64,000 nucleotides of DNA. It comes from Devosia sp. (GTDB taxonomy: Bacteria; Pseudomonadota; Alphaproteobacteria; Rhizobiales; Devosiaceae). The stretch spans positions 62,001 through 126,000 of the forward strand of contig JADGNE010000023.1 in NCBI GenBank assembly GCA_015234425.1. The letters are read 5' to 3'. The position numbers and the translations under genes were made by a program. The first letter of the stretch is position 1; each line of letters opens with the position of its first letter. The notes under the pieces are model-generated. The model had not been told where the DNA came from, did no database searches, and was given only the letters and a program-made list of their open reading frames with translations. Below, in pieces: positions 1-64,000 of the stretch.

Positions 1-891
1 CGACAAGGCGCGCATGTCATTGTCGTGGGGAATGAAAAGGGCGGGTCTGGCAAGTCCACGACTGCCTTTCATCTTGCCATCCATCTGCTTTACCAGGGCT
101 ATAGCGTCGCATCCATCGACGTAGACGGCCGCCAGCAGACGATGACCCACTATGTCCGCAACCGGCGCAACTGGGCTCGTGAAAAAGCCCTGACGCTGCC
201 GCACACGACGCATTTCCACCTGCCGGTGGCGCGTGGCGATTCTGTCCGGGAAAACCACAAGGTCGAATTCGACCTCTTCCGTCAGGCCGTCGTCGAGGTC
301 GAGCACAAGGCCGATTTCGTCGTCATCGACACGCCCGGCTTTGACACCAATCTGACGCGACTGGCCCATTCTCTGGCTGACACGCTCATTACCCCGGTCA
401 ACGACAGCCTCATCGACCTCAACGTCATGGCCCAGATCGACCCGAGCTCCGGCGAGCCGCGCGAGCTCAGCCATTATGCGCGGCTGGTCCAGCGCGCCCG
501 TTCCGAGCGCCTTGCCATCGACGGCCGCAATATCGACTGGGTGCTGGTGCGCAACCGCATCTCCATGCTGTCGTCGCGAAATATGCGGCAGGTTCAGCTG
601 ACGCTGGAAAAGATCGCCCTGCGCCTTGGCTGCAGGCTGGCGGACGGCATCGCCGAGCGCGTCATCTTCCGCTCGCTCTTTGCCACCGGCATGACGGTGT
701 TCGATCCCCTTGACGATGAATTGCTGGGCGGGATGCCAACCTCGTCACACCTCAGCGCCCGCCAAGAATATCGCGCCCTCGTCGCCGCGCTCAACCTGCC
801 GGAGCGACAGGCGTCTGCGCGCGCGGACAGTCGCAAAGCCGAAGGGGCCAGCGACGCGGACAGCCGGACGCTGGCCCAGACTGACGGCTAG
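1..891 (+). CDS. mipZ: MipZ-like ParA-family division-site ATPase, 5' end outside window
   Basis: The frame is open from base 1 (RQGAHVIVV...), so the first GTG in view at base 25 is an internal codon and the real start lies before the window. Right after it comes the deviant Walker A motif NEKGGSGKST typical of ParA/MinD ATPases; a Walker B-like VVIDTPG follows about 75 residues later. The middle and C-terminal parts (VRNRIS, DGIAERVIFRSLF, FDPLD) read like alphaproteobacterial MipZ. In that family the ATPase forms gradients from ParB at the poles and inhibits FtsZ, placing the division ring at midcell. The C-terminal tail is rich in Ala, Arg and Asp and looks disordered. The gene stands alone here. 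An orphan ParA is the alternative, but the conserved MipZ blocks make that less likely. Confidence 0.85.
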   Translation, partial: RQGAHVIVVGNEKGGSGKSTTAFHLAIHLLYQGYSVASIDVDGRQQTMTHYVRNRRNWAREKALTLPHTTHFHLPVARGDSVRENHKVEFDLFRQAVVEVEHKADFVVIDTPGFDTNLTRLAHSLADTLITPVNDSLIDLNVMAQIDPSSGEPRELSHYARLVQRARSERLAIDGRNIDWVLVRNRISMLSSRNMRQVQLTLEKIALRLGCRLADGIAERVIFRSLFATGMTVFDPLDDELLGGMPTSSHLSARQEYRALVAALNLPERQASARADSRKAEGASDADSRTLAQTDG

Positions 892-936
892 GCGCTCTTG
901 ATAAAATAGAATTGAAGGCGGGGCAGGGTACCCCGA

Positions 937-1353
937 CTAGCCGCGCGCGTAGGCGATCTTGCGCGGCTGGTCGGCTGCCGTGATGTTTTCCCGTGCGTCA
1001 TAGATGGCGCGGGCATCGAGGATAGCCATGTGATGCTCGGCCGACCAGTTCCAAAGCTCGTCGATCGGCTCCTGCAGCGTCTTGCCCATCTCGGTGAGGT
1101 TGTATTCCACGCGCGGTGGCACCTCGGGATAGATGGTGCGGCTGACCAGACCATCACGCTCGAGATTGCGCAGGGTGAGCGTCAGCATGCGCTGCGATAC
1201 ACCGTTGATCAGGCGCTTGAGCTCGTTGAAGCGCAGCGTGCCATGACGCCCAAGCATGCCCACCACCATAACGCTCCACTTGTCGCCGATGCGATTGAGA
1301 ACGTCCGACATTGCCAGGCAATTGGCTGATTTCGATGTGTCGGTCAGGGACAT
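937..1353 (-). CDS. HxlR-family winged-helix transcriptional regulator
   Basis: 138 residues, the usual HxlR length. The order is a cysteine near the N-terminus (ANC, residue 12), then the helix-turn-helix region (LNRIGDKWSVMVVGML ... LRFNELKR ... ISGVSQ-like ... RMLTLTLRNLERDGLV) and the wing (PRVEYNLTEMG). Proteins of this family bind short palindromes as dimers and often sense electrophiles or redox state through the N-terminal Cys. It lies downstream of, and on the same strand as, the DJ-1/PfpI gene; an imperfect inverted repeat sits in the 89 bp between them. Autoregulation and a link to the DJ-1-like protein (a stress or aldehyde pair) are inferred. Confidence 0.88.
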   Translation of the reverse strand: MSLTDTSKSANCLAMSDVLNRIGDKWSVMVVGMLGRHGTLRFNELKRLINGVSQRMLTLTLRNLERDGLVSRTIYPEVPPRVEYNLTEMGKTLQEPIDELWNWSAEHHMAILDARAIYDARENITAADQPRKIAYARG

Positions 1354-1395
1354 GGGGCGGCCTTTCGTCTTGCGTCACAGGCACCGTATATAGCC

Positions 1396-1416
1396 ATGGT
1401 TACTAAGAGATACCAG
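1396..1416. promoter_or_regulatory. Candidate HxlR operator (imperfect inverted repeat)
   Basis: ATGGTTACT and AGATACCAG are separated by 3 bp; six of nine positions are complementary. The site is about 43 bp before the HxlR start codon, where an autoregulatory site would be expected. The core GGTTACTAAGAGATACC resembles the GTAT/ATAC half-sites of HxlR-type operators. This is an assignment by eye only. Confidence 0.4.
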
Positions 1417-1442
1417 TGACTTTTTGTTACCGCCCCTGCGCA

Positions 1443-2012
1443 TCAGCCATGCGTGTGCTCGGCAGCATAGAGATTGAGGTAAAAATCGAGGTCGCCATTG
1501 CGGTAGCCCATCGACTCGAGGACCGCGCCCATGAAGCTGACCGGGGCCGTGCCCGGAGCGGTGACGATCTTCCGGTCGAGCACGGCGCGTGGCTGATCCT
1601 GATACCGCGCCACACCGCCATAACCAGTATCCGGCAGGCTCTCCGGGCCATTGGACGTGTGCGCGACATCATCGAGAATACCCGCCCGCGCCAGGTCCAG
1701 CGTGCCATCGCAGATCCCGCCCACCGTCTTGCCCGCGTCCCGCGCCCGCACCAGCAGGTCGGAAATATCAGGCGCGTCCGGTGAGCTCCAGATCGAGCCG
1801 CCATTGACGACAATGGCGTCGACTGCATCGAGGTCGATATCCTCAACGGCCATCTGCGGGGTCACCTTGAGCCCGCCGGCCGAAGTCACCTCTTCGCCAC
1901 GCGGCGAGGCAAACATTGTTTCGATCCGATAATACTGCCGTGCCCCGGCATTGAGCAGCGCTGTCTCCCAATCTGCATAGCCCGAGGTCAGAATGGTCAC
2001 GATGGTCGGCAT
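1443..2012 (-). CDS. DJ-1/PfpI (type 1 glutamine amidotransferase-like) family protein
   Basis: 189 residues with the DJ-1/PfpI layout: an early acidic residue (E16 in YADWETALL), the nucleophile elbow GGICDGTLDLARAG with Cys101, and a following AHTSN with a His. It resembles the YoaZ-like branch, where CDGT replaces the more common CHG. Known members act as glyoxalase III, deglycase-like, chaperone or protease-like proteins; the specific activity cannot be read here. It is cytosolic with no signal peptide. The HxlR regulator lies immediately downstream on the same strand, which fits a small electrophile-stress unit. Confidence 0.82.
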   Translation of the reverse strand: MPTIVTILTSGYADWETALLNAGARQYYRIETMFASPRGEEVTSAGGLKVTPQMAVEDIDLDAVDAIVVNGGSIWSSPDAPDISDLLVRARDAGKTVGGICDGTLDLARAGILDDVAHTSNGPESLPDTGYGGVARYQDQPRAVLDRKIVTAPGTAPVSFMGAVLESMGYRNGDLDFYLNLYAAEHTHG

Positions 2013-2252
2013 GGCAAAACTCCTTATGCGTTGCCCCGGTTCTGGGCCGCCCTCCTGTCAGCCTGCGTCAGCAGCTTCACATGCCCGTCAAACAGTCCCC
2101 GCTTTGCTTGAGGCCCGGCGTCTCGACTGCTAAGAGGACGGTCATCGAAGCGCGACAGACTCTTGCCTATGATGCCGCCCTCGAGAATGCCTGCCAGTTC
2201 CGGCTGCCCAAGCCGCATCACAAACTGGAAAAACAATCCCCGGAGTATTGCC

Positions 2253-3419
2253 TTGTCCTTGCTGCGTCGCCTCGTCCTTGCCCTTGCCTTCGTCACCGCC
2301 GGCCTGCTGCCGGTCGCGGCGATGCCCATGCTGCTGGTCGACCGTGACACGCTGCAGGTGCTCTACGCCGAGGAAGCGGGCCAGCCCTGGCACCCTGCCT
2401 CGCTGACCAAGCTGATGACCGCCTATGTAGCCTTCGAGGAAATCGCCAAGGGCACGATCACCCTCGACACACCGGTCACCGTTTCCAAGGCGGCGTTCAA
2501 TCTCGCGCCGGCCAAGTCGGGTCTGGCGGTGGGCGCTTCGGTGTCGATGAAGGACGCGCTCTATATCCTCATCGTCAAATCGGCCAATGACATCGCCATG
2601 GCCATCGCCGAGACCATTGCCGGGGATGAGCCGCGTTTCGTCGCCAAGATGAACGACGTCGCCCAGCGCATGGGCCTGACCGCCACCAATTTCGCCAATT
2701 CCCATGGCCTGCATAATCCGGCGCAGGTCACCAGTGCCCGCGACATGGCCATTCTCTCGCTCTACATCGAGCAGAGCTTTCCGAGCTACATGCCCATGTT
2801 CTCGACCGGCGTTGTCCGCCTCGGCAAGACGCGTCTCGAATCGCAGAATGGCCTGCTCAAGGGCCTCTCCGGCGCCGTCGGCATGAAGACCGGCTATATC
2901 TGTGCCTCGGGGCTCAATCTGGTTGGTTCGATCGATCGCAATGGCCGCCGCCTGATGGCCGTCGTTCTCGGCGGCTCCTCCGGCCGTGAGCGCAATGAAC
3001 GTGCCGCCGAACTCCTGCTCAAGGGGCTTTCCGGCGCAGCGCAGCCCACCGGCCAGAGCGTGCTAAACCTCGCCAATGCCGTCGGCCGCCCGCCGGTCGA
3101 CATGCGCCCCAACATCTGCGGCAAGGACGCCGCCACCTATGTGAAGGCGCGCGAAGCGGCATTCCCGATGGGCCTCAAGGACCAGCCGAGCTACCTCAAT
3201 GATCAGGTCGCCCTGCGTGAATATACCGCCGTCGACCTCGGCCGCATCCGCACCGGCATTCCCATCCCGCGTCAGCGTCCGGCCCATACGCCGATGTTCG
3301 CAGAGGCCCCCGCCGTCGCTGACATCTCCCTCGAAACCACCCTGCGCCCAAGCCTCGCCTCCACCGGCGGCAGCAGCAGCGTGCCATTCCCCCGCCCACG
3401 CCCCGCATTCATGCAGTAG
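2253..3419 (+). CDS. D-alanyl-D-alanine carboxypeptidase (peptidase S11, DacA/DacC-like)
   Basis: Exported penicillin-binding protein that trims the terminal D-Ala of peptidoglycan stem peptides. From the TTG at 2253 the protein is 388 residues. It has a signal peptide (RRLVLALAFVTAGLLPVAA) and the three active-site motifs in order: S50-L-T-K53, S110-A-N112 and K212-T-G. The TTG is preferred because CGGAG lies 7 nt upstream and the signal peptide then begins cleanly; the reading frame stays open farther upstream (TTG at 2163), but that extension is not hydrophobic. The C-terminal third is Pro-rich and lacks the usual amphipathic anchor sequence. Monocistronic by position. Confidence 0.9.
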   Translation: MSLLRRLVLALAFVTAGLLPVAAMPMLLVDRDTLQVLYAEEAGQPWHPASLTKLMTAYVAFEEIAKGTITLDTPVTVSKAAFNLAPAKSGLAVGASVSMKDALYILIVKSANDIAMAIAETIAGDEPRFVAKMNDVAQRMGLTATNFANSHGLHNPAQVTSARDMAILSLYIEQSFPSYMPMFSTGVVRLGKTRLESQNGLLKGLSGAVGMKTGYICASGLNLVGSIDRNGRRLMAVVLGGSSGRERNERAAELLLKGLSGAAQPTGQSVLNLANAVGRPPVDMRPNICGKDAATYVKAREAAFPMGLKDQPSYLNDQVALREYTAVDLGRIRTGIPIPRQRPAHTPMFAEAPAVADISLETTLRPSLASTGGSSSVPFPRPRPAFMQ

Positions 3420-3505
3420 GGCGGCGCAGCAAACCCGGGTCGTCGCTGCCATAGGGGTTCTTCGCTTACTCGACGCGTGACGATGCGCCTATCTATCCCA
3501 CCCAC

Positions 3506-3576
3506 CGTCATTGCCCGGCTTGTCCGGGCAATCCATTTCGGCAGCATGGATCACCCAAACAAGTCGGGTGATGACG
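3506..3576. repeat. Nested palindromic intergenic repeat (Rhizobiales-type)
   Basis: Outer arms CGTCAT (3506-3511) and ATGACG (3571-3576) enclose two hairpins: TTGCCCGG/CCGGGCAA (3511-3531) and TCACCC/GGGTGA (3551-3571). This cloverleaf-like arrangement of 'cgtcattgcccgg' type is common between genes in Rhizobiales as a dispersed short palindromic element. Only one copy is seen in this window. Confidence 0.75.
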
Positions 3577-3656
3577 AAAGAGCGGAAAGCACGGGGAAGA
3601 GATAGTGCCGGCAAGAAGAGCCTAAGAACCGCCCTTCGCCCCACACTCGATCGGCT

Positions 3657-3677
3657 CCCTCCCCTTGATGGGGAGGG
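3657..3677. repeat. Short palindromic repeat CCCTCCCC-ttgat-GGGGAGGG
   Basis: A perfect 8-bp stem with a 5-nt loop, followed by a G-rich GCCGGGGTGGGG tract. The phrase is a familiar dispersed intergenic element in Rhizobiales. With the preceding palindrome it fills most of the 300-bp gap 3420-3719, in which I see no gene. It lies just past the end of the minus-strand TusA-like gene and could also help end that transcript. Confidence 0.6.
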
Positions 3678-3719
3678 CCGGGGTGGGGTGGTGCCACAGG
3701 CACGAAGCAGATGGGCGAG

Positions 3720-3971
3720 CTACCCCACCAGCACCAGAAACCGCAAAACTCCATTGTCCTCGGACACGGCACACGCGTGCCCCTTCTGGCGGCAATAGAG
3801 CGGAATATCGATCCGGGCCATCGGATCGGTCGCCAGCACTTCGAGCGCGTCGCCCGAAGCCAGCGCTTCAAGTCGTTTTTCGAGTTTCAGGACGGGCAGG
3901 GGGCATTTGAGCCCCCTGGCGTCGATCCGCTGCGTCTCAGTTTCCAAGAACAAGAACCCAGTGAATGCCAT
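3720..3971 (-). CDS. TusA/SirA-like sulfurtransferase family protein
   Basis: 83 residues containing the family signature IDARGLKCPLPVLKLEKRL, where the Cys in CPxP carries a persulfide in sulfur relay to tRNA or cofactor biosynthesis. The rest (DALEVLATDPMARIDIPLYCRQKGH) matches the small two-layer fold of the family. The ATG at 3971 overlaps the end of the upstream CAP-domain gene by 35 bp; TTG codons at 3953 and 3947 would remove the overlap and place the start closer to the fold. Translational coupling to the lipoprotein gene is likely, although a functional link is not obvious. Confidence 0.85.
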   Translation of the reverse strand: MAFTGFLFLETETQRIDARGLKCPLPVLKLEKRLEALASGDALEVLATDPMARIDIPLYCRQKGHACAVSEDNGVLRFLVLVG

Positions 3972-4419
3972 AGGCAGAGGAGGCGTTGTAGCTCATCGCC
4001 ACGCCGGCCTTGGTCGCATTGGCCGCCAGCGCCTGCGCGTCAGCCGCATTGTTGCGCCAGCCCGAGAACGTCTCGGCAAATGTCGGATAGCCGGCGCTCA
4101 TCTTCATCGCCACAAGCCCCTGTGGCGTCGAAGGCGCCTGGCCCGACTGGGCATATTGCGTCGCCAGCGCCTGCGCCGTGCCATCGAGCCCGGCGTCCGG
4201 GGTCAGCGGGGCAACGCCCCGCGTCGCGCGATAGGCGTTGATGAGATTGATCGCCTGCACCCGGTCGAGCGTGGCGCCCGGCTGGTCCATGCGCGCCGTC
4301 AGCCCCGGAGCAAGGCCACCGGGCGAACTTGCCGGCGCCATCATCGAGCAGCCGGCAATGGAAATCGCCGCCAGAACGGCGAGCGAGGCGGCGGTCAGAC
4401 GCGTGGCAGTCTTCTTCAT
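3937..4419 (-). CDS. CAP-domain (SCP/PR-1-like) lipoprotein
   Basis: 160 residues from the ATG at 4419, which has AAGGA about 6 nt upstream; the frame is open farther 5' but without signal-peptide character. The N-terminus MKKTATRLTAAS...SIAGC is a lipoprotein signal ending in a lipobox with Cys. The body has CAP features (LINAYRATRGVAPLTPD, AQALATQYAQSG, FAETFSGW, and a C-terminal YGIHWVLVLG). CAP proteins are extracytoplasmic; bacterial members have few assigned functions. The gene overlaps the TusA-like gene downstream. Confidence 0.82.
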   Translation of the reverse strand: MKKTATRLTAASLAVLAAISIAGCSMMAPASSPGGLAPGLTARMDQPGATLDRVQAINLINAYRATRGVAPLTPDAGLDGTAQALATQYAQSGQAPSTPQGLVAMKMSAGYPTFAETFSGWRNNAADAQALAANATKAGVAMSYNASSAYGIHWVLVLGN

Positions 4420-4613
4420 GGTGTTCCTTACTGTCCGGTTGGGGCCGGGGAGGGGGATAATGGCAGCCTGCGCCTTCATCCCGGTTAATGCCGCGATCCT
4501 GCATTGCTGGTCCGGGCCTCGGCCATTATGGTTCTGGAAGAGCCTTGTCGCGGCGCTTTGCGGCAAGCTCGGGGCAAAAGTGTTAACGCCCGCACAGGGG
4601 AGGGGAACCCGCC

Positions 4614-5507
4614 ATGGCTGATGGCATCTACGAGATCATCGACGATCGTTTCCGCGCATTGTTCAACGGCAGTGCCGCGCTCGATCTGATCCACACCGGC
4701 TGCCGCTGGTCCGAAGGACCGGTCTGGTTCAAGGATGGCAATTATCTCCTCTGGAGCGACATCCCCAACAACCGCATGATGCGCTACATCCCTGATGGCG
4801 GCGTCTCCGTCTATCGCGCCGATGCCCGCTATTCCAATGGCAACACCCGCGATCGGCAGGGCCGTCTGGTCACCTGCGAGCATGGCGCGCGCCGCGTCAC
4901 CCGCACCGAGATCGACGGCTCCATAACCGTCATCGCCGACAGCTTTGAGGGCAAGCGCCTCAATTCCCCCAATGATGTCGTGGTCCACAGCGATGGCAGC
5001 ATCTGGTTCACCGACCCCACCTACGGCATCCAGTCCGACTATGAGGGCCACAAGGCCACCCCGGAGCAGGAGACCAACAACGTCTATCGCGTCGATCCGC
5101 AGACCGGCGCGATCGAGGCGATGGTCCGCGATTTCGTCCAGCCCAATGGCCTCGCCTTCTCGCCGGACGAAACAAAGCTCTATGTCGCCGACTCCGGCTC
5201 TCCCCGCCACATCCGCGTTTTCGACGTCGTTGCTGGCCGCACCCTGGCCAATGGCCGCGTCTTCTGCACGGTCGATCCCGGCCTGCCGGATGGCTTCCGC
5301 TTCGACATTGACGGCAATCTCTGGACCAGCGCCGGTGACGGCGTGCACTGCTTTGCCCCGGACGGCACCCTCATCGGAAAAATCCTGACACCCGAGCGCG
5401 TCGCCAATCTCACCTTCGGCGGCCCCAAGGGCAATCGCCTCTATATCGCCGCGACCTCTTCCATCTACGCGGTCTACCTCACCACCAATGGTGCCGCGCT
5501 GTCATAA
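4614..5507 (+). CDS. SMP-30/gluconolactonase/LRE family protein
   Basis: 297 residues, normal for this six-bladed propeller family. Seen are RWSEGPVWF with the metal-binding Glu (E34), LNSPNDVVVHSDGSIWFTDPTYG, PNGLAFSPDETKLYVADS, and DGFRFDIDGNLW with the catalytic/metal Asp. The family hydrolyses sugar lactones using a divalent metal, for example gluconolactone or other aldonolactones. A GGGAGGGG stretch precedes the ATG. The protein is cytosolic and is not embedded in an operon, so its lactone substrate stays open. Confidence 0.88.
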   Translation: MADGIYEIIDDRFRALFNGSAALDLIHTGCRWSEGPVWFKDGNYLLWSDIPNNRMMRYIPDGGVSVYRADARYSNGNTRDRQGRLVTCEHGARRVTRTEIDGSITVIADSFEGKRLNSPNDVVVHSDGSIWFTDPTYGIQSDYEGHKATPEQETNNVYRVDPQTGAIEAMVRDFVQPNGLAFSPDETKLYVADSGSPRHIRVFDVVAGRTLANGRVFCTVDPGLPDGFRFDIDGNLWTSAGDGVHCFAPDGTLIGKILTPERVANLTFGGPKGNRLYIAATSSIYAVYLTTNGAALS

Positions 5508-5533
5508 TCTCCACGCGATAGCGCACAAGAGAG

Positions 5534-5607
5534 GACGGCGGAACTGGAGCGAGCTTGCTGACTTTATCGTCAGCCGGCCCTCATCGAGAAATATTTTCTC
5601 CGCCGTC
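5534..5607 (+). other. Inverted-repeat leader before the sulfate-binding protein gene
   Basis: GACGGCGGA (5534-5542) can pair with TCCGCCGTC (5599-5607). Between them lies a perfect hairpin GCTGAC-tttatc-GTCAGC (5557-5574). The structure sits between the lactonase stop and the binding protein start. It may be a 5' leader or a weak terminator (no T-run follows). It does not resemble the SAM-II core that I know from alphaproteobacterial sulfur genes. Confidence 0.35.
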
Positions 5608-5685
5608 GAAAATGCCGGCAAGCCTGCGCCTTTCCAAACACGACTGAGTTGATAGGGTTTTCATATCAGATCTCGGGAGTTCCCA

Positions 5686-6705
5686 ATGAAACGTGCATCT
5701 CGGTTACTCGCCTATACCGCCCTTGCCGCGTCCCTGACCCTGGGCTTCGCTGTCACCGCCCATGCGCAGGACCGCACACTGATCAACGTGTCCTATGATC
5801 CGACGCGTGAACTCTATCGCGAGTTCAACGACGCCTTTGTTGCCCACTGGCAGCAGGAAAAGGGCGAGGCTGTCGCCATCCAGGTCACTCATGGCGGCTC
5901 CGGTTCACAGGCACGCACCGTCATCGACGGGCTCGAGGCCGATGTCGTCACCCTGGCGCTCGAAAGCGACATCAACGCAATCGCCGATGCCACCGATCTC
6001 ATCCCCGATGACTGGCGCGGCACACTCGAAAACAACAATGCGCCATACATCTCGACCATCGTTTTCCTCGTCCGCAAGGGCAATCCCAAAGCCATCCAGG
6101 ATTGGGGCGATCTGATTGCCGATGGCGTCGAGGTGATCACGCCAAATCCAAAAACCTCGGGAGGAGCGCGCTGGAACCTCCTCGCCGCCTGGGCCTGGGC
6201 TCGTGCCGAATATGGCAATGACGAAGCCAAAGCGCAGGAATTTGTTGGCGAACTCTTCCGCCACGTCCCCGTGCTCGACACCGGCGCCCGAGGCTCCACC
6301 ACCACTTTCGTCCAGCGCGGCATTGGCGACGTCCTGCTCGCCTGGGAAAACGAAGCCTACCTCGCCCTTGAAGAACTCGGCCCCGACGCCTTCGACATCG
6401 TAACCCCGTCCATCTCTATTCTGGCCGAGCCGCCCGTCGCGCTCGTTCCGGTCAATGCCGAGAAGAAGGGCAATCTCGATCTCGCCCAGGCCTATCTCGA
6501 CTATCTCTATTCCGATGAAGGCCAGGCCATCGCCGCCAAACACTACTACCGCCCGGTCCGCCCGGATGCGGCGGCCCCCGAGGACATTGCCCGCTTCGGT
6601 GAAGTCAATCTCGTCACCATCGAGGATTTTGGTGGCTGGCGCGAAGCCCAGCCAAAGTTCTTCGGCGATGGCGGCACCTTCGACCAGATCTACGCCGCTC
6701 CCTGA
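5686..6705 (+). CDS. sbp: Sulfate/thiosulfate ABC transporter periplasmic binding protein
   Basis: 339 residues. A signal peptide (MKRASRLLAY...AVTAHAQ) is followed by the family start INVSYDPTRELYREFN, then HGGSGSQARTVIDGLEADVVTLAL, NPKTSGGARW, and VLDTGARGSTTTFVQRGIGDVLLAWENEA, all hallmark blocks of Sbp/CysP. It binds sulfate or thiosulfate in the periplasm and delivers it to CysT/CysW. The permease genes follow only after a small reading frame and an FAD protein gene, at 8.8 kb. GGGAG precedes the ATG. The symbol sbp is by family; CysP-type thiosulfate preference cannot be excluded. Confidence 0.93.
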   Translation: MKRASRLLAYTALAASLTLGFAVTAHAQDRTLINVSYDPTRELYREFNDAFVAHWQQEKGEAVAIQVTHGGSGSQARTVIDGLEADVVTLALESDINAIADATDLIPDDWRGTLENNNAPYISTIVFLVRKGNPKAIQDWGDLIADGVEVITPNPKTSGGARWNLLAAWAWARAEYGNDEAKAQEFVGELFRHVPVLDTGARGSTTTFVQRGIGDVLLAWENEAYLALEELGPDAFDIVTPSISILAEPPVALVPVNAEKKGNLDLAQAYLDYLYSDEGQAIAAKHYYRPVRPDAAAPEDIARFGEVNLVTIEDFGGWREAQPKFFGDGGTFDQIYAAP

Positions 6706-6714
6706 CACGACAAT

Positions 6715-6738
6715 TGGCCGGTCTCTGTGGACCGGCCA
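6715..6738 (+). terminator. Strong hairpin after sbp (possible attenuator or mRNA-stabilising stem)
   Basis: TGGCCGGTC (6715-6723) and GACCGGCCA (6730-6738) form a perfect 9-bp stem with a 6-nt loop, beginning 9 bp past the sbp stop codon. No T-run follows, so it is more likely to protect or partly terminate the sbp message than to end it fully. That is a common way to make a binding protein in excess over its permeases. Confidence 0.5.
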
Positions 6739-6766
6739 CACCGCTCAGTGAAAGAGGAGAACTGCG

Positions 6767-7000
6767 ATGATAGCCTTTTTCGGAATTTTCCATCCGGGTG
6801 AGCTGGCACGTCGCGCCAGTGTCGAGGCGCCCGCCAAGGCCAATTTTTTCGGCGGTGGCGACAGCGACGCGCGGCCCACCGCGCTGGAAGATGACAATGC
6901 CTGGCTCAGCGGCAAGGCGCCGGACCCGCAGAACGACGATCGGCCGCGCCTCCAGGAGCACACGTTCTCCAGCGACCTGACGAGATTTTTGCCCTTCTGA
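6767..7000 (+). CDS. Small hypothetical protein (77 aa)
   Basis: The ATG at 6767 is preceded by GAGGAG 6 nt upstream, a good ribosome site. The product begins hydrophobic (MIAFFGIF), continues with a low-complexity acidic middle (GGGDSDAR, LEDDNAW, DPQNDDRP) and ends LTRFLPF. I recognise no family. It lies between the sbp hairpin and the FAD protein gene, all on the plus strand. Codon choice is GC-rich like its neighbours but the protein has no clear fold, so it may be a chance frame. Confidence 0.4.
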   Translation: MIAFFGIFHPGELARRASVEAPAKANFFGGGDSDARPTALEDDNAWLSGKAPDPQNDDRPRLQEHTFSSDLTRFLPF

Positions 7001-7026
7001 CCCGCAGATGAGAAAAAACGAGGGCT

Positions 7027-7063
7027 TTTCGTCTCCCTGACGAAACGGAATGCTCGTTATAAT
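7027..7063 (+). promoter_or_regulatory. Hairpin and candidate promoter ahead of the FAD protein gene
   Basis: TTTCGTC/GACGAAA (7027-7045) forms a 7-bp stem with a 5-nt loop. It is followed by TATAAT at 7058-7063, the only perfect -10 hexamer I noticed in this part. The -35 is poor. It would leave a leader of roughly 150 nt before the start at 7218. Confidence 0.3.
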
Positions 7064-7217
7064 GTGGGTTGTGAGATTGCCGCAGGCTCGAAGGCTTCCG
7101 GTCATCGCCCCAAATATGTGACAAGGAGTATCGCGGCGCTCTACTTGCGTCGTCCCGCCGCCTTGCGCTCTTGCGTGCTGCGGCACGGTCCAAGGCAATC
7201 GGCTGGAAGGATGCGCG

Positions 7218-8582
7218 ATGAGTTTTACCGGCCCCTCGGCAAAGCACTTTGTCATTATCGGTGGCGGCGCCAGCGGCGTTCTCATCGCCTCCCAATTGCT
7301 GCGCGATCCCGATCCTGAGCTGAAGGTCACGGTGCTTGAGCGTCAGGGCCAGTTCGGCCAGGGCCTGGCCTATTCGGCGCGGCACCGCGACCATCGCGTC
7401 AATGTCCCCTCCCGCGGCATGAGCGCCTATCCCGATGATCCCGAGCATTTCTGGCGCTGGCTGCAGCAGAAATTCCCCGGCAAATATGACACCTCCTGGG
7501 TCTTCGTCGCCCGGCGGCTTTATGGCACCTATCTTGAAGATGTGCTGCGTCAGGCCGGCGAGCGTATACCGGGGCGCCTCCGGGTCCTCGCCGAAGAAGC
7601 CATGGCCCTCACCGAAAAGCCCGATGGCGTCGAAGTCCTCCTCGGCAATGGCACCACGCTCTACGGTCGCGCTGCCGTTCTCGCCGTTGGCCACGAAACC
7701 CAGCCGGCCCGCGGTCGCGGCATTGCCGTCCGCGTCGGCTCGGATGCCGATACCCCGCTGGACCCTGAAGCCCATGTCATGATCCTCGGCTCCGGCCTCA
7801 GCATGGTCGATGCCTGGGTCTCGCTGTCCGAGGCCCGTCACAGCGGCCCGGTCACCGTCGTCTCGCGCAATGGCCTCCTGCCCACTGCCCATCGTGATGT
7901 GCCGCCCCTGCAGATCGATGCCGCCGATGTGCCATTTGGCGTCGGCGTTCGCGCGCTGACGCGGTGGTTCCGCGCCCTCATCGCCAACACCATGGCGCGG
8001 GGCGGGGACTGGCGCAGCGTCGTCGATGGCCTCCGCCCCTACAATCAGCGCCTCTGGCAGAGCTGGCCAGACAAGGAAAAACGCCGCTTCCTGCGTCATC
8101 TGCGCCCCTGGTGGAATGTCCACCGCCATCGTCTGCCGCCCGACCTGCATGAAGGGCTTGTGAAGGCCATTGCCAGCGGACAAGTCCGCCTCGTCGCCGC
8201 CGAATTCACCGGCATCGAGAAGACTGCCGATGGCGTCCGCGCCACTATTCGCCCGCGCGGTGGCAGCGACCGGGTGACCATGGATATTGCCCGCGTCTAT
8301 GATTGCGGTGGCGTCAGCGTCGATGTGCGCGCCAGCGGCAATCCGTTGATCCGCCATCTCGTCCAGACCGGTGCGGCGCGAGCCGACAGCATGAATATCG
8401 GCCTCGATGTCGACGGCAAATGCGCCGTGGTCGCCGCGGATGGTCATGTGTCGTCCCGCCTGCGGGTCGTCGGCCCGCTGACGCGTGGCCGCTATTTCGA
8501 GATCGAAGCCGTGCCCGATATTCGCGTCCAATGCGCTTCTGTGGCGCGCGCGCTCCTCGTCGGCGAGGTCGTCGAGGCCTGA
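7218..8582 (+). CDS. FAD/NAD(P)-binding protein (NAD_binding_9-type oxidoreductase)
   Basis: 454 residues. The N-terminal dinucleotide-binding motif is VIIGGGASGVLIASQLL, followed by KVTVLERQGQFGQGLAYS, the HRVNVPSRGMSAYPDDPEHFWRWL block typical of the NAD_binding_9 (HydA-like) group, and a second nucleotide-binding loop VMILGSGLSMVDAWVSL. Such proteins are flavin oxidoreductases of mostly unknown substrate, and some act on sulfur or siderophore compounds. GGAAGG lies just upstream of the ATG. Its position between sbp and cysT suggests a sulfur role, but the sequence does not prove that. Confidence 0.78.
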   Translation: MSFTGPSAKHFVIIGGGASGVLIASQLLRDPDPELKVTVLERQGQFGQGLAYSARHRDHRVNVPSRGMSAYPDDPEHFWRWLQQKFPGKYDTSWVFVARRLYGTYLEDVLRQAGERIPGRLRVLAEEAMALTEKPDGVEVLLGNGTTLYGRAAVLAVGHETQPARGRGIAVRVGSDADTPLDPEAHVMILGSGLSMVDAWVSLSEARHSGPVTVVSRNGLLPTAHRDVPPLQIDAADVPFGVGVRALTRWFRALIANTMARGGDWRSVVDGLRPYNQRLWQSWPDKEKRRFLRHLRPWWNVHRHRLPPDLHEGLVKAIASGQVRLVAAEFTGIEKTADGVRATIRPRGGSDRVTMDIARVYDCGGVSVDVRASGNPLIRHLVQTGAARADSMNIGLDVDGKCAVVAADGHVSSRLRVVGPLTRGRYFEIEAVPDIRVQCASVARALLVGEVVEA

Positions 8583-8660
8583 TAAGGCCCGGCTTCCAGC
8601 GGGAGCCTGGAACACAGAAGGATTTTCTATTTTTCGCGCCCAACTGACCGGGCGTGCGCC

Positions 8661-8688
8661 TTGAGAAACTCGACTGCCCCGCTAGGGT
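8661..8688 (+). promoter_or_regulatory. Weak candidate promoter for cysT-cysW
   Basis: TTGAGA (8661-8666) and TAGGGT (8683-8688) are spaced 16 bp in the 190-bp gap between the FAD protein gene and cysT. The match is modest and read by eye only. Confidence 0.25.
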
Positions 8689-8772
8689 TGCCAGACTTGC
8701 TGCGCCTGACACAGGAGACGCAATCATGGCACGAGAAGACCGGCGCCTCGGTGCGCAGCGGGGAGGGCGCCC

Positions 8773-9618
8773 ATGACGCGCCTCGGCGGCTTCCGACGAC
8801 CCAGTATCATTCCCGGCTTTGGGCTGACCTTCGGTTTCACCATCGCCTATTTCTCGCTGATCATCCTCATCCCGCTCATCGCCCTGGTCCTGCGCTCGGC
8901 AGGCCTTGGCTGGGGCGGGTTCTGGGCGGCCGCCACGGACGCACGCGTCCTCGGCGCCCTGCGGACGAGCTTCGTCACGGCGCTGATTGCCGCCGGCATA
9001 AACGTCGTCTTCGGCACGATGATCGCCTGGGTGCTTGTGCGCTACCGCTTCCCCGGCCGGCGCATCTTCGACGCCATGGTCGATCTGCCCTTTGCCCTCC
9101 CGACCGCAGTCGCGGGGATCGCGCTCACCGCCATCTACGCGCCCAATGGCTTTGTCGGCCAGCTCGTTGCCCCCCTCGGCATCCGCATTGCCTACACCCC
9201 GATCGGCATTGTCGTCGCCATGATCTTCATCGGCCTGCCCTTCGTCGTCCGCACCATCCAGCCCATTCTCGAAGAGACCAGCAAGGAGGTCGAGGAAGCC
9301 TCCGCTACCCTTGGCGCCAACCGCTTCCAGACCATTTTCCGCGTGCTGCTGCCCAGCCTCACCCCGGCCATCCTCACCGGCTTCGCGCTCGCTTTCGCCC
9401 GCGCGGGGGGGGAATATGGCTCGGTCATCTTCATCGCCGGCAACATCCCCTTCGTCTCGGAGATTGCCCCGCTGCTGATCGTCATCCGCCTCGAGGAATT
9501 CAACTATTCCGGTGCCGCCGTCATCGCCACGGTGATGCTGCTGATCTCCTTCCTCATGCTGTTCCTGATCAATCTCATTCAGGCCTGGAGCCGGAGGAGG
9601 TATGGCTATGGCGCATAG
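8773..9618 (+). CDS. cysT: Sulfate ABC transporter permease CysT (CysU)
   Basis: 281 residues with about six membrane helices (for example [21 protein letters not shown]). The cytoplasmic coupling loop is [21 protein letters not shown], the EAA motif that contacts the ATPase. [13 protein letters not shown] and [15 protein letters not shown] are typical of CysT. It forms the membrane channel with CysW for sulfate/thiosulfate import. GGGAGG precedes the ATG. Its last 17 bp overlap cysW. Confidence 0.93.
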
Positions 9619-10465
9619 TCACCGCACATCGCCCACCGACGAACCAACCTCGGTCCGCTGGCTGCTGATTGCCGTTTGCCTCGCCTTCATGGCGCTGTTT
9701 CTGGTGCTGCCGCTCTATGCGGTCTTCGCCGAAGCTTTCCGCCTCGGCTGGAATGCCTTCTGGACAGCGCTCGGTACCAAGGATGCGCAATCGGCGATCC
9801 GGCTCACCCTGTTGGTCGCCGCCATCGCCGTGCCGCTCAACATCGTCTTCGGCATCTGCGCCTCCTGGGCCATCGCCAAGTTCGAGTTCAAGGGCAAGGC
9901 CTTCCTTATCACCCTCATCGACCTGCCATTCTCGGTCTCGCCGGTCATTTCGGGCCTCGTCTATGTCCTGCTCTTCGGCTCCGGCTCATTGCTCGGCCCC
10001 TGGCTCAAATCCTACGGCATCGAAATCCTCTTCGCCGTCCCGGGCATCGTGCTGGCCACGATCTTCGTCACCTTCCCCTTCGTCGCCCGGGAGTTGATTC
10101 CGCTGATGCAGGATCAGGGCACAGGCGACGAGGAAGCCGCGCTCTCTCTCGGCGCCTCCGGCTGGCAGACCTTTTGGCGCGTCACCCTGCCAAACATCAA
10201 ATGGGGCCTGCTCTACGGCGTTCTGCTCTGCAATGCCCGCGCCATGGGCGAGTTCGGCGCGGTGGCGGTGGTGTCCGGAAAAATTCGCGGCGAAACCACC
10301 ACCATCCCGCTGCAGGTGGAAATGTTCTACAACGAATACAACGCCACCGCAGCCTTCGCCCTGGCATCGCTTCTGGCGCTGCTCGCACTCGTCACCCTCG
10401 TCCTCAAGACCGCGCTCGAATGGCGCTATGGCGACGAACTGGCCGCCACCGGCAGGGGGCACTGA
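9602..10465 (+). CDS. cysW: Sulfate ABC transporter permease CysW
   Basis: 287 residues with six predicted helices. The characteristic stretches are [20 protein letters not shown], the EAA loop [22 protein letters not shown], and [20 protein letters not shown]. Start choice is either the ATG at 9602 or the in-frame ATG at 9608, which is better spaced from AGGAGG. No cysA ATPase gene follows: a strong terminator comes directly after the stop, so the transporter must take its ATPase from elsewhere in the genome. Confidence 0.93.
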
Positions 10466-10472
10466 ACAAAAA

Positions 10473-10502
10473 AAAGCTGCAGGCAATTTGCCCGCAGCTT
10501 TT
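10473..10502. terminator. Bidirectional rho-independent terminator after cysW
   Basis: AAAGCTGC and GCAGCTTT with an inner GGCAA/TTGCC pairing form a long stem. A-rich sequence precedes it and a short T-run follows, so it can end cysW on the plus strand and the small exported-protein gene on the minus strand. Confidence 0.8.
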
Positions 10503-10525
10503 GTCATCTCGTGAACAGCACCCGA

Positions 10526-10786
10526 TTACGGGGTGACGGACTCGAGGGTATCGGGATCGAAGAACTGCATGGTGGTCGTGCCGTTGCCGGTGTTGACCCA
10601 GGCGCGGACATAATGACCCCATTCTTCAACGCCGGCGACGTCAACGCCCTGCGACTTCAGCGCGGCTTCGAGAGCCATTTCCGAGCGGCCGAAAATCGAG
10701 TCGGAGCTATCGCCAGCCATTGCAATGCCGGGTACAGCGGCGAGGCCTGCAGCAACCATAACGGCAGCAAGAGTGAACTTTTTCAT
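10526..10786 (-). CDS. Small exported protein of unknown function (86 aa)
   Basis: The ATG at 10786 is chosen because AAAGGA lies 8 nt upstream and the protein then starts with a signal peptide (MKKFTLAAVMVAAGLAAVPGIAMA, cleavage after AMA). The mature part of about 62 residues contains EMALEAALKSQGVDVAGVEEWGHYVRAWV and ends TLESVTP. It is predicted periplasmic. No domain is recognised. Similar short secreted proteins are frequent in Devosia-like genomes. It is transcribed alone, divergently from the response regulator gene. Confidence 0.7.
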   Translation of the reverse strand: MKKFTLAAVMVAAGLAAVPGIAMAGDSSDSIFGRSEMALEAALKSQGVDVAGVEEWGHYVRAWVNTGNGTTTMQFFDPDTLESVTP

Positions 10787-10971
10787 ATTCGTTGTTCCTT
10801 TCTCGTGAACAACGCCACCTTGCTCCGCCTGCATTGTGCCAAAGTTGCGTAACAATAGAGCGGTCGATCGATAACGAAATCGTCATCCGCTCCACGCTTC
10901 TGCCATGTCCGTGCAGCGTAATGCTGGAGCAATCTTGAGCGAATAGGCTCGCGAAAACTCGGGAAGTCCAA

Positions 10972-11640
10972 TTGCGTATCTTGCTGGTTGAAGATGAGTT
11001 GGGAATGGCCAAGGCGCTGACTGCCGCGTTGGCCCGCCACGACATTCTCGTGGACCATGTCGACACGCTTGCCCTGGCCGAAGAGGCCGCGCTTTCGGGT
11101 GTCCATGCGGCCGTGATCCTCGATCGCAAACTGCCCGATGGCGACGGGCTTACGCTCATTCCCGTGCTGCGCCGCAGCCAGGTCGGCCTGCCGATTATCG
11201 TCCTCTCCGCCCTTGGCTCGCCCGATGACCGCGTGGCCGGGCTGGATACCGGGGCCGACGACTATCTCGCAAAACCCTTTTCCGTCGACGAACTCCTTGC
11301 CCGCATCCGCGCCGTGATGCGCCGCCCCAGCCTTGTCGAGGAACAGATCGTCACCGTCGGCCTTCTGCGCTTCAATCTCAACGAGCGCGCCGCCACCATT
11401 GGCGATGAGCCGCTCACCCTGACGCGGCGCGAACTGCTCGCACTCGAGCTTCTCGTGCGCCGCGCCGGCCGCACCGTCGCGCGCTCCGCCCTCGAAGAAG
11501 CCGTCTACGGCTTTGATGACGAGATCGCCTCCAACACGCTGGACGCCCACATCTCCCGCCTCCGCCGCAAGATTGCCCCGGCCAATGTGGAAATCCATGG
11601 CATCCGCGGCGTCGGCTATCTCCTCCGGGCTATCCAGTGA
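10972..11640 (+). CDS. OmpR-family two-component response regulator
   Basis: 222 residues starting at TTG 10972, since the receiver domain begins at once (MRILLVEDE). Acidic pocket E7/D8, phospho-acceptor Asp51 (ILDRKLPDGDG), and Lys101 (YLAKPF) are all present. The C-terminal winged helix (LTLTRRELLALELLVRRAGRTV ... DAHISRLRRKI ... IHGIRGVGYLL) binds DNA. The 3' end overlaps the sensor kinase gene by 4 bp, so the two are cotranslated partners. It reads like a TctD/QseB-type regulator; the target genes are not evident. Confidence 0.93.
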   Translation: MRILLVEDELGMAKALTAALARHDILVDHVDTLALAEEAALSGVHAAVILDRKLPDGDGLTLIPVLRRSQVGLPIIVLSALGSPDDRVAGLDTGADDYLAKPFSVDELLARIRAVMRRPSLVEEQIVTVGLLRFNLNERAATIGDEPLTLTRRELLALELLVRRAGRTVARSALEEAVYGFDDEIASNTLDAHISRLRRKIAPANVEIHGIRGVGYLLRAIQ

Positions 11641-13001
11641 CAAAACCTGCCAAGTCGCGCTCGCTGCGCTCCGTCCTGACGCGCGGCCTGATCCTGATCC
11701 AGATCCTCGTGCTGGTCTCGTTCACCTTCGCCGCGACCCTGCCGATCATCAATGTCCTGTCGCGCAATCAGGGGCTGGACGACAGTGTGATGGACCATAT
11801 CGCGCGTTCCATCTCCCGCAGCACTGATGGCGGCCTCGAACTGCACGCCACGCCCGCGCTCCAGAGAGTGCGCGACCAATATCCGAACTTCATGTTCTAC
11901 GCCGTTGATGCCAATGGTTATTCGGTTTCTCTTGGTACCGTGCCGGTGCAGGTCTATCTGATGACTTCGGCGCTGACCCACATCTCCTCCGCGAACCTCA
12001 GCGACACCGGCTTCAACGGCAGCGCGGAAGCGATTATCCGTAAACGAACCATCGACGATGGCCCGATCTGGATCGTCTCCACCGGCGGGCCTCAGATCGG
12101 CCTCGGGCTGATCCGGGTGGCCTTTTCTAATCCGGTTTTCGTCGGCCTCGTCTTGCTGCTGACCTCGGTCACGCTCATCAGCATCCCCGTCCTGATCCGG
12201 CGGACGTTGCGCGGCGTCGAAGGGGTTGCCGAGGAGGCGGAGGATATCGACGTCAACAAGCCCGGCGTGCGCCTTTCCGATCAGAGCGTGCCCAGCGAAC
12301 TCCAGCCGCTTGTTCATGCCTTCAACACCGCGCTTGGCCGGATCGATGACGGCGTCGAACGCCAGCAGCGCTTCATGGCCGATGCCGCGCACGAATTGCG
12401 CACGCCCATCGCCATTCTCCAGACCCGTCTCGATATGCTGCCCCCCGGCGAGCAGCGCGCCCAGCTCGAGCTCGACGTGGCCCGTCTCTCCGGCATGGCC
12501 AATCAGCTGCTCGACCTGCACCGGATGGATCTCTCTCCCGCGAGCCCGCAGCTCGTCGATCTCGTCGAGATCGCTTCCGAAGTCACCGCCGACATAGCCC
12601 CGCTCGCCATCTCGGCGGGCACGGAGCTCTCCTTCTCGGCGGATGCAAAACGGGTCCAGGTGCGGGGCGATGCCGGGGCCCTGTCGCGCGCCATCACCAA
12701 TCTCGTCCAGAATGCCATGACCCATGGCGGCCTCAACATCACCATCGACGTCAGTGTGTCCGCCACCGGCAGGGTGCGCGTGTCCGACACCGGCCCCGGC
12801 ATCAAACCTGAAAACCGCGAAGAGATTTTTTGGCCCTTCCACCGGCTGGCCCCGCTCCAGCATGGGGCAGGGCTGGGCCTTAGCCTGGTCAGCGATATCG
12901 TGCGCCGACACGGCGGCGACGTCTCGGTCAGCAGCAATGACCGCGGTGGGGCCGTATTCGACATCACCCTGCCACTGGCGGCAGACACTCCGGTAAAATA
13001 G
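11637..13001 (+). CDS. Two-component sensor histidine kinase
   Basis: 454 residues from GTG 11637 inside the GTGA overlap. An N-terminal membrane helix (GLILIQILVLVSFTFAATLPI) and a second one (VFVGLVLLLTSVTLISIPVLI) flank a periplasmic sensor of about 130 residues. A HAMP-like linker leads to the H-box FMADAAHELRTPIAIL with His252, then an N-box (AITNLVQNAMTHGG), G1 (SDTGPGI) and G2 (GAGLGLSLVSDIV). All catalytic elements are intact. It phosphorylates the adjacent OmpR-type regulator. The signal is unknown; the periplasmic domain has no motif I can name. Confidence 0.92.
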   Translation: MTKPAKSRSLRSVLTRGLILIQILVLVSFTFAATLPIINVLSRNQGLDDSVMDHIARSISRSTDGGLELHATPALQRVRDQYPNFMFYAVDANGYSVSLGTVPVQVYLMTSALTHISSANLSDTGFNGSAEAIIRKRTIDDGPIWIVSTGGPQIGLGLIRVAFSNPVFVGLVLLLTSVTLISIPVLIRRTLRGVEGVAEEAEDIDVNKPGVRLSDQSVPSELQPLVHAFNTALGRIDDGVERQQRFMADAAHELRTPIAILQTRLDMLPPGEQRAQLELDVARLSGMANQLLDLHRMDLSPASPQLVDLVEIASEVTADIAPLAISAGTELSFSADAKRVQVRGDAGALSRAITNLVQNAMTHGGLNITIDVSVSATGRVRVSDTGPGIKPENREEIFWPFHRLAPLQHGAGLGLSLVSDIVRRHGGDVSVSSNDRGGAVFDITLPLAADTPVK

Positions 13002-13077
13002 ACCCCGCGGCCCTGTCGCAATGGGTCCGCCTTGGTTAGGCTCCGCCACCTCGTGCCTGTTCCAAGGGATTCGACCC

Positions 13078-15120
13078 GTGACCAATCCGTTCTTCACCAC
13101 TTGGGAGACGCCTTATGAGGCGCCGCCCTTCGATGCCATCGAAACCGCCCATTTCAAGCCGGCCTTCATCGCCGCGCTGGAACAGCACCGCGCCGAGATC
13201 GACGCCATCGGCGCCAATGCCGAAACGCCGACTTTCGACAACACCATTGCCGCCCTCGAGCGATCCGGCCGCGCGCTCCGCCGCGTCGAGATGGTCTTCA
13301 ACCAGCTGACCTCGGCCGCCACCAGCGAGGCCCTTCAGGAAGTCGAGCGCGAGATCGTCGTCCTCGTCACGCGCCACTGGAACGCCATCTTCCTCGATGC
13401 AAAGCTCTTTGCCCGCATCGATGATCTCTATGCCCGCCGCGACAGCCTTGGCCTTGATCCCGAAGCCCTGCGCGTTCTTGAGCGCTACCATCTCGATTTT
13501 GTCCGCTCCGGCGCGCGCCTGACTGACGCTGAGCGCGACCGCTACGCAGCCATTTCCGAGCGCCTCGCCACTCTCGGCACCCAGTTCGGCCAGAATGTGC
13601 TCGCCGACGAGCAGGAGACGGTCTTCACCCTCAGCAAAGCCGAAATGGAGGGCCTTCCGGACTTTGCCCGCGCCGCAGCGGCCGAGACCGCACGTGACCG
13701 CAAGCTCAATGCCCCCTTCGCCGTCACGCCATCGCGCTCCAGCGTCGAGCCGATCCTGCACTTCGCCCGGGATCGCGGCGTGCGCGAGAAAATCTGGCGC
13801 GCCTTCGTCAAGCGCGGCGCCAATGCCAACAAGAACGACAATTCTGCCCTCATCGAGGAGATCGTCGCCCTGCGCGCCGAACAGGCAAAACTCCTAGGCT
13901 ACGACAGCTACGCCGCCTACAAACTCGCCGACAGCATGGCCGGCTCCCCCGAAGCCGCCCGTGCTCTGCTCGAACAGGTCTGGGAAGGTGGCCGCAAGCG
14001 TGCCGAAGCCGATCGCGAGGCCCTGCAGGACCTCGCCCGGTCCGAAGGCCAGGCCGAGCCGCTCGAAGCATGGGACTGGCGTTACTTTGCCGAAAAGCTC
14101 CGCGTCGCCCGCTACGATTTCGACGAAAACGAACTCAAACCCTATCTGCAGCTCGACAATGTCGTCGACGCTGCCTTCTTCGTCGCCGAAAAACTGTTCG
14201 GCCTCACCTTCGTGCCGCGCGAGGACATTCCGGGCTATCACCCGGACGTTCGCGTCTGGGAAGTGATCCGCGGCGGTGCCGTCATCGGCCTCTTCTACGG
14301 CGATTATTACGCTCGCCCCGGCAAGCGCTCCGGCGCCTGGATGACCTCGTTCCGCGATCAGTCGAAACTCGACGGCGTGCAGATCCCGTTCATCGTCAAC
14401 ACCTGCAATTTCGTCAAACCGCCCGAAGGCCAGAAGGCGCTGCTCTCGCTCGACGAGGCCCGCACTGTCTTCCACGAAATGGGCCACGGCCTGCATGGCC
14501 TCCTGTCCGACGTCACCTATCCGCGCATTTCCGGCACCAGCGTGGTGCGCGATTTCGTCGAACTGCCCAGCCAGATCTTCGAGCACTGGCTGGAAGAAGC
14601 GCCGGTTCTAGCCCGTCTCACCCATGTGGAAACCGGGGAGGCCATACCGGAGGCTCTCCTCGAGCGGATGCGCGCCGCACGCACGGCCAATTCCGGTTTT
14701 GAAACCGTGGAGTTCGTCTCTTCGGCCATTCTGGACATGGATTACCATTCCGGTCCGATGAATGGTTCTGTTGCCGAATTCGAGGCCAAGGTGCTGGACA
14801 GCATCTCCGTGCCCAAGGTGATCGCGCTGCGCCACGCCAGCACGCACTTCCTCCACCTGTTCTCGGGCGATGGTTATGCGGCCGGCTATTACAGCTACCT
14901 CTGGAGCGAGGTGCTCGACGCTGACGGCTTCGGCGCCTTCAAGGAAGCCGGCGATCCCTTTGATCCCGATACCGCCAAGCGCCTCTACGACTATATTTAT
15001 TCGGCGGGAGGCAAACGCGACTTTGCTGAAGCCTATCGCCTGTTCCGCGGGCGCCCGCCCGAAGTTCAGGCCTTGCTCGAGGGCAGGGGCCTCGTCACTG
15101 CCGAGGGCGCGGAAGCCTGA
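13078..15120 (+). CDS. M3-family oligopeptidase (PrlC/Dcp-like metallopeptidase)
   Basis: 680 residues from the GTG at 13078, which has AAGGGA 8 nt upstream; the frame opens at 13021 but that extension is not family-like. The thimet oligopeptidase zinc motif is H466-E-M-G-H470 (TVFHEMGHGLHG), followed by the conserved GTSVVRDFVELPSQIFEHW and, near the C-terminus, HLFSGDGYAAGYYSYLWSEVLDADGF. Cytosolic, no signal peptide. It degrades short peptides, including those left by ATP-dependent proteases or signal peptides. Full length for the family, single gene followed by a strong terminator. Confidence 0.93.
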   Translation: MTNPFFTTWETPYEAPPFDAIETAHFKPAFIAALEQHRAEIDAIGANAETPTFDNTIAALERSGRALRRVEMVFNQLTSAATSEALQEVEREIVVLVTRHWNAIFLDAKLFARIDDLYARRDSLGLDPEALRVLERYHLDFVRSGARLTDAERDRYAAISERLATLGTQFGQNVLADEQETVFTLSKAEMEGLPDFARAAAAETARDRKLNAPFAVTPSRSSVEPILHFARDRGVREKIWRAFVKRGANANKNDNSALIEEIVALRAEQAKLLGYDSYAAYKLADSMAGSPEAARALLEQVWEGGRKRAEADREALQDLARSEGQAEPLEAWDWRYFAEKLRVARYDFDENELKPYLQLDNVVDAAFFVAEKLFGLTFVPREDIPGYHPDVRVWEVIRGGAVIGLFYGDYYARPGKRSGAWMTSFRDQSKLDGVQIPFIVNTCNFVKPPEGQKALLSLDEARTVFHEMGHGLHGLLSDVTYPRISGTSVVRDFVELPSQIFEHWLEEAPVLARLTHVETGEAIPEALLERMRAARTANSGFETVEFVSSAILDMDYHSGPMNGSVAEFEAKVLDSISVPKVIALRHASTHFLHLFSGDGYAAGYYSYLWSEVLDADGFGAFKEAGDPFDPDTAKRLYDYIYSAGGKRDFAEAYRLFRGRPPEVQALLEGRGLVTAEGAEA

Positions 15121-15125
15121 CACAG

Positions 15126-15159
15126 AAAAGGGCAGAGGCCTCTGGCCTCTGCCCTTTTT
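15126..15159 (+). terminator. Rho-independent terminator after the M3 peptidase gene
   Basis: A perfect AAAAGGGCAGAGGCC / GGCCTCTGCCCTTTT stem with a TCT loop, ending in five T. It starts 5 bp past the stop codon and probably works in both directions. Confidence 0.9.
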
Positions 15160-15201
15160 GATGCAACTGGCCCTGCCGGCGGAGGCGGGGCCAAAACTGC
15201 A

Positions 15202-15522
15202 TTACATTGCGCTCGCGGCGAAATTGCCTTCGTCGCACATCGAGACAGTCAGAGCCTCGAGATCAATCATGGTTGCGTCGGCGTTCCAGCCGGCGGTGGT
15301 GGAAGCGTCTGCAGCAGGAGCACTTGTGCTCTCATCGGTTGCAGCAGCGTCCTGTTCGGCTTCGGTCTTGCGCAGCTCGTCGCATTTTTCCTGAACAGCC
15401 GTCACCTGATCGGCTGGCACATCCTTGCCGCTGATCATGTGGGCGTCCTGTGCCACGGCAAAACCGGGCAGGGACATTGCGGAAACGAGGGCGGCGATCG
15501 ACAAAACAGATCTCACGTTCAT
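15202..15522 (-). CDS. Small exported protein of unknown function (106 aa)
   Basis: The start at 15522 is fixed by a strong AAAGGAGG ribosome site and a signal peptide (MNVRSVLSIAALVSAMSLPGFAVAQ). The mature part has a Cys in VQEKCDELRKTEAEQ, an Ala/Ser/Thr-rich low-complexity middle, and a second Cys near the end (VSMCDEGNFAASAM), so a disulfide is possible. It is predicted to be periplasmic. No known domain recognised. The frame continues upstream without coding character. Confidence 0.68.
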   Translation of the reverse strand: MNVRSVLSIAALVSAMSLPGFAVAQDAHMISGKDVPADQVTAVQEKCDELRKTEAEQDAAATDESTSAPAADASTTAGWNADATMIDLEALTVSMCDEGNFAASAM

Positions 15523-15861
15523 TCCATTTCCTCCTTTGGAAAGCCAGTTTGTCTGGCCCCGTTCAAACGCGGGTTCTGTCTGCCAGTTGCCTTTTGGGAG
15601 AAACCATCGGCCAAACGTTAACCTGTGGTAATTTTTGCTGGGAAGCGGCCCGGCTACAGACAAAATATCATGTTCAATGATCCCTCCAGGGCACTGTGTG
15701 ATCCCGGTATCGATTTCACTGTGAGTTATAACAAAAACCTATCACCCGTGCGGCTAATTGCATTTCTCGTTTATGTCTGACGCTGATACCTCCTGCACTA
15801 TCCGGCACAGGAGTCGGACGAAGTCTGGCCGCAACCCAAGACGGCCACGGGAGGATAAGCG
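15523..15861. other. 339-bp intergenic region between small exported protein and family-5 binding protein
   Basis: No gene seen on either strand. Base composition is locally AT-richer (for example GTTATAACAAAAACC around 15727), as expected for a divergent promoter region. The 3' end holds GGGAGGAT, the ribosome site of the binding protein at 15862. No clear operator or terminator could be assigned. Confidence 0.5.
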
Positions 15862-17370
15862 ATGAAGAAGCGGCTCATGTCGGCCATGCTTGCAGCAGCC
15901 CTTATGGTCAGTGCGGCACCCTCGGTTCTTGCACAGGTTGCGAACGATGCGGATACGCTCGCCTTGGCGGCAACCCTGGACAACAACAGTTTCGATCGCG
16001 CCCAGCTGATGATCGGCAACCAGATGCAGTTCTGGTCGCCTGTATTCGACACGCTGCTGGTGCGGGAGCCCAATGGCGAGATCGGTCCGAACCTGGCCAC
16101 CGAGTGGTCGTACAATGCCGACGCCAGTGTGCTCAATCTCAAGCTGCGCGAAGGCGTCAGCTTCACCGATGGCACGCCCTTCAATGCTGAAGCCGTCAAG
16201 GCCAATATCGAATATCTCAAGACCGGCGCCGGCCAGAACAGCTTCATGGCAGCCCCGATTTCCCAGGTCGAAATCATCTCCGATTTCGAGGTGAACCTGC
16301 ACCTCGGCGAGCCTGACCCGAGCCTGCTGCAGAACTTGGCTGTCGTTGGTGGCGCCATGGCTTCCCCGGCAATCCTGGGTGTCGAAGGTTCTGCCAATAA
16401 TCCGATCGGCTCGGGCCCCTATGTCTACGACGTGGACAATTCCTCCATTGGTCGTCAGTACGTCTTCAATCGCAATGCCGACTACTGGAACGCCGAGGCC
16501 TTCCCGTTTGAGCGCGTCACCATCACCCCGATCAGTGACGGCGTTGCCCGCCTGAACGCGCTTAAGTCCGGCCAGATTGACGCCGGCATGAGCGAAGCCC
16601 GTGCCGTTGCCGATGCCGAGGCCAATGGCCTGACGGTCAACCGCATTGACGTCGACTGGTTCGGCCTCATCATCGCCGACCGCGAAGGCAAGATCACGCC
16701 CGCTCTGGCCGATGTGCGCGTCCGCAAGGCGCTGAACATGGCCTTCGACGCCAAGTCGATCCTTGAATTCGTCGAACTCGGCTATGGCCGTCTGTCCGAC
16801 CAGATCTTCCCCGCCACCAGCCAGGCTTATGTCGAGGAACTGGACGAGGTCTATTCCTACGATCCTGAAGCCGCCAAGGCCCTGCTGGCCGAAGCCGGCT
16901 ATCCCGATGGTTTTGAGCTGTTCATGCCCGAAACCAACGCCTTTACCGCCTTCCACCCGATCATCGAGAAATTCCTCAATGATGTCGGCATCACGGTGAA
17001 GTGGGAAAAGGTCGCTCCGAACGCCACCATCACCGAGCTGCGCTCGGGCCGCTTCCCGGCCTATGTGTTCCAGTTCGGCTATCAGGGCGAATGGTCCGAA
17101 TACCGCAAGTTCGGCTTCCCGGATTCCCCGTGGAACACCTCCAAGGTTGCCGATCCGGCTTTCCTCGAGATGCTGGACAAGACGCTCTACGCCACTGGCG
17201 ACGCCCAGGTTCAGCTCTACAAGGACCTCAACGCCTACATGGTCGAGAACGCCTTCTACGCGCCCATGTATCGCCGCGACACCATCTACCTCACCAACAA
17301 GGAGGTTAAGGTGGACCTGCAGTCGACCAACGTTGTGTCGCCGATCCGGAACTACTCAAAAGCCGAATAG
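15862..17370 (+). CDS. ABC transporter periplasmic binding protein, SBP family 5 (peptide/glycoside type)
   Basis: 502 residues with a signal peptide (MKKRLMSAMLAAALMVSAAPSVLAQ). The family-5 framework is clear: an early PVFDTLLVREPNGEIGPNLATEW, LREGVSFTDGTPFNAEAVKANIEYL, NPIGSGPYV, and ADVRVRKALNMAFD. Members bind di/oligopeptides, nickel, or oligosaccharides and glycosides. The permease/ATPase genes lie 1.2 kb downstream beyond a convergent LysR gene. The attached sulfatase and GH3 genes argue for a sulfated glycoside ligand, which is inference. A terminator follows. Confidence 0.9.
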   Translation: MKKRLMSAMLAAALMVSAAPSVLAQVANDADTLALAATLDNNSFDRAQLMIGNQMQFWSPVFDTLLVREPNGEIGPNLATEWSYNADASVLNLKLREGVSFTDGTPFNAEAVKANIEYLKTGAGQNSFMAAPISQVEIISDFEVNLHLGEPDPSLLQNLAVVGGAMASPAILGVEGSANNPIGSGPYVYDVDNSSIGRQYVFNRNADYWNAEAFPFERVTITPISDGVARLNALKSGQIDAGMSEARAVADAEANGLTVNRIDVDWFGLIIADREGKITPALADVRVRKALNMAFDAKSILEFVELGYGRLSDQIFPATSQAYVEELDEVYSYDPEAAKALLAEAGYPDGFELFMPETNAFTAFHPIIEKFLNDVGITVKWEKVAPNATITELRSGRFPAYVFQFGYQGEWSEYRKFGFPDSPWNTSKVADPAFLEMLDKTLYATGDAQVQLYKDLNAYMVENAFYAPMYRRDTIYLTNKEVKVDLQSTNVVSPIRNYSKAE

Positions 17371-17393
17371 TCCTCCCAAGACATTCGTGCAGG

Positions 17394-17420
17394 GGCGGCC
17401 AGTCAATGGCCGCCTTTATT
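17394..17420 (+). terminator. Terminator after the family-5 binding protein gene
   Basis: GGCGGCCA-gtcaa-TGGCCGCC stem followed by TTTATT. It lies between the converging binding protein and LysR genes. Confidence 0.75.
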
Positions 17421-17481
17421 GTTTTGATTTCAATGTGTAGCGGCGGTGTGCGGACTCAGTTTCGCAGCCCGGCGAGAGCGG

Positions 17482-18402
17482 CTAGTTCGGCTCCTCGGCC
17501 AGGCCAAACTTCTCCCGCGACAGCGCCACAAGCGTCTGCAGCGGCGCCCAGTCGCCCAGTTCGCTGCGGAACATCAACCCGACCTCAGCCGTGTTCCGCT
17601 GCAGCGGCAGGTCGATCGGCACGATGCGCGGCGAGTTGACGAACTCCACCGCCAGATGCGGCAGCACACAGAGGCAATCGCTCTGCTGCAGCAGCGTAAG
17701 CACCGAAAGCAGGCTCTGGCAGACAAAGCGCACCGACGGCGCCGCCCCCAGATGCTGGGAGATCATGTGCTGGGTGATCTCGCGATAGGCCGGCAATTCG
17801 GAATAGACGATCCAGGGATAGTCCAGCAGCCGTTCCATCTCGAATGGCTGCCCATCGCGGAGCAGGGGGTGGTCCTCCCGCGCCATCACATGGTTGGCGA
17901 CATCGGTGAGCTTTACCCGCGACAGCCGCCGGCTCGGGCCGCTGTCGAAGGACACGCCGGTAAACACCACATCCAGCCGCCCTTCGTGCAGATCGTCCAA
18001 TGACTTGGCGACGCTGATTGCGGTGAATTCGATCAGGATGTTCGGATGCCGGTTCTGCAGTTCTGCCAGCACGCCCGCCAGCACGCCCGAGCGCCACACC
18101 GGCCCGCCGGCAATGCGGAACACCGTCTTTTCGTCGCTGACATCGCTGCGCAATTCCTGCTCCGCGATCTCCCAATAGCGCTCGATTCTGTTTGAAACCG
18201 ACAGCACCTTCGCCCCGAATGGCGTCGCCACCACCCCGCGCGCATGGCGCTTGACCAGTTGCTGGCCGAAATAGGCCTCGAGCTGGGCCAGCGAGCGCGA
18301 CAGCGCCGGCTGCGTCACGTTCAGCTTCTCGGAGGCGCGGCGCAGGCTGCCTTCCTCGAGGATGGTGCGCAGCCGAAAAAGATGGGTGATCTGGTCGAGC
18401 AT
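17482..18402 (-). CDS. LysR-family transcriptional regulator
   Basis: 306 residues. The N-terminal winged helix reads LFRLRTILEEGSLRRASEKLNVTQPALSRSLAQLEAYFGQQLVKR, followed by a periplasmic-binding-like effector domain (residues about 90-300). It sits inside the sulfated-glycoside locus, divergent from the permease gene and convergent with the binding protein gene, so it is the likely local activator. Its effector may be the glycoside or a sulfur compound. AGGA lies 9 nt before the ATG. Confidence 0.92.
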   Translation of the reverse strand: MLDQITHLFRLRTILEEGSLRRASEKLNVTQPALSRSLAQLEAYFGQQLVKRHARGVVATPFGAKVLSVSNRIERYWEIAEQELRSDVSDEKTVFRIAGGPVWRSGVLAGVLAELQNRHPNILIEFTAISVAKSLDDLHEGRLDVVFTGVSFDSGPSRRLSRVKLTDVANHVMAREDHPLLRDGQPFEMERLLDYPWIVYSELPAYREITQHMISQHLGAAPSVRFVCQSLLSVLTLLQQSDCLCVLPHLAVEFVNSPRIVPIDLPLQRNTAEVGLMFRSELGDWAPLQTLVALSREKFGLAEEPN

Positions 18403-18404
18403 TA

Positions 18405-18414
18405 CTTATGCATC
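18405..18414. promoter_or_regulatory. CTTATGCATC motif before the LysR gene
   Basis: This 10-mer sits right upstream of the LysR start and recurs exactly at 30683-30692 upstream of the GntR gene. A related ACTTATCGCTC lies 14 bp away. The 203-bp gap 18403-18605 must hold the divergent LysR/permease promoters. A binding function is speculative. Confidence 0.25.
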
Positions 18415-18605
18415 CTACTTATCGCTCATGGCAGTTTTTGCATTTTCGGTGCATCGCTTCAACTGCTATCACCAGCGCAAGAACGACCCGCAGGCCCACG
18501 AGGCGCGGGCGATGAGGAGGTCATCAATCATGATCATCACCGGCCGCCGCGCCGAGGGGGGCAACCGCCTCCCAGTCGCTCTCCTTGCCGAAAGGAAGCC
18601 TTCCC

Positions 18606-19544
18606 GTGCTTAGCTATGTGTCCAAGCGCCTCGTTTCGAGCCTCTTTCTTCTCGCCCTCGTCACCACGCTGACCTTCGCCCTCGTTTTCGGTGGCGCCGA
18701 CAACGTGGCCCAGAATATCCTGGGCGATAACGCTACCGATCAGCAGATCGCCGAACTCGAAGCTCGCATGGGCATCGACAAGCCGCTGCACGAGCAATAC
18801 GGCGCCTGGGTCGCCAAGGCCGTGCGCGGCGATCTTGGCATGTCCTGGACCATGGGCGAGAGCGTCTCCAAGATCCTCGCCGGTCGCCTTCCGGTGACCC
18901 TCTCCATGGTCACCCTCGCTATCGTGGCCATCACCATCGTCTCTGCGCTGCTCGGCATTCTGGCCGCAGTGCGTGGGGGTTGGGCCGATCGCATCATCCA
19001 GGTGATCAGCGTCGTCGGCTTTTCACTGCCAAACTTCTGGCTGGGCCTCATCCTCGTCGTCGTCTTTGCGCTCAATCTGCGCTGGCTGCCGGCTACCGGC
19101 TATGTCGATTTCACCACCTCGCCCATTGGCTGGGCAGCGTCTCTGGCCCTGCCGGTTGCCGCGCTGGTGCTCTCGGGGGTTGCCTCCGCCTCCCAGCAGG
19201 TGCGCGGCGCCATGATCGACGCGCTTCGTCAGGATTATGTCCGCACGCTGCGGGCAGGGGGCATCAGTCCCGCCTCGGTTCTCTTCCGCCATGCCCTGCG
19301 CAACGCCATGCCGGCGGCGCTGACAGTGCTCTCGGTGCAGTTCATCGCCCTCCTTGGCGGCGCTGCCATCATCGAGCGCGTCTTCGCCATTCCCGGCCTT
19401 GGCTCGATCACCGTCCAGTCCGCACTCACTGGCGACATTCCCGTCCTCATGGGTGTCGTCGTCACCATGATCATTCTCGTCGTGCTCGTGAACATCGTCA
19501 TCGACCTGATCAATGCATGGGTTAACCCGAAGGTGAGGCTCTGA
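18606..19544 (+). CDS. ABC transporter permease, DppB/OppB type
   Basis: 312 residues from the GTG at 18606, which has AAAGGAAG about 8 nt upstream and gives the canonical MLSYVSKRLVSSLFLLALVTTLTFALV start; a TTG 21 bp earlier is less suitable. The family marks are LLGILAAVRGGWADRIIQ, GFSLPNFWLGLILVVVFAL, the EAA-like loop DYVRTLRAGG and IERVFAIPGLGSITVQSAL. Six membrane helices. It pairs with the permease half of the fusion protein encoded next; the two genes overlap by 1 bp (TGATG). Confidence 0.92.
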   Translation: MLSYVSKRLVSSLFLLALVTTLTFALVFGGADNVAQNILGDNATDQQIAELEARMGIDKPLHEQYGAWVAKAVRGDLGMSWTMGESVSKILAGRLPVTLSMVTLAIVAITIVSALLGILAAVRGGWADRIIQVISVVGFSLPNFWLGLILVVVFALNLRWLPATGYVDFTTSPIGWAASLALPVAALVLSGVASASQQVRGAMIDALRQDYVRTLRAGGISPASVLFRHALRNAMPAALTVLSVQFIALLGGAAIIERVFAIPGLGSITVQSALTGDIPVLMGVVVTMIILVVLVNIVIDLINAWVNPKVRL

Positions 19545-21307
19545 TGTCCGCTGCCCCATCCCCAACGCCCGCTCTGGCGCCTGCTGCGCCGCGCGAAAGC
19601 CTCCTGCGCTCGGTGCTCACCAATCCGCTCGGCCTTCTCGCTTCCATCCTTCTGGTCGTCATCATCGGCGCTGCTGTCTTTGCGCCGCAGATCGCCCCCT
19701 TTGGACCGGGTGAGCTGCAGATCTTCAAGATCAACGCCCCGCCGGGCGACGGCTATTTGCTCGGTGGCGACGGCTCGGGTCGCGATATCTTCTCGCGTCT
19801 CGTCTATGGCGCCCGCAACACGCTGATCGGCGCCCTGATCGCCATCTCGGTTGCCGCCTTTGTCGGCGTCACGGCGGGTCTTTTCGCCGGCTATTTCGGT
19901 GGCCGCCGCGAAATGGTGATGAGCTGGGTGTCCGATGCCCTCATGGCCCTGCCGTCCCTCATCGTTCTGCTGGCCTTCTACCGCTCGCTCGGCTCCTCGA
20001 TCCAGGTGTCGATGGTCATCTTCGGCATCATGCTGGCGCCCGGCTTCTATCGCCTGACGCGAAACCTGGTGAACGGCGTCAAGCACGAGCTCTATGTCGA
20101 TGCGGCTCGCGTGTCTGGCCTCTCGGACATGCGCATCATCGCGCGCCATATCCTGCTCGTCATCCGCGCCCCGGTGATCATCCAGATCTCCATCGTCGCG
20201 GGCGTTTCCATCGTCATTCAGGCGGGCCTCGAATTCCTCGGCCTCGGTGATCCCTCTGTGCCCACATGGGGCGGCATGCTGCAGGATGCGTTCGGCAACA
20301 TGTTCGTCGTGCCCACCGCCATTCTCTGGCCGGGCCTCGCCATCTCGGTGACGGTCGCCTCCTTCGTGCTGCTTGCCAACGCCATTCGCGACCGCCTGCA
20401 GCAGGGCAACCGTGTTGCCGCGGCTCCGGAGCTCCCGGTCGTCGCCAAGCCCGCCGGCAACCCGCCTGCGGACACGGACATCCTCCTCGACATCCGCGAT
20501 CTCGTCGTCGGCTATCCGACCAAGACGGGATGGACCCAAGTGGTCAAGGGTGTGTCCCTGCAGCTGCGCCGTGGCGAAGTCCTCGGCCTCGTCGGCGAAA
20601 GCGGCTCGGGCAAGACCCAGACGGCCTTCGCCGTCCTCGGCCTGCTCTCCACCGGTGGCCGCATTCTCTCGGGCTCGATCTGGTTTGATGGCCGCGACAT
20701 CGCCAATCTGCCCGAAGACGAGATGCGCAAACTGCGCGGCAAGCGCATCGCCTATGTGCCGCAGGAGCCGATGAGCAATCTCGATCCGGCCTTCCGCATC
20801 GGCTACCAGCTGACCGAGCCCATGGTCACCGTGCTGGGCATCTCCAAGGCCGAAGCCAAGGCGCGTGCGCTCAAGCTTCTTGCCCGCGTCGGCATGCCGG
20901 ACCCCAAGCGGACCTTCAACGCCTATCCCCACCAGATATCCGGCGGCATGGCCCAGCGCGTGCTGATCGCCCGCGCCATCTCCTGCAGCCCCGACCTGCT
21001 GATCGCCGATGAGCCGACCACGGCGCTCGACGTCACCGTCCAGGCCGAAGTGCTCGAGCTGATGCGCGACCTGCAGACAGAGCTCAACATGTCGGTGGTT
21101 CTCGTCACCCACAACTTCGGTGTCGTGGCCGACATCTGCCACCGGGTTTCGGTCATGCGCGACGGGCGCGTTGTCGAAACCAGCGATGTGGTCTCGCTCT
21201 TCCACGATCCACAGCACGACTACACCAAGATGCTGCTTGCGGCCGTGCTCGACGATGTCACGCCGCGTGTCTACCGGCCGCACCAAGCCAAGGAAGTCTC
21301 GGCATGA
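19544..21307 (+). CDS. Fused ABC transporter permease (DppC-type) and ATPase (DppD-type)
   Basis: 587 residues combining two normally separate subunits. Residues 1-290 are a DppC-type permease ([25 protein letters not shown] loop [40 protein letters not shown]). A Pro/Ala linker (about 291-310) leads to an ABC ATPase with Walker A GESGSGKT (351-358), signature ISGGM (465-469) and Walker B LLIADE (485-490). Both halves look intact, with no frameshift. The protein would carry membrane channel and engine in one chain, working with DppB-type and DppF-type partners on either side in the operon. Such fusions are known but uncommon. Confidence 0.92.
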
Positions 21308-22116
21308 GCGATCTGATTGTCGAATGCATCGACGTGAACACCCACTTTGGCAACCATCACGTCCTCAAGAACATCAACCTCACCGTCCGTCCGGGTGAAA
21401 CCGTCGGCCTCGTGGGCGAGAGCGGTTCGGGCAAGACCACGCTGGGTCGCGCCATCCTCGGCATTGGTCCGGTCACCTCGGGGCGTATCCGCTTTGAAGG
21501 CCAGGAGATCGCCGGCATCGCCCCGCGCGATCGCAAGGGCGACGCGGCCTCCATTCAGGCTGTGTTCCAGGACCCGTACACCTCGCTCAATCCCTCGATG
21601 ACCATTGAGGATATTCTGGTCGAGCCCATCGTCGCCCGTGGTCAGGCCAGCAAGGCCGACGCCACGGCCCGCGTGCGCGGCCTGCTCGATCAGGTGAACC
21701 TGCCGAGCGACGCCGCCCATCGCTACCCGCGGGAATTTTCCGGCGGCCAGCGCCAGCGTGTCGCGATCGCCCGGGCCCTGGCGCTCTCGCCAAAGCTGAT
21801 CGTCTGCGATGAGCCGGTCTCGGCGCTCGATCTCTCGACCCAGGCCCGCGTGCTCGATCTCTTCGTCGAGATCCAGGAGCGCACCGGCGTCGCCTATCTC
21901 TTCGTTAGCCACGACCTGTCGGTGGTCCGCCACATCTCCCACCGTGTCGCCGTCATGCGGGGCGGGGAGATCGTCGAGTTCGGCGAGTGCGATCAGGTCA
22001 CTGCCCATCCCCAGCACGACTATACCCGTCGCCTGCTGCTGGCCGCCCCCGTGGCCGACCCCGTGCGTCAGGCCGAGCGCCGCGCTGCCTTTCGTGCCCT
22101 TACTGCCGGAGCCTGA
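21304..22116 (+). CDS. ABC transporter ATPase, DppF/OppF type
   Basis: 270 residues; starts within the stop of the fusion gene (ATGA). Walker A GESGSGKT at 38-45, Q-loop in VFQDPYTSLNPSMT, signature FSGGQRQRVAIARAL, Walker B LIVCDEPVSALD and a switch His in FVSHDLSVV. It is the second ATPase of the importer. It is shorter at the C-terminus than usual OppF and lacks the zinc-like Cys pattern of many oligopeptide ATPases, which fits a non-peptide substrate but does not prove it. Confidence 0.92.
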   Translation: MSDLIVECIDVNTHFGNHHVLKNINLTVRPGETVGLVGESGSGKTTLGRAILGIGPVTSGRIRFEGQEIAGIAPRDRKGDAASIQAVFQDPYTSLNPSMTIEDILVEPIVARGQASKADATARVRGLLDQVNLPSDAAHRYPREFSGGQRQRVAIARALALSPKLIVCDEPVSALDLSTQARVLDLFVEIQERTGVAYLFVSHDLSVVRHISHRVAVMRGGEIVEFGECDQVTAHPQHDYTRRLLLAAPVADPVRQAERRAAFRALTAGA

Positions 22117-22119
22117 TCT

Positions 22120-23901
22120 ATGCGTGCCATCGTAGTAATGTTTGACAGCCTGAACCGGCGCCTCCTGCCGCCCTATGGCGATGTCCTGACCCACGCACCC
22201 AACTTCACCCGGCTGGCCGAACGCACGGCGACCTTCGACAACAGCTATGCCGGCTCCATGCCCTGCATGCCCGCGCGTCGCGAGCTGCACACCGGCCGCT
22301 ATAATTTCCTGCACCGCTCCTGGGGTCCCATCGAGCCCTTCGACGATTCCGCGCCGGAGATCCTCTCCAGGAACGGCGTCTACACCCACATGGTCACCGA
22401 CCATCAGCACTATTGGGAAGATGGCGGCGCCACCTATCACAACCGCTATTCGAGCTATGAGTTCTTCCGCGGGCAGGAAGGCGATCTCTGGAAGGGTGTG
22501 GTCGACAAGAACGACAGCTCCCGCCTCAAGGATATCCTCTATCGCATGCAGACCCAGGACGGGATCAACCGGACCTATCTGTCAGACGAGGCCGATCATC
22601 CCCAGACGCTGACCTTTAATGCCGGCCTCGAATTCATCGAGACCAATGCCGCCGCTGACAACTGGATGCTGCAGCTCGAAACCTTCGATCCGCACGAGCC
22701 TTTCTTCAGCTACGACCAGTACCACCGGCTCTATCCGGACAGTCCGCTCGATAATGGCGATGATTTCGATTGGCCGCCTTATGCACGGGTCACCGAATCC
22801 GGCTCGACCATCGAACACGCCAAGCGGCGTTACCTCGCGCTGCTTTCCATGTGCGACGCCAATCTCGGGCGCGTCCTCGACCTCATGGACGAAAAGAACA
22901 TGTGGGACGACACCATGCTCATCGTCTGCACCGACCACGGCTATATGCTGGGCGAGCGCGGCTGGTGGGGCAAGTCCGTCATGCCCTGGTATGACGAGAC
23001 CATCCACACCCCGTTCTTCGTCTGGGACCCGCGTTCCCGCGTCGCCGGTGAACGCCGCCAGTCGCTGGTGCAGACCATCGACATCGCGCCGACACTACTC
23101 GACTTCTTCGGCCTCCAGCCGACGCCCGACATGCTGGGCCGTCCGCTCAAGGACACTGTCGCCAACGACACGCCTGTGCGCGAAGGGGGCCTCTTCGGCA
23201 TCTTCGGCGGCCATGTCAGTGTCACCGACGGGCGCTATGTCTATATGCGCGCCTCCGCCGAACCGGCCAATACGCCGCTCCTCGAACACACGCTCATGCC
23301 CACACACATGCGCACCCGTTTTGAACCCAGCGAGTTCAAGGACGTCGAGATGCACCCCGGCTTCTCCTTCACCAAGGGCGCTCCGGTCATGCGCATGACC
23401 GGCTGGACCATGCGCGGCCCCGCCGAATTCGGCACGCTGCTCTACGACCTCGAAACCGACCCGGGCCAGACCACACCCCTTCGTGACGCTGCGCTTGAAT
23501 TGCGCATGGCCGACATGCTCGTCCGCCTCATGCGCGAGAACGATGCCCCGCCCAGCCAGTACGAACGTCTGGGTCTGCCCACCACCGGCCCGGTCACCGA
23601 AGAGCATCTGCTCATCGACAAACAATGGGCTCAGGTCGAGGCGGGACAGCGCCACGCGCCAAATGTCGACGAGTTCTCACCAAATGCGCTGATTGCGACC
23701 CTCAACGTCAACAGTCTGCTAGCAAATAGTGACACCAAGGCGGTGTTGGTGAACGCGTTGCCATCGCTGTCCAGCGGCACCATTCCGCCCATCTTCCGCG
23801 ACAAGACCCTGCTCGAAATTGCCGGCATGGTCCCCCACCTCGACAAGGCCCGACTGGACAGTCTGGAGCACGCGCTCCAGGGCGCAGTTGCAGCAGAATA
23901 G
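22120..23901 (+). CDS. Cytoplasmic type I sulfatase (cysteine type)
   Basis: 593 residues. The metal-binding start VMFDSLNRR is followed by the sulfatase signature C49-M-P-A-R53 and LHTGR; Cys49 would be converted to formylglycine. Later metal ligands are in IVCTDHGYMLGERGWWGK. There is no signal peptide, so it acts in the cytoplasm on imported sulfate esters. The C-terminal part after about residue 430 is long and may shape the substrate pocket. It lies 3 bp after the ATPase gene and is followed by a second sulfatase, with a formylglycine-generating enzyme gene in the same operon. Confidence 0.92.
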   Translation: MRAIVVMFDSLNRRLLPPYGDVLTHAPNFTRLAERTATFDNSYAGSMPCMPARRELHTGRYNFLHRSWGPIEPFDDSAPEILSRNGVYTHMVTDHQHYWEDGGATYHNRYSSYEFFRGQEGDLWKGVVDKNDSSRLKDILYRMQTQDGINRTYLSDEADHPQTLTFNAGLEFIETNAAADNWMLQLETFDPHEPFFSYDQYHRLYPDSPLDNGDDFDWPPYARVTESGSTIEHAKRRYLALLSMCDANLGRVLDLMDEKNMWDDTMLIVCTDHGYMLGERGWWGKSVMPWYDETIHTPFFVWDPRSRVAGERRQSLVQTIDIAPTLLDFFGLQPTPDMLGRPLKDTVANDTPVREGGLFGIFGGHVSVTDGRYVYMRASAEPANTPLLEHTLMPTHMRTRFEPSEFKDVEMHPGFSFTKGAPVMRMTGWTMRGPAEFGTLLYDLETDPGQTTPLRDAALELRMADMLVRLMRENDAPPSQYERLGLPTTGPVTEEHLLIDKQWAQVEAGQRHAPNVDEFSPNALIATLNVNSLLANSDTKAVLVNALPSLSSGTIPPIFRDKTLLEIAGMVPHLDKARLDSLEHALQGAVAAE

Positions 23902-23923
23902 CGTTTGAATTCAGGAAGTTACC

Positions 23924-25468
23924 ATGCGTCCGAATATCATCTTCATCATGAGCGACGACCACGCCGCGCGGGCCATTTCCGCCTATGGCGCGGGGCTGAA
24001 TTCAACGCCCAACATCGATCGATTGGCCAACGAAGGCATGCGCCACGACGCAACCTACGTCACCAACTCGATCTGCACCCCCAGCCGGGCGGCGATCCTC
24101 ACCGGCACCTATAATCACGTCAACTGCGTGACCACGCTCTACACCGAGATCGACAACAGATTGCCCAATGTCGCCAAGCACTTGCGGCAGGGCGGCTATC
24201 GCACCGGCATGTTCGGCAAGTGGCATATGGGCGAGGGCAAGGCCCACAATCCCACCGGCTTCGACGACTGGGCGGTGTTGCCGGGGCAGGGCGACTACTG
24301 GGACCCGAAATTTATCTTCCCCGATGGCAGCCGCCGCATCCCGGGATATGCCACGGACATCATCACCGACTTGAGCCTTGATTTCATTGATAAATCAGAC
24401 GATCAGCCGTTCTTCCTGATGTGTCATCACAAGGCCCCGCACCGCAATTTCGAGCCGCACCCGAAGTACAATCACCTCTGGGCAGATGAGGACATCCCGC
24501 TCCCCGAAACCTTCAACGACGACTATTCCAACCGCGCCGCAGCCGCCGCCGCGGCCAAGATGCGCATCCGCTCGGACATGAACTACGAGGACCTTGGTCT
24601 CGTAACCCCTTCTGGCCCTGCGGAAAAAGTCGGCCCACTGATGCTCGACTTCATCCCGTGGATGCGCAAGATCCCCGAGCTTCTGCCCGGCCAGACCACC
24701 ACGGTCATCTGCGCCTCAACCGGCGAGAACTTCACCTTCGACGACCCGGACAAATTCGCCGAGTTCAAATACCAGCGCTACATGAAGCGCTATCTGCGGA
24801 CGGTCCAGTCCATTGACGAGAACGTCGGGCGACTGCTCGACTATCTCGACGAAAAGGGCTTGGCCGACAATACGATAGTCATCTACACCTCGGACCAGGG
24901 CTTCTTCCTGGGCGAGCACGGCTGGTTCGACAAGCGCTTCATGTACGAGGAATCGCTGCAGATGCCGTTCCTCGTCCGCTACCCGAACGCCATCCCGGCA
25001 GGGTCGGTCAGCAGCGACATTTCCTGCAATGTCGACTTCGCGCCCACCTTCCTCGACTATGCCGGACTGCCGGTCCCCAACTACATGCAGGGCCGTTCCA
25101 TGCGCCCGGTGCTGGAGGGGAAAACTCCTGAGCAGTGGCAGCAACTTACCTACCACCGCTACTGGATGCATAACGACGAAATCCACGAGTGCTGGGCCCA
25201 TTACGGTGTGCGCGATCCCCGTTACAAGCTGATCTATTGGTACAATGACGACCTCGGACAGCTCGGCGCCCGCCCCAATGGCGCGGCCCCCGAGTGGGAG
25301 CTGTTCGACTGTGGAAGCGACCCGCACGAGCTGGTCAACCTTGCCAACGATCCCGCCTATGCCTCTGTTTTCAAACATATGTTGTCTCAGCTCGATCAGA
25401 AGATGGCCGAGATTGGTGACATTCCTGAACACGACAGCGCCGCAGTGCTGTCCAGCCTGGCAGCCTGA
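23924..25468 (+). CDS. Cytoplasmic type I sulfatase (cysteine type), second copy
   Basis: 514 residues. Metal ligands start in IIFIMSDDHAARAISAYG; the signature is C51-T-P-S-R55-AAILTG; FGKWHMGEG and YTSDQGFFLGEHGWFDKRFMYEE complete the active site. This is the more classical arylsulfatase/choline-sulfatase-like form and is clearly distinct from the first sulfatase, so the two probably remove sulfates at different positions. No signal peptide. CAGGAAG precedes the ATG. It needs formylglycine activation, as does its neighbour. Confidence 0.94.
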   Translation: MRPNIIFIMSDDHAARAISAYGAGLNSTPNIDRLANEGMRHDATYVTNSICTPSRAAILTGTYNHVNCVTTLYTEIDNRLPNVAKHLRQGGYRTGMFGKWHMGEGKAHNPTGFDDWAVLPGQGDYWDPKFIFPDGSRRIPGYATDIITDLSLDFIDKSDDQPFFLMCHHKAPHRNFEPHPKYNHLWADEDIPLPETFNDDYSNRAAAAAAAKMRIRSDMNYEDLGLVTPSGPAEKVGPLMLDFIPWMRKIPELLPGQTTTVICASTGENFTFDDPDKFAEFKYQRYMKRYLRTVQSIDENVGRLLDYLDEKGLADNTIVIYTSDQGFFLGEHGWFDKRFMYEESLQMPFLVRYPNAIPAGSVSSDISCNVDFAPTFLDYAGLPVPNYMQGRSMRPVLEGKTPEQWQQLTYHRYWMHNDEIHECWAHYGVRDPRYKLIYWYNDDLGQLGARPNGAAPEWELFDCGSDPHELVNLANDPAYASVFKHMLSQLDQKMAEIGDIPEHDSAAVLSSLAA

Positions 25469-25471
25469 CCG

Positions 25472-27937
25472 ATGACCAATTTGAACCAGAAAATCGAAGC
25501 CCTCCTGGATGCGATGACACTCGAGGAGCAGGTCTCCCTGCTCTCGGGCGAGGACTTCTGGTCCCTGCCTTCCATCGAGCGGCTCGGCATCGGCAAGCTG
25601 CGCGTCTCGGACGGCCCCAATGGTGCCCGCGGTGGCGGCGGCCTGCTGGGCGGCGTCAAGGCGGCGGCATTCCCCGTCGGCATCGGCCTCGGGGCAACCT
25701 GGAATGTTGAGCTTCTCCATGAGGTTGGCGCTGCTCTTGCGGGTGAGGTGAAATCCAAAAACGCGCATATGCTGCTGGCCCCCACGGTCAACATCCAGCG
25801 CTCGGTCACCAATGGCCGCAACTTCGAATGCTATTCCGAGGACCCGATCCTCACCGCCGAACTGGCCTCGGCCTACATCATCGGCCTGCAGGAAAACGGC
25901 ATTTCGGCCACGATCAAGCATTTTGCCGGCAATGAGTCCGAGATCGAGCGCACCACGATGAGCTCGGTCATCGACGAGCGAAGCCTGCGCGAAATCTATC
26001 TGATCCCCTTCGAGTGGGCGGTCAAAAAGGCGGGCACCAAGGGCGTCATGACCGCCTACAACAAGATCAACGGCACCTTTGCTTCCGAGCATAACTGGCT
26101 GTTGACCGACGTTCTGCGCGGCGAATGGGGCTTTGACGGCATCGTCATGTCCGACTGGTTCGGCTCCCATTCCACTGCGCCCACGGTCAATGCTGGTCTC
26201 GATCTCGAGATGCCGGGCCCCGCTCGCGATCGTGGCGCCAAGCTGGTCGCCGCCGTGGAAGCCGGTGACGTCTCTCGCGAAACCGTCCGTGAGCGCGTCC
26301 GCTCTGTGCTCTCCGTCATGGAATGGACTGGAGCGATTTCCGATTTCCGTCCCTTCGAAGAGCGGGCCGAAGATCGCCCCGAAAACCGTGCACTGATCCG
26401 TCGCGCCGGTGCCGAAGGCGCAGTGCTGCTCAAGAACGATAACGTCCTGCCGCTTAAGCCCGGGCAGCGCATCGCCGTCATCGGTCCCAACGCCAAGGTT
26501 GCCCAGATCATGGGTGGCGGCTCCTCCCAGATCAATCCGCACTACCGCGTTTCTCCATGGGAAGGGCTCGTTGCTGCATGCGGTGAAGAGCAACTGACCT
26601 ACGCGCAAGGCTGCGGCAACACGCGCTATGAACCATTGCTCCCGTCTGAGCTGACAGTGGAGTTCTTTGGCGACCGGAAGCTCGGCGGCGAAGTCGTTCA
26701 TACCGAGAAGATGCAGGGTGCCGAAGCCTTCTGGGTGGGCCGTGTTGCAGCCGGAAAGCTGCCGGCGAGCGATTTTTCAGCACGCCTGACGGCTCAATTC
26801 GTGCCGGAACACACGGGTACCTATCGCGTCGGCATCGCCTCTGCCGGGCTGTCGCGTGTCTACGTCAATGGCCTCCTCGTTGCTGACGCATGGACGAATT
26901 GGTCCAAGGGCCACACCTTCTTTGAGGAAGGTTGCGACGAAGTGGTGGGCGAACTGCCACTCGAGGCCGGTCAGCCGGCGGAAATCGTCATCGAATTTGC
27001 CGCGAAAGACTTTTCTGTGCTTGGCGTCGCCGCCTTCCGCATGGGCATCGGCCTGCCGCTGGGGAGCGAACACATCGCAGATGCTGCACGCCTCGCGGCG
27101 GACGCTGATGTGGCGCTGGTGTTTGTCGGCCGCAATGGCGAATGGGACACGGAGGGCAGCGATCTGCCTGCCATCGAACTGCCTGGTCGCCAGAACGAAC
27201 TCGTGGCGGCAGTCGCCGGCGCCAATGCCAACACGATCGTCGTGCTGCAGACCGGTGGTCCCGTTGAAATGCCATGGCTCGATCAGGTCGCCGGCCTGCT
27301 GCAGGCCTGGTACCCCGGTCAGGAAACCGGCAACGCGATTGCCGATGTTCTCACGGGCAAGGAAGAGCCTGGTGGCCGCTTGCCGCAGAGTTTCCCGATC
27401 CGCTGGTCCGACAATCCGGCGTTCAGCCAGGATCCGCTGGTCTACCCCGGCATTGATGGCCAGGTGGAATATCGCGAAGGCCTCAATATCGGCTATCGCC
27501 ACTATGACAAGCACGGCATCAGCACGCTGTTCCCCTTCGGTTTTGGGCTCAGCTACACGCGCTTTGGCTACGAAAACCTGTCGGTGGACAGTAGCCGATT
27601 TGAGACCGACGGCGCCGTCAGCGTTAGCCTTGATGTCCGCAATCTGGGTGACAGAAAAGGCTCGGCCGTGGTCCAGCTTTATGTGGCTCCCACGGCAGCG
27701 CCGGTCGATCGGCCTGCCAAGGAACTCAAGGCGTTCGCCAAGCTGGAACTGCAGGCGGGCGAAAGCCGTCGCGCCACGCTGGACCTCGACGCCCGCGCCT
27801 TCGCCTATTTCGATGTGGAACGGCAATTGTGGGTGGCGGCTCCCGGCGCATACAAGTTGATCGTGGCGACGGATGCCGATACGCCCGTTCTGACCGCCGA
27901 AGTCGAGTGGAGCACTGTGATAGAGATGCGGCCATGA
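25472..27937 (+). CDS. Glycoside hydrolase family 3 beta-glucosidase-like enzyme with PA14 domain
   Basis: 821 residues. The GH3 N-terminal barrel carries KHFAGNESE and the nucleophile Asp228 in IVMSDWFGSHS. The second domain has a PA14-like insertion (about residues 400-540: FSARLTAQFVPEHTGTYRVGIASAGLSRVYVNG). The C-terminal fibronectin-III-like domain (GDRKGSAVVQLYVAP, RPAKELKAFAKLEL) follows. There is no signal peptide. It would release the sugar, most likely beta-linked glucose, after desulfation in the cytoplasm. The ATG comes 3 bp after the sulfatase stop, and the 3' end overlaps the FGE gene. Confidence 0.93.
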   Translation: MTNLNQKIEALLDAMTLEEQVSLLSGEDFWSLPSIERLGIGKLRVSDGPNGARGGGGLLGGVKAAAFPVGIGLGATWNVELLHEVGAALAGEVKSKNAHMLLAPTVNIQRSVTNGRNFECYSEDPILTAELASAYIIGLQENGISATIKHFAGNESEIERTTMSSVIDERSLREIYLIPFEWAVKKAGTKGVMTAYNKINGTFASEHNWLLTDVLRGEWGFDGIVMSDWFGSHSTAPTVNAGLDLEMPGPARDRGAKLVAAVEAGDVSRETVRERVRSVLSVMEWTGAISDFRPFEERAEDRPENRALIRRAGAEGAVLLKNDNVLPLKPGQRIAVIGPNAKVAQIMGGGSSQINPHYRVSPWEGLVAACGEEQLTYAQGCGNTRYEPLLPSELTVEFFGDRKLGGEVVHTEKMQGAEAFWVGRVAAGKLPASDFSARLTAQFVPEHTGTYRVGIASAGLSRVYVNGLLVADAWTNWSKGHTFFEEGCDEVVGELPLEAGQPAEIVIEFAAKDFSVLGVAAFRMGIGLPLGSEHIADAARLAADADVALVFVGRNGEWDTEGSDLPAIELPGRQNELVAAVAGANANTIVVLQTGGPVEMPWLDQVAGLLQAWYPGQETGNAIADVLTGKEEPGGRLPQSFPIRWSDNPAFSQDPLVYPGIDGQVEYREGLNIGYRHYDKHGISTLFPFGFGLSYTRFGYENLSVDSSRFETDGAVSVSLDVRNLGDRKGSAVVQLYVAPTAAPVDRPAKELKAFAKLELQAGESRRATLDLDARAFAYFDVERQLWVAAPGAYKLIVATDADTPVLTAEVEWSTVIEMRP

Positions 27938-28875
27938 GCAATTGCTGCGGTTCGTCCCGATCCGCACTGACGGCAGGGGAGGCGCTTTCAGCCTCCTCTC
28001 CACTGGGCGCGCCGACTTCGGTTGGCGCTCCCCACAATATGATCAAGGTGCGCGGCGGCCGAAGTTTTGTCGGCACCAATTCGCCCGAAATTCCCCAGGA
28101 TGGGGAGGGCCCGGAACGCGAGGTCATCCTTGCCGACTTTGGGCTGGAAGCAGAGACGGTAACCGTCGCTCGCTTCGCCGCCTTTGTGGATGCAACCGGC
28201 TATGTCACCGAAGCCGAGCGCTTTGGCTGGTCGGCAGTGTTTTTCAGCGACGCAGAACATCTCGCGGCAGCGGCGTCAGTGGGCTCGGGCCTGCCATGGT
28301 GGCACAAGATCGATGGCGCGAATTGGCGTCAGCCCGAGGGGCCCGGAAGCGCCATCGATGAGCGCCTCGACCATCCAGTCACTCAAATCTCTTGGGCCGA
28401 TGCACAGGCCTTCGCTGCCTGGGTTGGCGGGCGATTGCCGACCGAGGCAGAATGGGAGCATGCGGCGCGCGGCGGAGCTGTACGCAGGCGATTCCCCTGG
28501 GGCGAGGGAGAGCCCAATGATCAAGTGATCCACGCCAATATCTGGCAGGGCGCATTCCCCCGACAGAACACGGCTCTCGATGGTTTTGAGCGGACCGCTC
28601 CAGCGCGAAGCTTTGCTCCGAACGAGCTTGGCTTTTACGCGATGTCTGGAAATGTATGGGAATGGACCCGCGACAGCTTTCGTGTCCGCTCACTCTCCAA
28701 GCAGGCGAAGCTGCGCAACAGCGAAGCGCTGAAGCATCAGGAAAAAGTGCTCAAGGGCGGATCGTTCCTGTGCCACATTTCCTATTGCTATCGCTATCGT
28801 ATAGCGGCACGTATGGCCCTGAGCCCCGATAGCGCCGCGAGCAATGCAGGCTTCCGCGTTGCTTACGATCTCTAG
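27934..28875 (+). CDS. Formylglycine-generating enzyme (sulfatase-modifying factor family)
   Basis: 313 residues from the ATG at 27934 in the ATGA overlap with the GH3 stop. The FGE-sulfatase fold is visible from IKVRGGRSFVGTNSPE through YAMSGNVWEWTRDSF to the end. The active-site pair C280-x4-C285 in KGGSFLCHISYCYRYR matches the two copper-binding cysteines of bona fide FGE, which separates it from the many FGE-fold proteins of other function. It oxidises the sulfatase Cys to formylglycine with O2. The N-terminus MSNCCGSS is Cys-rich and unusual; its role is unknown. Confidence 0.93.
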   Translation: MSNCCGSSRSALTAGEALSASSPLGAPTSVGAPHNMIKVRGGRSFVGTNSPEIPQDGEGPEREVILADFGLEAETVTVARFAAFVDATGYVTEAERFGWSAVFFSDAEHLAAAASVGSGLPWWHKIDGANWRQPEGPGSAIDERLDHPVTQISWADAQAFAAWVGGRLPTEAEWEHAARGGAVRRRFPWGEGEPNDQVIHANIWQGAFPRQNTALDGFERTAPARSFAPNELGFYAMSGNVWEWTRDSFRVRSLSKQAKLRNSEALKHQEKVLKGGSFLCHISYCYRYRIAARMALSPDSAASNAGFRVAYDL

Positions 28876-28941
28876 CCCCTCAACGACCTGATCTTCCCAT
28901 GTCCGCCCAGGCGGACAGCACTGTACTTAAAGGGCGCGTCA

Positions 28942-29874
28942 ATGCCCATCTATCTGCCGATCGCCGAGCTTTCAGTCGACCTGTTTTTCCTCCTCGGGAT
29001 CGGCGCGGCCATCGGATTCATTTCTGGAATTTTCGGGGTCGGTGGCGGGTTCCTGCTGACGCCCATGCTGCTCTTCACCGGCGTTCCGGCACCAGTGGCT
29101 GTCGCCTCTGTCACAGCGCAGGTTGTGGCATCATCGACATCGGGCGCGCTGTCCTATTTCCGCCGTGGCGCGATGGACGCCAAGATGGGGGGCTTCCTCA
29201 TCCTCGGGGGTGTATTCGGCTCAGCCCTTGGCGTCTGGCTTTTCGGCCTTTTCAATGCCTGGGGGCAGGTTGATCTCTTCTTGTCCCTCGGCTACCTCAT
29301 CCTCCTCGGATCGGTGGGCACGATGATGTTCATCGAGTCGGTTCGGGCGCTGCTCAAGAGCCGAAGCGGCAAATCTGCCGTCAGCCAGCGGCCGCGTGGG
29401 CAGGTTTCGTGGGTGCAGCGCCTGCCGCTCCGGACCCGCTTTCGCAAATCCCAGCTCTATATCTCGGTCATCCCCGTTGTGTTGATCGGCTTTGTTATCG
29501 GCATTATCGGGGCCCTGCTGGGCATTGGTGGTGGCTTCGTGCTCGTTCCGGCGCTGGTGTATATCCTGCGCGTTCCCGGCAAGGTGGTCGTGGGCACCTC
29601 GCTGCTTCACCTCCTCGCCGTCATGGCTGTTACGTGCTTTCTCCATGCCCTGCAGACCCAGTCGGTCGACACCATCCTTGCCTTCTGCCTCATGGTCGGC
29701 AGCGTGGCCGGGGCGCAGTTCGGCGCTTCGGCGGGGCAGCACCTGCCCGGGGAGAAATTGCGCGTGCTGCTGGCAATATTGATTCTCGCCATTGCCATCC
29801 GTTTCGGGCTCGGCGTCCTGATCTCTCCGGACGATCCTTTCACGCTGACAAAGCTCGGGTTCGGAGAAGTCTGA
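28942..29874 (+). CDS. TauE/SafE-family sulfite/organosulfonate exporter
   Basis: 310 residues, a membrane protein with two repeats of helices. The glycine-rich motifs GFISGIFGVGGGFLLTPMLLF and IGALLGIGGGFVLVPALVYI mark the two halves. Family members export sulfite, sulfoacetate or other C1/C2 or sulfur anions. Placement right after sulfatases and FGE suggests that it removes excess sulfite or sulfate released from the substrate. Its stop shares one base with the next start. Confidence 0.9.
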   Translation: MPIYLPIAELSVDLFFLLGIGAAIGFISGIFGVGGGFLLTPMLLFTGVPAPVAVASVTAQVVASSTSGALSYFRRGAMDAKMGGFLILGGVFGSALGVWLFGLFNAWGQVDLFLSLGYLILLGSVGTMMFIESVRALLKSRSGKSAVSQRPRGQVSWVQRLPLRTRFRKSQLYISVIPVVLIGFVIGIIGALLGIGGGFVLVPALVYILRVPGKVVVGTSLLHLLAVMAVTCFLHALQTQSVDTILAFCLMVGSVAGAQFGASAGQHLPGEKLRVLLAILILAIAIRFGLGVLISPDDPFTLTKLGFGEV

Positions 29875-30626
29875 TGCGGCATTTCCAGTGCGTGATCCTC
29901 GCCTTTTTCGCCTTGGTTTCTGCGGCGTTCGCACAGGACCAGGTCGAGGTGGTGTTCGTCAATTCGGATCCGGTCGTGGCCGTACACTCCAACTTCCGCG
30001 GGCAGGCGATTACGCTGTTCGGCAATATCGAGCCGACAGCCGGCGCGCCGAGCGGTCCCTATTCAGTGGTGGTCCTCGTACAAGGCCCATCGTCAGACTG
30101 GGTGGTGCGCGAAAAAGAGCGGCAGTTCGGGCTCTTCCTCAACAGCGGTTCGGCGCACTACGCCGCCACTCCGAGCTATTACGCTATCCTCTCCAGCAGT
30201 CCTCTCGCGCAGATCGCCGATCCCGAGATCATCGGCCAGCCGCGACTGAGCCTTCCCGGCATGGCCGTTCTCGCCCGAAGCGATGAGGGGGCCGAAGATT
30301 TCGACGCTGAATTCGTGCGGCTCATGCGTCGCTCGGGCCGGTTCGTCGAAGAGGAGCGCGGGGTCAACATGCTGTCCCCCACGGCCTTCTCGGTAAGAGT
30401 GCCGCTGGCCTCCGACGTCACTAATGGGCTTTATCTCGCGCGGGCGCTCGTCTTTTCCAATGGCCAGATTGTCGGCGAGGCGACAACGCGATTTACCGTG
30501 CGCACCCAAGGTTTTGAGCGCTTCGTCGCCGACACCGCCCGGATGAACCCAGCACTCTATGGTTTTGCGACCATCCTTTTGGCTTTGCTGACGGGCTGGC
30601 TCGGTGGGGTTTTGTTCAAGCGCTAG
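29874..30626 (+). CDS. TIGR02186 family protein (TauE-associated, exported, membrane-anchored)
   Basis: 250 residues from the ATG at 29874 (TGATG overlap). An N-terminal signal peptide (CVILAFFALVSAAFAQ), a beta-rich periplasmic domain of about 190 residues, and one C-terminal membrane helix (ALYGFATILLALLTGWLGGVLF). The layout is that of the alphaproteobacterial TIGR02186 family, which is commonly encoded next to TauE/SafE genes. Its function is unknown; a periplasmic accessory role for the exporter is the simplest reading. Confidence 0.85.
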   Translation: MRHFQCVILAFFALVSAAFAQDQVEVVFVNSDPVVAVHSNFRGQAITLFGNIEPTAGAPSGPYSVVVLVQGPSSDWVVREKERQFGLFLNSGSAHYAATPSYYAILSSSPLAQIADPEIIGQPRLSLPGMAVLARSDEGAEDFDAEFVRLMRRSGRFVEEERGVNMLSPTAFSVRVPLASDVTNGLYLARALVFSNGQIVGEATTRFTVRTQGFERFVADTARMNPALYGFATILLALLTGWLGGVLFKR

Positions 30627-30682
30627 GAAAAGCGCACGCCGGCAAACAGATGCTACTTCCGCCCAATTGTCGGGTGATGATT

Positions 30683-30721
30683 CTTATGCATCAAGCATGA
30701 CCACTTGCTGACTTATGCTTG
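30683..30721. promoter_or_regulatory. Inverted repeat before the GntR gene
   Basis: CAAGCAT (30692-30698) and ATGCTTG (30715-30721) are separated by 16 bp; the left part is preceded by CTTATGCATC, also seen before the LysR gene. It is located 45 bp before the TTG start at 30766, so it may be an autoregulatory or promoter element. Confidence 0.35.
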
Positions 30722-30765
30722 TCCGGCTAAGCAGGGACACAATTTTGGGCGCTTAGGAGGCCGAT

Positions 30766-31470
30766 TTGGCTGGTGTCGACTTGGGTCTTTTGCCCCAACC
30801 CAAACGGTTGTCCCTGTCTGAAAGTGTGGCCGATACGATCGCCGAGGCGATCGCGACCCGCGTGATAGCGCCGGGCGAACGGATCATCGAAACGACCTTG
30901 GTCGAAAAGCTCGGTGTGAGCCGTGTTCCCATCCGCGAGGGGCTAAAAGTCCTGCATGCTCAAGGGATTATCAGCGGTGGCGGGCACAAGGGTTACAGGG
31001 TAACTGCGTTCGATCCGCAGGTGACCCATCAGGTCATGGAGGTGCGGCTGTCGCTCGAAACCTTCATGCTGCGCGATGCCATTGTGAACTGGCGGGCGGG
31101 CAAAGGCAGCCCTTCAGTGCTCGACGCGGCCATCGACCAGATGCGAATCTCTGCGCGCTCGGGAAGCATGCGGAACTCGCTGATTGCCGACCTGGAATTC
31201 CACCGAGCCATCCGCGATGCGGCCGATAATGCGATTGTCGGCACGCTTTGGGACACGATCGCGCGTCACGTTCTGATCGTCTTCAATTTTGAGCGTTTTC
31301 GCGACGAGGATCTTGATGCTGTCCCGCGGCAGCACGAGCAGTTCCGGGACTGGATTTTGACCGAAATCGCCAAGCCGGAGACGGATTTCCGGGATATCCA
31401 GCGCGCGCTCGAGGACCATATGCTGCTCATTGCCCGCAAGCGGGCCGGCGACATTTCGATCAAGAGCTGA
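30766..31470 (+). CDS. GntR-family (FCD domain) transcriptional regulator
   Basis: 234 residues from TTG 30766, with AGGAGG 5 nt upstream. The winged helix (LSESVADTIAEAIATRVIAPGERIIETTLVEKLGVSRVPIREGLKVL) is followed by the all-helical FCD effector domain, with likely metal/ligand residues in DLEFHRAIRDAADN and ALEDHMLLI. Regulators of this class usually repress a neighbouring catabolic operon and release DNA on binding an organic acid. The hydantoinase genes start 108 bp downstream, preceded by a candidate operator. Confidence 0.92.
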   Translation: MAGVDLGLLPQPKRLSLSESVADTIAEAIATRVIAPGERIIETTLVEKLGVSRVPIREGLKVLHAQGIISGGGHKGYRVTAFDPQVTHQVMEVRLSLETFMLRDAIVNWRAGKGSPSVLDAAIDQMRISARSGSMRNSLIADLEFHRAIRDAADNAIVGTLWDTIARHVLIVFNFERFRDEDLDAVPRQHEQFRDWILTEIAKPETDFRDIQRALEDHMLLIARKRAGDISIKS

Positions 31471-31493
31471 CAACGCGCAAGCGTGTTGCCTAA

Positions 31494-31510
31494 TTGTATA
31501 CTGTATGACA
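31494..31510. promoter_or_regulatory. Candidate GntR operator before the hydantoinase genes
   Basis: TTGTATACTGTATGACA contains a GTATAC palindrome and a TACTGTAT core (31499-31506). The same core in reverse (ATACAGTA) is found at 39041-39048 before the SDR genes. Overlapping GTATAC/TGTAT words are typical of FCD-type GntR sites. Confidence 0.45.
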
Positions 31511-31578
31511 AGGTTCTGTCCGAGGGATGAGTGGCATCCCGAAGTCGCGGCACGCGACCCCTCGGACTAGGACTTGCG

Positions 31579-33624
31579 ATGTATCGAATAGGCGTCGACG
31601 TCGGTGGAACGTTCACCGATTTTACCCTCCACAATGACGCCTCTGGCGAGGTGCATTTTTACAAGACGCCATCGACGCCGCATGATCCTTCGGAAGCGAT
31701 AGAGCAGGGCCTTCGCGGCATGCTCGGGCTCCTGGGGTATGACGCGGCCGAGGTCAGCTATCTTGGGCACGGCACCACGGTCGCCACCAATATCGTCATC
31801 GAGCGCCGCGGTGCGCGCACCGGCCTGGTCACGACCAAGGGTTTTCGCGACGTGCTCGAACTGGGGCGCCAGGCGCGTCCTTCGATCTATGACTATCGGG
31901 TCGAAAAGCCACCGGTTCTGATCACGCGCGACCGCCGCGTCGAGGTTGAGGAGCGCATCGGACCTGCGGGCGAAGTCCTGCAGGAGCTCGACGAAGCTTC
32001 CCTCGAATCTGCGGTTGCTCGCCTCGCCGAACTCGGCGTTGAAAGCGTTGCCGTCTGCTTCCTCCACAGCTACCGACGCCCTGAGCACGAAGGGAAGGCC
32101 AAGGCCGTCATCGAGCGCCTGCTGCCGGACGCCTACATCACGCTCTCGAGCGAAATTCTTCCGGAATTCCGCGAATTCGAGCGCATGTCGACCACGGCGG
32201 TCAACGCCTTCGTCGGCCCGAAGATGGGCAATTATCTCAAGCGCTTCCGCGATCGCGTCAAGGACGTGGGGATCGGCGCCGAGCCCTATACCATTCACTC
32301 CAACGGTGGGCTGATGTCGATTGACACGGTCTATGCAAACCCGGTCCGCACCTGCGTGTCCGGTCCGGCCGCTGGTGTGGTGGGTGCTGCTGAAATCGGC
32401 CGCGTTGCCGGTCTGCCCAATCTTATCACTTTTGACGTCGGAGGCACGTCCACGGACGTTTCGCTGATCGACAACGGTACGCCGCTCTTTACCAATTCGC
32501 GCCTCGTCGCCGGCTATCCGGTCAAGACACCGATGCTCGACATTCACGTCATCGGCGCCGGTGGCGGCTCGATTGCCGCTATCGACGACGCTGGTTCGCT
32601 CAAGGTTGGTCCGCGCTCTGCCGGCGCAGCGCCGGGTCCGGTTGCCTATGGTCGGGGCGGCACTGAGCCGACCATCACCGACGCTAATCTCTGCCTCGGC
32701 CGTCTCGACGCGAAAACCCTGCTCGGCGGTCGGATGGAGATTGATCTCGAAGCCGCGCGTACGGTGATCCGCGAGAAGATCGCCGAGCCTCTCGGCATTT
32801 CCCTCGAAGAGGCGGCACACGGCATCATCCAGATCGCCAATGCCAATATGAGCCGCGCCATTCGCTCGGTTTCGGTCGAGAAGGGCTACGACATGTCCGA
32901 CTTCGCGCTTTGCGCGTTTGGCGGCGCTGGTCCTCTGCACGCGACGGAAGTGGCTGTGGAATGCGGCTTGCCGCATGTGCTGCTGCCCCGTGAGCCCGGC
33001 ACGCTCTGTGCCCGCGGCATGCTCCTCACCAATCTCTCCTCGGACTATGTACGCAGCTATTTTGCGGACGCGACCGAAGAGAACTGGGCACATGTGCTCA
33101 CCCTCTTTGCGGCGATGGAAGCCGAAGGGGACGACTGGCTGGACAAGGAAGGTGTCCCGCCATCCCAGCGCCGGTTCAAGCGCATCCTCGACGCCCGCTA
33201 TCGCGGCCAGAATTTTGAGGTGAAGGTCGATTGCGATGGCCTCGTTGAAGGCGATCTCGCCGGCCTCGTCGAGCGGTTCCACGCTGCGCACACCAAGGAG
33301 TACGGCTACGCCATCGATTACCGACCGATCCAGCTGGTGTCCGCGCGTCTGCAGGCCATCGGCGATGTCGACAAGGCCCCGCAATCCGAGGTGAAGGGCG
33401 GAGCATCTTTTGAAGCCGCCCAGACCGGCTCGCGCAAAGTCTATTTCGACGCTCGCCACGGCTGGCTCGATACGCCCATCTACAATCGTGGCGACCTGCC
33501 TTCCGAGCAGGACCTCGTGGGTCCCGCCATCGTCAATGAAATGAGTGCGACCAGCCTCATCCTGCCGGGCCAAATCGTCCGCGCGGATATCTGGGGCAAC
33601 CTTGTCGTGAGGACCGACGCATGA
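31579..33624 (+). CDS. Hydantoinase/oxoprolinase family protein, subunit A
   Basis: 681 residues from ATG 31579; the earlier in-frame ATG at 31531 lacks family sequence. The ATP-binding folds are GVDVGGTFTDFTLH at the start and NLITFDVGGTSTDVSLID in the middle (Hydant_A_N and Hydantoinase_A). GHGTTVATNIVIERRGA and VIGAGGGSIA are also diagnostic. Together with subunit B it catalyses ATP-dependent opening of a lactam or hydantoin ring (5-oxoproline, N-methylhydantoin) or carboxylation of a ketone. The specific substrate is not readable. It overlaps subunit B by 4 bp. Confidence 0.93.
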   Translation: MYRIGVDVGGTFTDFTLHNDASGEVHFYKTPSTPHDPSEAIEQGLRGMLGLLGYDAAEVSYLGHGTTVATNIVIERRGARTGLVTTKGFRDVLELGRQARPSIYDYRVEKPPVLITRDRRVEVEERIGPAGEVLQELDEASLESAVARLAELGVESVAVCFLHSYRRPEHEGKAKAVIERLLPDAYITLSSEILPEFREFERMSTTAVNAFVGPKMGNYLKRFRDRVKDVGIGAEPYTIHSNGGLMSIDTVYANPVRTCVSGPAAGVVGAAEIGRVAGLPNLITFDVGGTSTDVSLIDNGTPLFTNSRLVAGYPVKTPMLDIHVIGAGGGSIAAIDDAGSLKVGPRSAGAAPGPVAYGRGGTEPTITDANLCLGRLDAKTLLGGRMEIDLEAARTVIREKIAEPLGISLEEAAHGIIQIANANMSRAIRSVSVEKGYDMSDFALCAFGGAGPLHATEVAVECGLPHVLLPREPGTLCARGMLLTNLSSDYVRSYFADATEENWAHVLTLFAAMEAEGDDWLDKEGVPPSQRRFKRILDARYRGQNFEVKVDCDGLVEGDLAGLVERFHAAHTKEYGYAIDYRPIQLVSARLQAIGDVDKAPQSEVKGGASFEAAQTGSRKVYFDARHGWLDTPIYNRGDLPSEQDLVGPAIVNEMSATSLILPGQIVRADIWGNLVVRTDA

Positions 33625-35339
33625 GCGCGAACCAGGACCACATCGAAGACCCCATCCAGATGGAGGTTTTCTCCAACCGTCTGCTGGCGATTGCCGAGGA
33701 TATGGGGTCGATCCTGATCCGCTCGTCCTTCTCGTCCAACATCAAGGAGCGTCGCGATTGTTCGACGGCGCTCTTCGATGCACATGGGCGGCTGATTACG
33801 CAGGCTGACCACATCCCGATCCATCTCGGTGCAATGATCGGCGCCGTGGAAGCCATGCTCAAGCGCTATCCGCTGGAGTCCATGCAGCCCGGCGATGCCT
33901 ATATCGCCAATGACCCTTATCTGGCCGGCGGCAGCCATCTGCCGGATATTTCCATCATCACGCCGGTGCACCAGGACGGCAAGGTGCGCTTCTTCTGCGG
34001 CAACATTGCCCACCACGCCGACGTGGGTGGCAAGACGCCGGGCTCGACATCGGGCGCGTCCCGCTCGATCTTCGAGGAAGGCATTCGCCTGCCCATCATC
34101 CGTATTGCCCGTGCAGGCGAGATCGACGAGGATCTGCTCGAGCTGATCGCCCACAACACCCGCGATCCCGAAGAGCGCCTGCTCGATCTGCGCACGCAGG
34201 TCGGCACTAATGTTCGCGGCGGCGCCATGCTCGTTCAGCTGATCGAGCGCATGGGCTGGCCGGCTGTCGAACAGGCGATCGAAGATATTCTGACCTATAC
34301 GCGGCGTCGGCTGCGCAATCGCGTCGCGGCCCTGCCGGATGGTGTTTATACGTTCGAGCGGTCGATGGACGACGATGGTTTCCCCGGTGAGCCCGTGCCG
34401 ATCGTCTGCACGGCGACGGTAGATGGCGATCGCCTGTCCTTCTCCTTTGACGGGTCTGGCCCGCAGGCGCGCGGCGCAATCAATTTGCCCGACAGCGCGC
34501 TCAAGGCCTCCATCTATTACTGTGTGAAAGCCGTCCTCGATCCGGGCCTGATGCCCAACCAGGGGATCATCGATCCGATCGCCATCTCGGCGCCGCTTGG
34601 AACGATCGTGAACCCCAAGGCGCCTGCCGCCGTGGCTGCCCGTGCAGTGACTTCGAACCGTCTCTGTGGCGCCGTGTTCGGCGCGCTCTACCAGGCGATG
34701 CCGGCTGACCGGGTCATGGCCTCGTGCAATGACTCCACCTCAGCGGTCTCGGTGTCCGGCTGGCACAATGAACGTCAGGCAACTTACGTCTATCCCGAGA
34801 GCATGGGCGGCGGGGCAGGTGCCTTCTCCGACCGTGACGGCATGGATGGCGTGCACGTCCACACAGTGAACTCGACCAATCTTCCGGCCGAAGCGCTGGA
34901 GCTCGAATATCCGCTGATACTTGATGAATATGCCCTCGTGACCGATTCCGGTGGCGCTGGCCGTCATCGTGGCGGCATGGGCATGGTGCGCCAGATCCGC
35001 ATACGCGAGGACAACACCACGTTCTCCGCACGCTCGGATGCGCACGTCATCCCGGCTCCGGGTGTGTTTGGGGGCAAGTCCTCCAATACCACCCGCATCC
35101 TGCGCAATCCGAGCCAGCCGAATGAGGAAATCCTTCATTCCAAAGCCAATGGCCTGACCCTGTCGGTTGGCGAGGTGATCCGCGTCGAGACACTCGGCGG
35201 TGGCGGCTATGGCGATCCAAGCGAGCGGGCGCTCGAGGATATTGCAAGGGATTTTCGCGAAGAGAAAGTCAGCCGCGCTGCGGCAGAGCGCGACTATGGC
35301 GCTGCTCGTGTGGAACAGGCGCTTGCCCTCCAGGGGTAG
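33621..35339 (+). CDS. Hydantoinase/oxoprolinase family protein, subunit B
   Basis: 572 residues, starting in the ATGA overlap. Family blocks are EVFSNRLLAIAEDMGSILIRSSFS, IKERRDCSTALFDAHGRLI, AYIANDPYLAGGSHLPDISI, GNIAHHADVGGKTPGS and GGGGYGDPSERA near the end. It forms the second half of the ATP-dependent ring-opening enzyme with the A subunit. A terminator follows 24 bp after the stop. Regulation by the upstream GntR protein is inferred. Confidence 0.93.
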   Translation: MSANQDHIEDPIQMEVFSNRLLAIAEDMGSILIRSSFSSNIKERRDCSTALFDAHGRLITQADHIPIHLGAMIGAVEAMLKRYPLESMQPGDAYIANDPYLAGGSHLPDISIITPVHQDGKVRFFCGNIAHHADVGGKTPGSTSGASRSIFEEGIRLPIIRIARAGEIDEDLLELIAHNTRDPEERLLDLRTQVGTNVRGGAMLVQLIERMGWPAVEQAIEDILTYTRRRLRNRVAALPDGVYTFERSMDDDGFPGEPVPIVCTATVDGDRLSFSFDGSGPQARGAINLPDSALKASIYYCVKAVLDPGLMPNQGIIDPIAISAPLGTIVNPKAPAAVAARAVTSNRLCGAVFGALYQAMPADRVMASCNDSTSAVSVSGWHNERQATYVYPESMGGGAGAFSDRDGMDGVHVHTVNSTNLPAEALELEYPLILDEYALVTDSGGAGRHRGGMGMVRQIRIREDNTTFSARSDAHVIPAPGVFGGKSSNTTRILRNPSQPNEEILHSKANGLTLSVGEVIRVETLGGGGYGDPSERALEDIARDFREEKVSRAAAERDYGAARVEQALALQG

Positions 35340-35365
35340 AGGACAAGCACCCGGCAGAGACTGAA

Positions 35366-35393
35366 AAGGGCGGTGGCTTATGCCACCGCCCTT
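35366..35393. terminator. Terminator between hydantoinase and DegT genes
   Basis: AAGGGCGGTGGC-ttat-GCCACCGCCCTT is a perfect 12-bp stem. It separates two converging units and overlaps the end of the minus-strand aminotransferase gene, so it can serve both. Confidence 0.8.
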
Positions 35394-36514
35394 ATTGCTG
35401 AGATGGCCTCGTCGATTTCGTCCATCGTCAATTGTGGCCCAATGGGCAGGCCGAGCAGGCGCACCGCGGCGCGTTCCGTAACCGGATAGCTGCCGATGCT
35501 GACCCCGTAATCGGCGAAGACCGGCTGCAGGTGCATGGGCGGAGCATAGGTCAGATTGGTCGCAATTCCGCGCTGGGCGAGCCGGTTGGCGAGGCCGTCG
35601 CGATCGTCAGCCTCAATGACGTAATTGCGCCATGCATGGCCATACCCCGGCAGGGTTTGCGGCAGATCTAGACCCGTCCCGGCCAGACCCTCGCTATAGC
35701 GCGTTGCCTGGGCACGGCGGTCAGCCAGCATATTGTCCAGATCTGGCAGCTTGGCGCGCAGGATCGCGGCCTGCATTTCGTCCAGCCGCTCGTTGAGCCC
35801 GTGCGTCTCGTGATGGAGGGCGCTCATGCCGCCTGGCCCATGCATGGTGTAATGGCGGGCCCGCTCCTGGCCATAGGCGGAAAGCTTGCGCATTTTCTCT
35901 GCCAGCTCGGCACTTTGCGTGACGGCTGCCCCGCCGCTGCCGAAGCTGCCCAGATGTTTTGACGGGGCAAAGCTGAAACAGGTGATGTCAGCGAATGTCC
36001 CGATTTTCTGGCCATCGATGGTTGCGCCGAGGCTGAGGCACGCATCTTCCACCACGACGAGATTGTGTTCGCGCGCGATGGCCATGATCGCCTTCATGTC
36101 CGCCGGGTGCCCATAGAGGTCGACGGGCAGGATGGCCCTGGTGCGCGGGGTAATGGCAGCGCGCAGCGCCGACACATCCATGCACTTGCTGATCGCATCG
36201 ATTTCCTCCCAGACCGGGCGGGCGCCGGTGTGGTGAATGGACGAAGAGGAGGCTATGTCGGTATTGCCGACGGTGATCACCTCGTCACCCGGCCCAATGT
36301 CGAGGGCGAGGAGAGCGACCTTGAGGGCGGCTGTGCCGGAATTGACGCAGACCGCATGGTTCGCGCCCAGCCAGGCGGCGAATTCGGCCTCGAAGGCGGG
36401 CACTTCATCACCCCAGTCGAACCGACCACTGGCGATCACGCGCGCGATCGCGGCGTCGATTTCAGGCTTCCGGCGCTTATAGAGGCGCTGATGATTGTGG
36501 AATGGAACTGCCAT
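35378..36514 (-). CDS. DegT/DnrJ/EryC1/StrS-family PLP-dependent aminotransferase
   Basis: 378 residues counted from ATG 36514, which shares a base with the RidA stop (TGATG); a GTG directly before it is also possible. The PLP Lys is in CFSFAPSKHLGSFGSGG (about residue 186), the cofactor-binding Asp in VVVEDACLS, and VNSGTAALKVALLAL marks the phosphate pocket. The family normally aminates nucleotide sugars, but no sugar-nucleotide genes are nearby. With RidA-like and GMC oxidoreductase neighbours, an unusual amine/keto substrate seems possible. Confidence 0.9.
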   Translation of the reverse strand: MAVPFHNHQRLYKRRKPEIDAAIARVIASGRFDWGDEVPAFEAEFAAWLGANHAVCVNSGTAALKVALLALDIGPGDEVITVGNTDIASSSSIHHTGARPVWEEIDAISKCMDVSALRAAITPRTRAILPVDLYGHPADMKAIMAIAREHNLVVVEDACLSLGATIDGQKIGTFADITCFSFAPSKHLGSFGSGGAAVTQSAELAEKMRKLSAYGQERARHYTMHGPGGMSALHHETHGLNERLDEMQAAILRAKLPDLDNMLADRRAQATRYSEGLAGTGLDLPQTLPGYGHAWRNYVIEADDRDGLANRLAQRGIATNLTYAPPMHLQPVFADYGVSIGSYPVTERAAVRLLGLPIGPQLTMDEIDEAISAIRAVA

Positions 36515-36918
36515 CACTTCCTGCCTGGAACATATGCGATGACTTCGATCTCGACCTTCACCTCTGGCGAGCCAAGACCGCCGATGATGATGCCGCTGTG
36601 GGGCGGGCGATGGTCGCCGAAGAACGCCTTGCGCGCTGCACTGACGGCCGGAGCGTCGGCCCGATCTGTGAGGAAAACCATGATCTTGACCACATCCTTG
36701 GGTGTCGCCCCGATATGGGCGAGGATGCGGCCGATGTTCTTGTAGACCTGCGTGGCCTGAGCACCGGCATCACCGATGCCGACCCACTGACCGTTCTCGT
36801 CGCGGGCCACCTGACCGGCGACATAGGCGAAGTCCCCGGCAATGGAGACGTGCTCGTAATTGGCTGCCGGAAACACGTCCGGCGGGCTGGTGAGGATGAT
36901 TTCATTGGACATTTTCAA
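36514..36918 (-). CDS. RidA-family protein lacking the usual catalytic arginine
   Basis: 134 residues of the YjgF/YER057c/UK114 trimeric fold (FAYVAGQVARDENGQWVGIGDAGAQATQVYKNIGRIL, VEIEVIAYVPG). Classical RidA deaminates reactive enamines made by PLP enzymes, using an Arg in the ARLPKD region; here the matching stretch reads GGLGSPEVKVEIE with no Arg, as in non-archetypal Rid subfamilies. The gene overlaps both neighbours by 1-4 bp and is translated with the PLP aminotransferase downstream. Confidence 0.88.
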   Translation of the reverse strand: MKMSNEIILTSPPDVFPAANYEHVSIAGDFAYVAGQVARDENGQWVGIGDAGAQATQVYKNIGRILAHIGATPKDVVKIMVFLTDRADAPAVSAARKAFFGDHRPPHSGIIIGGLGSPEVKVEIEVIAYVPGRK

Positions 36919-37232
36919 AGTCTTCGCTTTCCGGATTGATTGGCAATGACGGCGTCGAGAAGCGCCGGATCGAAATTTGCTGACGCCTCACGCGGTGCTG
37001 CGTTGGCGAGAGCGTGGATGCGTTTCTGGGCTTCTTCGGTGCTGTAGAAGAAGGTGATGAGGTCGCCGTAGAGGCGCTTGAACAGCGCCGGATGATCCGC
37101 CTCGAACGCTGCGATCAGCGCGGGACGGGAGCCACTCGCCGCTGAGGACAAGGCTTCCAGCAGCGCCGATATGGCATCTTTTTCCGCGTCTGAAATCTTC
37201 GTCGCCAGCTCATTCAGATATGAAGGTGACAT
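36915..37232 (-). CDS. Small protein, possibly gluconate 2-dehydrogenase subunit 3-like
   Basis: 105 residues from ATG 37232 (MSPSYLNELATKISDAEKDAISALLEAL). Longer starts at 37337, 37367 and 37397 exist, but the last two run into the start region of the divergent GMC oxidoreductase. It is helical and soluble, with HPALFKRLYGDLITFFYSTEEAQ. The size, helical pattern and pairing with a GMC flavoenzyme resemble the small subunit 3 of membrane gluconate 2-dehydrogenases, though no Tat signal is present. The assignment is by context and weak similarity only. Confidence 0.5.
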   Translation of the reverse strand: MSPSYLNELATKISDAEKDAISALLEALSSAASGSRPALIAAFEADHPALFKRLYGDLITFFYSTEEAQKRIHALANAAPREASANFDPALLDAVIANQSGKRRL

Positions 37233-37365
37233 GGCAGTATAGCTGTCAGTATTCGTGCAGCCTGGAATGAGTTCTGCATGGAGAATTGCTATATCTGACG
37301 TGTTGAAATCTGTGATTTGATTATGTATTCCCGTCATAGGTTTTCCATTTTGATAGAGAATTTTC

Positions 37366-38964
37366 ATGCGTGATTTGAGTGCAGACGTGGTGGTCATCGG
37401 AGCAGGGCCGACAGGCGCTGCCGTCGCGTGGAGACTGGCCAGTCAGGGTGTGGATGTGATCTGCATCGATCGTGGGGAGTGGTTCGACTACGAGGCCATC
37501 GGTCGGGATGCGGCGGATTGGGAGGGGCGTCGGGGGAGCGTCCTGCACTCCAATCCGAACGTGCGTCGGGGCGCCTATGACTATCCGGTCGATGACGTCG
37601 ACACGCCCATTAAACCTATGATCGGCAACGGTATTGGCGGGAGCTCGGTGTACTGGTCGGCCCATGTTCCGCGGTTCCGGCCGGAGGATTTCCGGGTCAA
37701 CATGCTCGATGGCGTGGGTGACGACTGGCCGGTCTCCTATGAGGACCTCGCGGCCTATTACCAGCTCAATGAAGACCGTTGGGGCGTGGCGTCGTATCCG
37801 GGTGACCCCTCGGCTGCGCCGCATGCCGAACATGCCCTGACGCTGCCGACGATCGGTGCGCACGGGACGAAAATCGCCAAGGTGTTCAATCAGTTGGGCT
37901 GGCACTGGTGGCCGGTCGATCTGGTCGTCGGCCGGGATGGCGATGCGCCCGAGAACGGCCATTGTACCCATATCGGACCTTGCGATCTGGGCTGTCCGAG
38001 CCGTGTGCGCTCGGGCGCTGACCGGGCTTTTGCAAGGGAGGCTGTCGTCGCAGGCGCGCGCTTTTTGACGGGCACACGCGTTATCAAACTCGAGCACAAT
38101 GCTAACAGACTGGTAACGTCGGCGCTGTGCAAAAGCGAAATTGGTGAATTTCGTGTCACTGGAAAACGCTTCGTCATCAGCGGCAATGGCATGGGTACGC
38201 CGCGCCTGCTTCTGCTGTCGGCCTCCGAGATGTTCCCGGACGGTCTCGCCAACAGCTCGGGCCTCGTCGGCCGCAATCTGATGCTGCATCCCTATGCGCG
38301 CGTCGACGGTCACTTCGAGGAGCCGGTCGGTGCCTGGGTGAGCGGGGAGAAGGCGGGGTTGGTCTCGTTCGAGTTCTACGCCACGCGACCTGAGCATGAT
38401 TTCAAGCGCGGTATCAAACTGCAGCTGACCGGAGGGCCTGGCCCGCTCGCGCTGGCGAAGGGCGCGGTCTACGGCGAGGCGCTGCCCTGGGGAGCAGGGC
38501 ACCACGAGGCGTTCGAGAAGCGCTTCGACCATGTCTGCGGCTTCACTGTTTGTGCCGAGGACCTTGCCGAGCTTCACAACACCATCACGCTGTCCAGTGT
38601 GCTCAAGGACAGCGATGGCCTGCCGGCCCCGAAGATGACCTACACGCTCTCCGAAAACTCGCGAAAGATCCTCGATTTCGGGATGGAGCGGGCGGAGGAG
38701 GTGTTGCGGCTGGCCGGGGCGACCGAGATCTTTGAGACACAGCTCAGGGCAGAAGCCGGATTCCACATCATGGGCACCGCGCGCATGGGCGAGGACGCCA
38801 AGACTTCTGTGGTGGATCCCTTCGGTCGTTGTCACGACGTCCCCAATCTCTACCTGGCCGACGCCAGCGTCTTCGTCACTTCCGCAGCGATCAACCCGAC
38901 GGCGACAGCGCAGGCCCTTGCCCTCAGAACCGCTGACCACATCGTGGCGACCCGCCACGCTTGA
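37366..38964 (+). CDS. GMC-family FAD oxidoreductase
   Basis: 532 residues. The FAD-binding VVVIGAGPTGAAVAWRLASQG opens the protein; IGNGIGGSSVYWSAHVPRF is the flavin contact; CTHIGPCDLGCP is a Cys-rich segment as in gluconate/sorbitol dehydrogenase-type members; and the active-site region GFHIMGTARMG ... NPTATAQALALRTADHI holds the catalytic His/Asn. It oxidises an alcohol group of a sugar or polyol to a carbonyl. It is transcribed divergently from the DegT-RidA-small protein group with about 130 bp between. Confidence 0.9.
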   Translation: MRDLSADVVVIGAGPTGAAVAWRLASQGVDVICIDRGEWFDYEAIGRDAADWEGRRGSVLHSNPNVRRGAYDYPVDDVDTPIKPMIGNGIGGSSVYWSAHVPRFRPEDFRVNMLDGVGDDWPVSYEDLAAYYQLNEDRWGVASYPGDPSAAPHAEHALTLPTIGAHGTKIAKVFNQLGWHWWPVDLVVGRDGDAPENGHCTHIGPCDLGCPSRVRSGADRAFAREAVVAGARFLTGTRVIKLEHNANRLVTSALCKSEIGEFRVTGKRFVISGNGMGTPRLLLLSASEMFPDGLANSSGLVGRNLMLHPYARVDGHFEEPVGAWVSGEKAGLVSFEFYATRPEHDFKRGIKLQLTGGPGPLALAKGAVYGEALPWGAGHHEAFEKRFDHVCGFTVCAEDLAELHNTITLSSVLKDSDGLPAPKMTYTLSENSRKILDFGMERAEEVLRLAGATEIFETQLRAEAGFHIMGTARMGEDAKTSVVDPFGRCHDVPNLYLADASVFVTSAAINPTATAQALALRTADHIVATRHA

Positions 38965-38971
38965 TCAAAAC

Positions 38972-38999
38972 CGGGTGCCGGCACATAGGTCGGCACCCG
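38972..38999 (+). terminator. Hairpin after the GMC oxidoreductase gene
   Basis: CGGGTGCCG-10 nt-CGGCACCCG gives a 9-bp stem 8 bp past the stop. Only a short TT follows, so termination may be partial. Confidence 0.6.
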
Positions 39000-39033
39000 T
39001 TCCCGGTGCAGTGTGATCATTTTGCGTTTGTAA

Positions 39034-39050
39034 TACAAGTATACAGTAGA
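39034..39050. promoter_or_regulatory. Candidate GntR operator before the SDR genes
   Basis: TACAAGTATACAGTAGA holds GTATAC (39039-39044) and ATACAGTA (39041-39048), the reverse complement of the TACTGTAT core at 31499. It lies 50 bp before the SDR start at 39100, which fits control by the same GntR regulator. Confidence 0.45.
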
Positions 39051-39099
39051 CTATCTTACTGGGAATGTCGGCGAGAGACGCTTTGGAAGGAAAACTGCC

Positions 39100-39864
39100 T
39101 TGAGATTGAACGGCATGGTCGCCATCATCACCGGTGGCGCGAGCGGCATGGGGCGCGATACGGCGCTGCTTTTTGCTAAAGAAGGGGCATCCGTCGTTGT
39201 TGGCGACGTTGACCTGGACGGCGGCGCTTCGCTGGTCGCGGAAGTCGAAGCTGCGGGCGGCAAGGCCGCGTTCCAGCGCACCGACGTGTCGGTAGAAGCT
39301 GACGTTGCGGCGCTCGTCGCGCTGGCGGAAAGCCGTTACGGCAAGCTCGACACGATCTTCAACAATGCCGGGATTGAACAGCCGGTGACCCCGTCCGACC
39401 AGATCAGCGAAGAGCTGTTCGAACGGGTCATCGATATCAACCTCAAGGGCTGCTTCTTTGGCTGCAAGCACGCCCTTCCGGCGCTGCTGCGCAATGGCGG
39501 CGGCACCATCGTCAACAATTCCTCGGTCAGCGCCTTCGCCAATGTCGGCGGCAATCTGTCCTATGCCGCTTCCAAGGGCGGCATCATGTCGATGACGCGC
39601 GTAATCGCTATTGAATATGCGGATCGCAATATTCGCTGCAACGCCATCAACCCCGGCGTGATCGACACCAGCATGAACCGCCGCAACCTCGACCTCGCTG
39701 TCGACAAGGAAGCGGTCGAGCAGAAGTGGCGCTCGATCACCCCTCTGGGGCGCATGGGCACGGGTACTGAAATCGGCGAGGCGGTTCTGTTCCTCGCTTC
39801 CAAGCAATCGTCTTTCGTGACCGGCATTGGCCTCGTCATCGACGGAGGAAGGATCGCGACATGA
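39100..39864 (+). CDS. SDR-family dehydrogenase (first of tandem pair)
   Basis: 254 residues from TTG 39100 with GGAAGGA upstream. NAD(P) motif TGGASGMG, NNAG, catalytic Tyr/Lys in LSYAASKGG, and the ending GIGLVIDGGRIAT typical of classical SDRs. The acidic VGDVD after the second strand favours NAD over NADP. Substrate unknown; a hydroxy-acid or sugar alcohol would suit the surroundings. It overlaps the second SDR by 4 bp. Confidence 0.92.
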   Translation: MRLNGMVAIITGGASGMGRDTALLFAKEGASVVVGDVDLDGGASLVAEVEAAGGKAAFQRTDVSVEADVAALVALAESRYGKLDTIFNNAGIEQPVTPSDQISEELFERVIDINLKGCFFGCKHALPALLRNGGGTIVNNSSVSAFANVGGNLSYAASKGGIMSMTRVIAIEYADRNIRCNAINPGVIDTSMNRRNLDLAVDKEAVEQKWRSITPLGRMGTGTEIGEAVLFLASKQSSFVTGIGLVIDGGRIAT

Positions 39865-40586
39865 GCGGCAAACTTTCGGGTAAAATCACTGTCGTCACCG
39901 GTGCAGCGCGTGGCCTTGGCCGCGCCATCGCCCAGCTCTATGCAGCGGAAGGCGCGATCGTTTACGCGCTCGACGTGCTCGTGGACGAACTGGCGCCCCT
40001 CAAGGACCTGCCGGGCGATATCCGTCCGCGCCGTCTCGACCTCACCGACGGTCCATCGATCGGGCCCGTTTTTGCCGCCATCGAAGCAGAGGCCGGTCCG
40101 GTCGACGTGCTGGTGAACAACGCAGGCATCATCTTCTACAAACCCGTGGAAGATGTGAGCATCGAGGACTGGGATGGCCTGCTTGGCGTCAACCTCAAGG
40201 GTGCATTCCTTTGCGTGAAGGCGGTTGCCCCGTCGATGAAGGCCCGCAAGTCGGGCGCTATCATCAATGTGTCGAGCAATGCCGGCGTCGTGGGGGACAT
40301 CGACGAGTCGACCTATTGCGCGTCCAAGTTCGGTATCGAAGGCCTGTCTCGTGCCTTGGCCAAGGAATTCGAGCGCTTCAATGTGTCGGTGAATATCGTG
40401 ACCCCCGGTCACCCGATGCACACGCCGATGAGCGAGACCACCTATCCGGAAGAAATGCGCAAGATCTGGAAGGACCCGATCGAGCTGGCGCCGGCCTTTG
40501 TTCATCTGGCCCTTCAGGACGCCACCGGCATGCATGATCAGCGCATCAAGGCATGGGACCTCGTGGTCGAGCTGAGCAAAGAATAA
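39861..40586 (+). CDS. SDR-family dehydrogenase (second of tandem pair)
   Basis: 241 residues. Cofactor motif TGAARGLG, ALDVLVDEL (Asp, NAD preference), NNAG, catalytic STYCASKFG. The C-terminus HDQRIKAWDLVVELSKE differs from the usual FVTG...DGG ending and resembles SDRs of sugar and hydroxy-acid catabolism. It starts inside the stop of the first SDR gene and ends just before a strong terminator. The two SDRs are clearly divergent, so they likely act in sequence rather than redundantly. Confidence 0.9.
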   Translation: MSGKLSGKITVVTGAARGLGRAIAQLYAAEGAIVYALDVLVDELAPLKDLPGDIRPRRLDLTDGPSIGPVFAAIEAEAGPVDVLVNNAGIIFYKPVEDVSIEDWDGLLGVNLKGAFLCVKAVAPSMKARKSGAIINVSSNAGVVGDIDESTYCASKFGIEGLSRALAKEFERFNVSVNIVTPGHPMHTPMSETTYPEEMRKIWKDPIELAPAFVHLALQDATGMHDQRIKAWDLVVELSKE

Positions 40587-40608
40587 CTCCTACTCCATGG
40601 GAGACTTG

Positions 40609-40634
40609 GGGGACCCTTCGGGGTCCCTTTTTTT
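40609..40634 (+). terminator. Rho-independent terminator after the SDR pair
   Basis: GGGACCC-TTCG-GGGTCCC with a stable UUCG tetraloop, followed by seven T. Confidence 0.92.
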
Positions 40635-40719
40635 GTGCGTCGGCCGGTCGTTGATGATCCCCTGTGGCAGAGTACGGAAGAGGGGGAGTATTGACTGCGC
40701 TGTGTCTCCATCCCTGGAC

Positions 40720-40748
40720 AAAAAAAGCCCCGGACCGAAGTCCGGGGC
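40720..40748 (-). terminator. Terminator of the long minus-strand operon
   Basis: On the minus strand GCCCCGGA-6 nt-TCCGGGGC is followed by six T. It lies 36 bp past the stop of the M14 carboxypeptidase gene, which is the last gene of the operon. Confidence 0.9.
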
Positions 40749-40783
40749 AAGTGGGACGGGAAAACGCTTTGGTTGGAAATGCC

Positions 40784-42457
40784 TTATGAAATCGTGTGAA
40801 CGGCGCGCTGGGTGCCGCCCTTTTCGGACTTGCTGGTGACCGTGATGGTGGCGCCGGCAGGGGCGCGAACCAACCATTCGACCGGCTTGGCATTGGCGGT
40901 CCACTGCTGGCCCCAGGGAGACCAGGGGTAGAGGCGCTCATTGCGGCCCGCGAGATTTCCGAGTTCGACCTTCTCCGGGTTCATGGCCAGCTCGCCGCCT
41001 TCGACGGTGATCGAGGCGACAACCGGCTTGGCAACCTTGTTGGTGATGGCCACGTCGGAGAGGTTGGTTGGCAGATAGCCGAAATTGCCGACCACGGCGC
41101 GCACCTTGTAGAGGTCGGCGCCCATGGGGGTGACCGAAAGGTCTTCGATCTTGACCTGGGGTGCGGCAGCGGCGTGCTTGAGATTGAACAGCACGTTCTG
41201 GCGGCAGATTTCCTCGAGCAGATTGCCGGGGGGATTGCGGTAGGTCCAGATATTGACCATGCCGCCGATTTCGACCTTGCCCAGCTGCGGGTGGTCAAAG
41301 CTCTTCCAGTCGCGCCAGCCCTTCTCGGCCATGTTGGCCTTGACGTAGTCGTAGACCTTCTGCTGGATCTCGGAATTGCGCGGGTAAAGGTTGTAATAGC
41401 CTTCCTTGGGCACGCCGGCGGTGCGCTCGAGGTCCCACAGTTCCGTGCCGAAGGAGATGATGCCCATCTCCTCATAGGTCCAGTCCATGAGGCCGCCGCG
41501 ACGCACGACCGATTTGTCGGGCGTGAACTCTTCATAGATCGAGACGGTGGGGTAGCCGGTGAGCTCGGTGCCGACCTTGCCGATCTCCTTGTAGAGATTC
41601 ATGTCGCGGGCGCTCATGGCGCTGTCCGGCTTGGTCATGGACGGGCGCAGGATGATGCCGCCATGGGTGTGATAGGCGCACATGCCGCAGATATTGGGAT
41701 GGGCCAGGATGAACTTGGCCATGCCGAAGGCCTCTGGCTCGGAGAGCGGGTGCTCGCCCGCGCCATATTCCTGGTGCGACCAATTGGTGGGGAAGTTGCG
41801 GTTCATATTGCCGTCGAAAGGCTTTTCGACCGGCACATTGACGCCGTTGTAATTGCGGATCGTGCCTTCCGGATACATGCGGAAGTACTGGCCGCCTTCC
41901 TCGCCCGGAGCCCGCTGGACCATGATGTCCGGGTTGTTGGCGTCCTTCTTCCACTCGCCCTTGGGATCGGGCACGCGCATCCAGACGATGAAGCCATCGC
42001 CATCGATATCTTCGGGGATCAGGCCTTCGATGCGATCTGCACCGGGCATGAAACGGCCATTGCCGCACCAGTTATAGTAGGGCGAGACCAGTGACAGCTC
42101 GGCCCCGTCCGGATTGATGCGCGGCAGGATATAGAAGGTCTGGGTGTCGACGAGGCGGGTGACCTCCTCGTCCTTGCCATACTGGGTGAGCAGGTGGAAC
42201 ACGGCGTAGAGCGCGGTCGCGCTCGTGGCGTGCTCCTCGGCGTGGATCTGGCCGTCGATGTAGTAGCCGGGTTTTTCGTCGAGCGGCCGGGTTTCCTTGT
42301 TGCCGATCTCGATAAGCCAGACGTCGCGGCCCTCGAAGGACTTGGCCAGCGACGACATGGTGGCAAGGTTCGGATGCGCCGCGACCAGCCGCTCCAGTGC
42401 AGCGGTCATTTCGGCATAGGTGTAGTAGCGATCGAAGTGGACGTCCAAGTCGGTCAT
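40784..42457 (-). CDS. M14-family zinc carboxypeptidase, cytosolic
   Basis: 557 residues. The zinc ligands H72-A-E-E75 (GQIHAEEHATS) and a later His in CAYHTHGG are in M14 order; FGTELWDLERTAG holds a likely catalytic Glu. A C-terminal beta-rich extension of about 150 residues follows. No signal peptide is present although many M14 enzymes are secreted, so it probably acts on imported peptides or amino-acid conjugates. Last gene of an eleven-gene minus-strand operon that also encodes OppD/OppF ATPases. Confidence 0.9.
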   Translation of the reverse strand: MTDLDVHFDRYYTYAEMTAALERLVAAHPNLATMSSLAKSFEGRDVWLIEIGNKETRPLDEKPGYYIDGQIHAEEHATSATALYAVFHLLTQYGKDEEVTRLVDTQTFYILPRINPDGAELSLVSPYYNWCGNGRFMPGADRIEGLIPEDIDGDGFIVWMRVPDPKGEWKKDANNPDIMVQRAPGEEGGQYFRMYPEGTIRNYNGVNVPVEKPFDGNMNRNFPTNWSHQEYGAGEHPLSEPEAFGMAKFILAHPNICGMCAYHTHGGIILRPSMTKPDSAMSARDMNLYKEIGKVGTELTGYPTVSIYEEFTPDKSVVRRGGLMDWTYEEMGIISFGTELWDLERTAGVPKEGYYNLYPRNSEIQQKVYDYVKANMAEKGWRDWKSFDHPQLGKVEIGGMVNIWTYRNPPGNLLEEICRQNVLFNLKHAAAAPQVKIEDLSVTPMGADLYKVRAVVGNFGYLPTNLSDVAITNKVAKPVVASITVEGGELAMNPEKVELGNLAGRNERLYPWSPWGQQWTANAKPVEWLVRAPAGATITVTSKSEKGGTQRAVHTIS

Positions 42458-42465
42458 GACAGTTC

Positions 42466-43490
<1,025 letters not shown>

Positions 43491-43494
<4 letters not shown>

Positions 43495-44537
43495 GCGCTT
43501 GCCCTCGTCGGCAGGTTGAGTTCCTTCCAGCGGATGCAGCGCACGCTGCGGCCGCCTTCGATTTCCTCGAGTGGCGGCTCGGCGGCGGCGCAGCGGTCTT
43601 CTGCATAGGCGCAGCGCGTGCGGAAGCGGCAACCGCTGGGGAGTTTGGTGAGAAGTGGGACATAGCCGGGGATGGCCTGGAGACGGGTCTTCTCCTCGGC
43701 GCCCATGCGCGGGATCGACTGCATCAGACCTGCCGTATAGGGCATCAGCGGCTGGCTGAAGAGCTCTTCCACCGTGCCGGTTTCGACGACCTGGCCGGCG
43801 TACATGACGACGACGCGCTGGGCCATTTCAGCCACCACGCCCAGATCGTGGGTGATGAACACGATGGCCATGCCCAGACGCTCCTGCAGATTGCGCATGA
43901 GGTCGAGGATCTGGGCCTGGATGGTCACGTCGAGCGCGGTGGTCGGCTCGTCGGCGATGAGCACGCTGGGCTCGCAGGCGAGCGCCATGGCGATCATTGC
44001 ACGCTGGCGCATGCCGCCGGACATTTCGTGCGGGAACTGGCTGGCGCGGCGGGCCGGTTCGGGAATGCCCACGATCTGCAGCATTTCGATGGCGCGCTTG
44101 TTGGCCTCGGCCTTGGAGACCTTCTGGTGCTCGATGACCACTTCGGCGATCTGCTGGCCGATGGTGTGCACCGGATTGAGCGAGGTCATCGGCTCCTGGA
44201 AGATCATGCCGATGTCGTTGCCGCGGATGCCGCGCATTTCCTTTTCGGAGAGCTTGGCCAGGTCCTTGCCGCGCAGGCGGATCTCGCCGCGGGAGATCTG
44301 GCCGATCTTCTTGGGCAGGAGCCGCATGATCGAGAGGCTGGTCACCGACTTGCCGGAGCCGGACTCGCCCACGATGGCGAGCGTTTCACCCGCCTTGACG
44401 GTGAAGCTCACGCCGTCGACGGCGCGAACGGTCTGGCCTTCCCCGACGAGGAAGGTGGTCTGCAGATCATCCACCTCGAGCAGGGGAGCCCCTTGCGTCC
44501 CGGCGTTGGCAGTTTGTGTTGGAGGCGAAACACTCAT
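43491..44537 (-). CDS. Oligopeptide-type ABC transporter ATPase (OppD-like)
   Basis: 348 residues. Walker A GESGSGKS (58-65), Q-loop [15 protein letters not shown], signature [15 protein letters not shown], Walker [13 protein letters not shown] and the C-terminal [17 protein letters not shown] Cys motif. It energises import together with OppF. It lies 1 bp after the allantoinase-like gene. Confidence 0.93.
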
Positions 44538-44538
44538 G

Positions 44539-45939
44539 TCATGCGCTCATTCTGTTCAGGGCGGAGGTTCCGGTTGGCGAGGTATAGCGCCCCCAGCCGG
44601 GGGCACCGACGATGGATCCGTCATAGACGGTTTGGCCGTTGACGATGGTTCGGACAATTCGACCATTGTAGCGGGCGCCGTAGTAGAGCTGGGCGACGTC
44701 CTTGGCGAAGGTGTGCAGCGTGTCCGGAACGATCTCGGTCACGGCGCTCAGATCGACCAGCATCAAATCGGCATCAGCGCCTTCCTCGATACGGCCCTTG
44801 CTCGCAAGGCTAAAGCGTTTTGCGGCATTTGCCGACAAAAGTTCAACCGCTTTCTCAAGACTGATCTTGCCGCGACTGACGGCGTCGAGCATGGCCGGGA
44901 CCAGCACTTCGGAGCCGGGGGAGCCTGGCGGGGCGTCGACGAAATTGTCCTTCTTGGCCAGTTTTTCGGCATGGCTGAAGGCGGCGTGGTCGGTGGTGAC
45001 GTGGGTGATCACCCCGTCGGTAATCGCCTGCCAGAGCGCATCCTGATCGGCCTGGGTGCGGACCGGCGGATTGATCTTGGCAAAGACGCCGGCCCGAGCG
45101 ACGTCATCATTGGTGCGGGTGAGATAGTGCGGGCAGGTCTCGGCGGTAAAATCGGACGTACCGGCGAATGCGCGGAGGATCTTGATCGTCTCGGCGCTGG
45201 TCACATGGGCGATGTGCAGCTTTGCCTGGGCCTGGATATTCATCGCCAGCAGCTTGGCCACGGCGACGGATTCGCAGATGGCTGGGCGGGCGGCGAGGTG
45301 GCTGGAGGCAAGAGAGAGATCGGCGCCGGCGAGGTCGCGTTCCGCCTGAGCGAGCAGCTGGGCGCTTTCGGCGTGGATGACGACCGGCAGGCCGGTCTTG
45401 GCGACGGCCTTGAGGGCGCGCAGCTGGTCGGCTTCGTCCGGGAAGGAAAGACCGAAGAACTCATCATCCCGGCCTTCGGGGGCAGGGGTGGTGAAGATCT
45501 TGTAGCCGATGATGCCGGCGGCCTTCATGGCCGCGACACTGGCGTCAGTCAGATCGCCCGGCGCGGCATAGAGACTAAAATTGATAAAGGCGTGCTCGGC
45601 AAAATGGTCCCGACGCATCTCGATCTGCTCGGCCGAATTGCAGCAGGGCTTGCTGATCGGCATTTCGAACAGCGTGGTGATGCCACCAGCCGATGCTGCG
45701 CGCGTTTCGGTCTCTACGGTGCCGCGATCCGGATAGGCGGGCGCGCGGATATGAAAATGGATGTCGATGGCACCCGGCAGCACATGCTTGCCGGAGCCAT
45801 CGATAATGGACGCAGCTGCGCCCTCCCCACGGGGGAGGAGCGCAGCGATCTGGCCAGATGAAATTGCAACATCGAGTTCCACAAGCCCCGATGGGGTGAG
45901 GACCGCGGCATTGCGGATGATCGAGTCGTAATTGGCCAC
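44539..45939 (-). CDS. Cyclic amidohydrolase, allantoinase/hydantoinase-like
   Basis: 466 residues from GTG 45939, which overlaps the TAG stop of the upstream gene (TAGTG); the frame continues into that gene without family sequence. The binuclear zinc site is complete: H61-F-H63, the carboxylatable Lys in [24 protein letters not shown] and [20 protein letters not shown] is typical for allantoinase, hydantoinase and dihydroorotase. Isolated from pyrimidine genes and next to peptide-import and amide-cleaving enzymes, it likely opens a cyclic amide or ureide. Confidence 0.9.
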
Positions 45940-47363
45940 TATTTCAGTCCCAGCTCGGTCAGTGCATCGGCCACACCATCGAGATGGCTGAGGTGCATCG
46001 AGGCGTAGTTGGGCGCCAGAACGACACCATGACCGCCCGCGCGGTAGGTGGCCATGACGGAGCGATAAGCGATGTCCTTGGTCATCTTGGCCGTTTCCGG
46101 CTTGGTGCGCGGCGCGTCGACGCCGAGACCCATATAGACCTTGGCCTTGCCCTCGACGCCGCGGACGGCATCTTCGCACTGGCCATAGACATAGGTGTCC
46201 GGATCCATGCCCGCAGCGATAACCTGGCTGTGCGGTGCTTCCTTGAGACCAAGGACGCGGTAGAGCACGGCAGTCGCCTCATCGGCCGAGAAATCACGCA
46301 GGATGGTCTTCTGGAAGAAGCCCAGTTCCTTGGTGAACACCTCGCCAGCCTGGTGCTGGTAGGTGATCGGCTTGACGAAGTCGGCGTAGCGGGTCTGCTC
46401 TTCCCACGGCCACTGGGCGCGACGGAAGATGTTGAAGTGGTTGCGGTTCCAGACGTTGAGACCGAACGGCATACCGGGCTTGCACCACTTGACGAGGCCA
46501 TAGAGCTCGCGGTCGAGATCCTTGTTCCGCTCCAGCCAGAAGCGTTCCCAGATCAGGGCTTCCGGATTTTCGAGCAGCTTGCGGATGAAGGTGATGAAGG
46601 CACCGTCCGCGAATGACTTGCCGGCCGCTGCTTCCTGCATGAAATCATAAAGGTTCAGCATGGCGCGGCGGCAGGACTCGACGTCGATGCCGCGTTCCAT
46701 GGCTTCACGACGGGCATGGGTCGAGAAATCGCCCGGTGCGCCGCCCTGGATGAGGGTGTCGAGCGGCGAATTGCGCTCATTGCACCACATCACGCCATCG
46801 AGGTCGTAATTGCGCACCTGGTCCTCGATCATCGAGAGGATCCAGTTGCGATAGTCCGGATGGCTGGTCGAGGGATCGCCGGTGAGGCGGCCAAAGATGT
46901 CGACTTCCATGGCCTGGGCCAGGTTCGGGATGTCGACCGTATTGGTGGAGCCGTGGCCGGTATATTTGAAGAAGGGCTCCATCAGCTCGATGTAGACCTT
47001 CTGGCCGCGTTCATGGGCCTCCGGGATCACCATCTTGAGGATGTCCTTGCCCTCGAACTCTGGGTCGCGGGCGCGGTAGTCCTTAATGAAGGTGCCGTTG
47101 TAATAGGCGGGATTGGGGTTGAAATAGGCGCCGCCCTTCATGGCGAAGGGTTCGGGTACGCCATGGTCGGGCCAGCCATCGAGCTGGTGCGAGATGGAGC
47201 GACCGGTCTTGAGGCCGAGCCAGGACACAGTGCCCAGCATCAGCACGTTGACGCCGACGCGGTCCTTGAGGGTGTCGAGGACGGTGTCTACGCCTTCATC
47301 GAGGAAGCTGATCGGGCTGACCTGAATGCCGACAAACTTTTCGGCGGGGTTAGGCTTGTTCAT
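45939..47363 (-). CDS. Uncharacterised 474-aa protein, probable TIM-barrel hydrolase
   Basis: No family could be named with confidence. The pattern of alternating strand/helix segments with KVYIELMEPFF, NYDLDGVMWCNERNSPLD, GLNVWNRNHFNIFR and GVVLAPNYASMHLSHLDG resembles glycoside-hydrolase-like (beta/alpha)8 barrels with acidic residues at strand ends (E in VMWCNERN, candidate catalytic). It is cytosolic, with no signal peptide. Located between an aminotransferase and the allantoinase-like gene with tight spacing. It may cleave a glycosidic or similar bond of the operon substrate. Confidence 0.7.
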   Translation of the reverse strand: MNKPNPAEKFVGIQVSPISFLDEGVDTVLDTLKDRVGVNVLMLGTVSWLGLKTGRSISHQLDGWPDHGVPEPFAMKGGAYFNPNPAYYNGTFIKDYRARDPEFEGKDILKMVIPEAHERGQKVYIELMEPFFKYTGHGSTNTVDIPNLAQAMEVDIFGRLTGDPSTSHPDYRNWILSMIEDQVRNYDLDGVMWCNERNSPLDTLIQGGAPGDFSTHARREAMERGIDVESCRRAMLNLYDFMQEAAAGKSFADGAFITFIRKLLENPEALIWERFWLERNKDLDRELYGLVKWCKPGMPFGLNVWNRNHFNIFRRAQWPWEEQTRYADFVKPITYQHQAGEVFTKELGFFQKTILRDFSADEATAVLYRVLGLKEAPHSQVIAAGMDPDTYVYGQCEDAVRGVEGKAKVYMGLGVDAPRTKPETAKMTKDIAYRSVMATYRAGGHGVVLAPNYASMHLSHLDGVADALTELGLK

Positions 47364-47365
47364 GG

Positions 47366-48544
47366 TCAGGCGGCCTTTCCGTGACGGGCCATAAAGCCCT
47401 TCATGCGTTCAACAGCGTCCTTGATGACCTCCAGCGGCTGGAGGAAAGACAGGCGGATGTAGCTGGGGTCATGGTCGCCGAACATGGTGCCGGGGAACAT
47501 CATGACACCGGTTTCGCGCAGCAGCTTTTCGCAGAAATCCGGGGTCGACATGCCGGTGCCGGACACGTTGATGTAGACGTAGAAGGCGCCGCCGGGATTG
47601 CCGTAGGTCAGGCCCATTTCGTCGAGCGCCGGCAGGAGGAAGGCGCGGCGTTCGGTATAGGCGTCGATCATCGCCTGGATCGGCTCCATCGGGCCGGTCA
47701 GCGCCGCAAGGGCGGCGTACTGCGAGACTGTGCAGGTGTTGATCGAGAGCGTGTGACGCATCTCGGTGACCTTGGTCACGAAATCAGCGGGAGCGGCGAG
47801 ATAGCCGACGCGCCAGCCGGTCATCGCGAAGGTCTTAGAGAAGCCGTTGAGCGTGATGGTGCGCTCCTTCATCCCCGGCAGGGTGCCGATGGAGAGGTGC
47901 TCATTACCGTCATAGATGATCTGGGCGTAGATCTCGTCCGAGACGATGATGATATCGTGCTTGATGGCCAGCTCGGCAATCTGCCGGATCACGGCCGGAG
48001 GGGTGACGGCGCCGGTCGGGTTGTTCGGCGAAACCAGCACGAACATGCGCGTCTTGGGCGTGATGCGCTTTTCGATCTCGTTGATGTCGAGCGCGAAATC
48101 GTCCTTCTGGAAGGTCGGAACGGGGACGGGCACGCCACCGGCAAAGTTGACGGCGGTGTCATAGGTCATGAAGCGCGGCGAGGTGATGAGCACCTCATCG
48201 CCCGGATTGATCAGCGCCAGCATGAGCAGGGTGATCGACTCCTGGACGCCGGCGGTGACGATGATCTCGTCAGCGGTATGGTCGAGGTTGTAGACGTCCG
48301 TGAGGTGCTCGGCGATGGCCTGGCGCAGCGCGGGAATACCGGTCGGGCCGGTATAGTGGTGCTGGTTCTCGTCGATGGCCTTCTTGGCCGCCTCGGCAAT
48401 GTGCTTGGGCGTGTGGAAGTCCGGATCGCCGCGGCCCATGGCGATGACATTGTTCATGCCGGCCGCGATTTCCATCATACGCGAGCGGAAGGAGAGATCT
48501 TCCTCGACGATACGGTTTGTCAGCTTGCTTGCGATGGCGCTCAT
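47366..48544 (-). CDS. PLP-dependent class I/II aminotransferase (minus-operon copy)
   Basis: 392 residues. PLP Lys237 in LNGFSKTFAMTGWRVGY, SPNNPTG, SDEIYAQIIYD and the carboxylate-binding Arg near the end (YIRLSF). The start MGRGDPDFHTPKHI is family-typical. It closely resembles the gene at 55540 in the opposite operon (shared GRGDPD, GFSK..AMTGWRVGY, P.L..A...L..L), so they are paralogues. Role: removal of an amino group to a 2-oxo acid. Confidence 0.92.
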   Translation of the reverse strand: MSAIASKLTNRIVEEDLSFRSRMMEIAAGMNNVIAMGRGDPDFHTPKHIAEAAKKAIDENQHHYTGPTGIPALRQAIAEHLTDVYNLDHTADEIIVTAGVQESITLLMLALINPGDEVLITSPRFMTYDTAVNFAGGVPVPVPTFQKDDFALDINEIEKRITPKTRMFVLVSPNNPTGAVTPPAVIRQIAELAIKHDIIIVSDEIYAQIIYDGNEHLSIGTLPGMKERTITLNGFSKTFAMTGWRVGYLAAPADFVTKVTEMRHTLSINTCTVSQYAALAALTGPMEPIQAMIDAYTERRAFLLPALDEMGLTYGNPGGAFYVYINVSGTGMSTPDFCEKLLRETGVMMFPGTMFGDHDPSYIRLSFLQPLEVIKDAVERMKGFMARHGKAA

Positions 48545-49779
48545 CAGTGCATTCTCTTTCCGGCGATATAGGTCTCGTTGACATGCTCGAGGGCGTAGAG
48601 GTCCTCGTCAGGCTTGCCGTCGACGATGATGAAGTCTGCTTCCTTGCCCACTTCGAGCGAGCCGATCTTGGCGTCGAGCTTGGACAGCTGTGCCGCACGG
48701 ATGGTGGCGGCGCGGATAGCGTCGAGACGGTTGGGGCAAACGCCCACTTCGACCATGAACTCGAGTTCAGGAGCGAGCTTGTCGTGCTCGACGGCCGGGC
48801 TGCCGGCGTCGGTGCCGAAGACGATCGGCACGCCGGCCTTGGCAGCGCGGATGAGACCGTCGAAGCGGGTCTTGTCGCCAACGGCGCGCTGACGCTCTTC
48901 GATCTTCCACTCAGGGATGCCATAGGCGCGAGCGATTTCCGGCTTGGCCTGGAGGACCAGCGCCGAGAAGGTGGTGACGATCGGGATCTTCTTGTCGAGG
49001 AGGATCTGGATGGTCTCGTCGCTCATCGAGCCGCCGTGTTCGACGCAGTCGACACCGAATTCGGCCACGCGACGGATGCAGGCGTCATAGGTGGCGTGGG
49101 CGGTGACGGGCAGCTTGTTGCGGTGCGCTTCGTCGATCAGGGCTTCGAGCTCGGCATCGGTGAATTCGAGCGTGTCGTGGCAGGCCATGATCTTGATCAG
49201 ATCGGCGCCGCCCTTGACCTGATCGCGGACTGCGCGGCGCATTTCGTCGGCGCCGGAAGCCTCGCGGCAGACCCAATAGGTGTGGCCGCCTGTCTGAATG
49301 ATGGACTCGCCGCTGACCAGAAGGCGCGGGCCGGGAACAATGCCCTGGGCGACAGCCTGCTTGGTGAAGAGATTGGCATTGTGCACGCCAAGGTCGCGAA
49401 CAAGGGTGATACCCGCGCGGAGCGACTTGAGCATATTGCCCGCGGCCTTATAGGCGCGGATTTCCGGGCTGTCATACATGGACTGGAAAGACAGCTCGTG
49501 GATGCCGTCCCAGCTCAGATGGCCATGCGACTGGATGAGGCCGGGGAGCAATGTCTTGCCGCCGGTGTCGCGGACCGCGAGGCCAGCCTCGGGCGTACCA
49601 AGATCAGACCGCGCCCCCACGCGCGTGATCTTGCCGCCACGAACTTCAATGAAGCCGTCTTCGATGACTTCATCGCCAACTGCCGTGATGATACGGCCGA
49701 GCACGATCTGATCGACCGGCTTGTTGTCGAACATCGGCTTGATGATCTTGGTGTAGTGCCAGAACGGCGGTTCAGCCAT
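48544..49779 (-). CDS. Metal-dependent amidohydrolase (imidazolonepropionase/prolidase-like)
   Basis: 411 residues. HGH in LIQSHGHLSWDG, a Lys in LIKIMACHDT, VTAHATYD, CVEHGGSMSD and FGTDAGS give the standard amidohydrolase metal set. The sequence style matches the Xaa-Pro dipeptidase/aryl-dialkyl subgroup. Cytosolic. It lies between the M24 gene and the aminotransferase gene; its stop and the next start share a base. It probably cleaves an amide in the pathway. Confidence 0.9.
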   Translation of the reverse strand: MAEPPFWHYTKIIKPMFDNKPVDQIVLGRIITAVGDEVIEDGFIEVRGGKITRVGARSDLGTPEAGLAVRDTGGKTLLPGLIQSHGHLSWDGIHELSFQSMYDSPEIRAYKAAGNMLKSLRAGITLVRDLGVHNANLFTKQAVAQGIVPGPRLLVSGESIIQTGGHTYWVCREASGADEMRRAVRDQVKGGADLIKIMACHDTLEFTDAELEALIDEAHRNKLPVTAHATYDACIRRVAEFGVDCVEHGGSMSDETIQILLDKKIPIVTTFSALVLQAKPEIARAYGIPEWKIEERQRAVGDKTRFDGLIRAAKAGVPIVFGTDAGSPAVEHDKLAPELEFMVEVGVCPNRLDAIRAATIRAAQLSKLDAKIGSLEVGKEADFIIVDGKPDEDLYALEHVNETYIAGKRMH

Positions 49780-49793
49780 GTCACGTCCCCCCT

Positions 49794-50975
49794 TTAGAGA
49801 CTGATTATGCGTGTTTCGATGGGATGATCGGCCTGGAGCCGGCTGGGGATTTCGACCCGGTCAGCGTGGACGATCATGGTGTTGATGGTGCGGTAGCCGT
49901 CGATCCCCGGCCGGTAGACGCCCGGCTCGTTGGAAAAGACCATGCCGGGCGCAACGACAGTGGTGTCGCCCGGTGCGAGCCACGGAGCTTCATGGCCTTC
50001 GACGCCCATGCCATGGCCAATGCGATGGCGGATGGTGTCGCTGAGACCCGCATCCTTGAGGGCAGCGAGGGCAGCGACGTTGACGTCCTGGCAGAGGGCG
50101 CCGGGTTTCAGCGCAGCAACGCCGGCGGCGTCGCAGGCTTCGAGGGCCTCCATGATGCGGCGCTGTTCTGCGGACATCTCGCCGACGACATAGGTGATGC
50201 CGCTTTCGGCGTGATAGCCGCCCAGCGAGCAGCCGACGCCGGAGATCAGCGTGTGGCCGCGCTGCGGCTTGCTGTGGCCGATCGCGCCATGGGGCAGGGC
50301 CCCGCGTGGGCCGGTGTGGACGGACGAGGAAATGCCCAGCTTGGTGCCGGCAAAAGCCTCGCCGTAGTTCTTTTTCAGTTCCGCCAGCGCGAAGCTGGTG
50401 CTGTCGGCATAGAGGTCGAGCTCGGTGCCGCCCTGGGAGATGATGTCCCCGCCGTTGAGCAGCAGACGCTCAAGGCAGAGATCCGCATAGGTCGCCGCGA
50501 TGCGGGTGAGTTCCAGCTCCTCGGCCGTCTTTATGTAGCGGCAGGGGGCCGCGAAATCTTCGAGCACGAGGCTTTCCACCATCGCCTCGATGGGGCCGAC
50601 GAGACGGGCATCGAGCAGGTCGATGGCGATCTTGCGGGCGCCGGATTCCTTGACCATCCAGACGACGGGATGAACGACGCCGGGGAATTCCTCGTAGATC
50701 TTGAGGTCAACGCCTTCAACCGGCTCGGCGTTTTCCAGTTCGAGCAGCGGCACGAACAGCGTCGGCTTGCCGTTGAGCGGAATGTAGAGCGCGATGGGGC
50801 GCTCATTGACCGAGAAGTGGAAGCCGCAGGCGTAAAAGACATTGGCGGGCGTCAGCAGCAGAACGCCGTCGAGGCCACGCTCCGCCGCCAGCGCGCGGAT
50901 TCGATCCTGCACGCTGACGCGAAAATCGAGGCCGATCGGACGGACGGGCTTGCGCTCCCGGGTGAGGCTGGTCAC
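49794..50975 (-). CDS. M24-family creatinase-like protein with substituted metal site
   Basis: 393 residues with the creatinase/prolidase N-domain and a pita-bread C-domain. The His (IRHRIGHGMGVEGHEAP) and one Glu (FSNEPGVY) remain. The two Asp ligands expected in LVDVGA and SDITR read LISGVG and AESGITY, and the last Glu (RIED) reads RTIN. Three of five metal ligands are thus missing, as partly in creatinase, which works without metal. Ectoine hydrolase (DoeA) is another relative. A metal-independent C-N hydrolase is more likely than an aminopeptidase. It overlaps Ldh by 4 bp. Confidence 0.85.
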   Translation of the reverse strand: MTSLTRERKPVRPIGLDFRVSVQDRIRALAAERGLDGVLLLTPANVFYACGFHFSVNERPIALYIPLNGKPTLFVPLLELENAEPVEGVDLKIYEEFPGVVHPVVWMVKESGARKIAIDLLDARLVGPIEAMVESLVLEDFAAPCRYIKTAEELELTRIAATYADLCLERLLLNGGDIISQGGTELDLYADSTSFALAELKKNYGEAFAGTKLGISSSVHTGPRGALPHGAIGHSKPQRGHTLISGVGCSLGGYHAESGITYVVGEMSAEQRRIMEALEACDAAGVAALKPGALCQDVNVAALAALKDAGLSDTIRHRIGHGMGVEGHEAPWLAPGDTTVVAPGMVFSNEPGVYRPGIDGYRTINTMIVHADRVEIPSRLQADHPIETRIISL

Positions 50976-52054
50976 AGCCGGCTCTCCTCATAGGGGCCGA
51001 CAACCTCGAGCTCGGACTTGAGGCCAAGCTCCTTGCCCAGCGCGACCATGTCTTCGAGCACTTCGTCATCAAGCGGCACGCCGGCCTGAGACTTGCGCTC
51101 GACGCGACGGGCTTCCTGCTCGCCGGGGATGAGCACTTCGGTGAAGCCGGGACGGGTTTTTCGCGATTTCATCATCTCTGAGAACTCGCCCATGCGCTCC
51201 TTGAAGGTCTCGAGCGGCATGAACCACTCGATGTCGATGGCGGTCAGCGTGTGCGAGACGTCGAGCTTCTTGGGATCGGAGTAGGGGGTGAGGCCGAAGC
51301 CGCCGCCGCCGAGAACGCCGGTCATGACATCGGTCATGAAGGCGAGCCCGTACCCCTTGTATTCGCCGATGGCGAGGAGGGGGCCGTTCATGGCGGCATT
51401 GGGGTCATCGGTGATTTCGCCGTCGGGCGTGAGGGCCCAGTCGAGCGGCATCTTTTTGCCCTCGCGGGCGTGCCAGAGCATCATGCCCTTGCCGGCCGTG
51501 GTGAGGGCGAAGTCCATCACGGCGGGGAAGCCGAGATTGGTCGGGGCGGCAATGCCCCATGGATTGGTGCCGGTTGCGCCTTCGCGCGCGCCCCAAGGAG
51601 CCATTTCCGGGCCGGCATTGGTAATGGCCATGCCGATGCAACCGGCTTCCATGGCCTGGCAGGCATGGACGGCCGAAGAGCCGTAGTGCGTCGAATTGCG
51701 CACGAGCACCTGGCCGATGCCGCTGACCTTGGCCTTCTGGATGGCGAGGCGCATGGCCTTGGCCGCCGCCACTGTGCCGATGCCGTTATGGGCATCGACC
51801 AGGGCGAGGGCCGGGCTTTCCTTGACGATCTCCCAGGGCGCCGCCGGATCGACCAGTTTCTGACCGATGCGTTCCTGATAGCGCCGCAGCCGGCGAACCC
51901 CCTGGCCATGGCCAGGGTGGAAGCGCAGCTCGGAGAAGATCAGGGCATCGGCAAAAATGGCCGCGTCCTCGGCCGACAGGCCAAGTTTTTCAAACCCCTC
52001 GACCATGAAGGTCTGCAGGCTCGGGCGGGTAACGCTGGTCAGGGAGATCGACAT
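50972..52054 (-). CDS. Ldh-family (malate/L-lactate/ureidoglycolate) dehydrogenase
   Basis: 360 residues. The family blocks are RFHPGHGQGVRRLRRY, VDAHNGIGTVAAAKAM, VLVRNSTHYGSSAVHA and GATGTNPWGIAAPT; the catalytic His is in STHYG and NAD(P) is held by this unusual fold. Members include AllD (ureidoglycolate dehydrogenase), malate and lactate dehydrogenases. Because other ureide-type proteins lie in this region, an AllD-like role is plausible but not shown. Confidence 0.9.
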   Translation of the reverse strand: MSISLTSVTRPSLQTFMVEGFEKLGLSAEDAAIFADALIFSELRFHPGHGQGVRRLRRYQERIGQKLVDPAAPWEIVKESPALALVDAHNGIGTVAAAKAMRLAIQKAKVSGIGQVLVRNSTHYGSSAVHACQAMEAGCIGMAITNAGPEMAPWGAREGATGTNPWGIAAPTNLGFPAVMDFALTTAGKGMMLWHAREGKKMPLDWALTPDGEITDDPNAAMNGPLLAIGEYKGYGLAFMTDVMTGVLGGGGFGLTPYSDPKKLDVSHTLTAIDIEWFMPLETFKERMGEFSEMMKSRKTRPGFTEVLIPGEQEARRVERKSQAGVPLDDEVLEDMVALGKELGLKSELEVVGPYEESRL

Positions 52055-52056
52055 GC

Positions 52057-52935
52057 TTAGTCTTCCAGGCTCAGGAGGGACTTGAGGTTGGTGTCGGGTG
52101 CGATGAAGCAGCCGAGCTCGCCCTTCGGAGCGGTCATGATGATGGTGACGCCCGGGCCGTAACCGGCGCGCGGACCATCGGTCTGGCCGACGACGCCGAT
52201 CGAGATCGCGCCGCGCAGATACCCATGGTTGTAGCGGCTGTCGGTGTTCTCGAAGGCCACGAGATCGCCCAGACGGAGCTGGTCGAGACCGGCTTCCTTG
52301 AGGGCCGCGCGGTCGGTCGACTGCATGTGCAGGCTACCGCCTTCCGAGGTGAGGCCGAGACCGGCACCGATGAGGTGGGCCGGAACCTTGGCAACGACGC
52401 CGATTTCGAGACGACCGTCGACGACCTTCTTGGGCAGGGCTTCAAAGAGGTTCGGGCCAAGACCCTTGAGCGCGACTTCGGGGTGGCCATCAACAGCCAT
52501 GCCGGTGCCGAGCGATCGGATGAGGATCTGGTCGCCCACTGCCATGTCGGCGCGAACCGACTTGGGGAAGTGGATGATCAGCTGCTCGGAAAAGCGACCG
52601 GACTTGCCGGTGACGACGCCCTTGGCGCCCTGGGCGCGGCCGGTCATGACCACGGCAGTGTTGCCGAGGCAGGCATAGATGTTCAGGCCGCGGTTCTTGA
52701 GGTCGTCGCTGCCCTTGATCGAGACGCCGGGATGGATGCAGTCCGCAGCCCAGCCGAAGGCGGTGTCGCCAACCGAGACGTTGTAGACAATGCCGCCCCA
52801 GGTGGGGAGGAGGAACGGCTTGCCGTCAGCGGCGAGGCGATAGGGTTCTGCCGGCAGGCCAGCGAAACCCGGATGGGCGATGGCCCCGCCCAGCGAGACG
52901 GATACGAGGTCGTTTGCATTGACGGAAATGGTCAT
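52057..52935 (-). CDS. DUF4438-domain protein (second of tandem pair)
   Basis: 292 residues. Conserved with its upstream neighbour: IVYNVSVGDTAFGWAADCIHPGVSI, QGAKGVVTGKSG, GTGMAVDG and NHGYLRGAISIGVVGQ with GYGPGVTIIM. The family has a known fold but no assigned reaction. It is cytosolic. Its ATG overlaps the preceding gene by 4 bp, so the two are made together, perhaps as a heteromer. Confidence 0.85.
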   Translation of the reverse strand: MTISVNANDLVSVSLGGAIAHPGFAGLPAEPYRLAADGKPFLLPTWGGIVYNVSVGDTAFGWAADCIHPGVSIKGSDDLKNRGLNIYACLGNTAVVMTGRAQGAKGVVTGKSGRFSEQLIIHFPKSVRADMAVGDQILIRSLGTGMAVDGHPEVALKGLGPNLFEALPKKVVDGRLEIGVVAKVPAHLIGAGLGLTSEGGSLHMQSTDRAALKEAGLDQLRLGDLVAFENTDSRYNHGYLRGAISIGVVGQTDGPRAGYGPGVTIIMTAPKGELGCFIAPDTNLKSLLSLED

Positions 52936-53813
52936 TTGGCCTGTCCGATTCCGAAGAAGTTGGCGATATTGGCTTTGGGGTCGATTTCGAAATCGAGGCT
53001 GCCGTCGGTGGCGGTCATGATTGTCATGATGCCCGGGCCGTGGCCGGTCATGATGGAATCGCCGTGGATGCAGAGCGCGATGGAAACCGAGCCCTCGCGG
53101 TAGGACCGGCCAAAATGGTGGTCTGCGTGGCGGATGGCGATGACGTCGCCAAGGCGCATCTGGTCAATGCCGAGATCGGCCATGAGCTGGCGGTCGCCGC
53201 TCATCAGGTCCTGGTCGACATATTCGGAATTGAGTTCTGCACCCGAACCCATGATCTCGATCGGCAGCTCCATGGCGGCTTTCACCTTAAGCTGGCCGTT
53301 AGGCTGGCGGGTGATGCCGAGGGCTTCGAGCAGGCGCGGGCTGGTCTTCTTGAACTCAACGCCGGGATAGCCATCGAGCTCGATGCCGCGGCCGATGGCC
53401 TCGATCTGAATCTGGTCGCCGATATTGAGCAGCTCGTTCACTTCATCGGGGAAATCCACAAGAAGTCGCGCATGCTCGCCGGTGACAACGCCCTTGGCAC
53501 CCTTGGCCAGGCCCGAGGTGACGGTCGCCACATTGCCAACGCAGGTCAGGTAGTGAAGAGCGAAGTCAGCCGATTCATTGGGGTGGGCAATGGAAACGCC
53601 GGGTTCGACATGGTCGCCGGCCCAGCCGAAAGCACGGTCTCCGGCGCGCGCATTATAGGTCACGCCGAACATGCCGGGCAGCATGATTCCCTTGCCGTCC
53701 GGGTGGTGGAGATAGGCGCCGGGGCGCACGGATGGCGTGCTGACATAGCCGCACACGGCCATGGCGACCAGCCGGTCTGCATTGGAGGTGACGCTCGTAT
53801 TTTCGGTGCTCAT
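52932..53813 (-). CDS. DUF4438-domain protein (first gene of the minus-strand operon)
   Basis: 293 residues. GVTYNARAGDRAFGWAGDHVEPGVSI, KGAKGVVTGEHAR, GRGIELDGYPGVEFKK and REGSVSIALCIHGDSIMTGHGPGIMTIM are the shared blocks. Identity with the second copy looks moderate, concentrated in glycine-rich turns and the His-Phe-Gly segment near the C-terminus (HADHHFGRSY versus the NHGYL of the second copy). First gene after the divergent intergenic region, hence likely the first translated product of the operon. Confidence 0.86.
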   Translation of the reverse strand: MSTENTSVTSNADRLVAMAVCGYVSTPSVRPGAYLHHPDGKGIMLPGMFGVTYNARAGDRAFGWAGDHVEPGVSIAHPNESADFALHYLTCVGNVATVTSGLAKGAKGVVTGEHARLLVDFPDEVNELLNIGDQIQIEAIGRGIELDGYPGVEFKKTSPRLLEALGITRQPNGQLKVKAAMELPIEIMGSGAELNSEYVDQDLMSGDRQLMADLGIDQMRLGDVIAIRHADHHFGRSYREGSVSIALCIHGDSIMTGHGPGIMTIMTATDGSLDFEIDPKANIANFFGIGQAK

Positions 53814-53854
53814 TGAGCACTCGCCGTTTTTGCAGAGCTAGTTTTTCTCATTGC

Positions 53855-53908
53855 TTGACAACCGTTCAATTCCCTGTCCAACATTAGCTCGTCTGATTGT
53901 CGACAATC
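53855..53908. promoter_or_regulatory. Divergent control region with perfect GntR-type palindrome
   Basis: GATTGTCGACAATC (53895-53908) is a perfect 14-bp palindrome whose core TTGTCGACAA fits the TxGTxxxACxA pattern of FCD-type GntR operators. A consensus TTGACA at 53855-53860 lies 34 bp before it, with only a weak -10 (CAACAT region). The site sits between the DUF4438 gene and the M32 peptidase gene, so it may control both operons; the GntR protein encoded at 60538 is the natural candidate. Confidence 0.6.
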
Positions 53909-54007
53909 TAATATGTGACATTCAGTACATACGGAACGGGCGGCGTCAAGCACCTGGTGAGAAAAGCAGCAGAAGACCTGCTGGGGGAAGAAAGGTATTT
54001 TCGGTCA

Positions 54008-55528
54008 ATGAGTTATGTGAAGCTCATGGAGCGCATTGGGCAGGTCAACGACATGCTGAACGCTCAGTCCATCCTCAGCTGGGATGCGCGGACGATGATG
54101 CCGCACGGCGGGCATGAGACGCGTAGCAAGCAGTTGGCGACGCTGTCAGTTTTGACGCGCGATCTGCTTGTCTCGGACGAAACCCGCTCGCTGCTCGACA
54201 AGGCGGAGAGCGAAGTCGCCGCTTTTGACGCATCCTCTGTGGAAAAAGGGATGGTCCAGCAGGTTCGCGAAGCCATCGACTACCATCAGGCGATTCCTGC
54301 AGACCTGACCCGTCGCCGCGCAGAACTGGGCTCGATCGGCCATGCCATCTGGGCCAAGGCGCGTGCAGAGAATGACTATGCCCATTTTGCTCCACTGATG
54401 GAGCAGACGGTCGAGCTGAACCGCGAAATGGCCGAATGCATCGGCTATTCCGAGCATCCTTATGATGCCCTGATGTACCGCTTTGAGCCCGGCGAAACCG
54501 TCGCTTCGCTGAAGCCGCTGTTTGCTCGTCTGCGCGAAGGCCTGCTGCCGCTGGTCAAGGCCATTGCGGAAAAGCCCGCTCCGCGCTTTGACTTCCTTGA
54601 GCGCATCTATCCGGTCGACAAGCAGCATGCGCTGGCGCTGGAGATGTCCTCCAAGGTTGGCTACGACCTCAACCGCGGTCGCCTCGACACCACGCTGCAT
54701 CCGTTTGAAGTGTCGTTCACCCGCAACGACGTGCGTATCACGACGCGCTTTTATGAAGACTACATGCCGGCGAGCCTTTTCGGTGCCCTGCATGAGGCTG
54801 GCCACGCGCTCTACGAGCAGGGCTCCGACCCGGCCTATGTCCGCACACCATTCGCCACCGATCTTGTCGGTCTCTATGCCGTCAGTGGCGTCAGCTTCGG
54901 CGCCCATGAATCGCAGTCGCGCCTGTGGGAAAACCATGTCGGCCGCGCCAAGGCCTTCTGGGAAAACAATTTCGACGTCGCCAAGAGCTACTTCCCAGAG
55001 CAGCTGGCTAACGTTTCCGTCGACGAATTCTGGCGCGCCATCAACCGCGTCCGCCCGGGCTTCATCCGCGTCGAGGCTGACGAGCTGACCTATGACTTCC
55101 ACGTCATGCTGCGCACCGACATCGAAGCGGCGCTGATCGATGGTTCGCTCTCGGTCAAGGACCTGCCCGAAGCCTGGAACGCCAAGATCAAGGAATATCT
55201 CGGTCTCGACGTTCCCAATGATGCGCAGGGCGTTCTGCAGGACGTCCACTGGTCGTCCGGCCAGATCGGCACCTTCTGCAACTACACCATCGGCAACGTC
55301 ATGGCCGGCCAGCTGTTCGAAACCGCCAGCAAGGACGCTGGCATCGCCCAGGGTCTGGCGACCGGCGACTACGATCCGCTGCGCCACTTCATGGTGGAGA
55401 ACATCCACCAGCATGGCCGCCGCTATACACGCGACGAGCTTTTGGTCCGCACCACCGGCCGCAAGCTCAATCCGGAGCCGTACATCTCGTACCTCAACAA
55501 AAAATACTCCGAGATCTACGGGCTCTAA
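54008..55528 (+). CDS. M32-family metallocarboxypeptidase (Taq type)
   Basis: 506 residues from ATG 54008 (MSYVKLMERIGQVNDML), the position where M32 proteins normally begin; GTG codons at 53915 and 53957 would add a non-family stretch. The zinc site is H262-E-A-G-H266 (ALHEAGHALYEQG), followed by HESQSRLWENHVGR and RVEADELTYD, the other conserved motifs. It removes C-terminal amino acids with broad specificity in the cytosol. First gene of the plus-strand operon. Confidence 0.92.
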   Translation: MSYVKLMERIGQVNDMLNAQSILSWDARTMMPHGGHETRSKQLATLSVLTRDLLVSDETRSLLDKAESEVAAFDASSVEKGMVQQVREAIDYHQAIPADLTRRRAELGSIGHAIWAKARAENDYAHFAPLMEQTVELNREMAECIGYSEHPYDALMYRFEPGETVASLKPLFARLREGLLPLVKAIAEKPAPRFDFLERIYPVDKQHALALEMSSKVGYDLNRGRLDTTLHPFEVSFTRNDVRITTRFYEDYMPASLFGALHEAGHALYEQGSDPAYVRTPFATDLVGLYAVSGVSFGAHESQSRLWENHVGRAKAFWENNFDVAKSYFPEQLANVSVDEFWRAINRVRPGFIRVEADELTYDFHVMLRTDIEAALIDGSLSVKDLPEAWNAKIKEYLGLDVPNDAQGVLQDVHWSSGQIGTFCNYTIGNVMAGQLFETASKDAGIAQGLATGDYDPLRHFMVENIHQHGRRYTRDELLVRTTGRKLNPEPYISYLNKKYSEIYGL

Positions 55529-55539
55529 GAGAGGACAAA

Positions 55540-56736
55540 ATGGAACTTTCAAGCCTGCACGCCAATCGCCTGGCGGATCGTATCAAGCTCAAGGAAGAGC
55601 ACGTCATCACCAAGATGGCGAACATTGCCGAAGGCCTGACCGACGTGATCCGTCTCGGCCGCGGCGATCCCGATCTCGACACGCCTGCCCATATCGTCAA
55701 GGCCGGCCAGGATGCGCTGGGTCGTGGTGAGACCCATTATGGCCACCCGCTCGGGCTTCCGGCCCTGCGCACGGCCATTGCCGCCAACATCAAGGCCCAT
55801 GGCGGCGCCGACTATGCGATCGATGAAATCGTGGTCACCCCTGGTGGCCAGCACGCCATGTTCATCATTGCGCTCTCGCTGCTGAACCCAGGCGACGAAA
55901 TCATCGTGCCGTGCCCCGGCTACAACCCCTATGGCCAGGCGGCCGAACTCGCCGACGCCACGGTTGTGCCGGTCCGCATGGACATGTCGACCAACTTCAC
56001 CCTCACCGCAGAGATGGTGAAGAAGCACATCACGCCCAAGTCCAAGGTGCTGGTGCTGATCAACCCGAACAACCCGACCGGCACCGTGACGGCACCGGAC
56101 GAGGTCGAGAAGATCGCCAAGCTCGCCATCGAGCACGATCTGATCGTGATTTCGGACGAGATCTATGCGCGCCTGACCTATGGCAACCAGCGCATCCAGC
56201 CGGTCGCATCGCTCCCGGGCATGCGCGAGCGCACCATCACGCTGTCGGGCTTCTCCAAGGCCTATGCCATGACCGGCTGGCGCGTCGGCTACTTCGCCGG
56301 TCCGCGCGAGCTGATCGTGGCCATGGCCGAGATCAACCATGCCTTCGCCATTTCCGTCGCTTCGGTCAGCCAGCACGCCGCGCTCGCCGCACTGACCGGC
56401 CCGCAGGAATGCGTCGAAGAGATGCGCCTGACCTATGACGAGCGCCGCAAGGCCATGTGCGAGGGTCTTGATGCACTGGGCATTCCCTATGCCGAGCCGC
56501 AGGGCGCCTTCTACGTCTATGCCGACGTATCGGTGGTGGGCCTGCCGGCCAGCGAGTTCTGCCAGCGGCTGCTCGCCGAGGGCAAGGTGATGATCTACCC
56601 CGGCATCATCTACGGCGACTATCGCGACGATTTCGTCCGCATGTCGCTGACCCAGTCGGTCGATCGCATCCGCGAAGCCATGGACCGCATCAAATCCGTC
56701 GTCGAAACCATCCGCGCTGAGCGCAAATCTGCCTGA
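55540..56736 (+). CDS. PLP-dependent class I/II aminotransferase (plus-operon copy)
   Basis: 398 residues. PLP Lys240 in LSGFSKAYAMTGWRVGY, INPNNPTG, ISDEIYARLTYG and FVRMSLTQ. Paralogue of the aminotransferase at 47366. AGAGGA lies 6 nt upstream of the ATG. Placed after the M32 carboxypeptidase, it could process the amino acid released by that enzyme; the substrate is not predictable. Confidence 0.92.
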   Translation: MELSSLHANRLADRIKLKEEHVITKMANIAEGLTDVIRLGRGDPDLDTPAHIVKAGQDALGRGETHYGHPLGLPALRTAIAANIKAHGGADYAIDEIVVTPGGQHAMFIIALSLLNPGDEIIVPCPGYNPYGQAAELADATVVPVRMDMSTNFTLTAEMVKKHITPKSKVLVLINPNNPTGTVTAPDEVEKIAKLAIEHDLIVISDEIYARLTYGNQRIQPVASLPGMRERTITLSGFSKAYAMTGWRVGYFAGPRELIVAMAEINHAFAISVASVSQHAALAALTGPQECVEEMRLTYDERRKAMCEGLDALGIPYAEPQGAFYVYADVSVVGLPASEFCQRLLAEGKVMIYPGIIYGDYRDDFVRMSLTQSVDRIREAMDRIKSVVETIRAERKSA

Positions 56737-56744
56737 GGAAGACC

Positions 56745-57230
56745 ATGTCCGTGAAATCCGACAATCCCAATATCAAGTCCATCAAGCACATGGCCTTCGC
56801 CGTCCGCGACGCGAAGGAAGCGCTGAGCGCATATTCCAAGTTCCTGCACGTGCCGACTGACACGCAGATCATCGACTATCCGAAGTCCAAGAACCGTGTC
56901 GCGCTCTTCAACCTCGGCGGCATCGAGTACCAGCTGTGCCAGTCGCTGGAAGAGGGCGGTCGTTTCGACGCCTGGATCAAGGAGCGCAACGCTCAGGGCC
57001 TGCACCACATCTGCTACGAAGTCGAAAACATTGACGCGGCACTCGACCACGCCAAGTCGCAGGGCGCCGAGCTGCGCATCTGCCAGGCTTGCGGCGTCTA
57101 TGGCAGCCACCCGCATCCGGAAGGCTTTGTCGCATTCCTCGACAATGACGCCGGCGATGTAGAGATCGAATTCATGCAGGTCTACACGCCTGAAGAACTC
57201 GAAAAGTATAACGCATTCAAGGGCATCTAA
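56745..57230 (+). CDS. VOC-family (glyoxalase/methylmalonyl-CoA epimerase-like) protein
   Basis: 161 residues, one pair of beta-alpha-beta-beta-beta modules. Metal ligand candidates are His15 (IKHMAFAV), His in GLHHICYEV, and Glu in VEIEFMQVY. The ACGVYGSHPHPEGFVAFLDN stretch resembles methylmalonyl-CoA epimerase, but no methylmalonyl-CoA genes are near. It may be an epimerase or lyase for the compound degraded here. Confidence 0.88.
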   Translation: MSVKSDNPNIKSIKHMAFAVRDAKEALSAYSKFLHVPTDTQIIDYPKSKNRVALFNLGGIEYQLCQSLEEGGRFDAWIKERNAQGLHHICYEVENIDAALDHAKSQGAELRICQACGVYGSHPHPEGFVAFLDNDAGDVEIEFMQVYTPEELEKYNAFKGI

Positions 57231-57233
57231 GAA

Positions 57234-58226
57234 ATGGCCGAACAGAAGACCATCACCGTCGGTACCGCAGTCGCAGCTCCGGGCGAAATCGTCCGCGGTG
57301 CGATCCCCGTGACCACCCTGGCCGGCGGCTCCAAGGTTGAGATCCCCGTCGTCATCGTCAATGGCGTCAATCCGGGCCCGGTGTTCTGGGTCGACGGCGC
57401 TATCCACGGCGACGAGCCGGAAGGCCCGATGGCCTGCGCCATCGCCCTGCGCGAAGTTGATCCCAAGCAGCTCTCGGGCACGCTGGTCATGGTGCCGGTG
57501 CTCAACGTCATGGCATTCGAGAACGCCAACCGCGGCAACCCGCTGGATACGTTCTCCTTCGACATGAACCGCATCTATCCGGGCCGCGCCGATGGCTACC
57601 TCAGCGAGCGTATCGCCTGGGCGCACTCGGAATGGATGAGCCAGGTCGCCGACCTCGAAATCTCGATCCACTCGGGTGGCGCGCACTCCTTCCTCGCCAA
57701 GGCAATCTTCGTCGACGAGACCCCCGAGTCCGTCGAGCTGGCCAAGGCCATGGGTGAAGGCTGGGGCTGCATCATGTCCAACTTCCTGCCCAAGGGTTCG
57801 CCCATGGCGCAGATGAAGGCGATCGGCAAGACCGGCATCACCGTCGAACTCGGTGGCCGTTCGGCAACCTCGCCGGAAGCCTTTGCCAAGGTGTCGCGCG
57901 ACCTCGCCGACTCCATCATCAACATCCTGCGCCACTACAAGATGTATCCTGGCCAGGCGACCTATCCGACCGACGCGACGCGCGGTCAGCAGGAAGCCCT
58001 CCTGGCACCGTGCTCGGGCATCTTCGTGCCGACCCCGGGCGTGGACTTCCTCAAGCCGATGAAGAAGGGCGACTCCATCGCCAAGATCATCAACATCTTC
58101 GGCGACGAACTGGCCGAACTGGTTGCACCCGCCGACGGCATGTTCTTCGGCCTGCGCGCACTGCCTAACGTCAACACCGGCGACTGGTGCTGCTTCTTCA
58201 ACAAGGTTGAGGGGAAGCGAGACTAA
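57234..58226 (+). CDS. Succinylglutamate desuccinylase/aspartoacylase-family deacylase
   Basis: 330 residues. Zinc motif H-G-D-E in DGAIHGDEPEGPMACA, the second His in ISIHSGGAHSF, and the catalytic Glu in ITVELGGRSATS. A C-terminal beta domain (LLAPCSGIFVPTPGVDFLKPMKKGDSI) as in the DoeB/AstE-like subgroup. It hydrolyses an N-acyl amino acid to amino acid and acid. Spacing of 3 bp to the VOC gene indicates one operon. Confidence 0.9.
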   Translation: MAEQKTITVGTAVAAPGEIVRGAIPVTTLAGGSKVEIPVVIVNGVNPGPVFWVDGAIHGDEPEGPMACAIALREVDPKQLSGTLVMVPVLNVMAFENANRGNPLDTFSFDMNRIYPGRADGYLSERIAWAHSEWMSQVADLEISIHSGGAHSFLAKAIFVDETPESVELAKAMGEGWGCIMSNFLPKGSPMAQMKAIGKTGITVELGGRSATSPEAFAKVSRDLADSIINILRHYKMYPGQATYPTDATRGQQEALLAPCSGIFVPTPGVDFLKPMKKGDSIAKIINIFGDELAELVAPADGMFFGLRALPNVNTGDWCCFFNKVEGKRD

Positions 58227-58258
58227 AGGTGGGTACCGGGGCAGGGCAGGAAGCAAAC

Positions 58259-59164
58259 ATGCGCGATTTCGTGGGATATGCCAACCGGCCCCCAACCGTC
58301 CGCTGGCCCGGCAATGCCGGGGTGGCCGTCAACTTCGTCCTCAACTACGAAGAAGGATCCGAGTATTCGGTCGGTGAGGGAGACGGACGTTCCGAATCTG
58401 CCCTCATTGAGGTCTCCGCCCCGCGCGTGCCCCAGGGGGACCGCGATCTCGCGTCCGAGAGCATGTACGAGTACGGCTCTCGGGTCGGGTTCTGGCGGCT
58501 CTACAGATTGTTCCGGGATCGTAATCTCCCGGTGACGATCTTTGCCGCCGCCCTTGCGCTCGAACGCAATGCGGAGGTGGCTGAAGCCATCGCCGCGACC
58601 GACTGGGACTTGGCTGCCCACGGCTATCGCTGGATCGAGCACTACAAGCTCGACGAAGCGACAGAGCGGGAGCACATCGCCAAGGCGCATGAGACGATCC
58701 TTCGCGTCATCGGCCGGGCGCCTCAGGGCTGGTATTGCCGCTATAGCCGGAGCGAACGGACCCGACGCCTCGTCGTCGAGCACGGTGGCTACGGCTATGA
58801 CAGCGACGCCTACAATGACGAGGTTCCCTACTGGACCGAAGTCTCGGGCAAGCAGCACCTTGTGCTGCCCTATTCGCTGGTCACCAACGACGCCAAATTC
58901 CTGGCGGGTGGCGGTATCGAGAATCCGGCAGATTATGCCGCTTTCCTGATCGAAAGCTTCGAGGTGCTTCATGCAGAGGGCAAGCAGACTCCGCGCATGA
59001 TGTCGGTGGGCCTGCATCCGCGGGTCATCGGTCACCCTGGTCGTTTTGCTGGCCTGGTCAAGTTCATCGACCATATCAGCAAGCGCGACGGCGTCTGGAT
59101 CGCCAAGCGTGAAGACATTGCCGCCCACTGGCGCAAGGTCATGCCCGCGGACGGTGCAGCATGA
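58259..59164 (+). CDS. PuuE-type polysaccharide-deacetylase-family protein (allantoinase-like)
   Basis: 301 residues from ATG 58259 (AGGA upstream); a GTG at 58229 is the alternative. The sequence runs closely with PuuE proteins: VGYANRPPTVRWPGNAGVAVNFVLNYEEGSEYSV, SMYEYGSRVGFWRLYRLF, DLAAHGYRWIEH, GWYCRYSRS and MMSVGLHPRVIGHPGR. In purine catabolism PuuE opens allantoin without metal help from the classical allantoinase fold. Typical HisAsp residues of carbohydrate deacetylases are altered. It overlaps the next gene by 4 bp. Confidence 0.88.
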   Translation: MRDFVGYANRPPTVRWPGNAGVAVNFVLNYEEGSEYSVGEGDGRSESALIEVSAPRVPQGDRDLASESMYEYGSRVGFWRLYRLFRDRNLPVTIFAAALALERNAEVAEAIAATDWDLAAHGYRWIEHYKLDEATEREHIAKAHETILRVIGRAPQGWYCRYSRSERTRRLVVEHGGYGYDSDAYNDEVPYWTEVSGKQHLVLPYSLVTNDAKFLAGGGIENPADYAAFLIESFEVLHAEGKQTPRMMSVGLHPRVIGHPGRFAGLVKFIDHISKRDGVWIAKREDIAAHWRKVMPADGAA

Positions 59165-59637
59165 CCAGAACCGTCCGGCTCCGGCCGCTTCCCAGTGTCG
59201 AGGAATTTGCGCCATTCGGCACGTTCATCCGCAGGCCGGATAAGCATGGCGAACGCCGCTTCTTCTCCGACTGGTTGGGCGGTGAGGGGCTGGCACCGGT
59301 CTTTCACGTCAACTCGATGGCGCCGACAATTTTGCCGGCGCCCATCACCAAGCTGGAACGCCATCCTCACGCGGCGCAGTGCTTCGTGCCGCTGGATGTC
59401 GAACGCTACATCGTCACCGTGGCCCCGTCGCTTGCCGATGGCAGCCCGGACCTGGCGGGTCTGCGCAGCTTCATCGTGCCGAGCTCGCTTGGCACGATCT
59501 ACAAATCCACCGTCTGGCATGCGGGCGCCTCCGTGCTCGATCGGGACGGCGCCTTCGCTGTTCTCATGTGGCGCGGCAGGGACGATGACGACGAGTTCAT
59601 CGAAATCCCCGCCGTGACCCTTGTTTCTCAGGATTAA
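59161..59637 (+). CDS. Ureidoglycolate lyase-like protein (AllA family)
   Basis: 158 residues. FAPFGTFIRRPD, ITKLERHPHAAQCFVPL, and STVWHAGASVLD match the AllA cupin, with the conserved His pair in the second block. AllA splits ureidoglycolate to glyoxylate and urea. The combination with the PuuE-like gene is the standard ureide order, although no allantoate amidohydrolase, uricase or urease gene lies in the window. A related ureide-like substrate is the alternative. Confidence 0.88.
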   Translation: MTRTVRLRPLPSVEEFAPFGTFIRRPDKHGERRFFSDWLGGEGLAPVFHVNSMAPTILPAPITKLERHPHAAQCFVPLDVERYIVTVAPSLADGSPDLAGLRSFIVPSSLGTIYKSTVWHAGASVLDRDGAFAVLMWRGRDDDDEFIEIPAVTLVSQD

Positions 59638-59640
59638 TCA

Positions 59641-60537
59641 ATGACCCGCACGCCAAAACTCTATGTCCCGGCCATCACGCCCTTCAAGGCTGATCTGAGC
59701 ATCGACACCGAGCGGTTCATCGCGAACTCGAAGGCTCTGCTGGATGACGGCGCCGATGGCCTGGCGCCATTCGGTACCACCAGTGAAGCCAATTCCATGT
59801 CGGTGGCAGAACGCATCGAACTGCTCGATGCGCTGATCGATAGCGGCATCGCCGCCGACCGGCTAATCCCCGGTACCGGCTGCGCGGCGTTGACCGACAG
59901 TATTGCGCTGACCCGCCATGCGGTGTCGCGCGGGTGCCTCGGCACGCTGTCTCTGCCGCCGTTCTACTACAAGGGGGTGCCGGAGCAGGGGATCGTCGAC
60001 AGCTTCTCCGCGATCATTGACGCCGTGGCCGAAGAGAAACTGCGCATCTATCTCTACCACATTCCGCAGATGACCGGCGTGCCGGTGACCCTGACGCTGA
60101 TTGAAGCGCTGATGGCCAAGTTCCCTGGCATTTTCGTTGGCCTCAAGGACAGCTCGGGCAATTGGGAAAACACCCATTCCGTCATCAAGGCATTCCCCGA
60201 GCTCGACGTCTATTCAGCGTCCGAAGCACTGATCCCGCAGAACGTCGCAGCCGGTGGTGCGGGTTGCATCAGCGCCTCAGCCAACGTAAACGCACGCAAT
60301 ATCAAGGCGTTGATGGCAGCGCTTGGGACGGAGAAGGAAGCCGCGATCGCTGCCGGCGTCACCGAAGTGCGCAAGATATTTGAAGGCCTGCCGTTGATCC
60401 CGGCGATCAAGGCTGCTGCCGCTGCACGCCATAAGGACCAGAGCTACGCCATCGTCCGCCCGCCGTTCGTCAAGCTTGCCGATAGCCATCAGGCTGCGAT
60501 CGATCGCGCCGTCCAGCTTGCAGAAACCGAGGTCTGA
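59641..60537 (+). CDS. DapA-family class I aldolase/lyase
   Basis: 298 residues. Schiff-base Lys169 (VGLKDSSGNW), Tyr139 (IYLYHIPQMTG) and the carboxylate-binding G45-TTS loop (APFGTTSEANS) are all present. Members include dihydrodipicolinate synthase, N-acetylneuraminate lyase and KDG/hydroxyproline-pathway enzymes. Being in a catabolic operon, a pyruvate-releasing aldolase or dehydratase is more likely than lysine synthesis. It stops one base before the GntR start. Confidence 0.9.
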   Translation: MTRTPKLYVPAITPFKADLSIDTERFIANSKALLDDGADGLAPFGTTSEANSMSVAERIELLDALIDSGIAADRLIPGTGCAALTDSIALTRHAVSRGCLGTLSLPPFYYKGVPEQGIVDSFSAIIDAVAEEKLRIYLYHIPQMTGVPVTLTLIEALMAKFPGIFVGLKDSSGNWENTHSVIKAFPELDVYSASEALIPQNVAAGGAGCISASANVNARNIKALMAALGTEKEAAIAAGVTEVRKIFEGLPLIPAIKAAAAARHKDQSYAIVRPPFVKLADSHQAAIDRAVQLAETEV

Positions 60538-61215
60538 ATGAGCCCCGCCGGTTCCACCTCCGACATCTCCCGTATCGAAAACGTGCCACTGCGCGTCTCG
60601 GTGGCCGAGATCATTCGGAAGGCAATTATCGATGGGACCATGCGCCCCGGGACGCCGATCGTGGAGATGGCCCTGGCGGACCAGCTCAGCGTCTCTCGCG
60701 CTCCGGTACGGGAGGCAATCCAGATCCTCGAGGCCGACGGGCTGATCGAGAGCGTTCCCTACAAGGGCAAGCGCGTAAAGCCGCTGACCCTCAAGGAAGT
60801 CGAGGAGCTCTATAGCCTGCGCGAACAGTTCGAGGCTTTCGCCATTCGGCGTGTCGTCGAGCGCAAGTCTGACATCTCGACCCTGCGCGGGCACAGCGAC
60901 GACATGTTCGCGTCGGCAGAGCGGGGCGACTTTTCCAGCCTCATGCAGTCCGACGAGGCGTTTCATCGCGACCTGATCAAGGCGGCGGACCACGCTCTCA
61001 TGCTCAGCATGTGGGACAATCTCTACCTGCGCATTCGTCAGATCATGGCATTGCGTAACAGCGCCAACCGCGACCTGCGCGAGGTCGCTGCCAAGCATCC
61101 GCCGATCGTGGATGCCATCGAGAGCGGCGACATGATCCTGGCGATCTCGCTGATCTCCGACCACACGCGTTCCGCGTCCCAGATCCGTCCGGAAGAACTG
61201 GGGATCGAGGTATGA
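60538..61215 (+). CDS. GntR-family (FCD domain) regulator of the divergent catabolic operons
   Basis: 225 residues. The winged helix reads SVAEIIRKAIIDGTMRPGTPIVEMALADQLSVSRAPVREAIQIL, followed by an FCD domain with likely metal ligands in SDEAFHRDLIKAADH and SLISDHTRSA. It is translated from an ATG directly following the DapA-like stop. Its most likely target is the TTGTCGACAA palindrome at 53.9 kb between the two operons. Confidence 0.92.
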   Translation: MSPAGSTSDISRIENVPLRVSVAEIIRKAIIDGTMRPGTPIVEMALADQLSVSRAPVREAIQILEADGLIESVPYKGKRVKPLTLKEVEELYSLREQFEAFAIRRVVERKSDISTLRGHSDDMFASAERGDFSSLMQSDEAFHRDLIKAADHALMLSMWDNLYLRIRQIMALRNSANRDLREVAAKHPPIVDAIESGDMILAISLISDHTRSASQIRPEELGIEV

Positions 61216-62114
61216 CGCGTCGCGCTCTGATTACCGGTGCCGGTGGTTTCGTTGGGGGGGTCCTCACGAAGGGCCTGCTCGACGCCGGTTATGCGGTAAC
61301 TGGCCTCGACCAGTTTTTCGACGAATTTGCCCGGGCCAGTCTGGCCGGTGCCGAGCTCGTCGAAAGCGATATCACGGCCGAAGTGCTGGACGGCCTGGGC
61401 GGCTTTGACCTCGTCATTCATGGCGCGGCGATCACCTCGCCATCGCCCGAAGCGGGCCTCTCCGCTTTCGATTGCCTGCGTATCAACTGCGAGACCACGC
61501 TCGCCGTGCTCGCCAAGGCACGCGCCTGCGGGGCAAAGGACTTTGTCCTGCTCTCGTCCTCTGGTGTGTTCCGCTCCGAAGACGCCGATGGGGTGTTGCT
61601 GGAAAGCACACCGGCACGCGCGACCATTCCCTATGCCATTGCCAAGCGGGCAGGGGAGCTGCTGCTCGAAACCGAATTGCCCGGAGAGATGCGGGCCATC
61701 GCTATTCGCCTCGGCCCCATCTATGGCCCGGGCGAGCGCGTGCGCCAGACCCGCCAATATATGTCGCCGCTCCGTCGCTGGATCGAAGCCGGTCGCAATG
61801 GCGATGCCATTGTCGTTGACCTGCCGCGCTCGCGCCGCGACTGGACCTATGGCCCGGACCTGCCCAAGGCGCTGCTGGCGCTGCTCGACCGCCAGCCCGC
61901 CATCTCCGGCGTCATCCATTTCACCTCCGGCGAGGATATCGACGATGTCGAACTTGCCGAGATGATTGCTGCAAAATACGGGGTCGAGGTTCGGCTGGCC
62001 GAGGCTGCCGACTATCGCGTGCCCATGACCAGTGAAATCGTGCCGCCTTCCGACCTCTTCGGTTGGACTGCTCTGGCCTCTGGTCTCAATTCGGTCATGG
62101 AGGACCGCCCATGA
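61212..62114 (+). CDS. NAD-dependent epimerase/dehydratase family protein
   Basis: 300 residues. GAGGFVGGVL nucleotide motif, HGAAITSPSPEAG, LLSSSGVF and catalytic Y-A-I-A-K. An extended-SDR fold that oxidises, epimerises or dehydrates sugars and related polyols. The start overlaps the GntR stop (ATGA); the stop overlaps the next start (ATGA). Its presence suggests that the compound degraded has a sugar or sugar-acid part. Confidence 0.9.
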   Translation: MTRRALITGAGGFVGGVLTKGLLDAGYAVTGLDQFFDEFARASLAGAELVESDITAEVLDGLGGFDLVIHGAAITSPSPEAGLSAFDCLRINCETTLAVLAKARACGAKDFVLLSSSGVFRSEDADGVLLESTPARATIPYAIAKRAGELLLETELPGEMRAIAIRLGPIYGPGERVRQTRQYMSPLRRWIEAGRNGDAIVVDLPRSRRDWTYGPDLPKALLALLDRQPAISGVIHFTSGEDIDDVELAEMIAAKYGVEVRLAEAADYRVPMTSEIVPPSDLFGWTALASGLNSVMEDRP

Positions 62115-63181
62115 CACTGCGTCTTATCCTCGTCGGGCTCGGTGCCCGTGCCCAGTTCTGGATGCGTGTGATCAAGGACAATCCTGATTGCACCATTGTC
62201 GGGCTGATCGATCCCAGTGAAGCAGCGCGCGAGCGTGCGCTCGCCCAGTGGCCGAACGCAACCGCCTCAGCCGATCTCGACATCGTGGGCAAGATCGAAG
62301 CCGACGCCATCGTCCTGATTACCCCGCCGGGTGGCCGCGAAGCGCAGATGGAGGCGGCCTGCCGCGCCAAGCTGCCGATCCTGGCCGAAAAGCCGCTCGC
62401 AGACAGTGTGCCGCTGGCCAAGCGCTATGTCGAAATGGCCGAGGAAGCCGGCGTGCCGTTGATGGTTGGCCTCAATTTCCGCTACCTGCCGGTTACGCAA
62501 AAGACCATGTCGCTGTTCGACACTACTGTCGGCAAGCCGGAATTTTCGCGGTTCACCTATGAGCGCTGGCGTGATGGGACGCTGGCACGGCTGAACAAAT
62601 ACCCCCTCACCATGGCCCAGCCCATGCTGTGGGAACAGTCGATCCACCACTTCGACCTCATGCGCTATGTCTACCAGTCTGAGCTGGTCTCGGTCTCGGC
62701 CAAGACCTTCAATCCCAGCTGGTCGATGTATGCCGACGACGCCAATGTCAGCGCGCTGTTCACCTTCGCCAATGGGGTGATCGTCATCTACCAGGGCACC
62801 TGGCAGTCGAACTGGCAGGAGCCGGGCTTCACCTGGCGCCATGAGTGTGCCGAAGGCGTGGTCATGCAGAACGACCAGTTCGGTGACCTGCATTTCGCCC
62901 TCCGACACGACACGCAGCTGACCAGCGTTGAACTGCCGCCCTATGAGCAGTGGTACAACGACGCCGTCCTGCTGCTTGAAGCCTTTGTGGCCGCCCTCAA
63001 GGGCGAGGCCGAGCTTCAGTGTTCCGGTCGCGACCACCTGCGATCGCTGCACATGGTTGAGGCCTGCATCATTTCATCAACCGAAAACCGTACGGTCGAC
63101 ATCACAGAATTCGGTGCCGAAAGCGGCTCGAACGAGAAGGTCGTCCGCTCAAATCCTGCTGCCCACGTGGAGCAGGTCTGA
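62111..63181 (+). CDS. Gfo/Idh/MocA-family oxidoreductase
   Basis: 356 residues from ATG 62111; an earlier in-frame ATG at 62063 lies inside the epimerase gene and adds non-family sequence. The nucleotide motif is VGLGARAQFW, the catalytic Lys is in ILAEKPLADS, and QSIHHFDLMRYV holds the active-site His/Asp. The family oxidises or reduces sugars and inositols with NAD(P). Last enzyme gene of the operon before the structured leader. Confidence 0.92.
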   Translation: MTLRLILVGLGARAQFWMRVIKDNPDCTIVGLIDPSEAARERALAQWPNATASADLDIVGKIEADAIVLITPPGGREAQMEAACRAKLPILAEKPLADSVPLAKRYVEMAEEAGVPLMVGLNFRYLPVTQKTMSLFDTTVGKPEFSRFTYERWRDGTLARLNKYPLTMAQPMLWEQSIHHFDLMRYVYQSELVSVSAKTFNPSWSMYADDANVSALFTFANGVIVIYQGTWQSNWQEPGFTWRHECAEGVVMQNDQFGDLHFALRHDTQLTSVELPPYEQWYNDAVLLLEAFVAALKGEAELQCSGRDHLRSLHMVEACIISSTENRTVDITEFGAESGSNEKVVRSNPAAHVEQV

Positions 63182-63390
63182 GAGCGTATGACTGCAACCG
63201 GGGCTAGCGCCCTAGGGACTGAAAGAGGGTGCCCTGCGCGAGTGCAGGGTGGGCCCATGCCGAAGTGGAGTGCCACTCGTGCGGCTGGGTATGCGAGCAG
63301 GATGTGCGGGGATGTCTCCGCAAGTCCGTAGGACGGTGACCTGGGCGGGAACACAGGGCGCCTTATCCATTCAACAGGGAGTTACTCGTA
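63182..63390 (+). ncRNA. Candidate structured leader RNA upstream of binding protein gene
   Basis: 209 nt with dense pairing potential: hairpins 63232-63237/63244-63249 (CCCTGC/GCAGGG), a long stem 63254-63289 (CCCA..GCCG..AGTGG paired with CCACT..CGGC..TGGG), 63306-63311/63316-63321, 63324-63327/63331-63334 and 63340-63343/63354-63357. A closing stem GCGCCC/GGGCGC (63207-63212/63356-63361) competes with the last hairpin. I could not match it to a riboswitch core that I know. No T-run is present; the ribosome site AGGGAG at 63376 lies beyond the structure. Confidence 0.45.
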
Positions 63391-64000
63391 ATGACCAATA
63401 TCAGAGCTTTGCTCATGGCAGGCGTTGCAGTGTTCGCTGCACCAGCGCTCGCTGTGGCACAGTCCGCAGACACCATAACCGTCGGTATCAGTGCGGACGC
63501 GAACACTTTTGACCCCGCAGCTATCTCCAGCCGCGACAACTCGAACATCGCCAAGCACATCTTTGGTACGCTGTACGAGATCACCCCCGAGGGTGATATT
63601 GTCCCGGACCTGGCCGAAAGCTACGTCGAGGCAGAAGACGGCAAGTCATATACCTACACGCTGCGCGAAGGCCTCGTTTGCGAGGATGGCGAAGCGTTGA
63701 CGGCTGAAGACGCGGCCTATTCCTTCAACCGTGCAGCCGATCCGGCCAATGCCTTCACCGGCAATACGCCCGGCTTTGTCTATTCCTCGATCCAGTTCGC
63801 CGGCGCCGAGGCCATCAGCGAGCGCGAGGTCAAGATCAACCTTGGCCAGAAGAACCCGGTGTCCTTCGGTCTGATCGCTGAAGTGTTCATTCACTGCAAG
63901 GACAGCTACGAGGCAATGTCCCTCGCAGATGCTGCCAGCACGCCGATCGGCTCGGGCCCCTATAAACTCGCTTCGTGGGATCGTGGCAGCCAGGTCGTGC
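63391..64000 (+). CDS. ABC transporter binding protein, SBP family 5 (3' end outside window)
   Basis: Open to the window end (203 codons seen). A signal peptide (MTNIRALLMAGVAVFAAPALAVAQ) is followed by ITVGISADANTFDPAAIS, LYEITPEGDIVPDLAESYV, YTLREGLVCEDGEALTAEDAAYSFNRA and TPIGSGPYKLASWDRGS, the peptide-type family-5 pattern. It has a different sequence from the binding protein at 15862. The matching permeases are expected downstream, and the OppD/OppF genes at 42.5-44.5 kb probably supply the ATPases. Confidence 0.9.
   Translation, partial: MTNIRALLMAGVAVFAAPALAVAQSADTITVGISADANTFDPAAISSRDNSNIAKHIFGTLYEITPEGDIVPDLAESYVEAEDGKSYTYTLREGLVCEDGEALTAEDAAYSFNRAADPANAFTGNTPGFVYSSIQFAGAEAISEREVKINLGQKNPVSFGLIAEVFIHCKDSYEAMSLADAASTPIGSGPYKLASWDRGSQVV

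What the first reader, a model, noticed from the sequence alone, without database searches (positions are those of the whole stretch)
40784..63181. Large divergent catabolic system for an unidentified peptide- or ureide-like compound
About 21 enzyme/transport genes on two divergent operons share a control region. They include four peptidase/deacylase types (M14, M24-like, M32, aspartoacylase), three cyclic-amide or ureide proteins (allantoinase-like, PuuE-like, AllA-like), two paralogous aminotransferases, two DUF4438 proteins and sugar-type dehydrogenases. I know no described pathway with this set.
Basis: partly seen in the sequence, partly recalled or inferred. Interest (0 to 1): 0.75.

Follow-up and report, generated by a model that had tools for sequence, protein, structure and literature searches.

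The report
Travelling gene cluster degrading unknown compound
A block of more than twenty genes, kept in the same order in distantly related bacteria and apparently passed between them, looks like a dedicated importer and dismantling line for one small nitrogen-rich compound that has not been identified.

Summary
Window 40784-63181 carries 21 genes in two divergent operons (one is a GntR regulator). The same unit runs past the window edge to about 69.6 kb (two SBP5 binding proteins, two Dpp/Opp permeases, a second GFO/IDH dehydrogenase). The operons are one unit: all 40 loci fetched with DUF4438a are collinear, in Devosia, rhizobia, Rhodobacteraceae, Acidobacteriota, Gemmatimonadota and one actinobacterium. 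A palindrome, GATTGTCGACAATC, without a second copy within one mismatch in the 3.98 Mb genome, lies in the shared gap; its core recurs (at most one mismatch) in 27 of 38 gaps against 0.6 expected. Tree and patchy occurrence suggest horizontal spread.

Corrections: the 'M24 peptidase' has lost three of five metal ligands; an unlisted, highly conserved protein is a TIM barrel resembling glycoside hydrolases; the allantoin-type proteins fall below curated cut-offs.

Best reading: a GntR-controlled pathway that imports and dismantles a small composite compound with amide bonds, a cyclic amide/ureide/amidine ring and perhaps a sugar-like part. The unit is well supported; the substrate is not identified. 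I found no matching description in open-access text searches.

The parts
53895..53908 (.). Palindrome GATTGTCGACAATC, proposed operator of the cluster's GntR regulator, in the gap between the two operons
   Evidence: Only site with 0 or 1 mismatch in the whole 3.98 Mb genome; the other 35 places listed have 2. Core recurs in the same gap of other loci
52932..53813 (-). DUF4438b
   Evidence: PF14505 + PF20999; 38 of 38 scorable loci
52057..52935 (-). DUF4438a, 37% identical to DUF4438b
   Evidence: PF14505 + PF20999; PDB 3dcl/3n99; model's only matches at E <= 0.001 are TM1086 chains
50972..52054 (-). Ldh_2 family 2-hydroxyacid (or cyclic imine) dehydrogenase
   Evidence: PF02615 350 bits; no NCBIfam equivalog reached
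49794..50975 (-). Pita-bread (M24-fold) hydrolase with most of the dinuclear metal site lost, creatinase/DoeA-like
   Evidence: PF00557; D to G, D to E, E to I at three of five ligand positions against prolidases
48544..49779 (-). Amidohydrolase of the Xaa-Arg/Xaa-Pro carboxypeptidase / ochratoxinase group
   Evidence: PF01979; PDB 9kov, 3mtw, 3be7, 4c5y; conserved HxH, K, H, H, D (pattern recalled)
47366..48544 (-). Class I/II aminotransferase AT1, 44% identical to AT2
   Evidence: PF00155
45939..47363 (-). GHL10-like TIM-barrel protein; Asn195-Glu196 at the end of strand 4
   Evidence: PF02638 26.7 bits, below cut-off 27.9; 73-92% identity in ten other loci, median 79% over 35 loci; model and Foldseek to Cwp19, PgaB, GH164 and beta-galactosidases
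44539..45939 (-). AllB/hydantoinase-like cyclic amidohydrolase (GTG start at 45939)
   Evidence: PF01979; TIGR03178 307.3 against cut-off 357.9; start; absent in 7 of 31 scorable loci
43491..44537 (-). OppD/DppD ATPase
   Evidence: PF00005 + PF08352
42466..43494 (-). OppF/DppF ATPase
   Evidence: PF00005 + PF08352; start
40784..42457 (-). M14 zinc carboxypeptidase
   Evidence: PF00246 142.8 bits
54008..55528 (+). M32 carboxypeptidase, HExxH kept
   Evidence: PF02074 578 bits; start
55540..56736 (+). Class I/II aminotransferase AT2
   Evidence: PF00155
56745..57230 (+). VOC protein (epimerase/glyoxalase-like)
   Evidence: PF13669; TIGR03081 61.8 against cut-off 115
57234..58226 (+). AstE/AspA-type deacylase, closest solved relative DoeB
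   Evidence: PF24827; 6twl; DoeB model 96.6 against cut-off 402.7
58229..59164 (+). PuuE-like cyclic-imide hydrolase
   Evidence: TIGR03212 374.5 against cut-off 424.6; aligned with 1z7a, 3cl6, 3s6o
59161..59637 (+). AllA-like (ureidoglycolate lyase family)
   Evidence: PF04115 75.5 bits; no NCBIfam cut-off reached
59641..60537 (+). DHDPS-family Schiff-base aldolase/dehydratase; accessory (absent in 15 of 31 scorable loci)
   Evidence: PF00701
60538..61215 (+). GntR-FCD regulator
   Evidence: PF00392 + PF07729
61212..62114 (+). SDR epimerase/dehydratase-like
   Evidence: PF01370
62111..63181 (+). GFO/IDH/MocA dehydrogenase, IolG-like
   Evidence: PF01408; TIGR04380 91.6 against cut-off 355; start
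63391..64000 (+). SBP5 binding protein, continues to about 64950; then a second SBP5 (64959-66560), permeases (66619-67590, 67601-68521) and a second GFO/IDH (68537-69598), by L003 positions + 61999
   Evidence: PF00496, PF00528, PF01408; same order in four other genomes of the family, all four that were looked at on this side
30766..40586 (+). Neighbouring convergent operon (GntR-like, HyuA, HyuB, GMC oxidoreductase, two SDRs; a DegT gene on the minus strand at 35378-36517), a possible third module
   Evidence: Both SDRs and the GntR-like gene next to M14 in 4 of 5 relatives checked, HyuA/HyuB in 3 of 5, GMC and DegT in 1 of 5

Best explanation
One GntR-controlled, horizontally transferred catabolic unit. 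A Dpp-type ABC importer (SBP5 proteins, permeases, OppD/OppF) brings a small compound into the cell intact; the degradative enzymes show no obvious signal peptide (my reading of the N-termini). Inside, carboxypeptidase-type hydrolases (M14, M32, the ochratoxinase-like amidohydrolase) and an AspA/DoeB-type deacylase cut amide bonds. Ring-opening hydrolases (AllB-like, PuuE-like and the creatinase/DoeA-like protein; in Devosia perhaps also HyuA/HyuB) open a cyclic amide, ureide or amidine, and the AllA-like protein removes the ureido end product. The GHL10-like barrel splits a glycosidic or glycoside-like bond. Two aminotransferases, Ldh_2, VOC, SDR, GFO/IDH and (optional) the DHDPS aldolase turn the pieces into central keto acids. 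The GntR protein represses both operons at the palindrome until a pathway intermediate binds. Shown by sequence: gene content, shared layout, conserved palindrome, loss of metal ligands, family assignments. Inferred: that it is one pathway, the order of steps, the sugar-like part, repression by this GntR. The chemical identity of the substrate and the role of the two DUF4438 proteins are open.
For: All 40 loci collinear; where both flanks were in the locus, Epim (30 of 30), AllA and PuuE (32 of 32 each), VOC (34 of 34), AT2 (35 of 35), M32 (36 of 36), DUF4438b (38 of 38), DUF4438a and Ldh2 (39 of 39 each) and OppD (28 of 28) are never missing. Palindrome: exact core in 19 of 38 gaps, at most one mismatch in 27 of 38, expected 0.00 and 0.61; no second site within one mismatch in the own genome. 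Exact core in 15 of 21 loci with the cluster GntR, 0 of 9 without it (Fisher p 0.0007, relatedness not corrected). Rhodobacteraceae (Paracoccaceae/Roseobacteraceae) fall in two distant places of the tree, one holding an actinobacterium, one next to Acidobacteriota and Gemmatimonadota. GHL10-like protein in only 3 of 337 class genomes and 13 of 121 family genomes, own genome counted in both. Importer genes. Ring-opening families. Glycoside-hydrolase-like fold; a distant relative sits beside a GH57-type gene and an Opp-type importer.
Against: No substrate, no expression data, no enzyme assay. The GHL10-like protein is below the Pfam cut-off (26.7 v 27.9), the model is of modest confidence (pLDDT 71.5), and only the strand-4 Glu is a plausible catalytic residue, so it may not be a glycosidase. 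Three of 38 gaps have no palindrome core and eight only a two-mismatch version; nine loci lack the GntR gene, yet seven of these keep a variant core, so another protein may use it there. AllB (7 of 31), AspA (4 of 33), DHDPS (15 of 31), GntR (9 of 30), M24 (2 of 37), AT1 (2 of 36), Amidohyd (1 of 37) and GHL10 (1 of 36) are missing in some scorable loci, so not all steps can be needed for one obligatory route. The locus set was drawn with DUF4438a and favours full clusters. The tree tool warns that label changes on the tree are no proof of transfer.
Confidence: 0.5

Rival explanations
1. Two or more separate pathways (peptide scavenging and cyclic-ureide degradation) lie side by side and share a regulator; there is no single composite substrate.
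For: General peptide enzymes (M14, M32, Opp) sit beside ureide-type enzymes; some genes are dispensable. A reduced set (GHL10, AT1, GFO/IDH, OppDF, part of a permease, an aldo-keto reductase) exists in L091 on a contig that ends there.
Against: Peptide-type and ureide-type genes are mixed within both operons and travel together in four phyla; none of the 40 loci shows only one of the two halves, but the search was seeded with DUF4438a and is biased to full clusters.
Confidence: 0.2
2. Catabolism of a glycopeptide or an acylated/amidinated acidic sugar (for example flagellin- or LPS-type nonulosonic acids with peptide or amidino groups).
For: DHDPS family, GntR-FCD, GFO/IDH, SDR epimerase and an SBP5 importer; the GHL10-like model is nearest Cwp19, which is also the nearest fold to the GH156 sialidase (PMC6811678, passages). 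That SBP5 importers, NAL and NanR occur in sialic acid uptake is recalled, not tested.
Against: DHDPS is absent in 15 of 31 scorable loci; NAL models score far below cut-off; class I/II aminotransferases, AllA-like and PuuE-like proteins are not explained. The GH156 paper says active-centre residues are not shared with Cwp19.
Confidence: 0.1
3. Ectoine-like cyclic amidine degradation: the DoeA-like M24 protein opens the ring, a DoeB-like deacylase and aminotransferases follow.
For: M24 protein has lost most of the metal site; the AspA protein's best solved relatives are DoeB.
Against: DoeA and DoeB equivalog cut-offs are far from met (30.6 v 613 and 96.6 v 402.7); prolidases score better than DoeA in the PDB search. 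M24 gene missing in 2 of 37 and AspA in 4 of 33 scorable loci; most other genes unexplained.
Confidence: 0.07
4. An unusual allantoin/purine ureide pathway.
For: AllB-, PuuE-, AllA- and AllD-like relatives.
Against: None meets its cut-off; AllB-like is absent in 7 of 31 scorable loci; no urate-side genes among the 21; peptidases, GHL10-like and aminotransferases unexplained.
Confidence: 0.04
5. A biosynthetic rather than catabolic cluster (for example of a cyclic guanidine amino acid; the GntC model was third-best for AT1 and best for AT2 in NCBIfam).
For: GntC model 347.8 and 318.6 bits against a cut-off of 415.
Against: Cut-off not met; the unit has an importer with binding proteins and many hydrolases, and no ligase or NRPS gene among its 21 genes.
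Confidence: 0.04

Closest known systems
Ectoine degradation (DoeA/DoeB/DoeD)
   Same: M24-fold ring opener without the metal site, AstE/AspA-type deacylase and an aminotransferase next to an importer and a GntR-type regulator (layout and metal independence of the doe/eut system recalled)
   Different: Scores far below the equivalog cut-offs; many further genes; Dpp-type importer
PuuE/AllB/AllA allantoin pathway
   Same: Same enzyme families for ring opening and ureido release
   Different: All below cut-offs; AllB-like and PuuE-like together; no purine genes in the unit; linked to carboxypeptidases and a glycoside-hydrolase-like protein
Dpp/Opp/Gsi peptide import and use systems
   Same: SBP5, two permeases, two ATPases, carboxypeptidases
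   Different: No equivalog cut-off reached for the binding proteins; ring and sugar-type enzymes in the same operons
TM1086 (DUF4438)
   Same: Fold and 34-36% identity for DUF4438a
   Different: Two diverged copies in one operon; in most f29 genomes one match per genome, beside a nitrilase-family gene in the loci examined

Membership tests
M24 metallopeptidase (prolidase/aminopeptidase P) | Five dinuclear metal ligands D, D, H, E, E (ligand set recalled) | tested here: not met
   Three of five replaced (G, E, I) in the window and the 12 other readable rows; L034, garbled by ORF choice, set aside; in L017 and L027 a Glu lies one place after the lost one
Creatinase/DoeA-type pita-bread hydrolase | Same fold with the metal site lost (recalled for both enzymes) | tested here: inconclusive
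   Fold and ligand loss seen, but the match to creatinase 1chm and DoeA 6twk is weak (about 38 bits, prolidases up to 130) and catalytic residues were not compared
DoeA equivalog | TIGR02993 cut-off 613 bits | tested here: not met
   30.6 bits
PuuE allantoinase | TIGR03212 cut-off 424.6 bits | tested here: not met
   374.5 bits; full-length alignment with 3cl6, a metal-independent small-ring hydrolase (PMC3084791 and PMC10967932, passages)
AllB allantoinase | TIGR03178 cut-off 357.85 bits | tested here: not met
   307.3 bits; HxH, K, H, H, D pattern kept (pattern recalled)
AllA ureidoglycolate lyase | PF04115 gathering score; an NCBIfam model | tested here: inconclusive
   Pfam met (75.5 v 23); all 8 NCBIfam models listed are below cut-off
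M32 carboxypeptidase | PF02074 and HExxH | tested here: met
   578 bits; HE.GH invariant in 15 rows
GHL10 glycoside hydrolase-like | PF02638 gathering score 27.9 | tested here: not met
   26.7 bits; fold resemblance to Cwp19; Asn-Glu at the strand-4 place, partner residue unclear
GntR-FCD regulator | PF00392 + PF07729 | tested here: met
   59.3 and 69.6 bits
Dpp/Opp ABC importer | SBP5, two BPD permeases, two ATPases with oligo_HPY | tested here: met
Any of the above as an enzyme of known substrate | Turnover of the family's substrate | not testable with these tools
   Needs assays

The most novel reading that the evidence does not exclude
A previously undescribed catabolic pathway for a widespread natural compound that joins an amino-acid/amide part, a cyclic ureide or amidine and a sugar-like part, with the DUF4438 pair catalysing a step (such as lactam or ureide ring handling) for which no enzyme is known. 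In f29 genomes the DUF4438 next to a nitrilase-family gene would then be a related metabolite-repair pair.
Probability: 0.3. Interest if true: 0.75.

Novelty: new variant of a known kind. Interest (0 to 1): 0.55.

Why it matters
Twenty-odd collinear genes shared by members of four phyla (one of them by a single genome) mean selection for using a compound met in soil and water, yet I found no described pathway that fits. The cluster gives DUF4438, a family with a structure released in 2008 (3dcl) and no function that I could find, a rich genomic context, and offers direct handles on the substrate: two binding proteins, one regulator with a defined candidate operator, and gene removals in culturable Devosia.

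Tried and rejected
Plasmid collection with DUF4438a: no match. Literature searches for the gene set, DUF4438, TM1086 and PF14505: no paper on function (searches returned none; two returned the same 7, which by title are allele or strain names and, PMC2661377, a crystallisation survey that I did not open; listings only, open-access PMC only). A search on the creatinase/ectoine hydrolase mechanism found nothing. Six ORFs in inserts or at the ends of Acidobacteriota and Gemmatimonadota loci gave no informative enzyme of the unit. The M14 paralogue on contig C31 (66% identical) sits beside a FecCD/Peripla_BP_2 importer and a GFO/IDH and did not help. G171 (L070) has a lone DUF4438 near a trypsin-like gene: not informative. 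DUF4438 fold search found only TM1086 at E <= 0.001. The GHL10-like protein as a GH156-type sialidase was considered and not adopted. Substrates considered from memory and set aside for lack of any test: streptothricin, bacillithiol/mycothiol, mycosporine-like amino acids, modified tRNA nucleosides, hydroxyproline arabinosides, glycation products. Counts are superseded: hits between paralogues (AT1/AT2, the two DUF4438s, AllB/other amidohydrolases) made 5 of 40 loci look rearranged and shifted several counts.
Full report
What is there. The window is G000:C23:62001-126000 of a 3.98 Mb genome; its nearest named relatives are Devosia. ORFs and Pfam give 11 genes on the minus strand from 53813 down to 40784 and 10 on the plus strand from 54008 to 63181. 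Likely starts are ATG 54008 for M32, GTG 45939 for AllB-like, ATG 43494 for OppF and ATG 62111 for GFO/IDH. Reading on past the window, the plus operon continues with two SBP5 proteins, two permeases and a second GFO/IDH, followed by MdoG/OpgC-type genes. The importer that OppD/OppF need is therefore split between the two operons.

One unit. Forty loci were fetched with DUF4438a. Their gene maps show the same divergent order in Devosia, Pelagibacterium, Rhizobium/Neorhizobium, Aureimonas, Reyranella (MAG), Rhodobacteraceae, Acidobacteriota MAGs, Gemmatimonadota MAGs and Enemella evansiae (Actinomycetota, one genome). All 40 are collinear for the genes they hold, and 38 hold both M32 and DUF4438b; the other two are cut contigs. 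Counting only genes whose two flanks are inside the locus: Epim 30 of 30, AllA 32 of 32, PuuE 32 of 32, VOC 34 of 34, AT2 35 of 35, M32 36 of 36, DUF4438b 38 of 38, DUF4438a 39 of 39, Ldh2 39 of 39, OppD 28 of 28; M24 35 of 37, Amidohyd 36 of 37, AT1 34 of 36, GHL10 35 of 36, AspA 29 of 33; AllB 24 of 31, GntR 21 of 30, DHDPS 16 of 31. MocA, OppF and M14 could not be scored this way. Four of the absences (Amidohyd, AT1, GHL10, AllB) are in one short MAG contig, L031. The set is biased, since every locus was found through DUF4438a. One locus, L015, has M14 between the two operons.

Shared control. The gap 53814-54007 holds GATTGTCGACAATC (53895-53908). In the whole genome there is no other site with 0 or 1 mismatch; 35 places have two. 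The core TTGTCGACAA is exact in 19, one mismatch off in 8, two off in 8 and absent in 3 of the 38 loci that have both divergent genes; random stretches of equal size from the same loci would give 0.00 exact and 0.61 with at most one mismatch. In L015 there are two copies, one at each side of M14. Loci with the cluster's GntR gene have the exact core in 15 of 21 cases (the other six are two mismatches off), loci without it in 0 of 9; close kinship of loci makes that p-value (0.0007) optimistic. Seven of the nine still hold a core with one or two mismatches.

Spread. A tree of eight strung proteins (35 loci with at least seven of the eight, plus the window) puts Rhodobacteraceae (Paracoccaceae/Roseobacteraceae by the labels) in two distant places, one holding the actinobacterium, the other next to Acidobacteriota and Gemmatimonadota. 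L035 is a long branch and five rows have odd composition. Cross-phylum identity of the strung proteins is about 78-81%. The GHL10-like protein occurs in 3 of 337 genomes drawn from the class (own genome; G413 with a reduced set; G506 distant) and 13 of 121 from the family (own genome and one distant match included). This is the pattern of a transferred accessory unit. MAG contigs may be misbinned, so single phylum labels are weak, and the tree tool warns that label changes are no proof of transfer.

Corrections to the gene list. (a) The M24 protein aligns with prolidases over its length, but its two Asp ligands read Gly and Glu and the last Glu reads Ile; the same holds in the 12 other readable rows, L034 (garbled by ORF choice) being set aside; L017 and L027 have a Glu one place further on. 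That creatinase and ectoine hydrolase work without metal on this fold is recalled. (b) The protein 45939-47363 was not in the list: 73-92% identical in ten other loci, median 79% over 35 loci, the highest of the broadly sampled genes (M14's 80% rests on 14 loci); below the Pfam GHL10 cut-off, TIM barrel in the model (pLDDT 71.5), nearest Cwp19, PgaB, GH164 and beta-galactosidases. Its Asn195-Glu196 ends strand 4, the place of Asn160-Glu161 of a beta-galactosidase and Asp195-Asp196 of Cwp19 (PMC5765458, passages); the strand-7 partner is not clear. (c) PuuE-like, AllB-like and AllA-like proteins miss the NCBIfam cut-offs, so they share family and probably ring chemistry, not a proven substrate. 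PuuE itself is described as metal-independent with a small cyclic imide as substrate (PMC3084791, PMC10967932, passages). (d) The amidohydrolase belongs near arginine/proline carboxypeptidases and ochratoxinase, with metal ligands kept.

Mechanism. See the best explanation: import intact, cut amide bonds, open the ring, release a ureido group, cleave the sugar-like part, transaminate and oxidise. Shown: families, linkage, conserved palindrome. Inferred: order of steps, unity of the substrate, presence of a sugar-like part, repression. Reduced sets elsewhere fit a sugar link but do not prove it: L091 has GHL10 (64%), AT1 (60%), GFO/IDH, OppDF, part of a permease and an aldo-keto reductase, cut by the contig end, with weaker HyuA/HyuB relatives (40% and 32%) on the other strand; L090 has a 28% GHL10 relative beside a GH57-type gene and an Opp-type importer; L093 has 30% relatives of GHL10 and AllB with an SBP3 importer.

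A third module. In Devosia, the convergent operon 30766-40586 is also kept beside M14: it holds a GntR-like gene (30% to the cluster's GntR by BLAST, not scanned with Pfam), HyuA and HyuB (nearest caprolactamase models but under cut-off), a GMC oxidoreductase and two SDRs. Both SDRs and the GntR-like gene recur in 4 of 5 relatives examined, HyuA/HyuB in 3 of 5, GMC and DegT in 1 of 5; the fifth relative (L097) has only a 48% GntR-like match and no M14 there. One of the four is a very near genome (92-99%), so independence is limited. If it belongs, it adds one more ring-opening enzyme.

Verdict. No description was found in the searches made, which cover open-access PMC text only.

Noticed in passing
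L048-L067 (mostly family f29; the 20 best-scoring matches): A DUF4438 gene lies close to a nitrilase-family (CN_hydrolase) gene on the same strand in 18 of 20 loci, one of the 18 being the query's own genome; L048 and the short L050 are the exceptions (Pfam on L068; tblastn).
   Followed up: partly
30766-40586: Convergent operon with a GntR-like gene, HyuA, HyuB, GMC oxidoreductase and two SDRs, partly conserved next to the cluster in Devosia.
   Followed up: partly
L033, L035, L040, L041, after AllB: In these four loci (three Rhodobacteraceae and Enemella evansiae) AllB is followed by about 600-residue ABC half-transporters instead of OppD/OppF (ABC_membrane + ABC_tran by Pfam in L033 and L035; ATPase part by tblastn in all four).
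   Followed up: partly
L075:7276-8655: An M20 dipeptidase-like gene lies between M14 and an SDR at the end of the same cluster in another genome of the class.
   Followed up: no
L004 (C31) 228-2024: A second M14 gene, 66% identical, beside a FecCD/Peripla_BP_2 importer and a GFO/IDH gene in the same genome.
   Followed up: partly
27829-29874: FGE-sulfatase family protein followed by a TauE-type exporter.
   Followed up: no
L008, L042: Two rhizobial clusters lack the M24-fold gene (and DHDPS), with the neighbours closed up, which suggests that this step is replaceable.
   Followed up: no
L036: Several cluster genes (such as AspA, AT2, M32, Ldh2, M24, OppD) give two tblastn pieces each, as if read in two frames; assembly errors or decay.
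   Followed up: no
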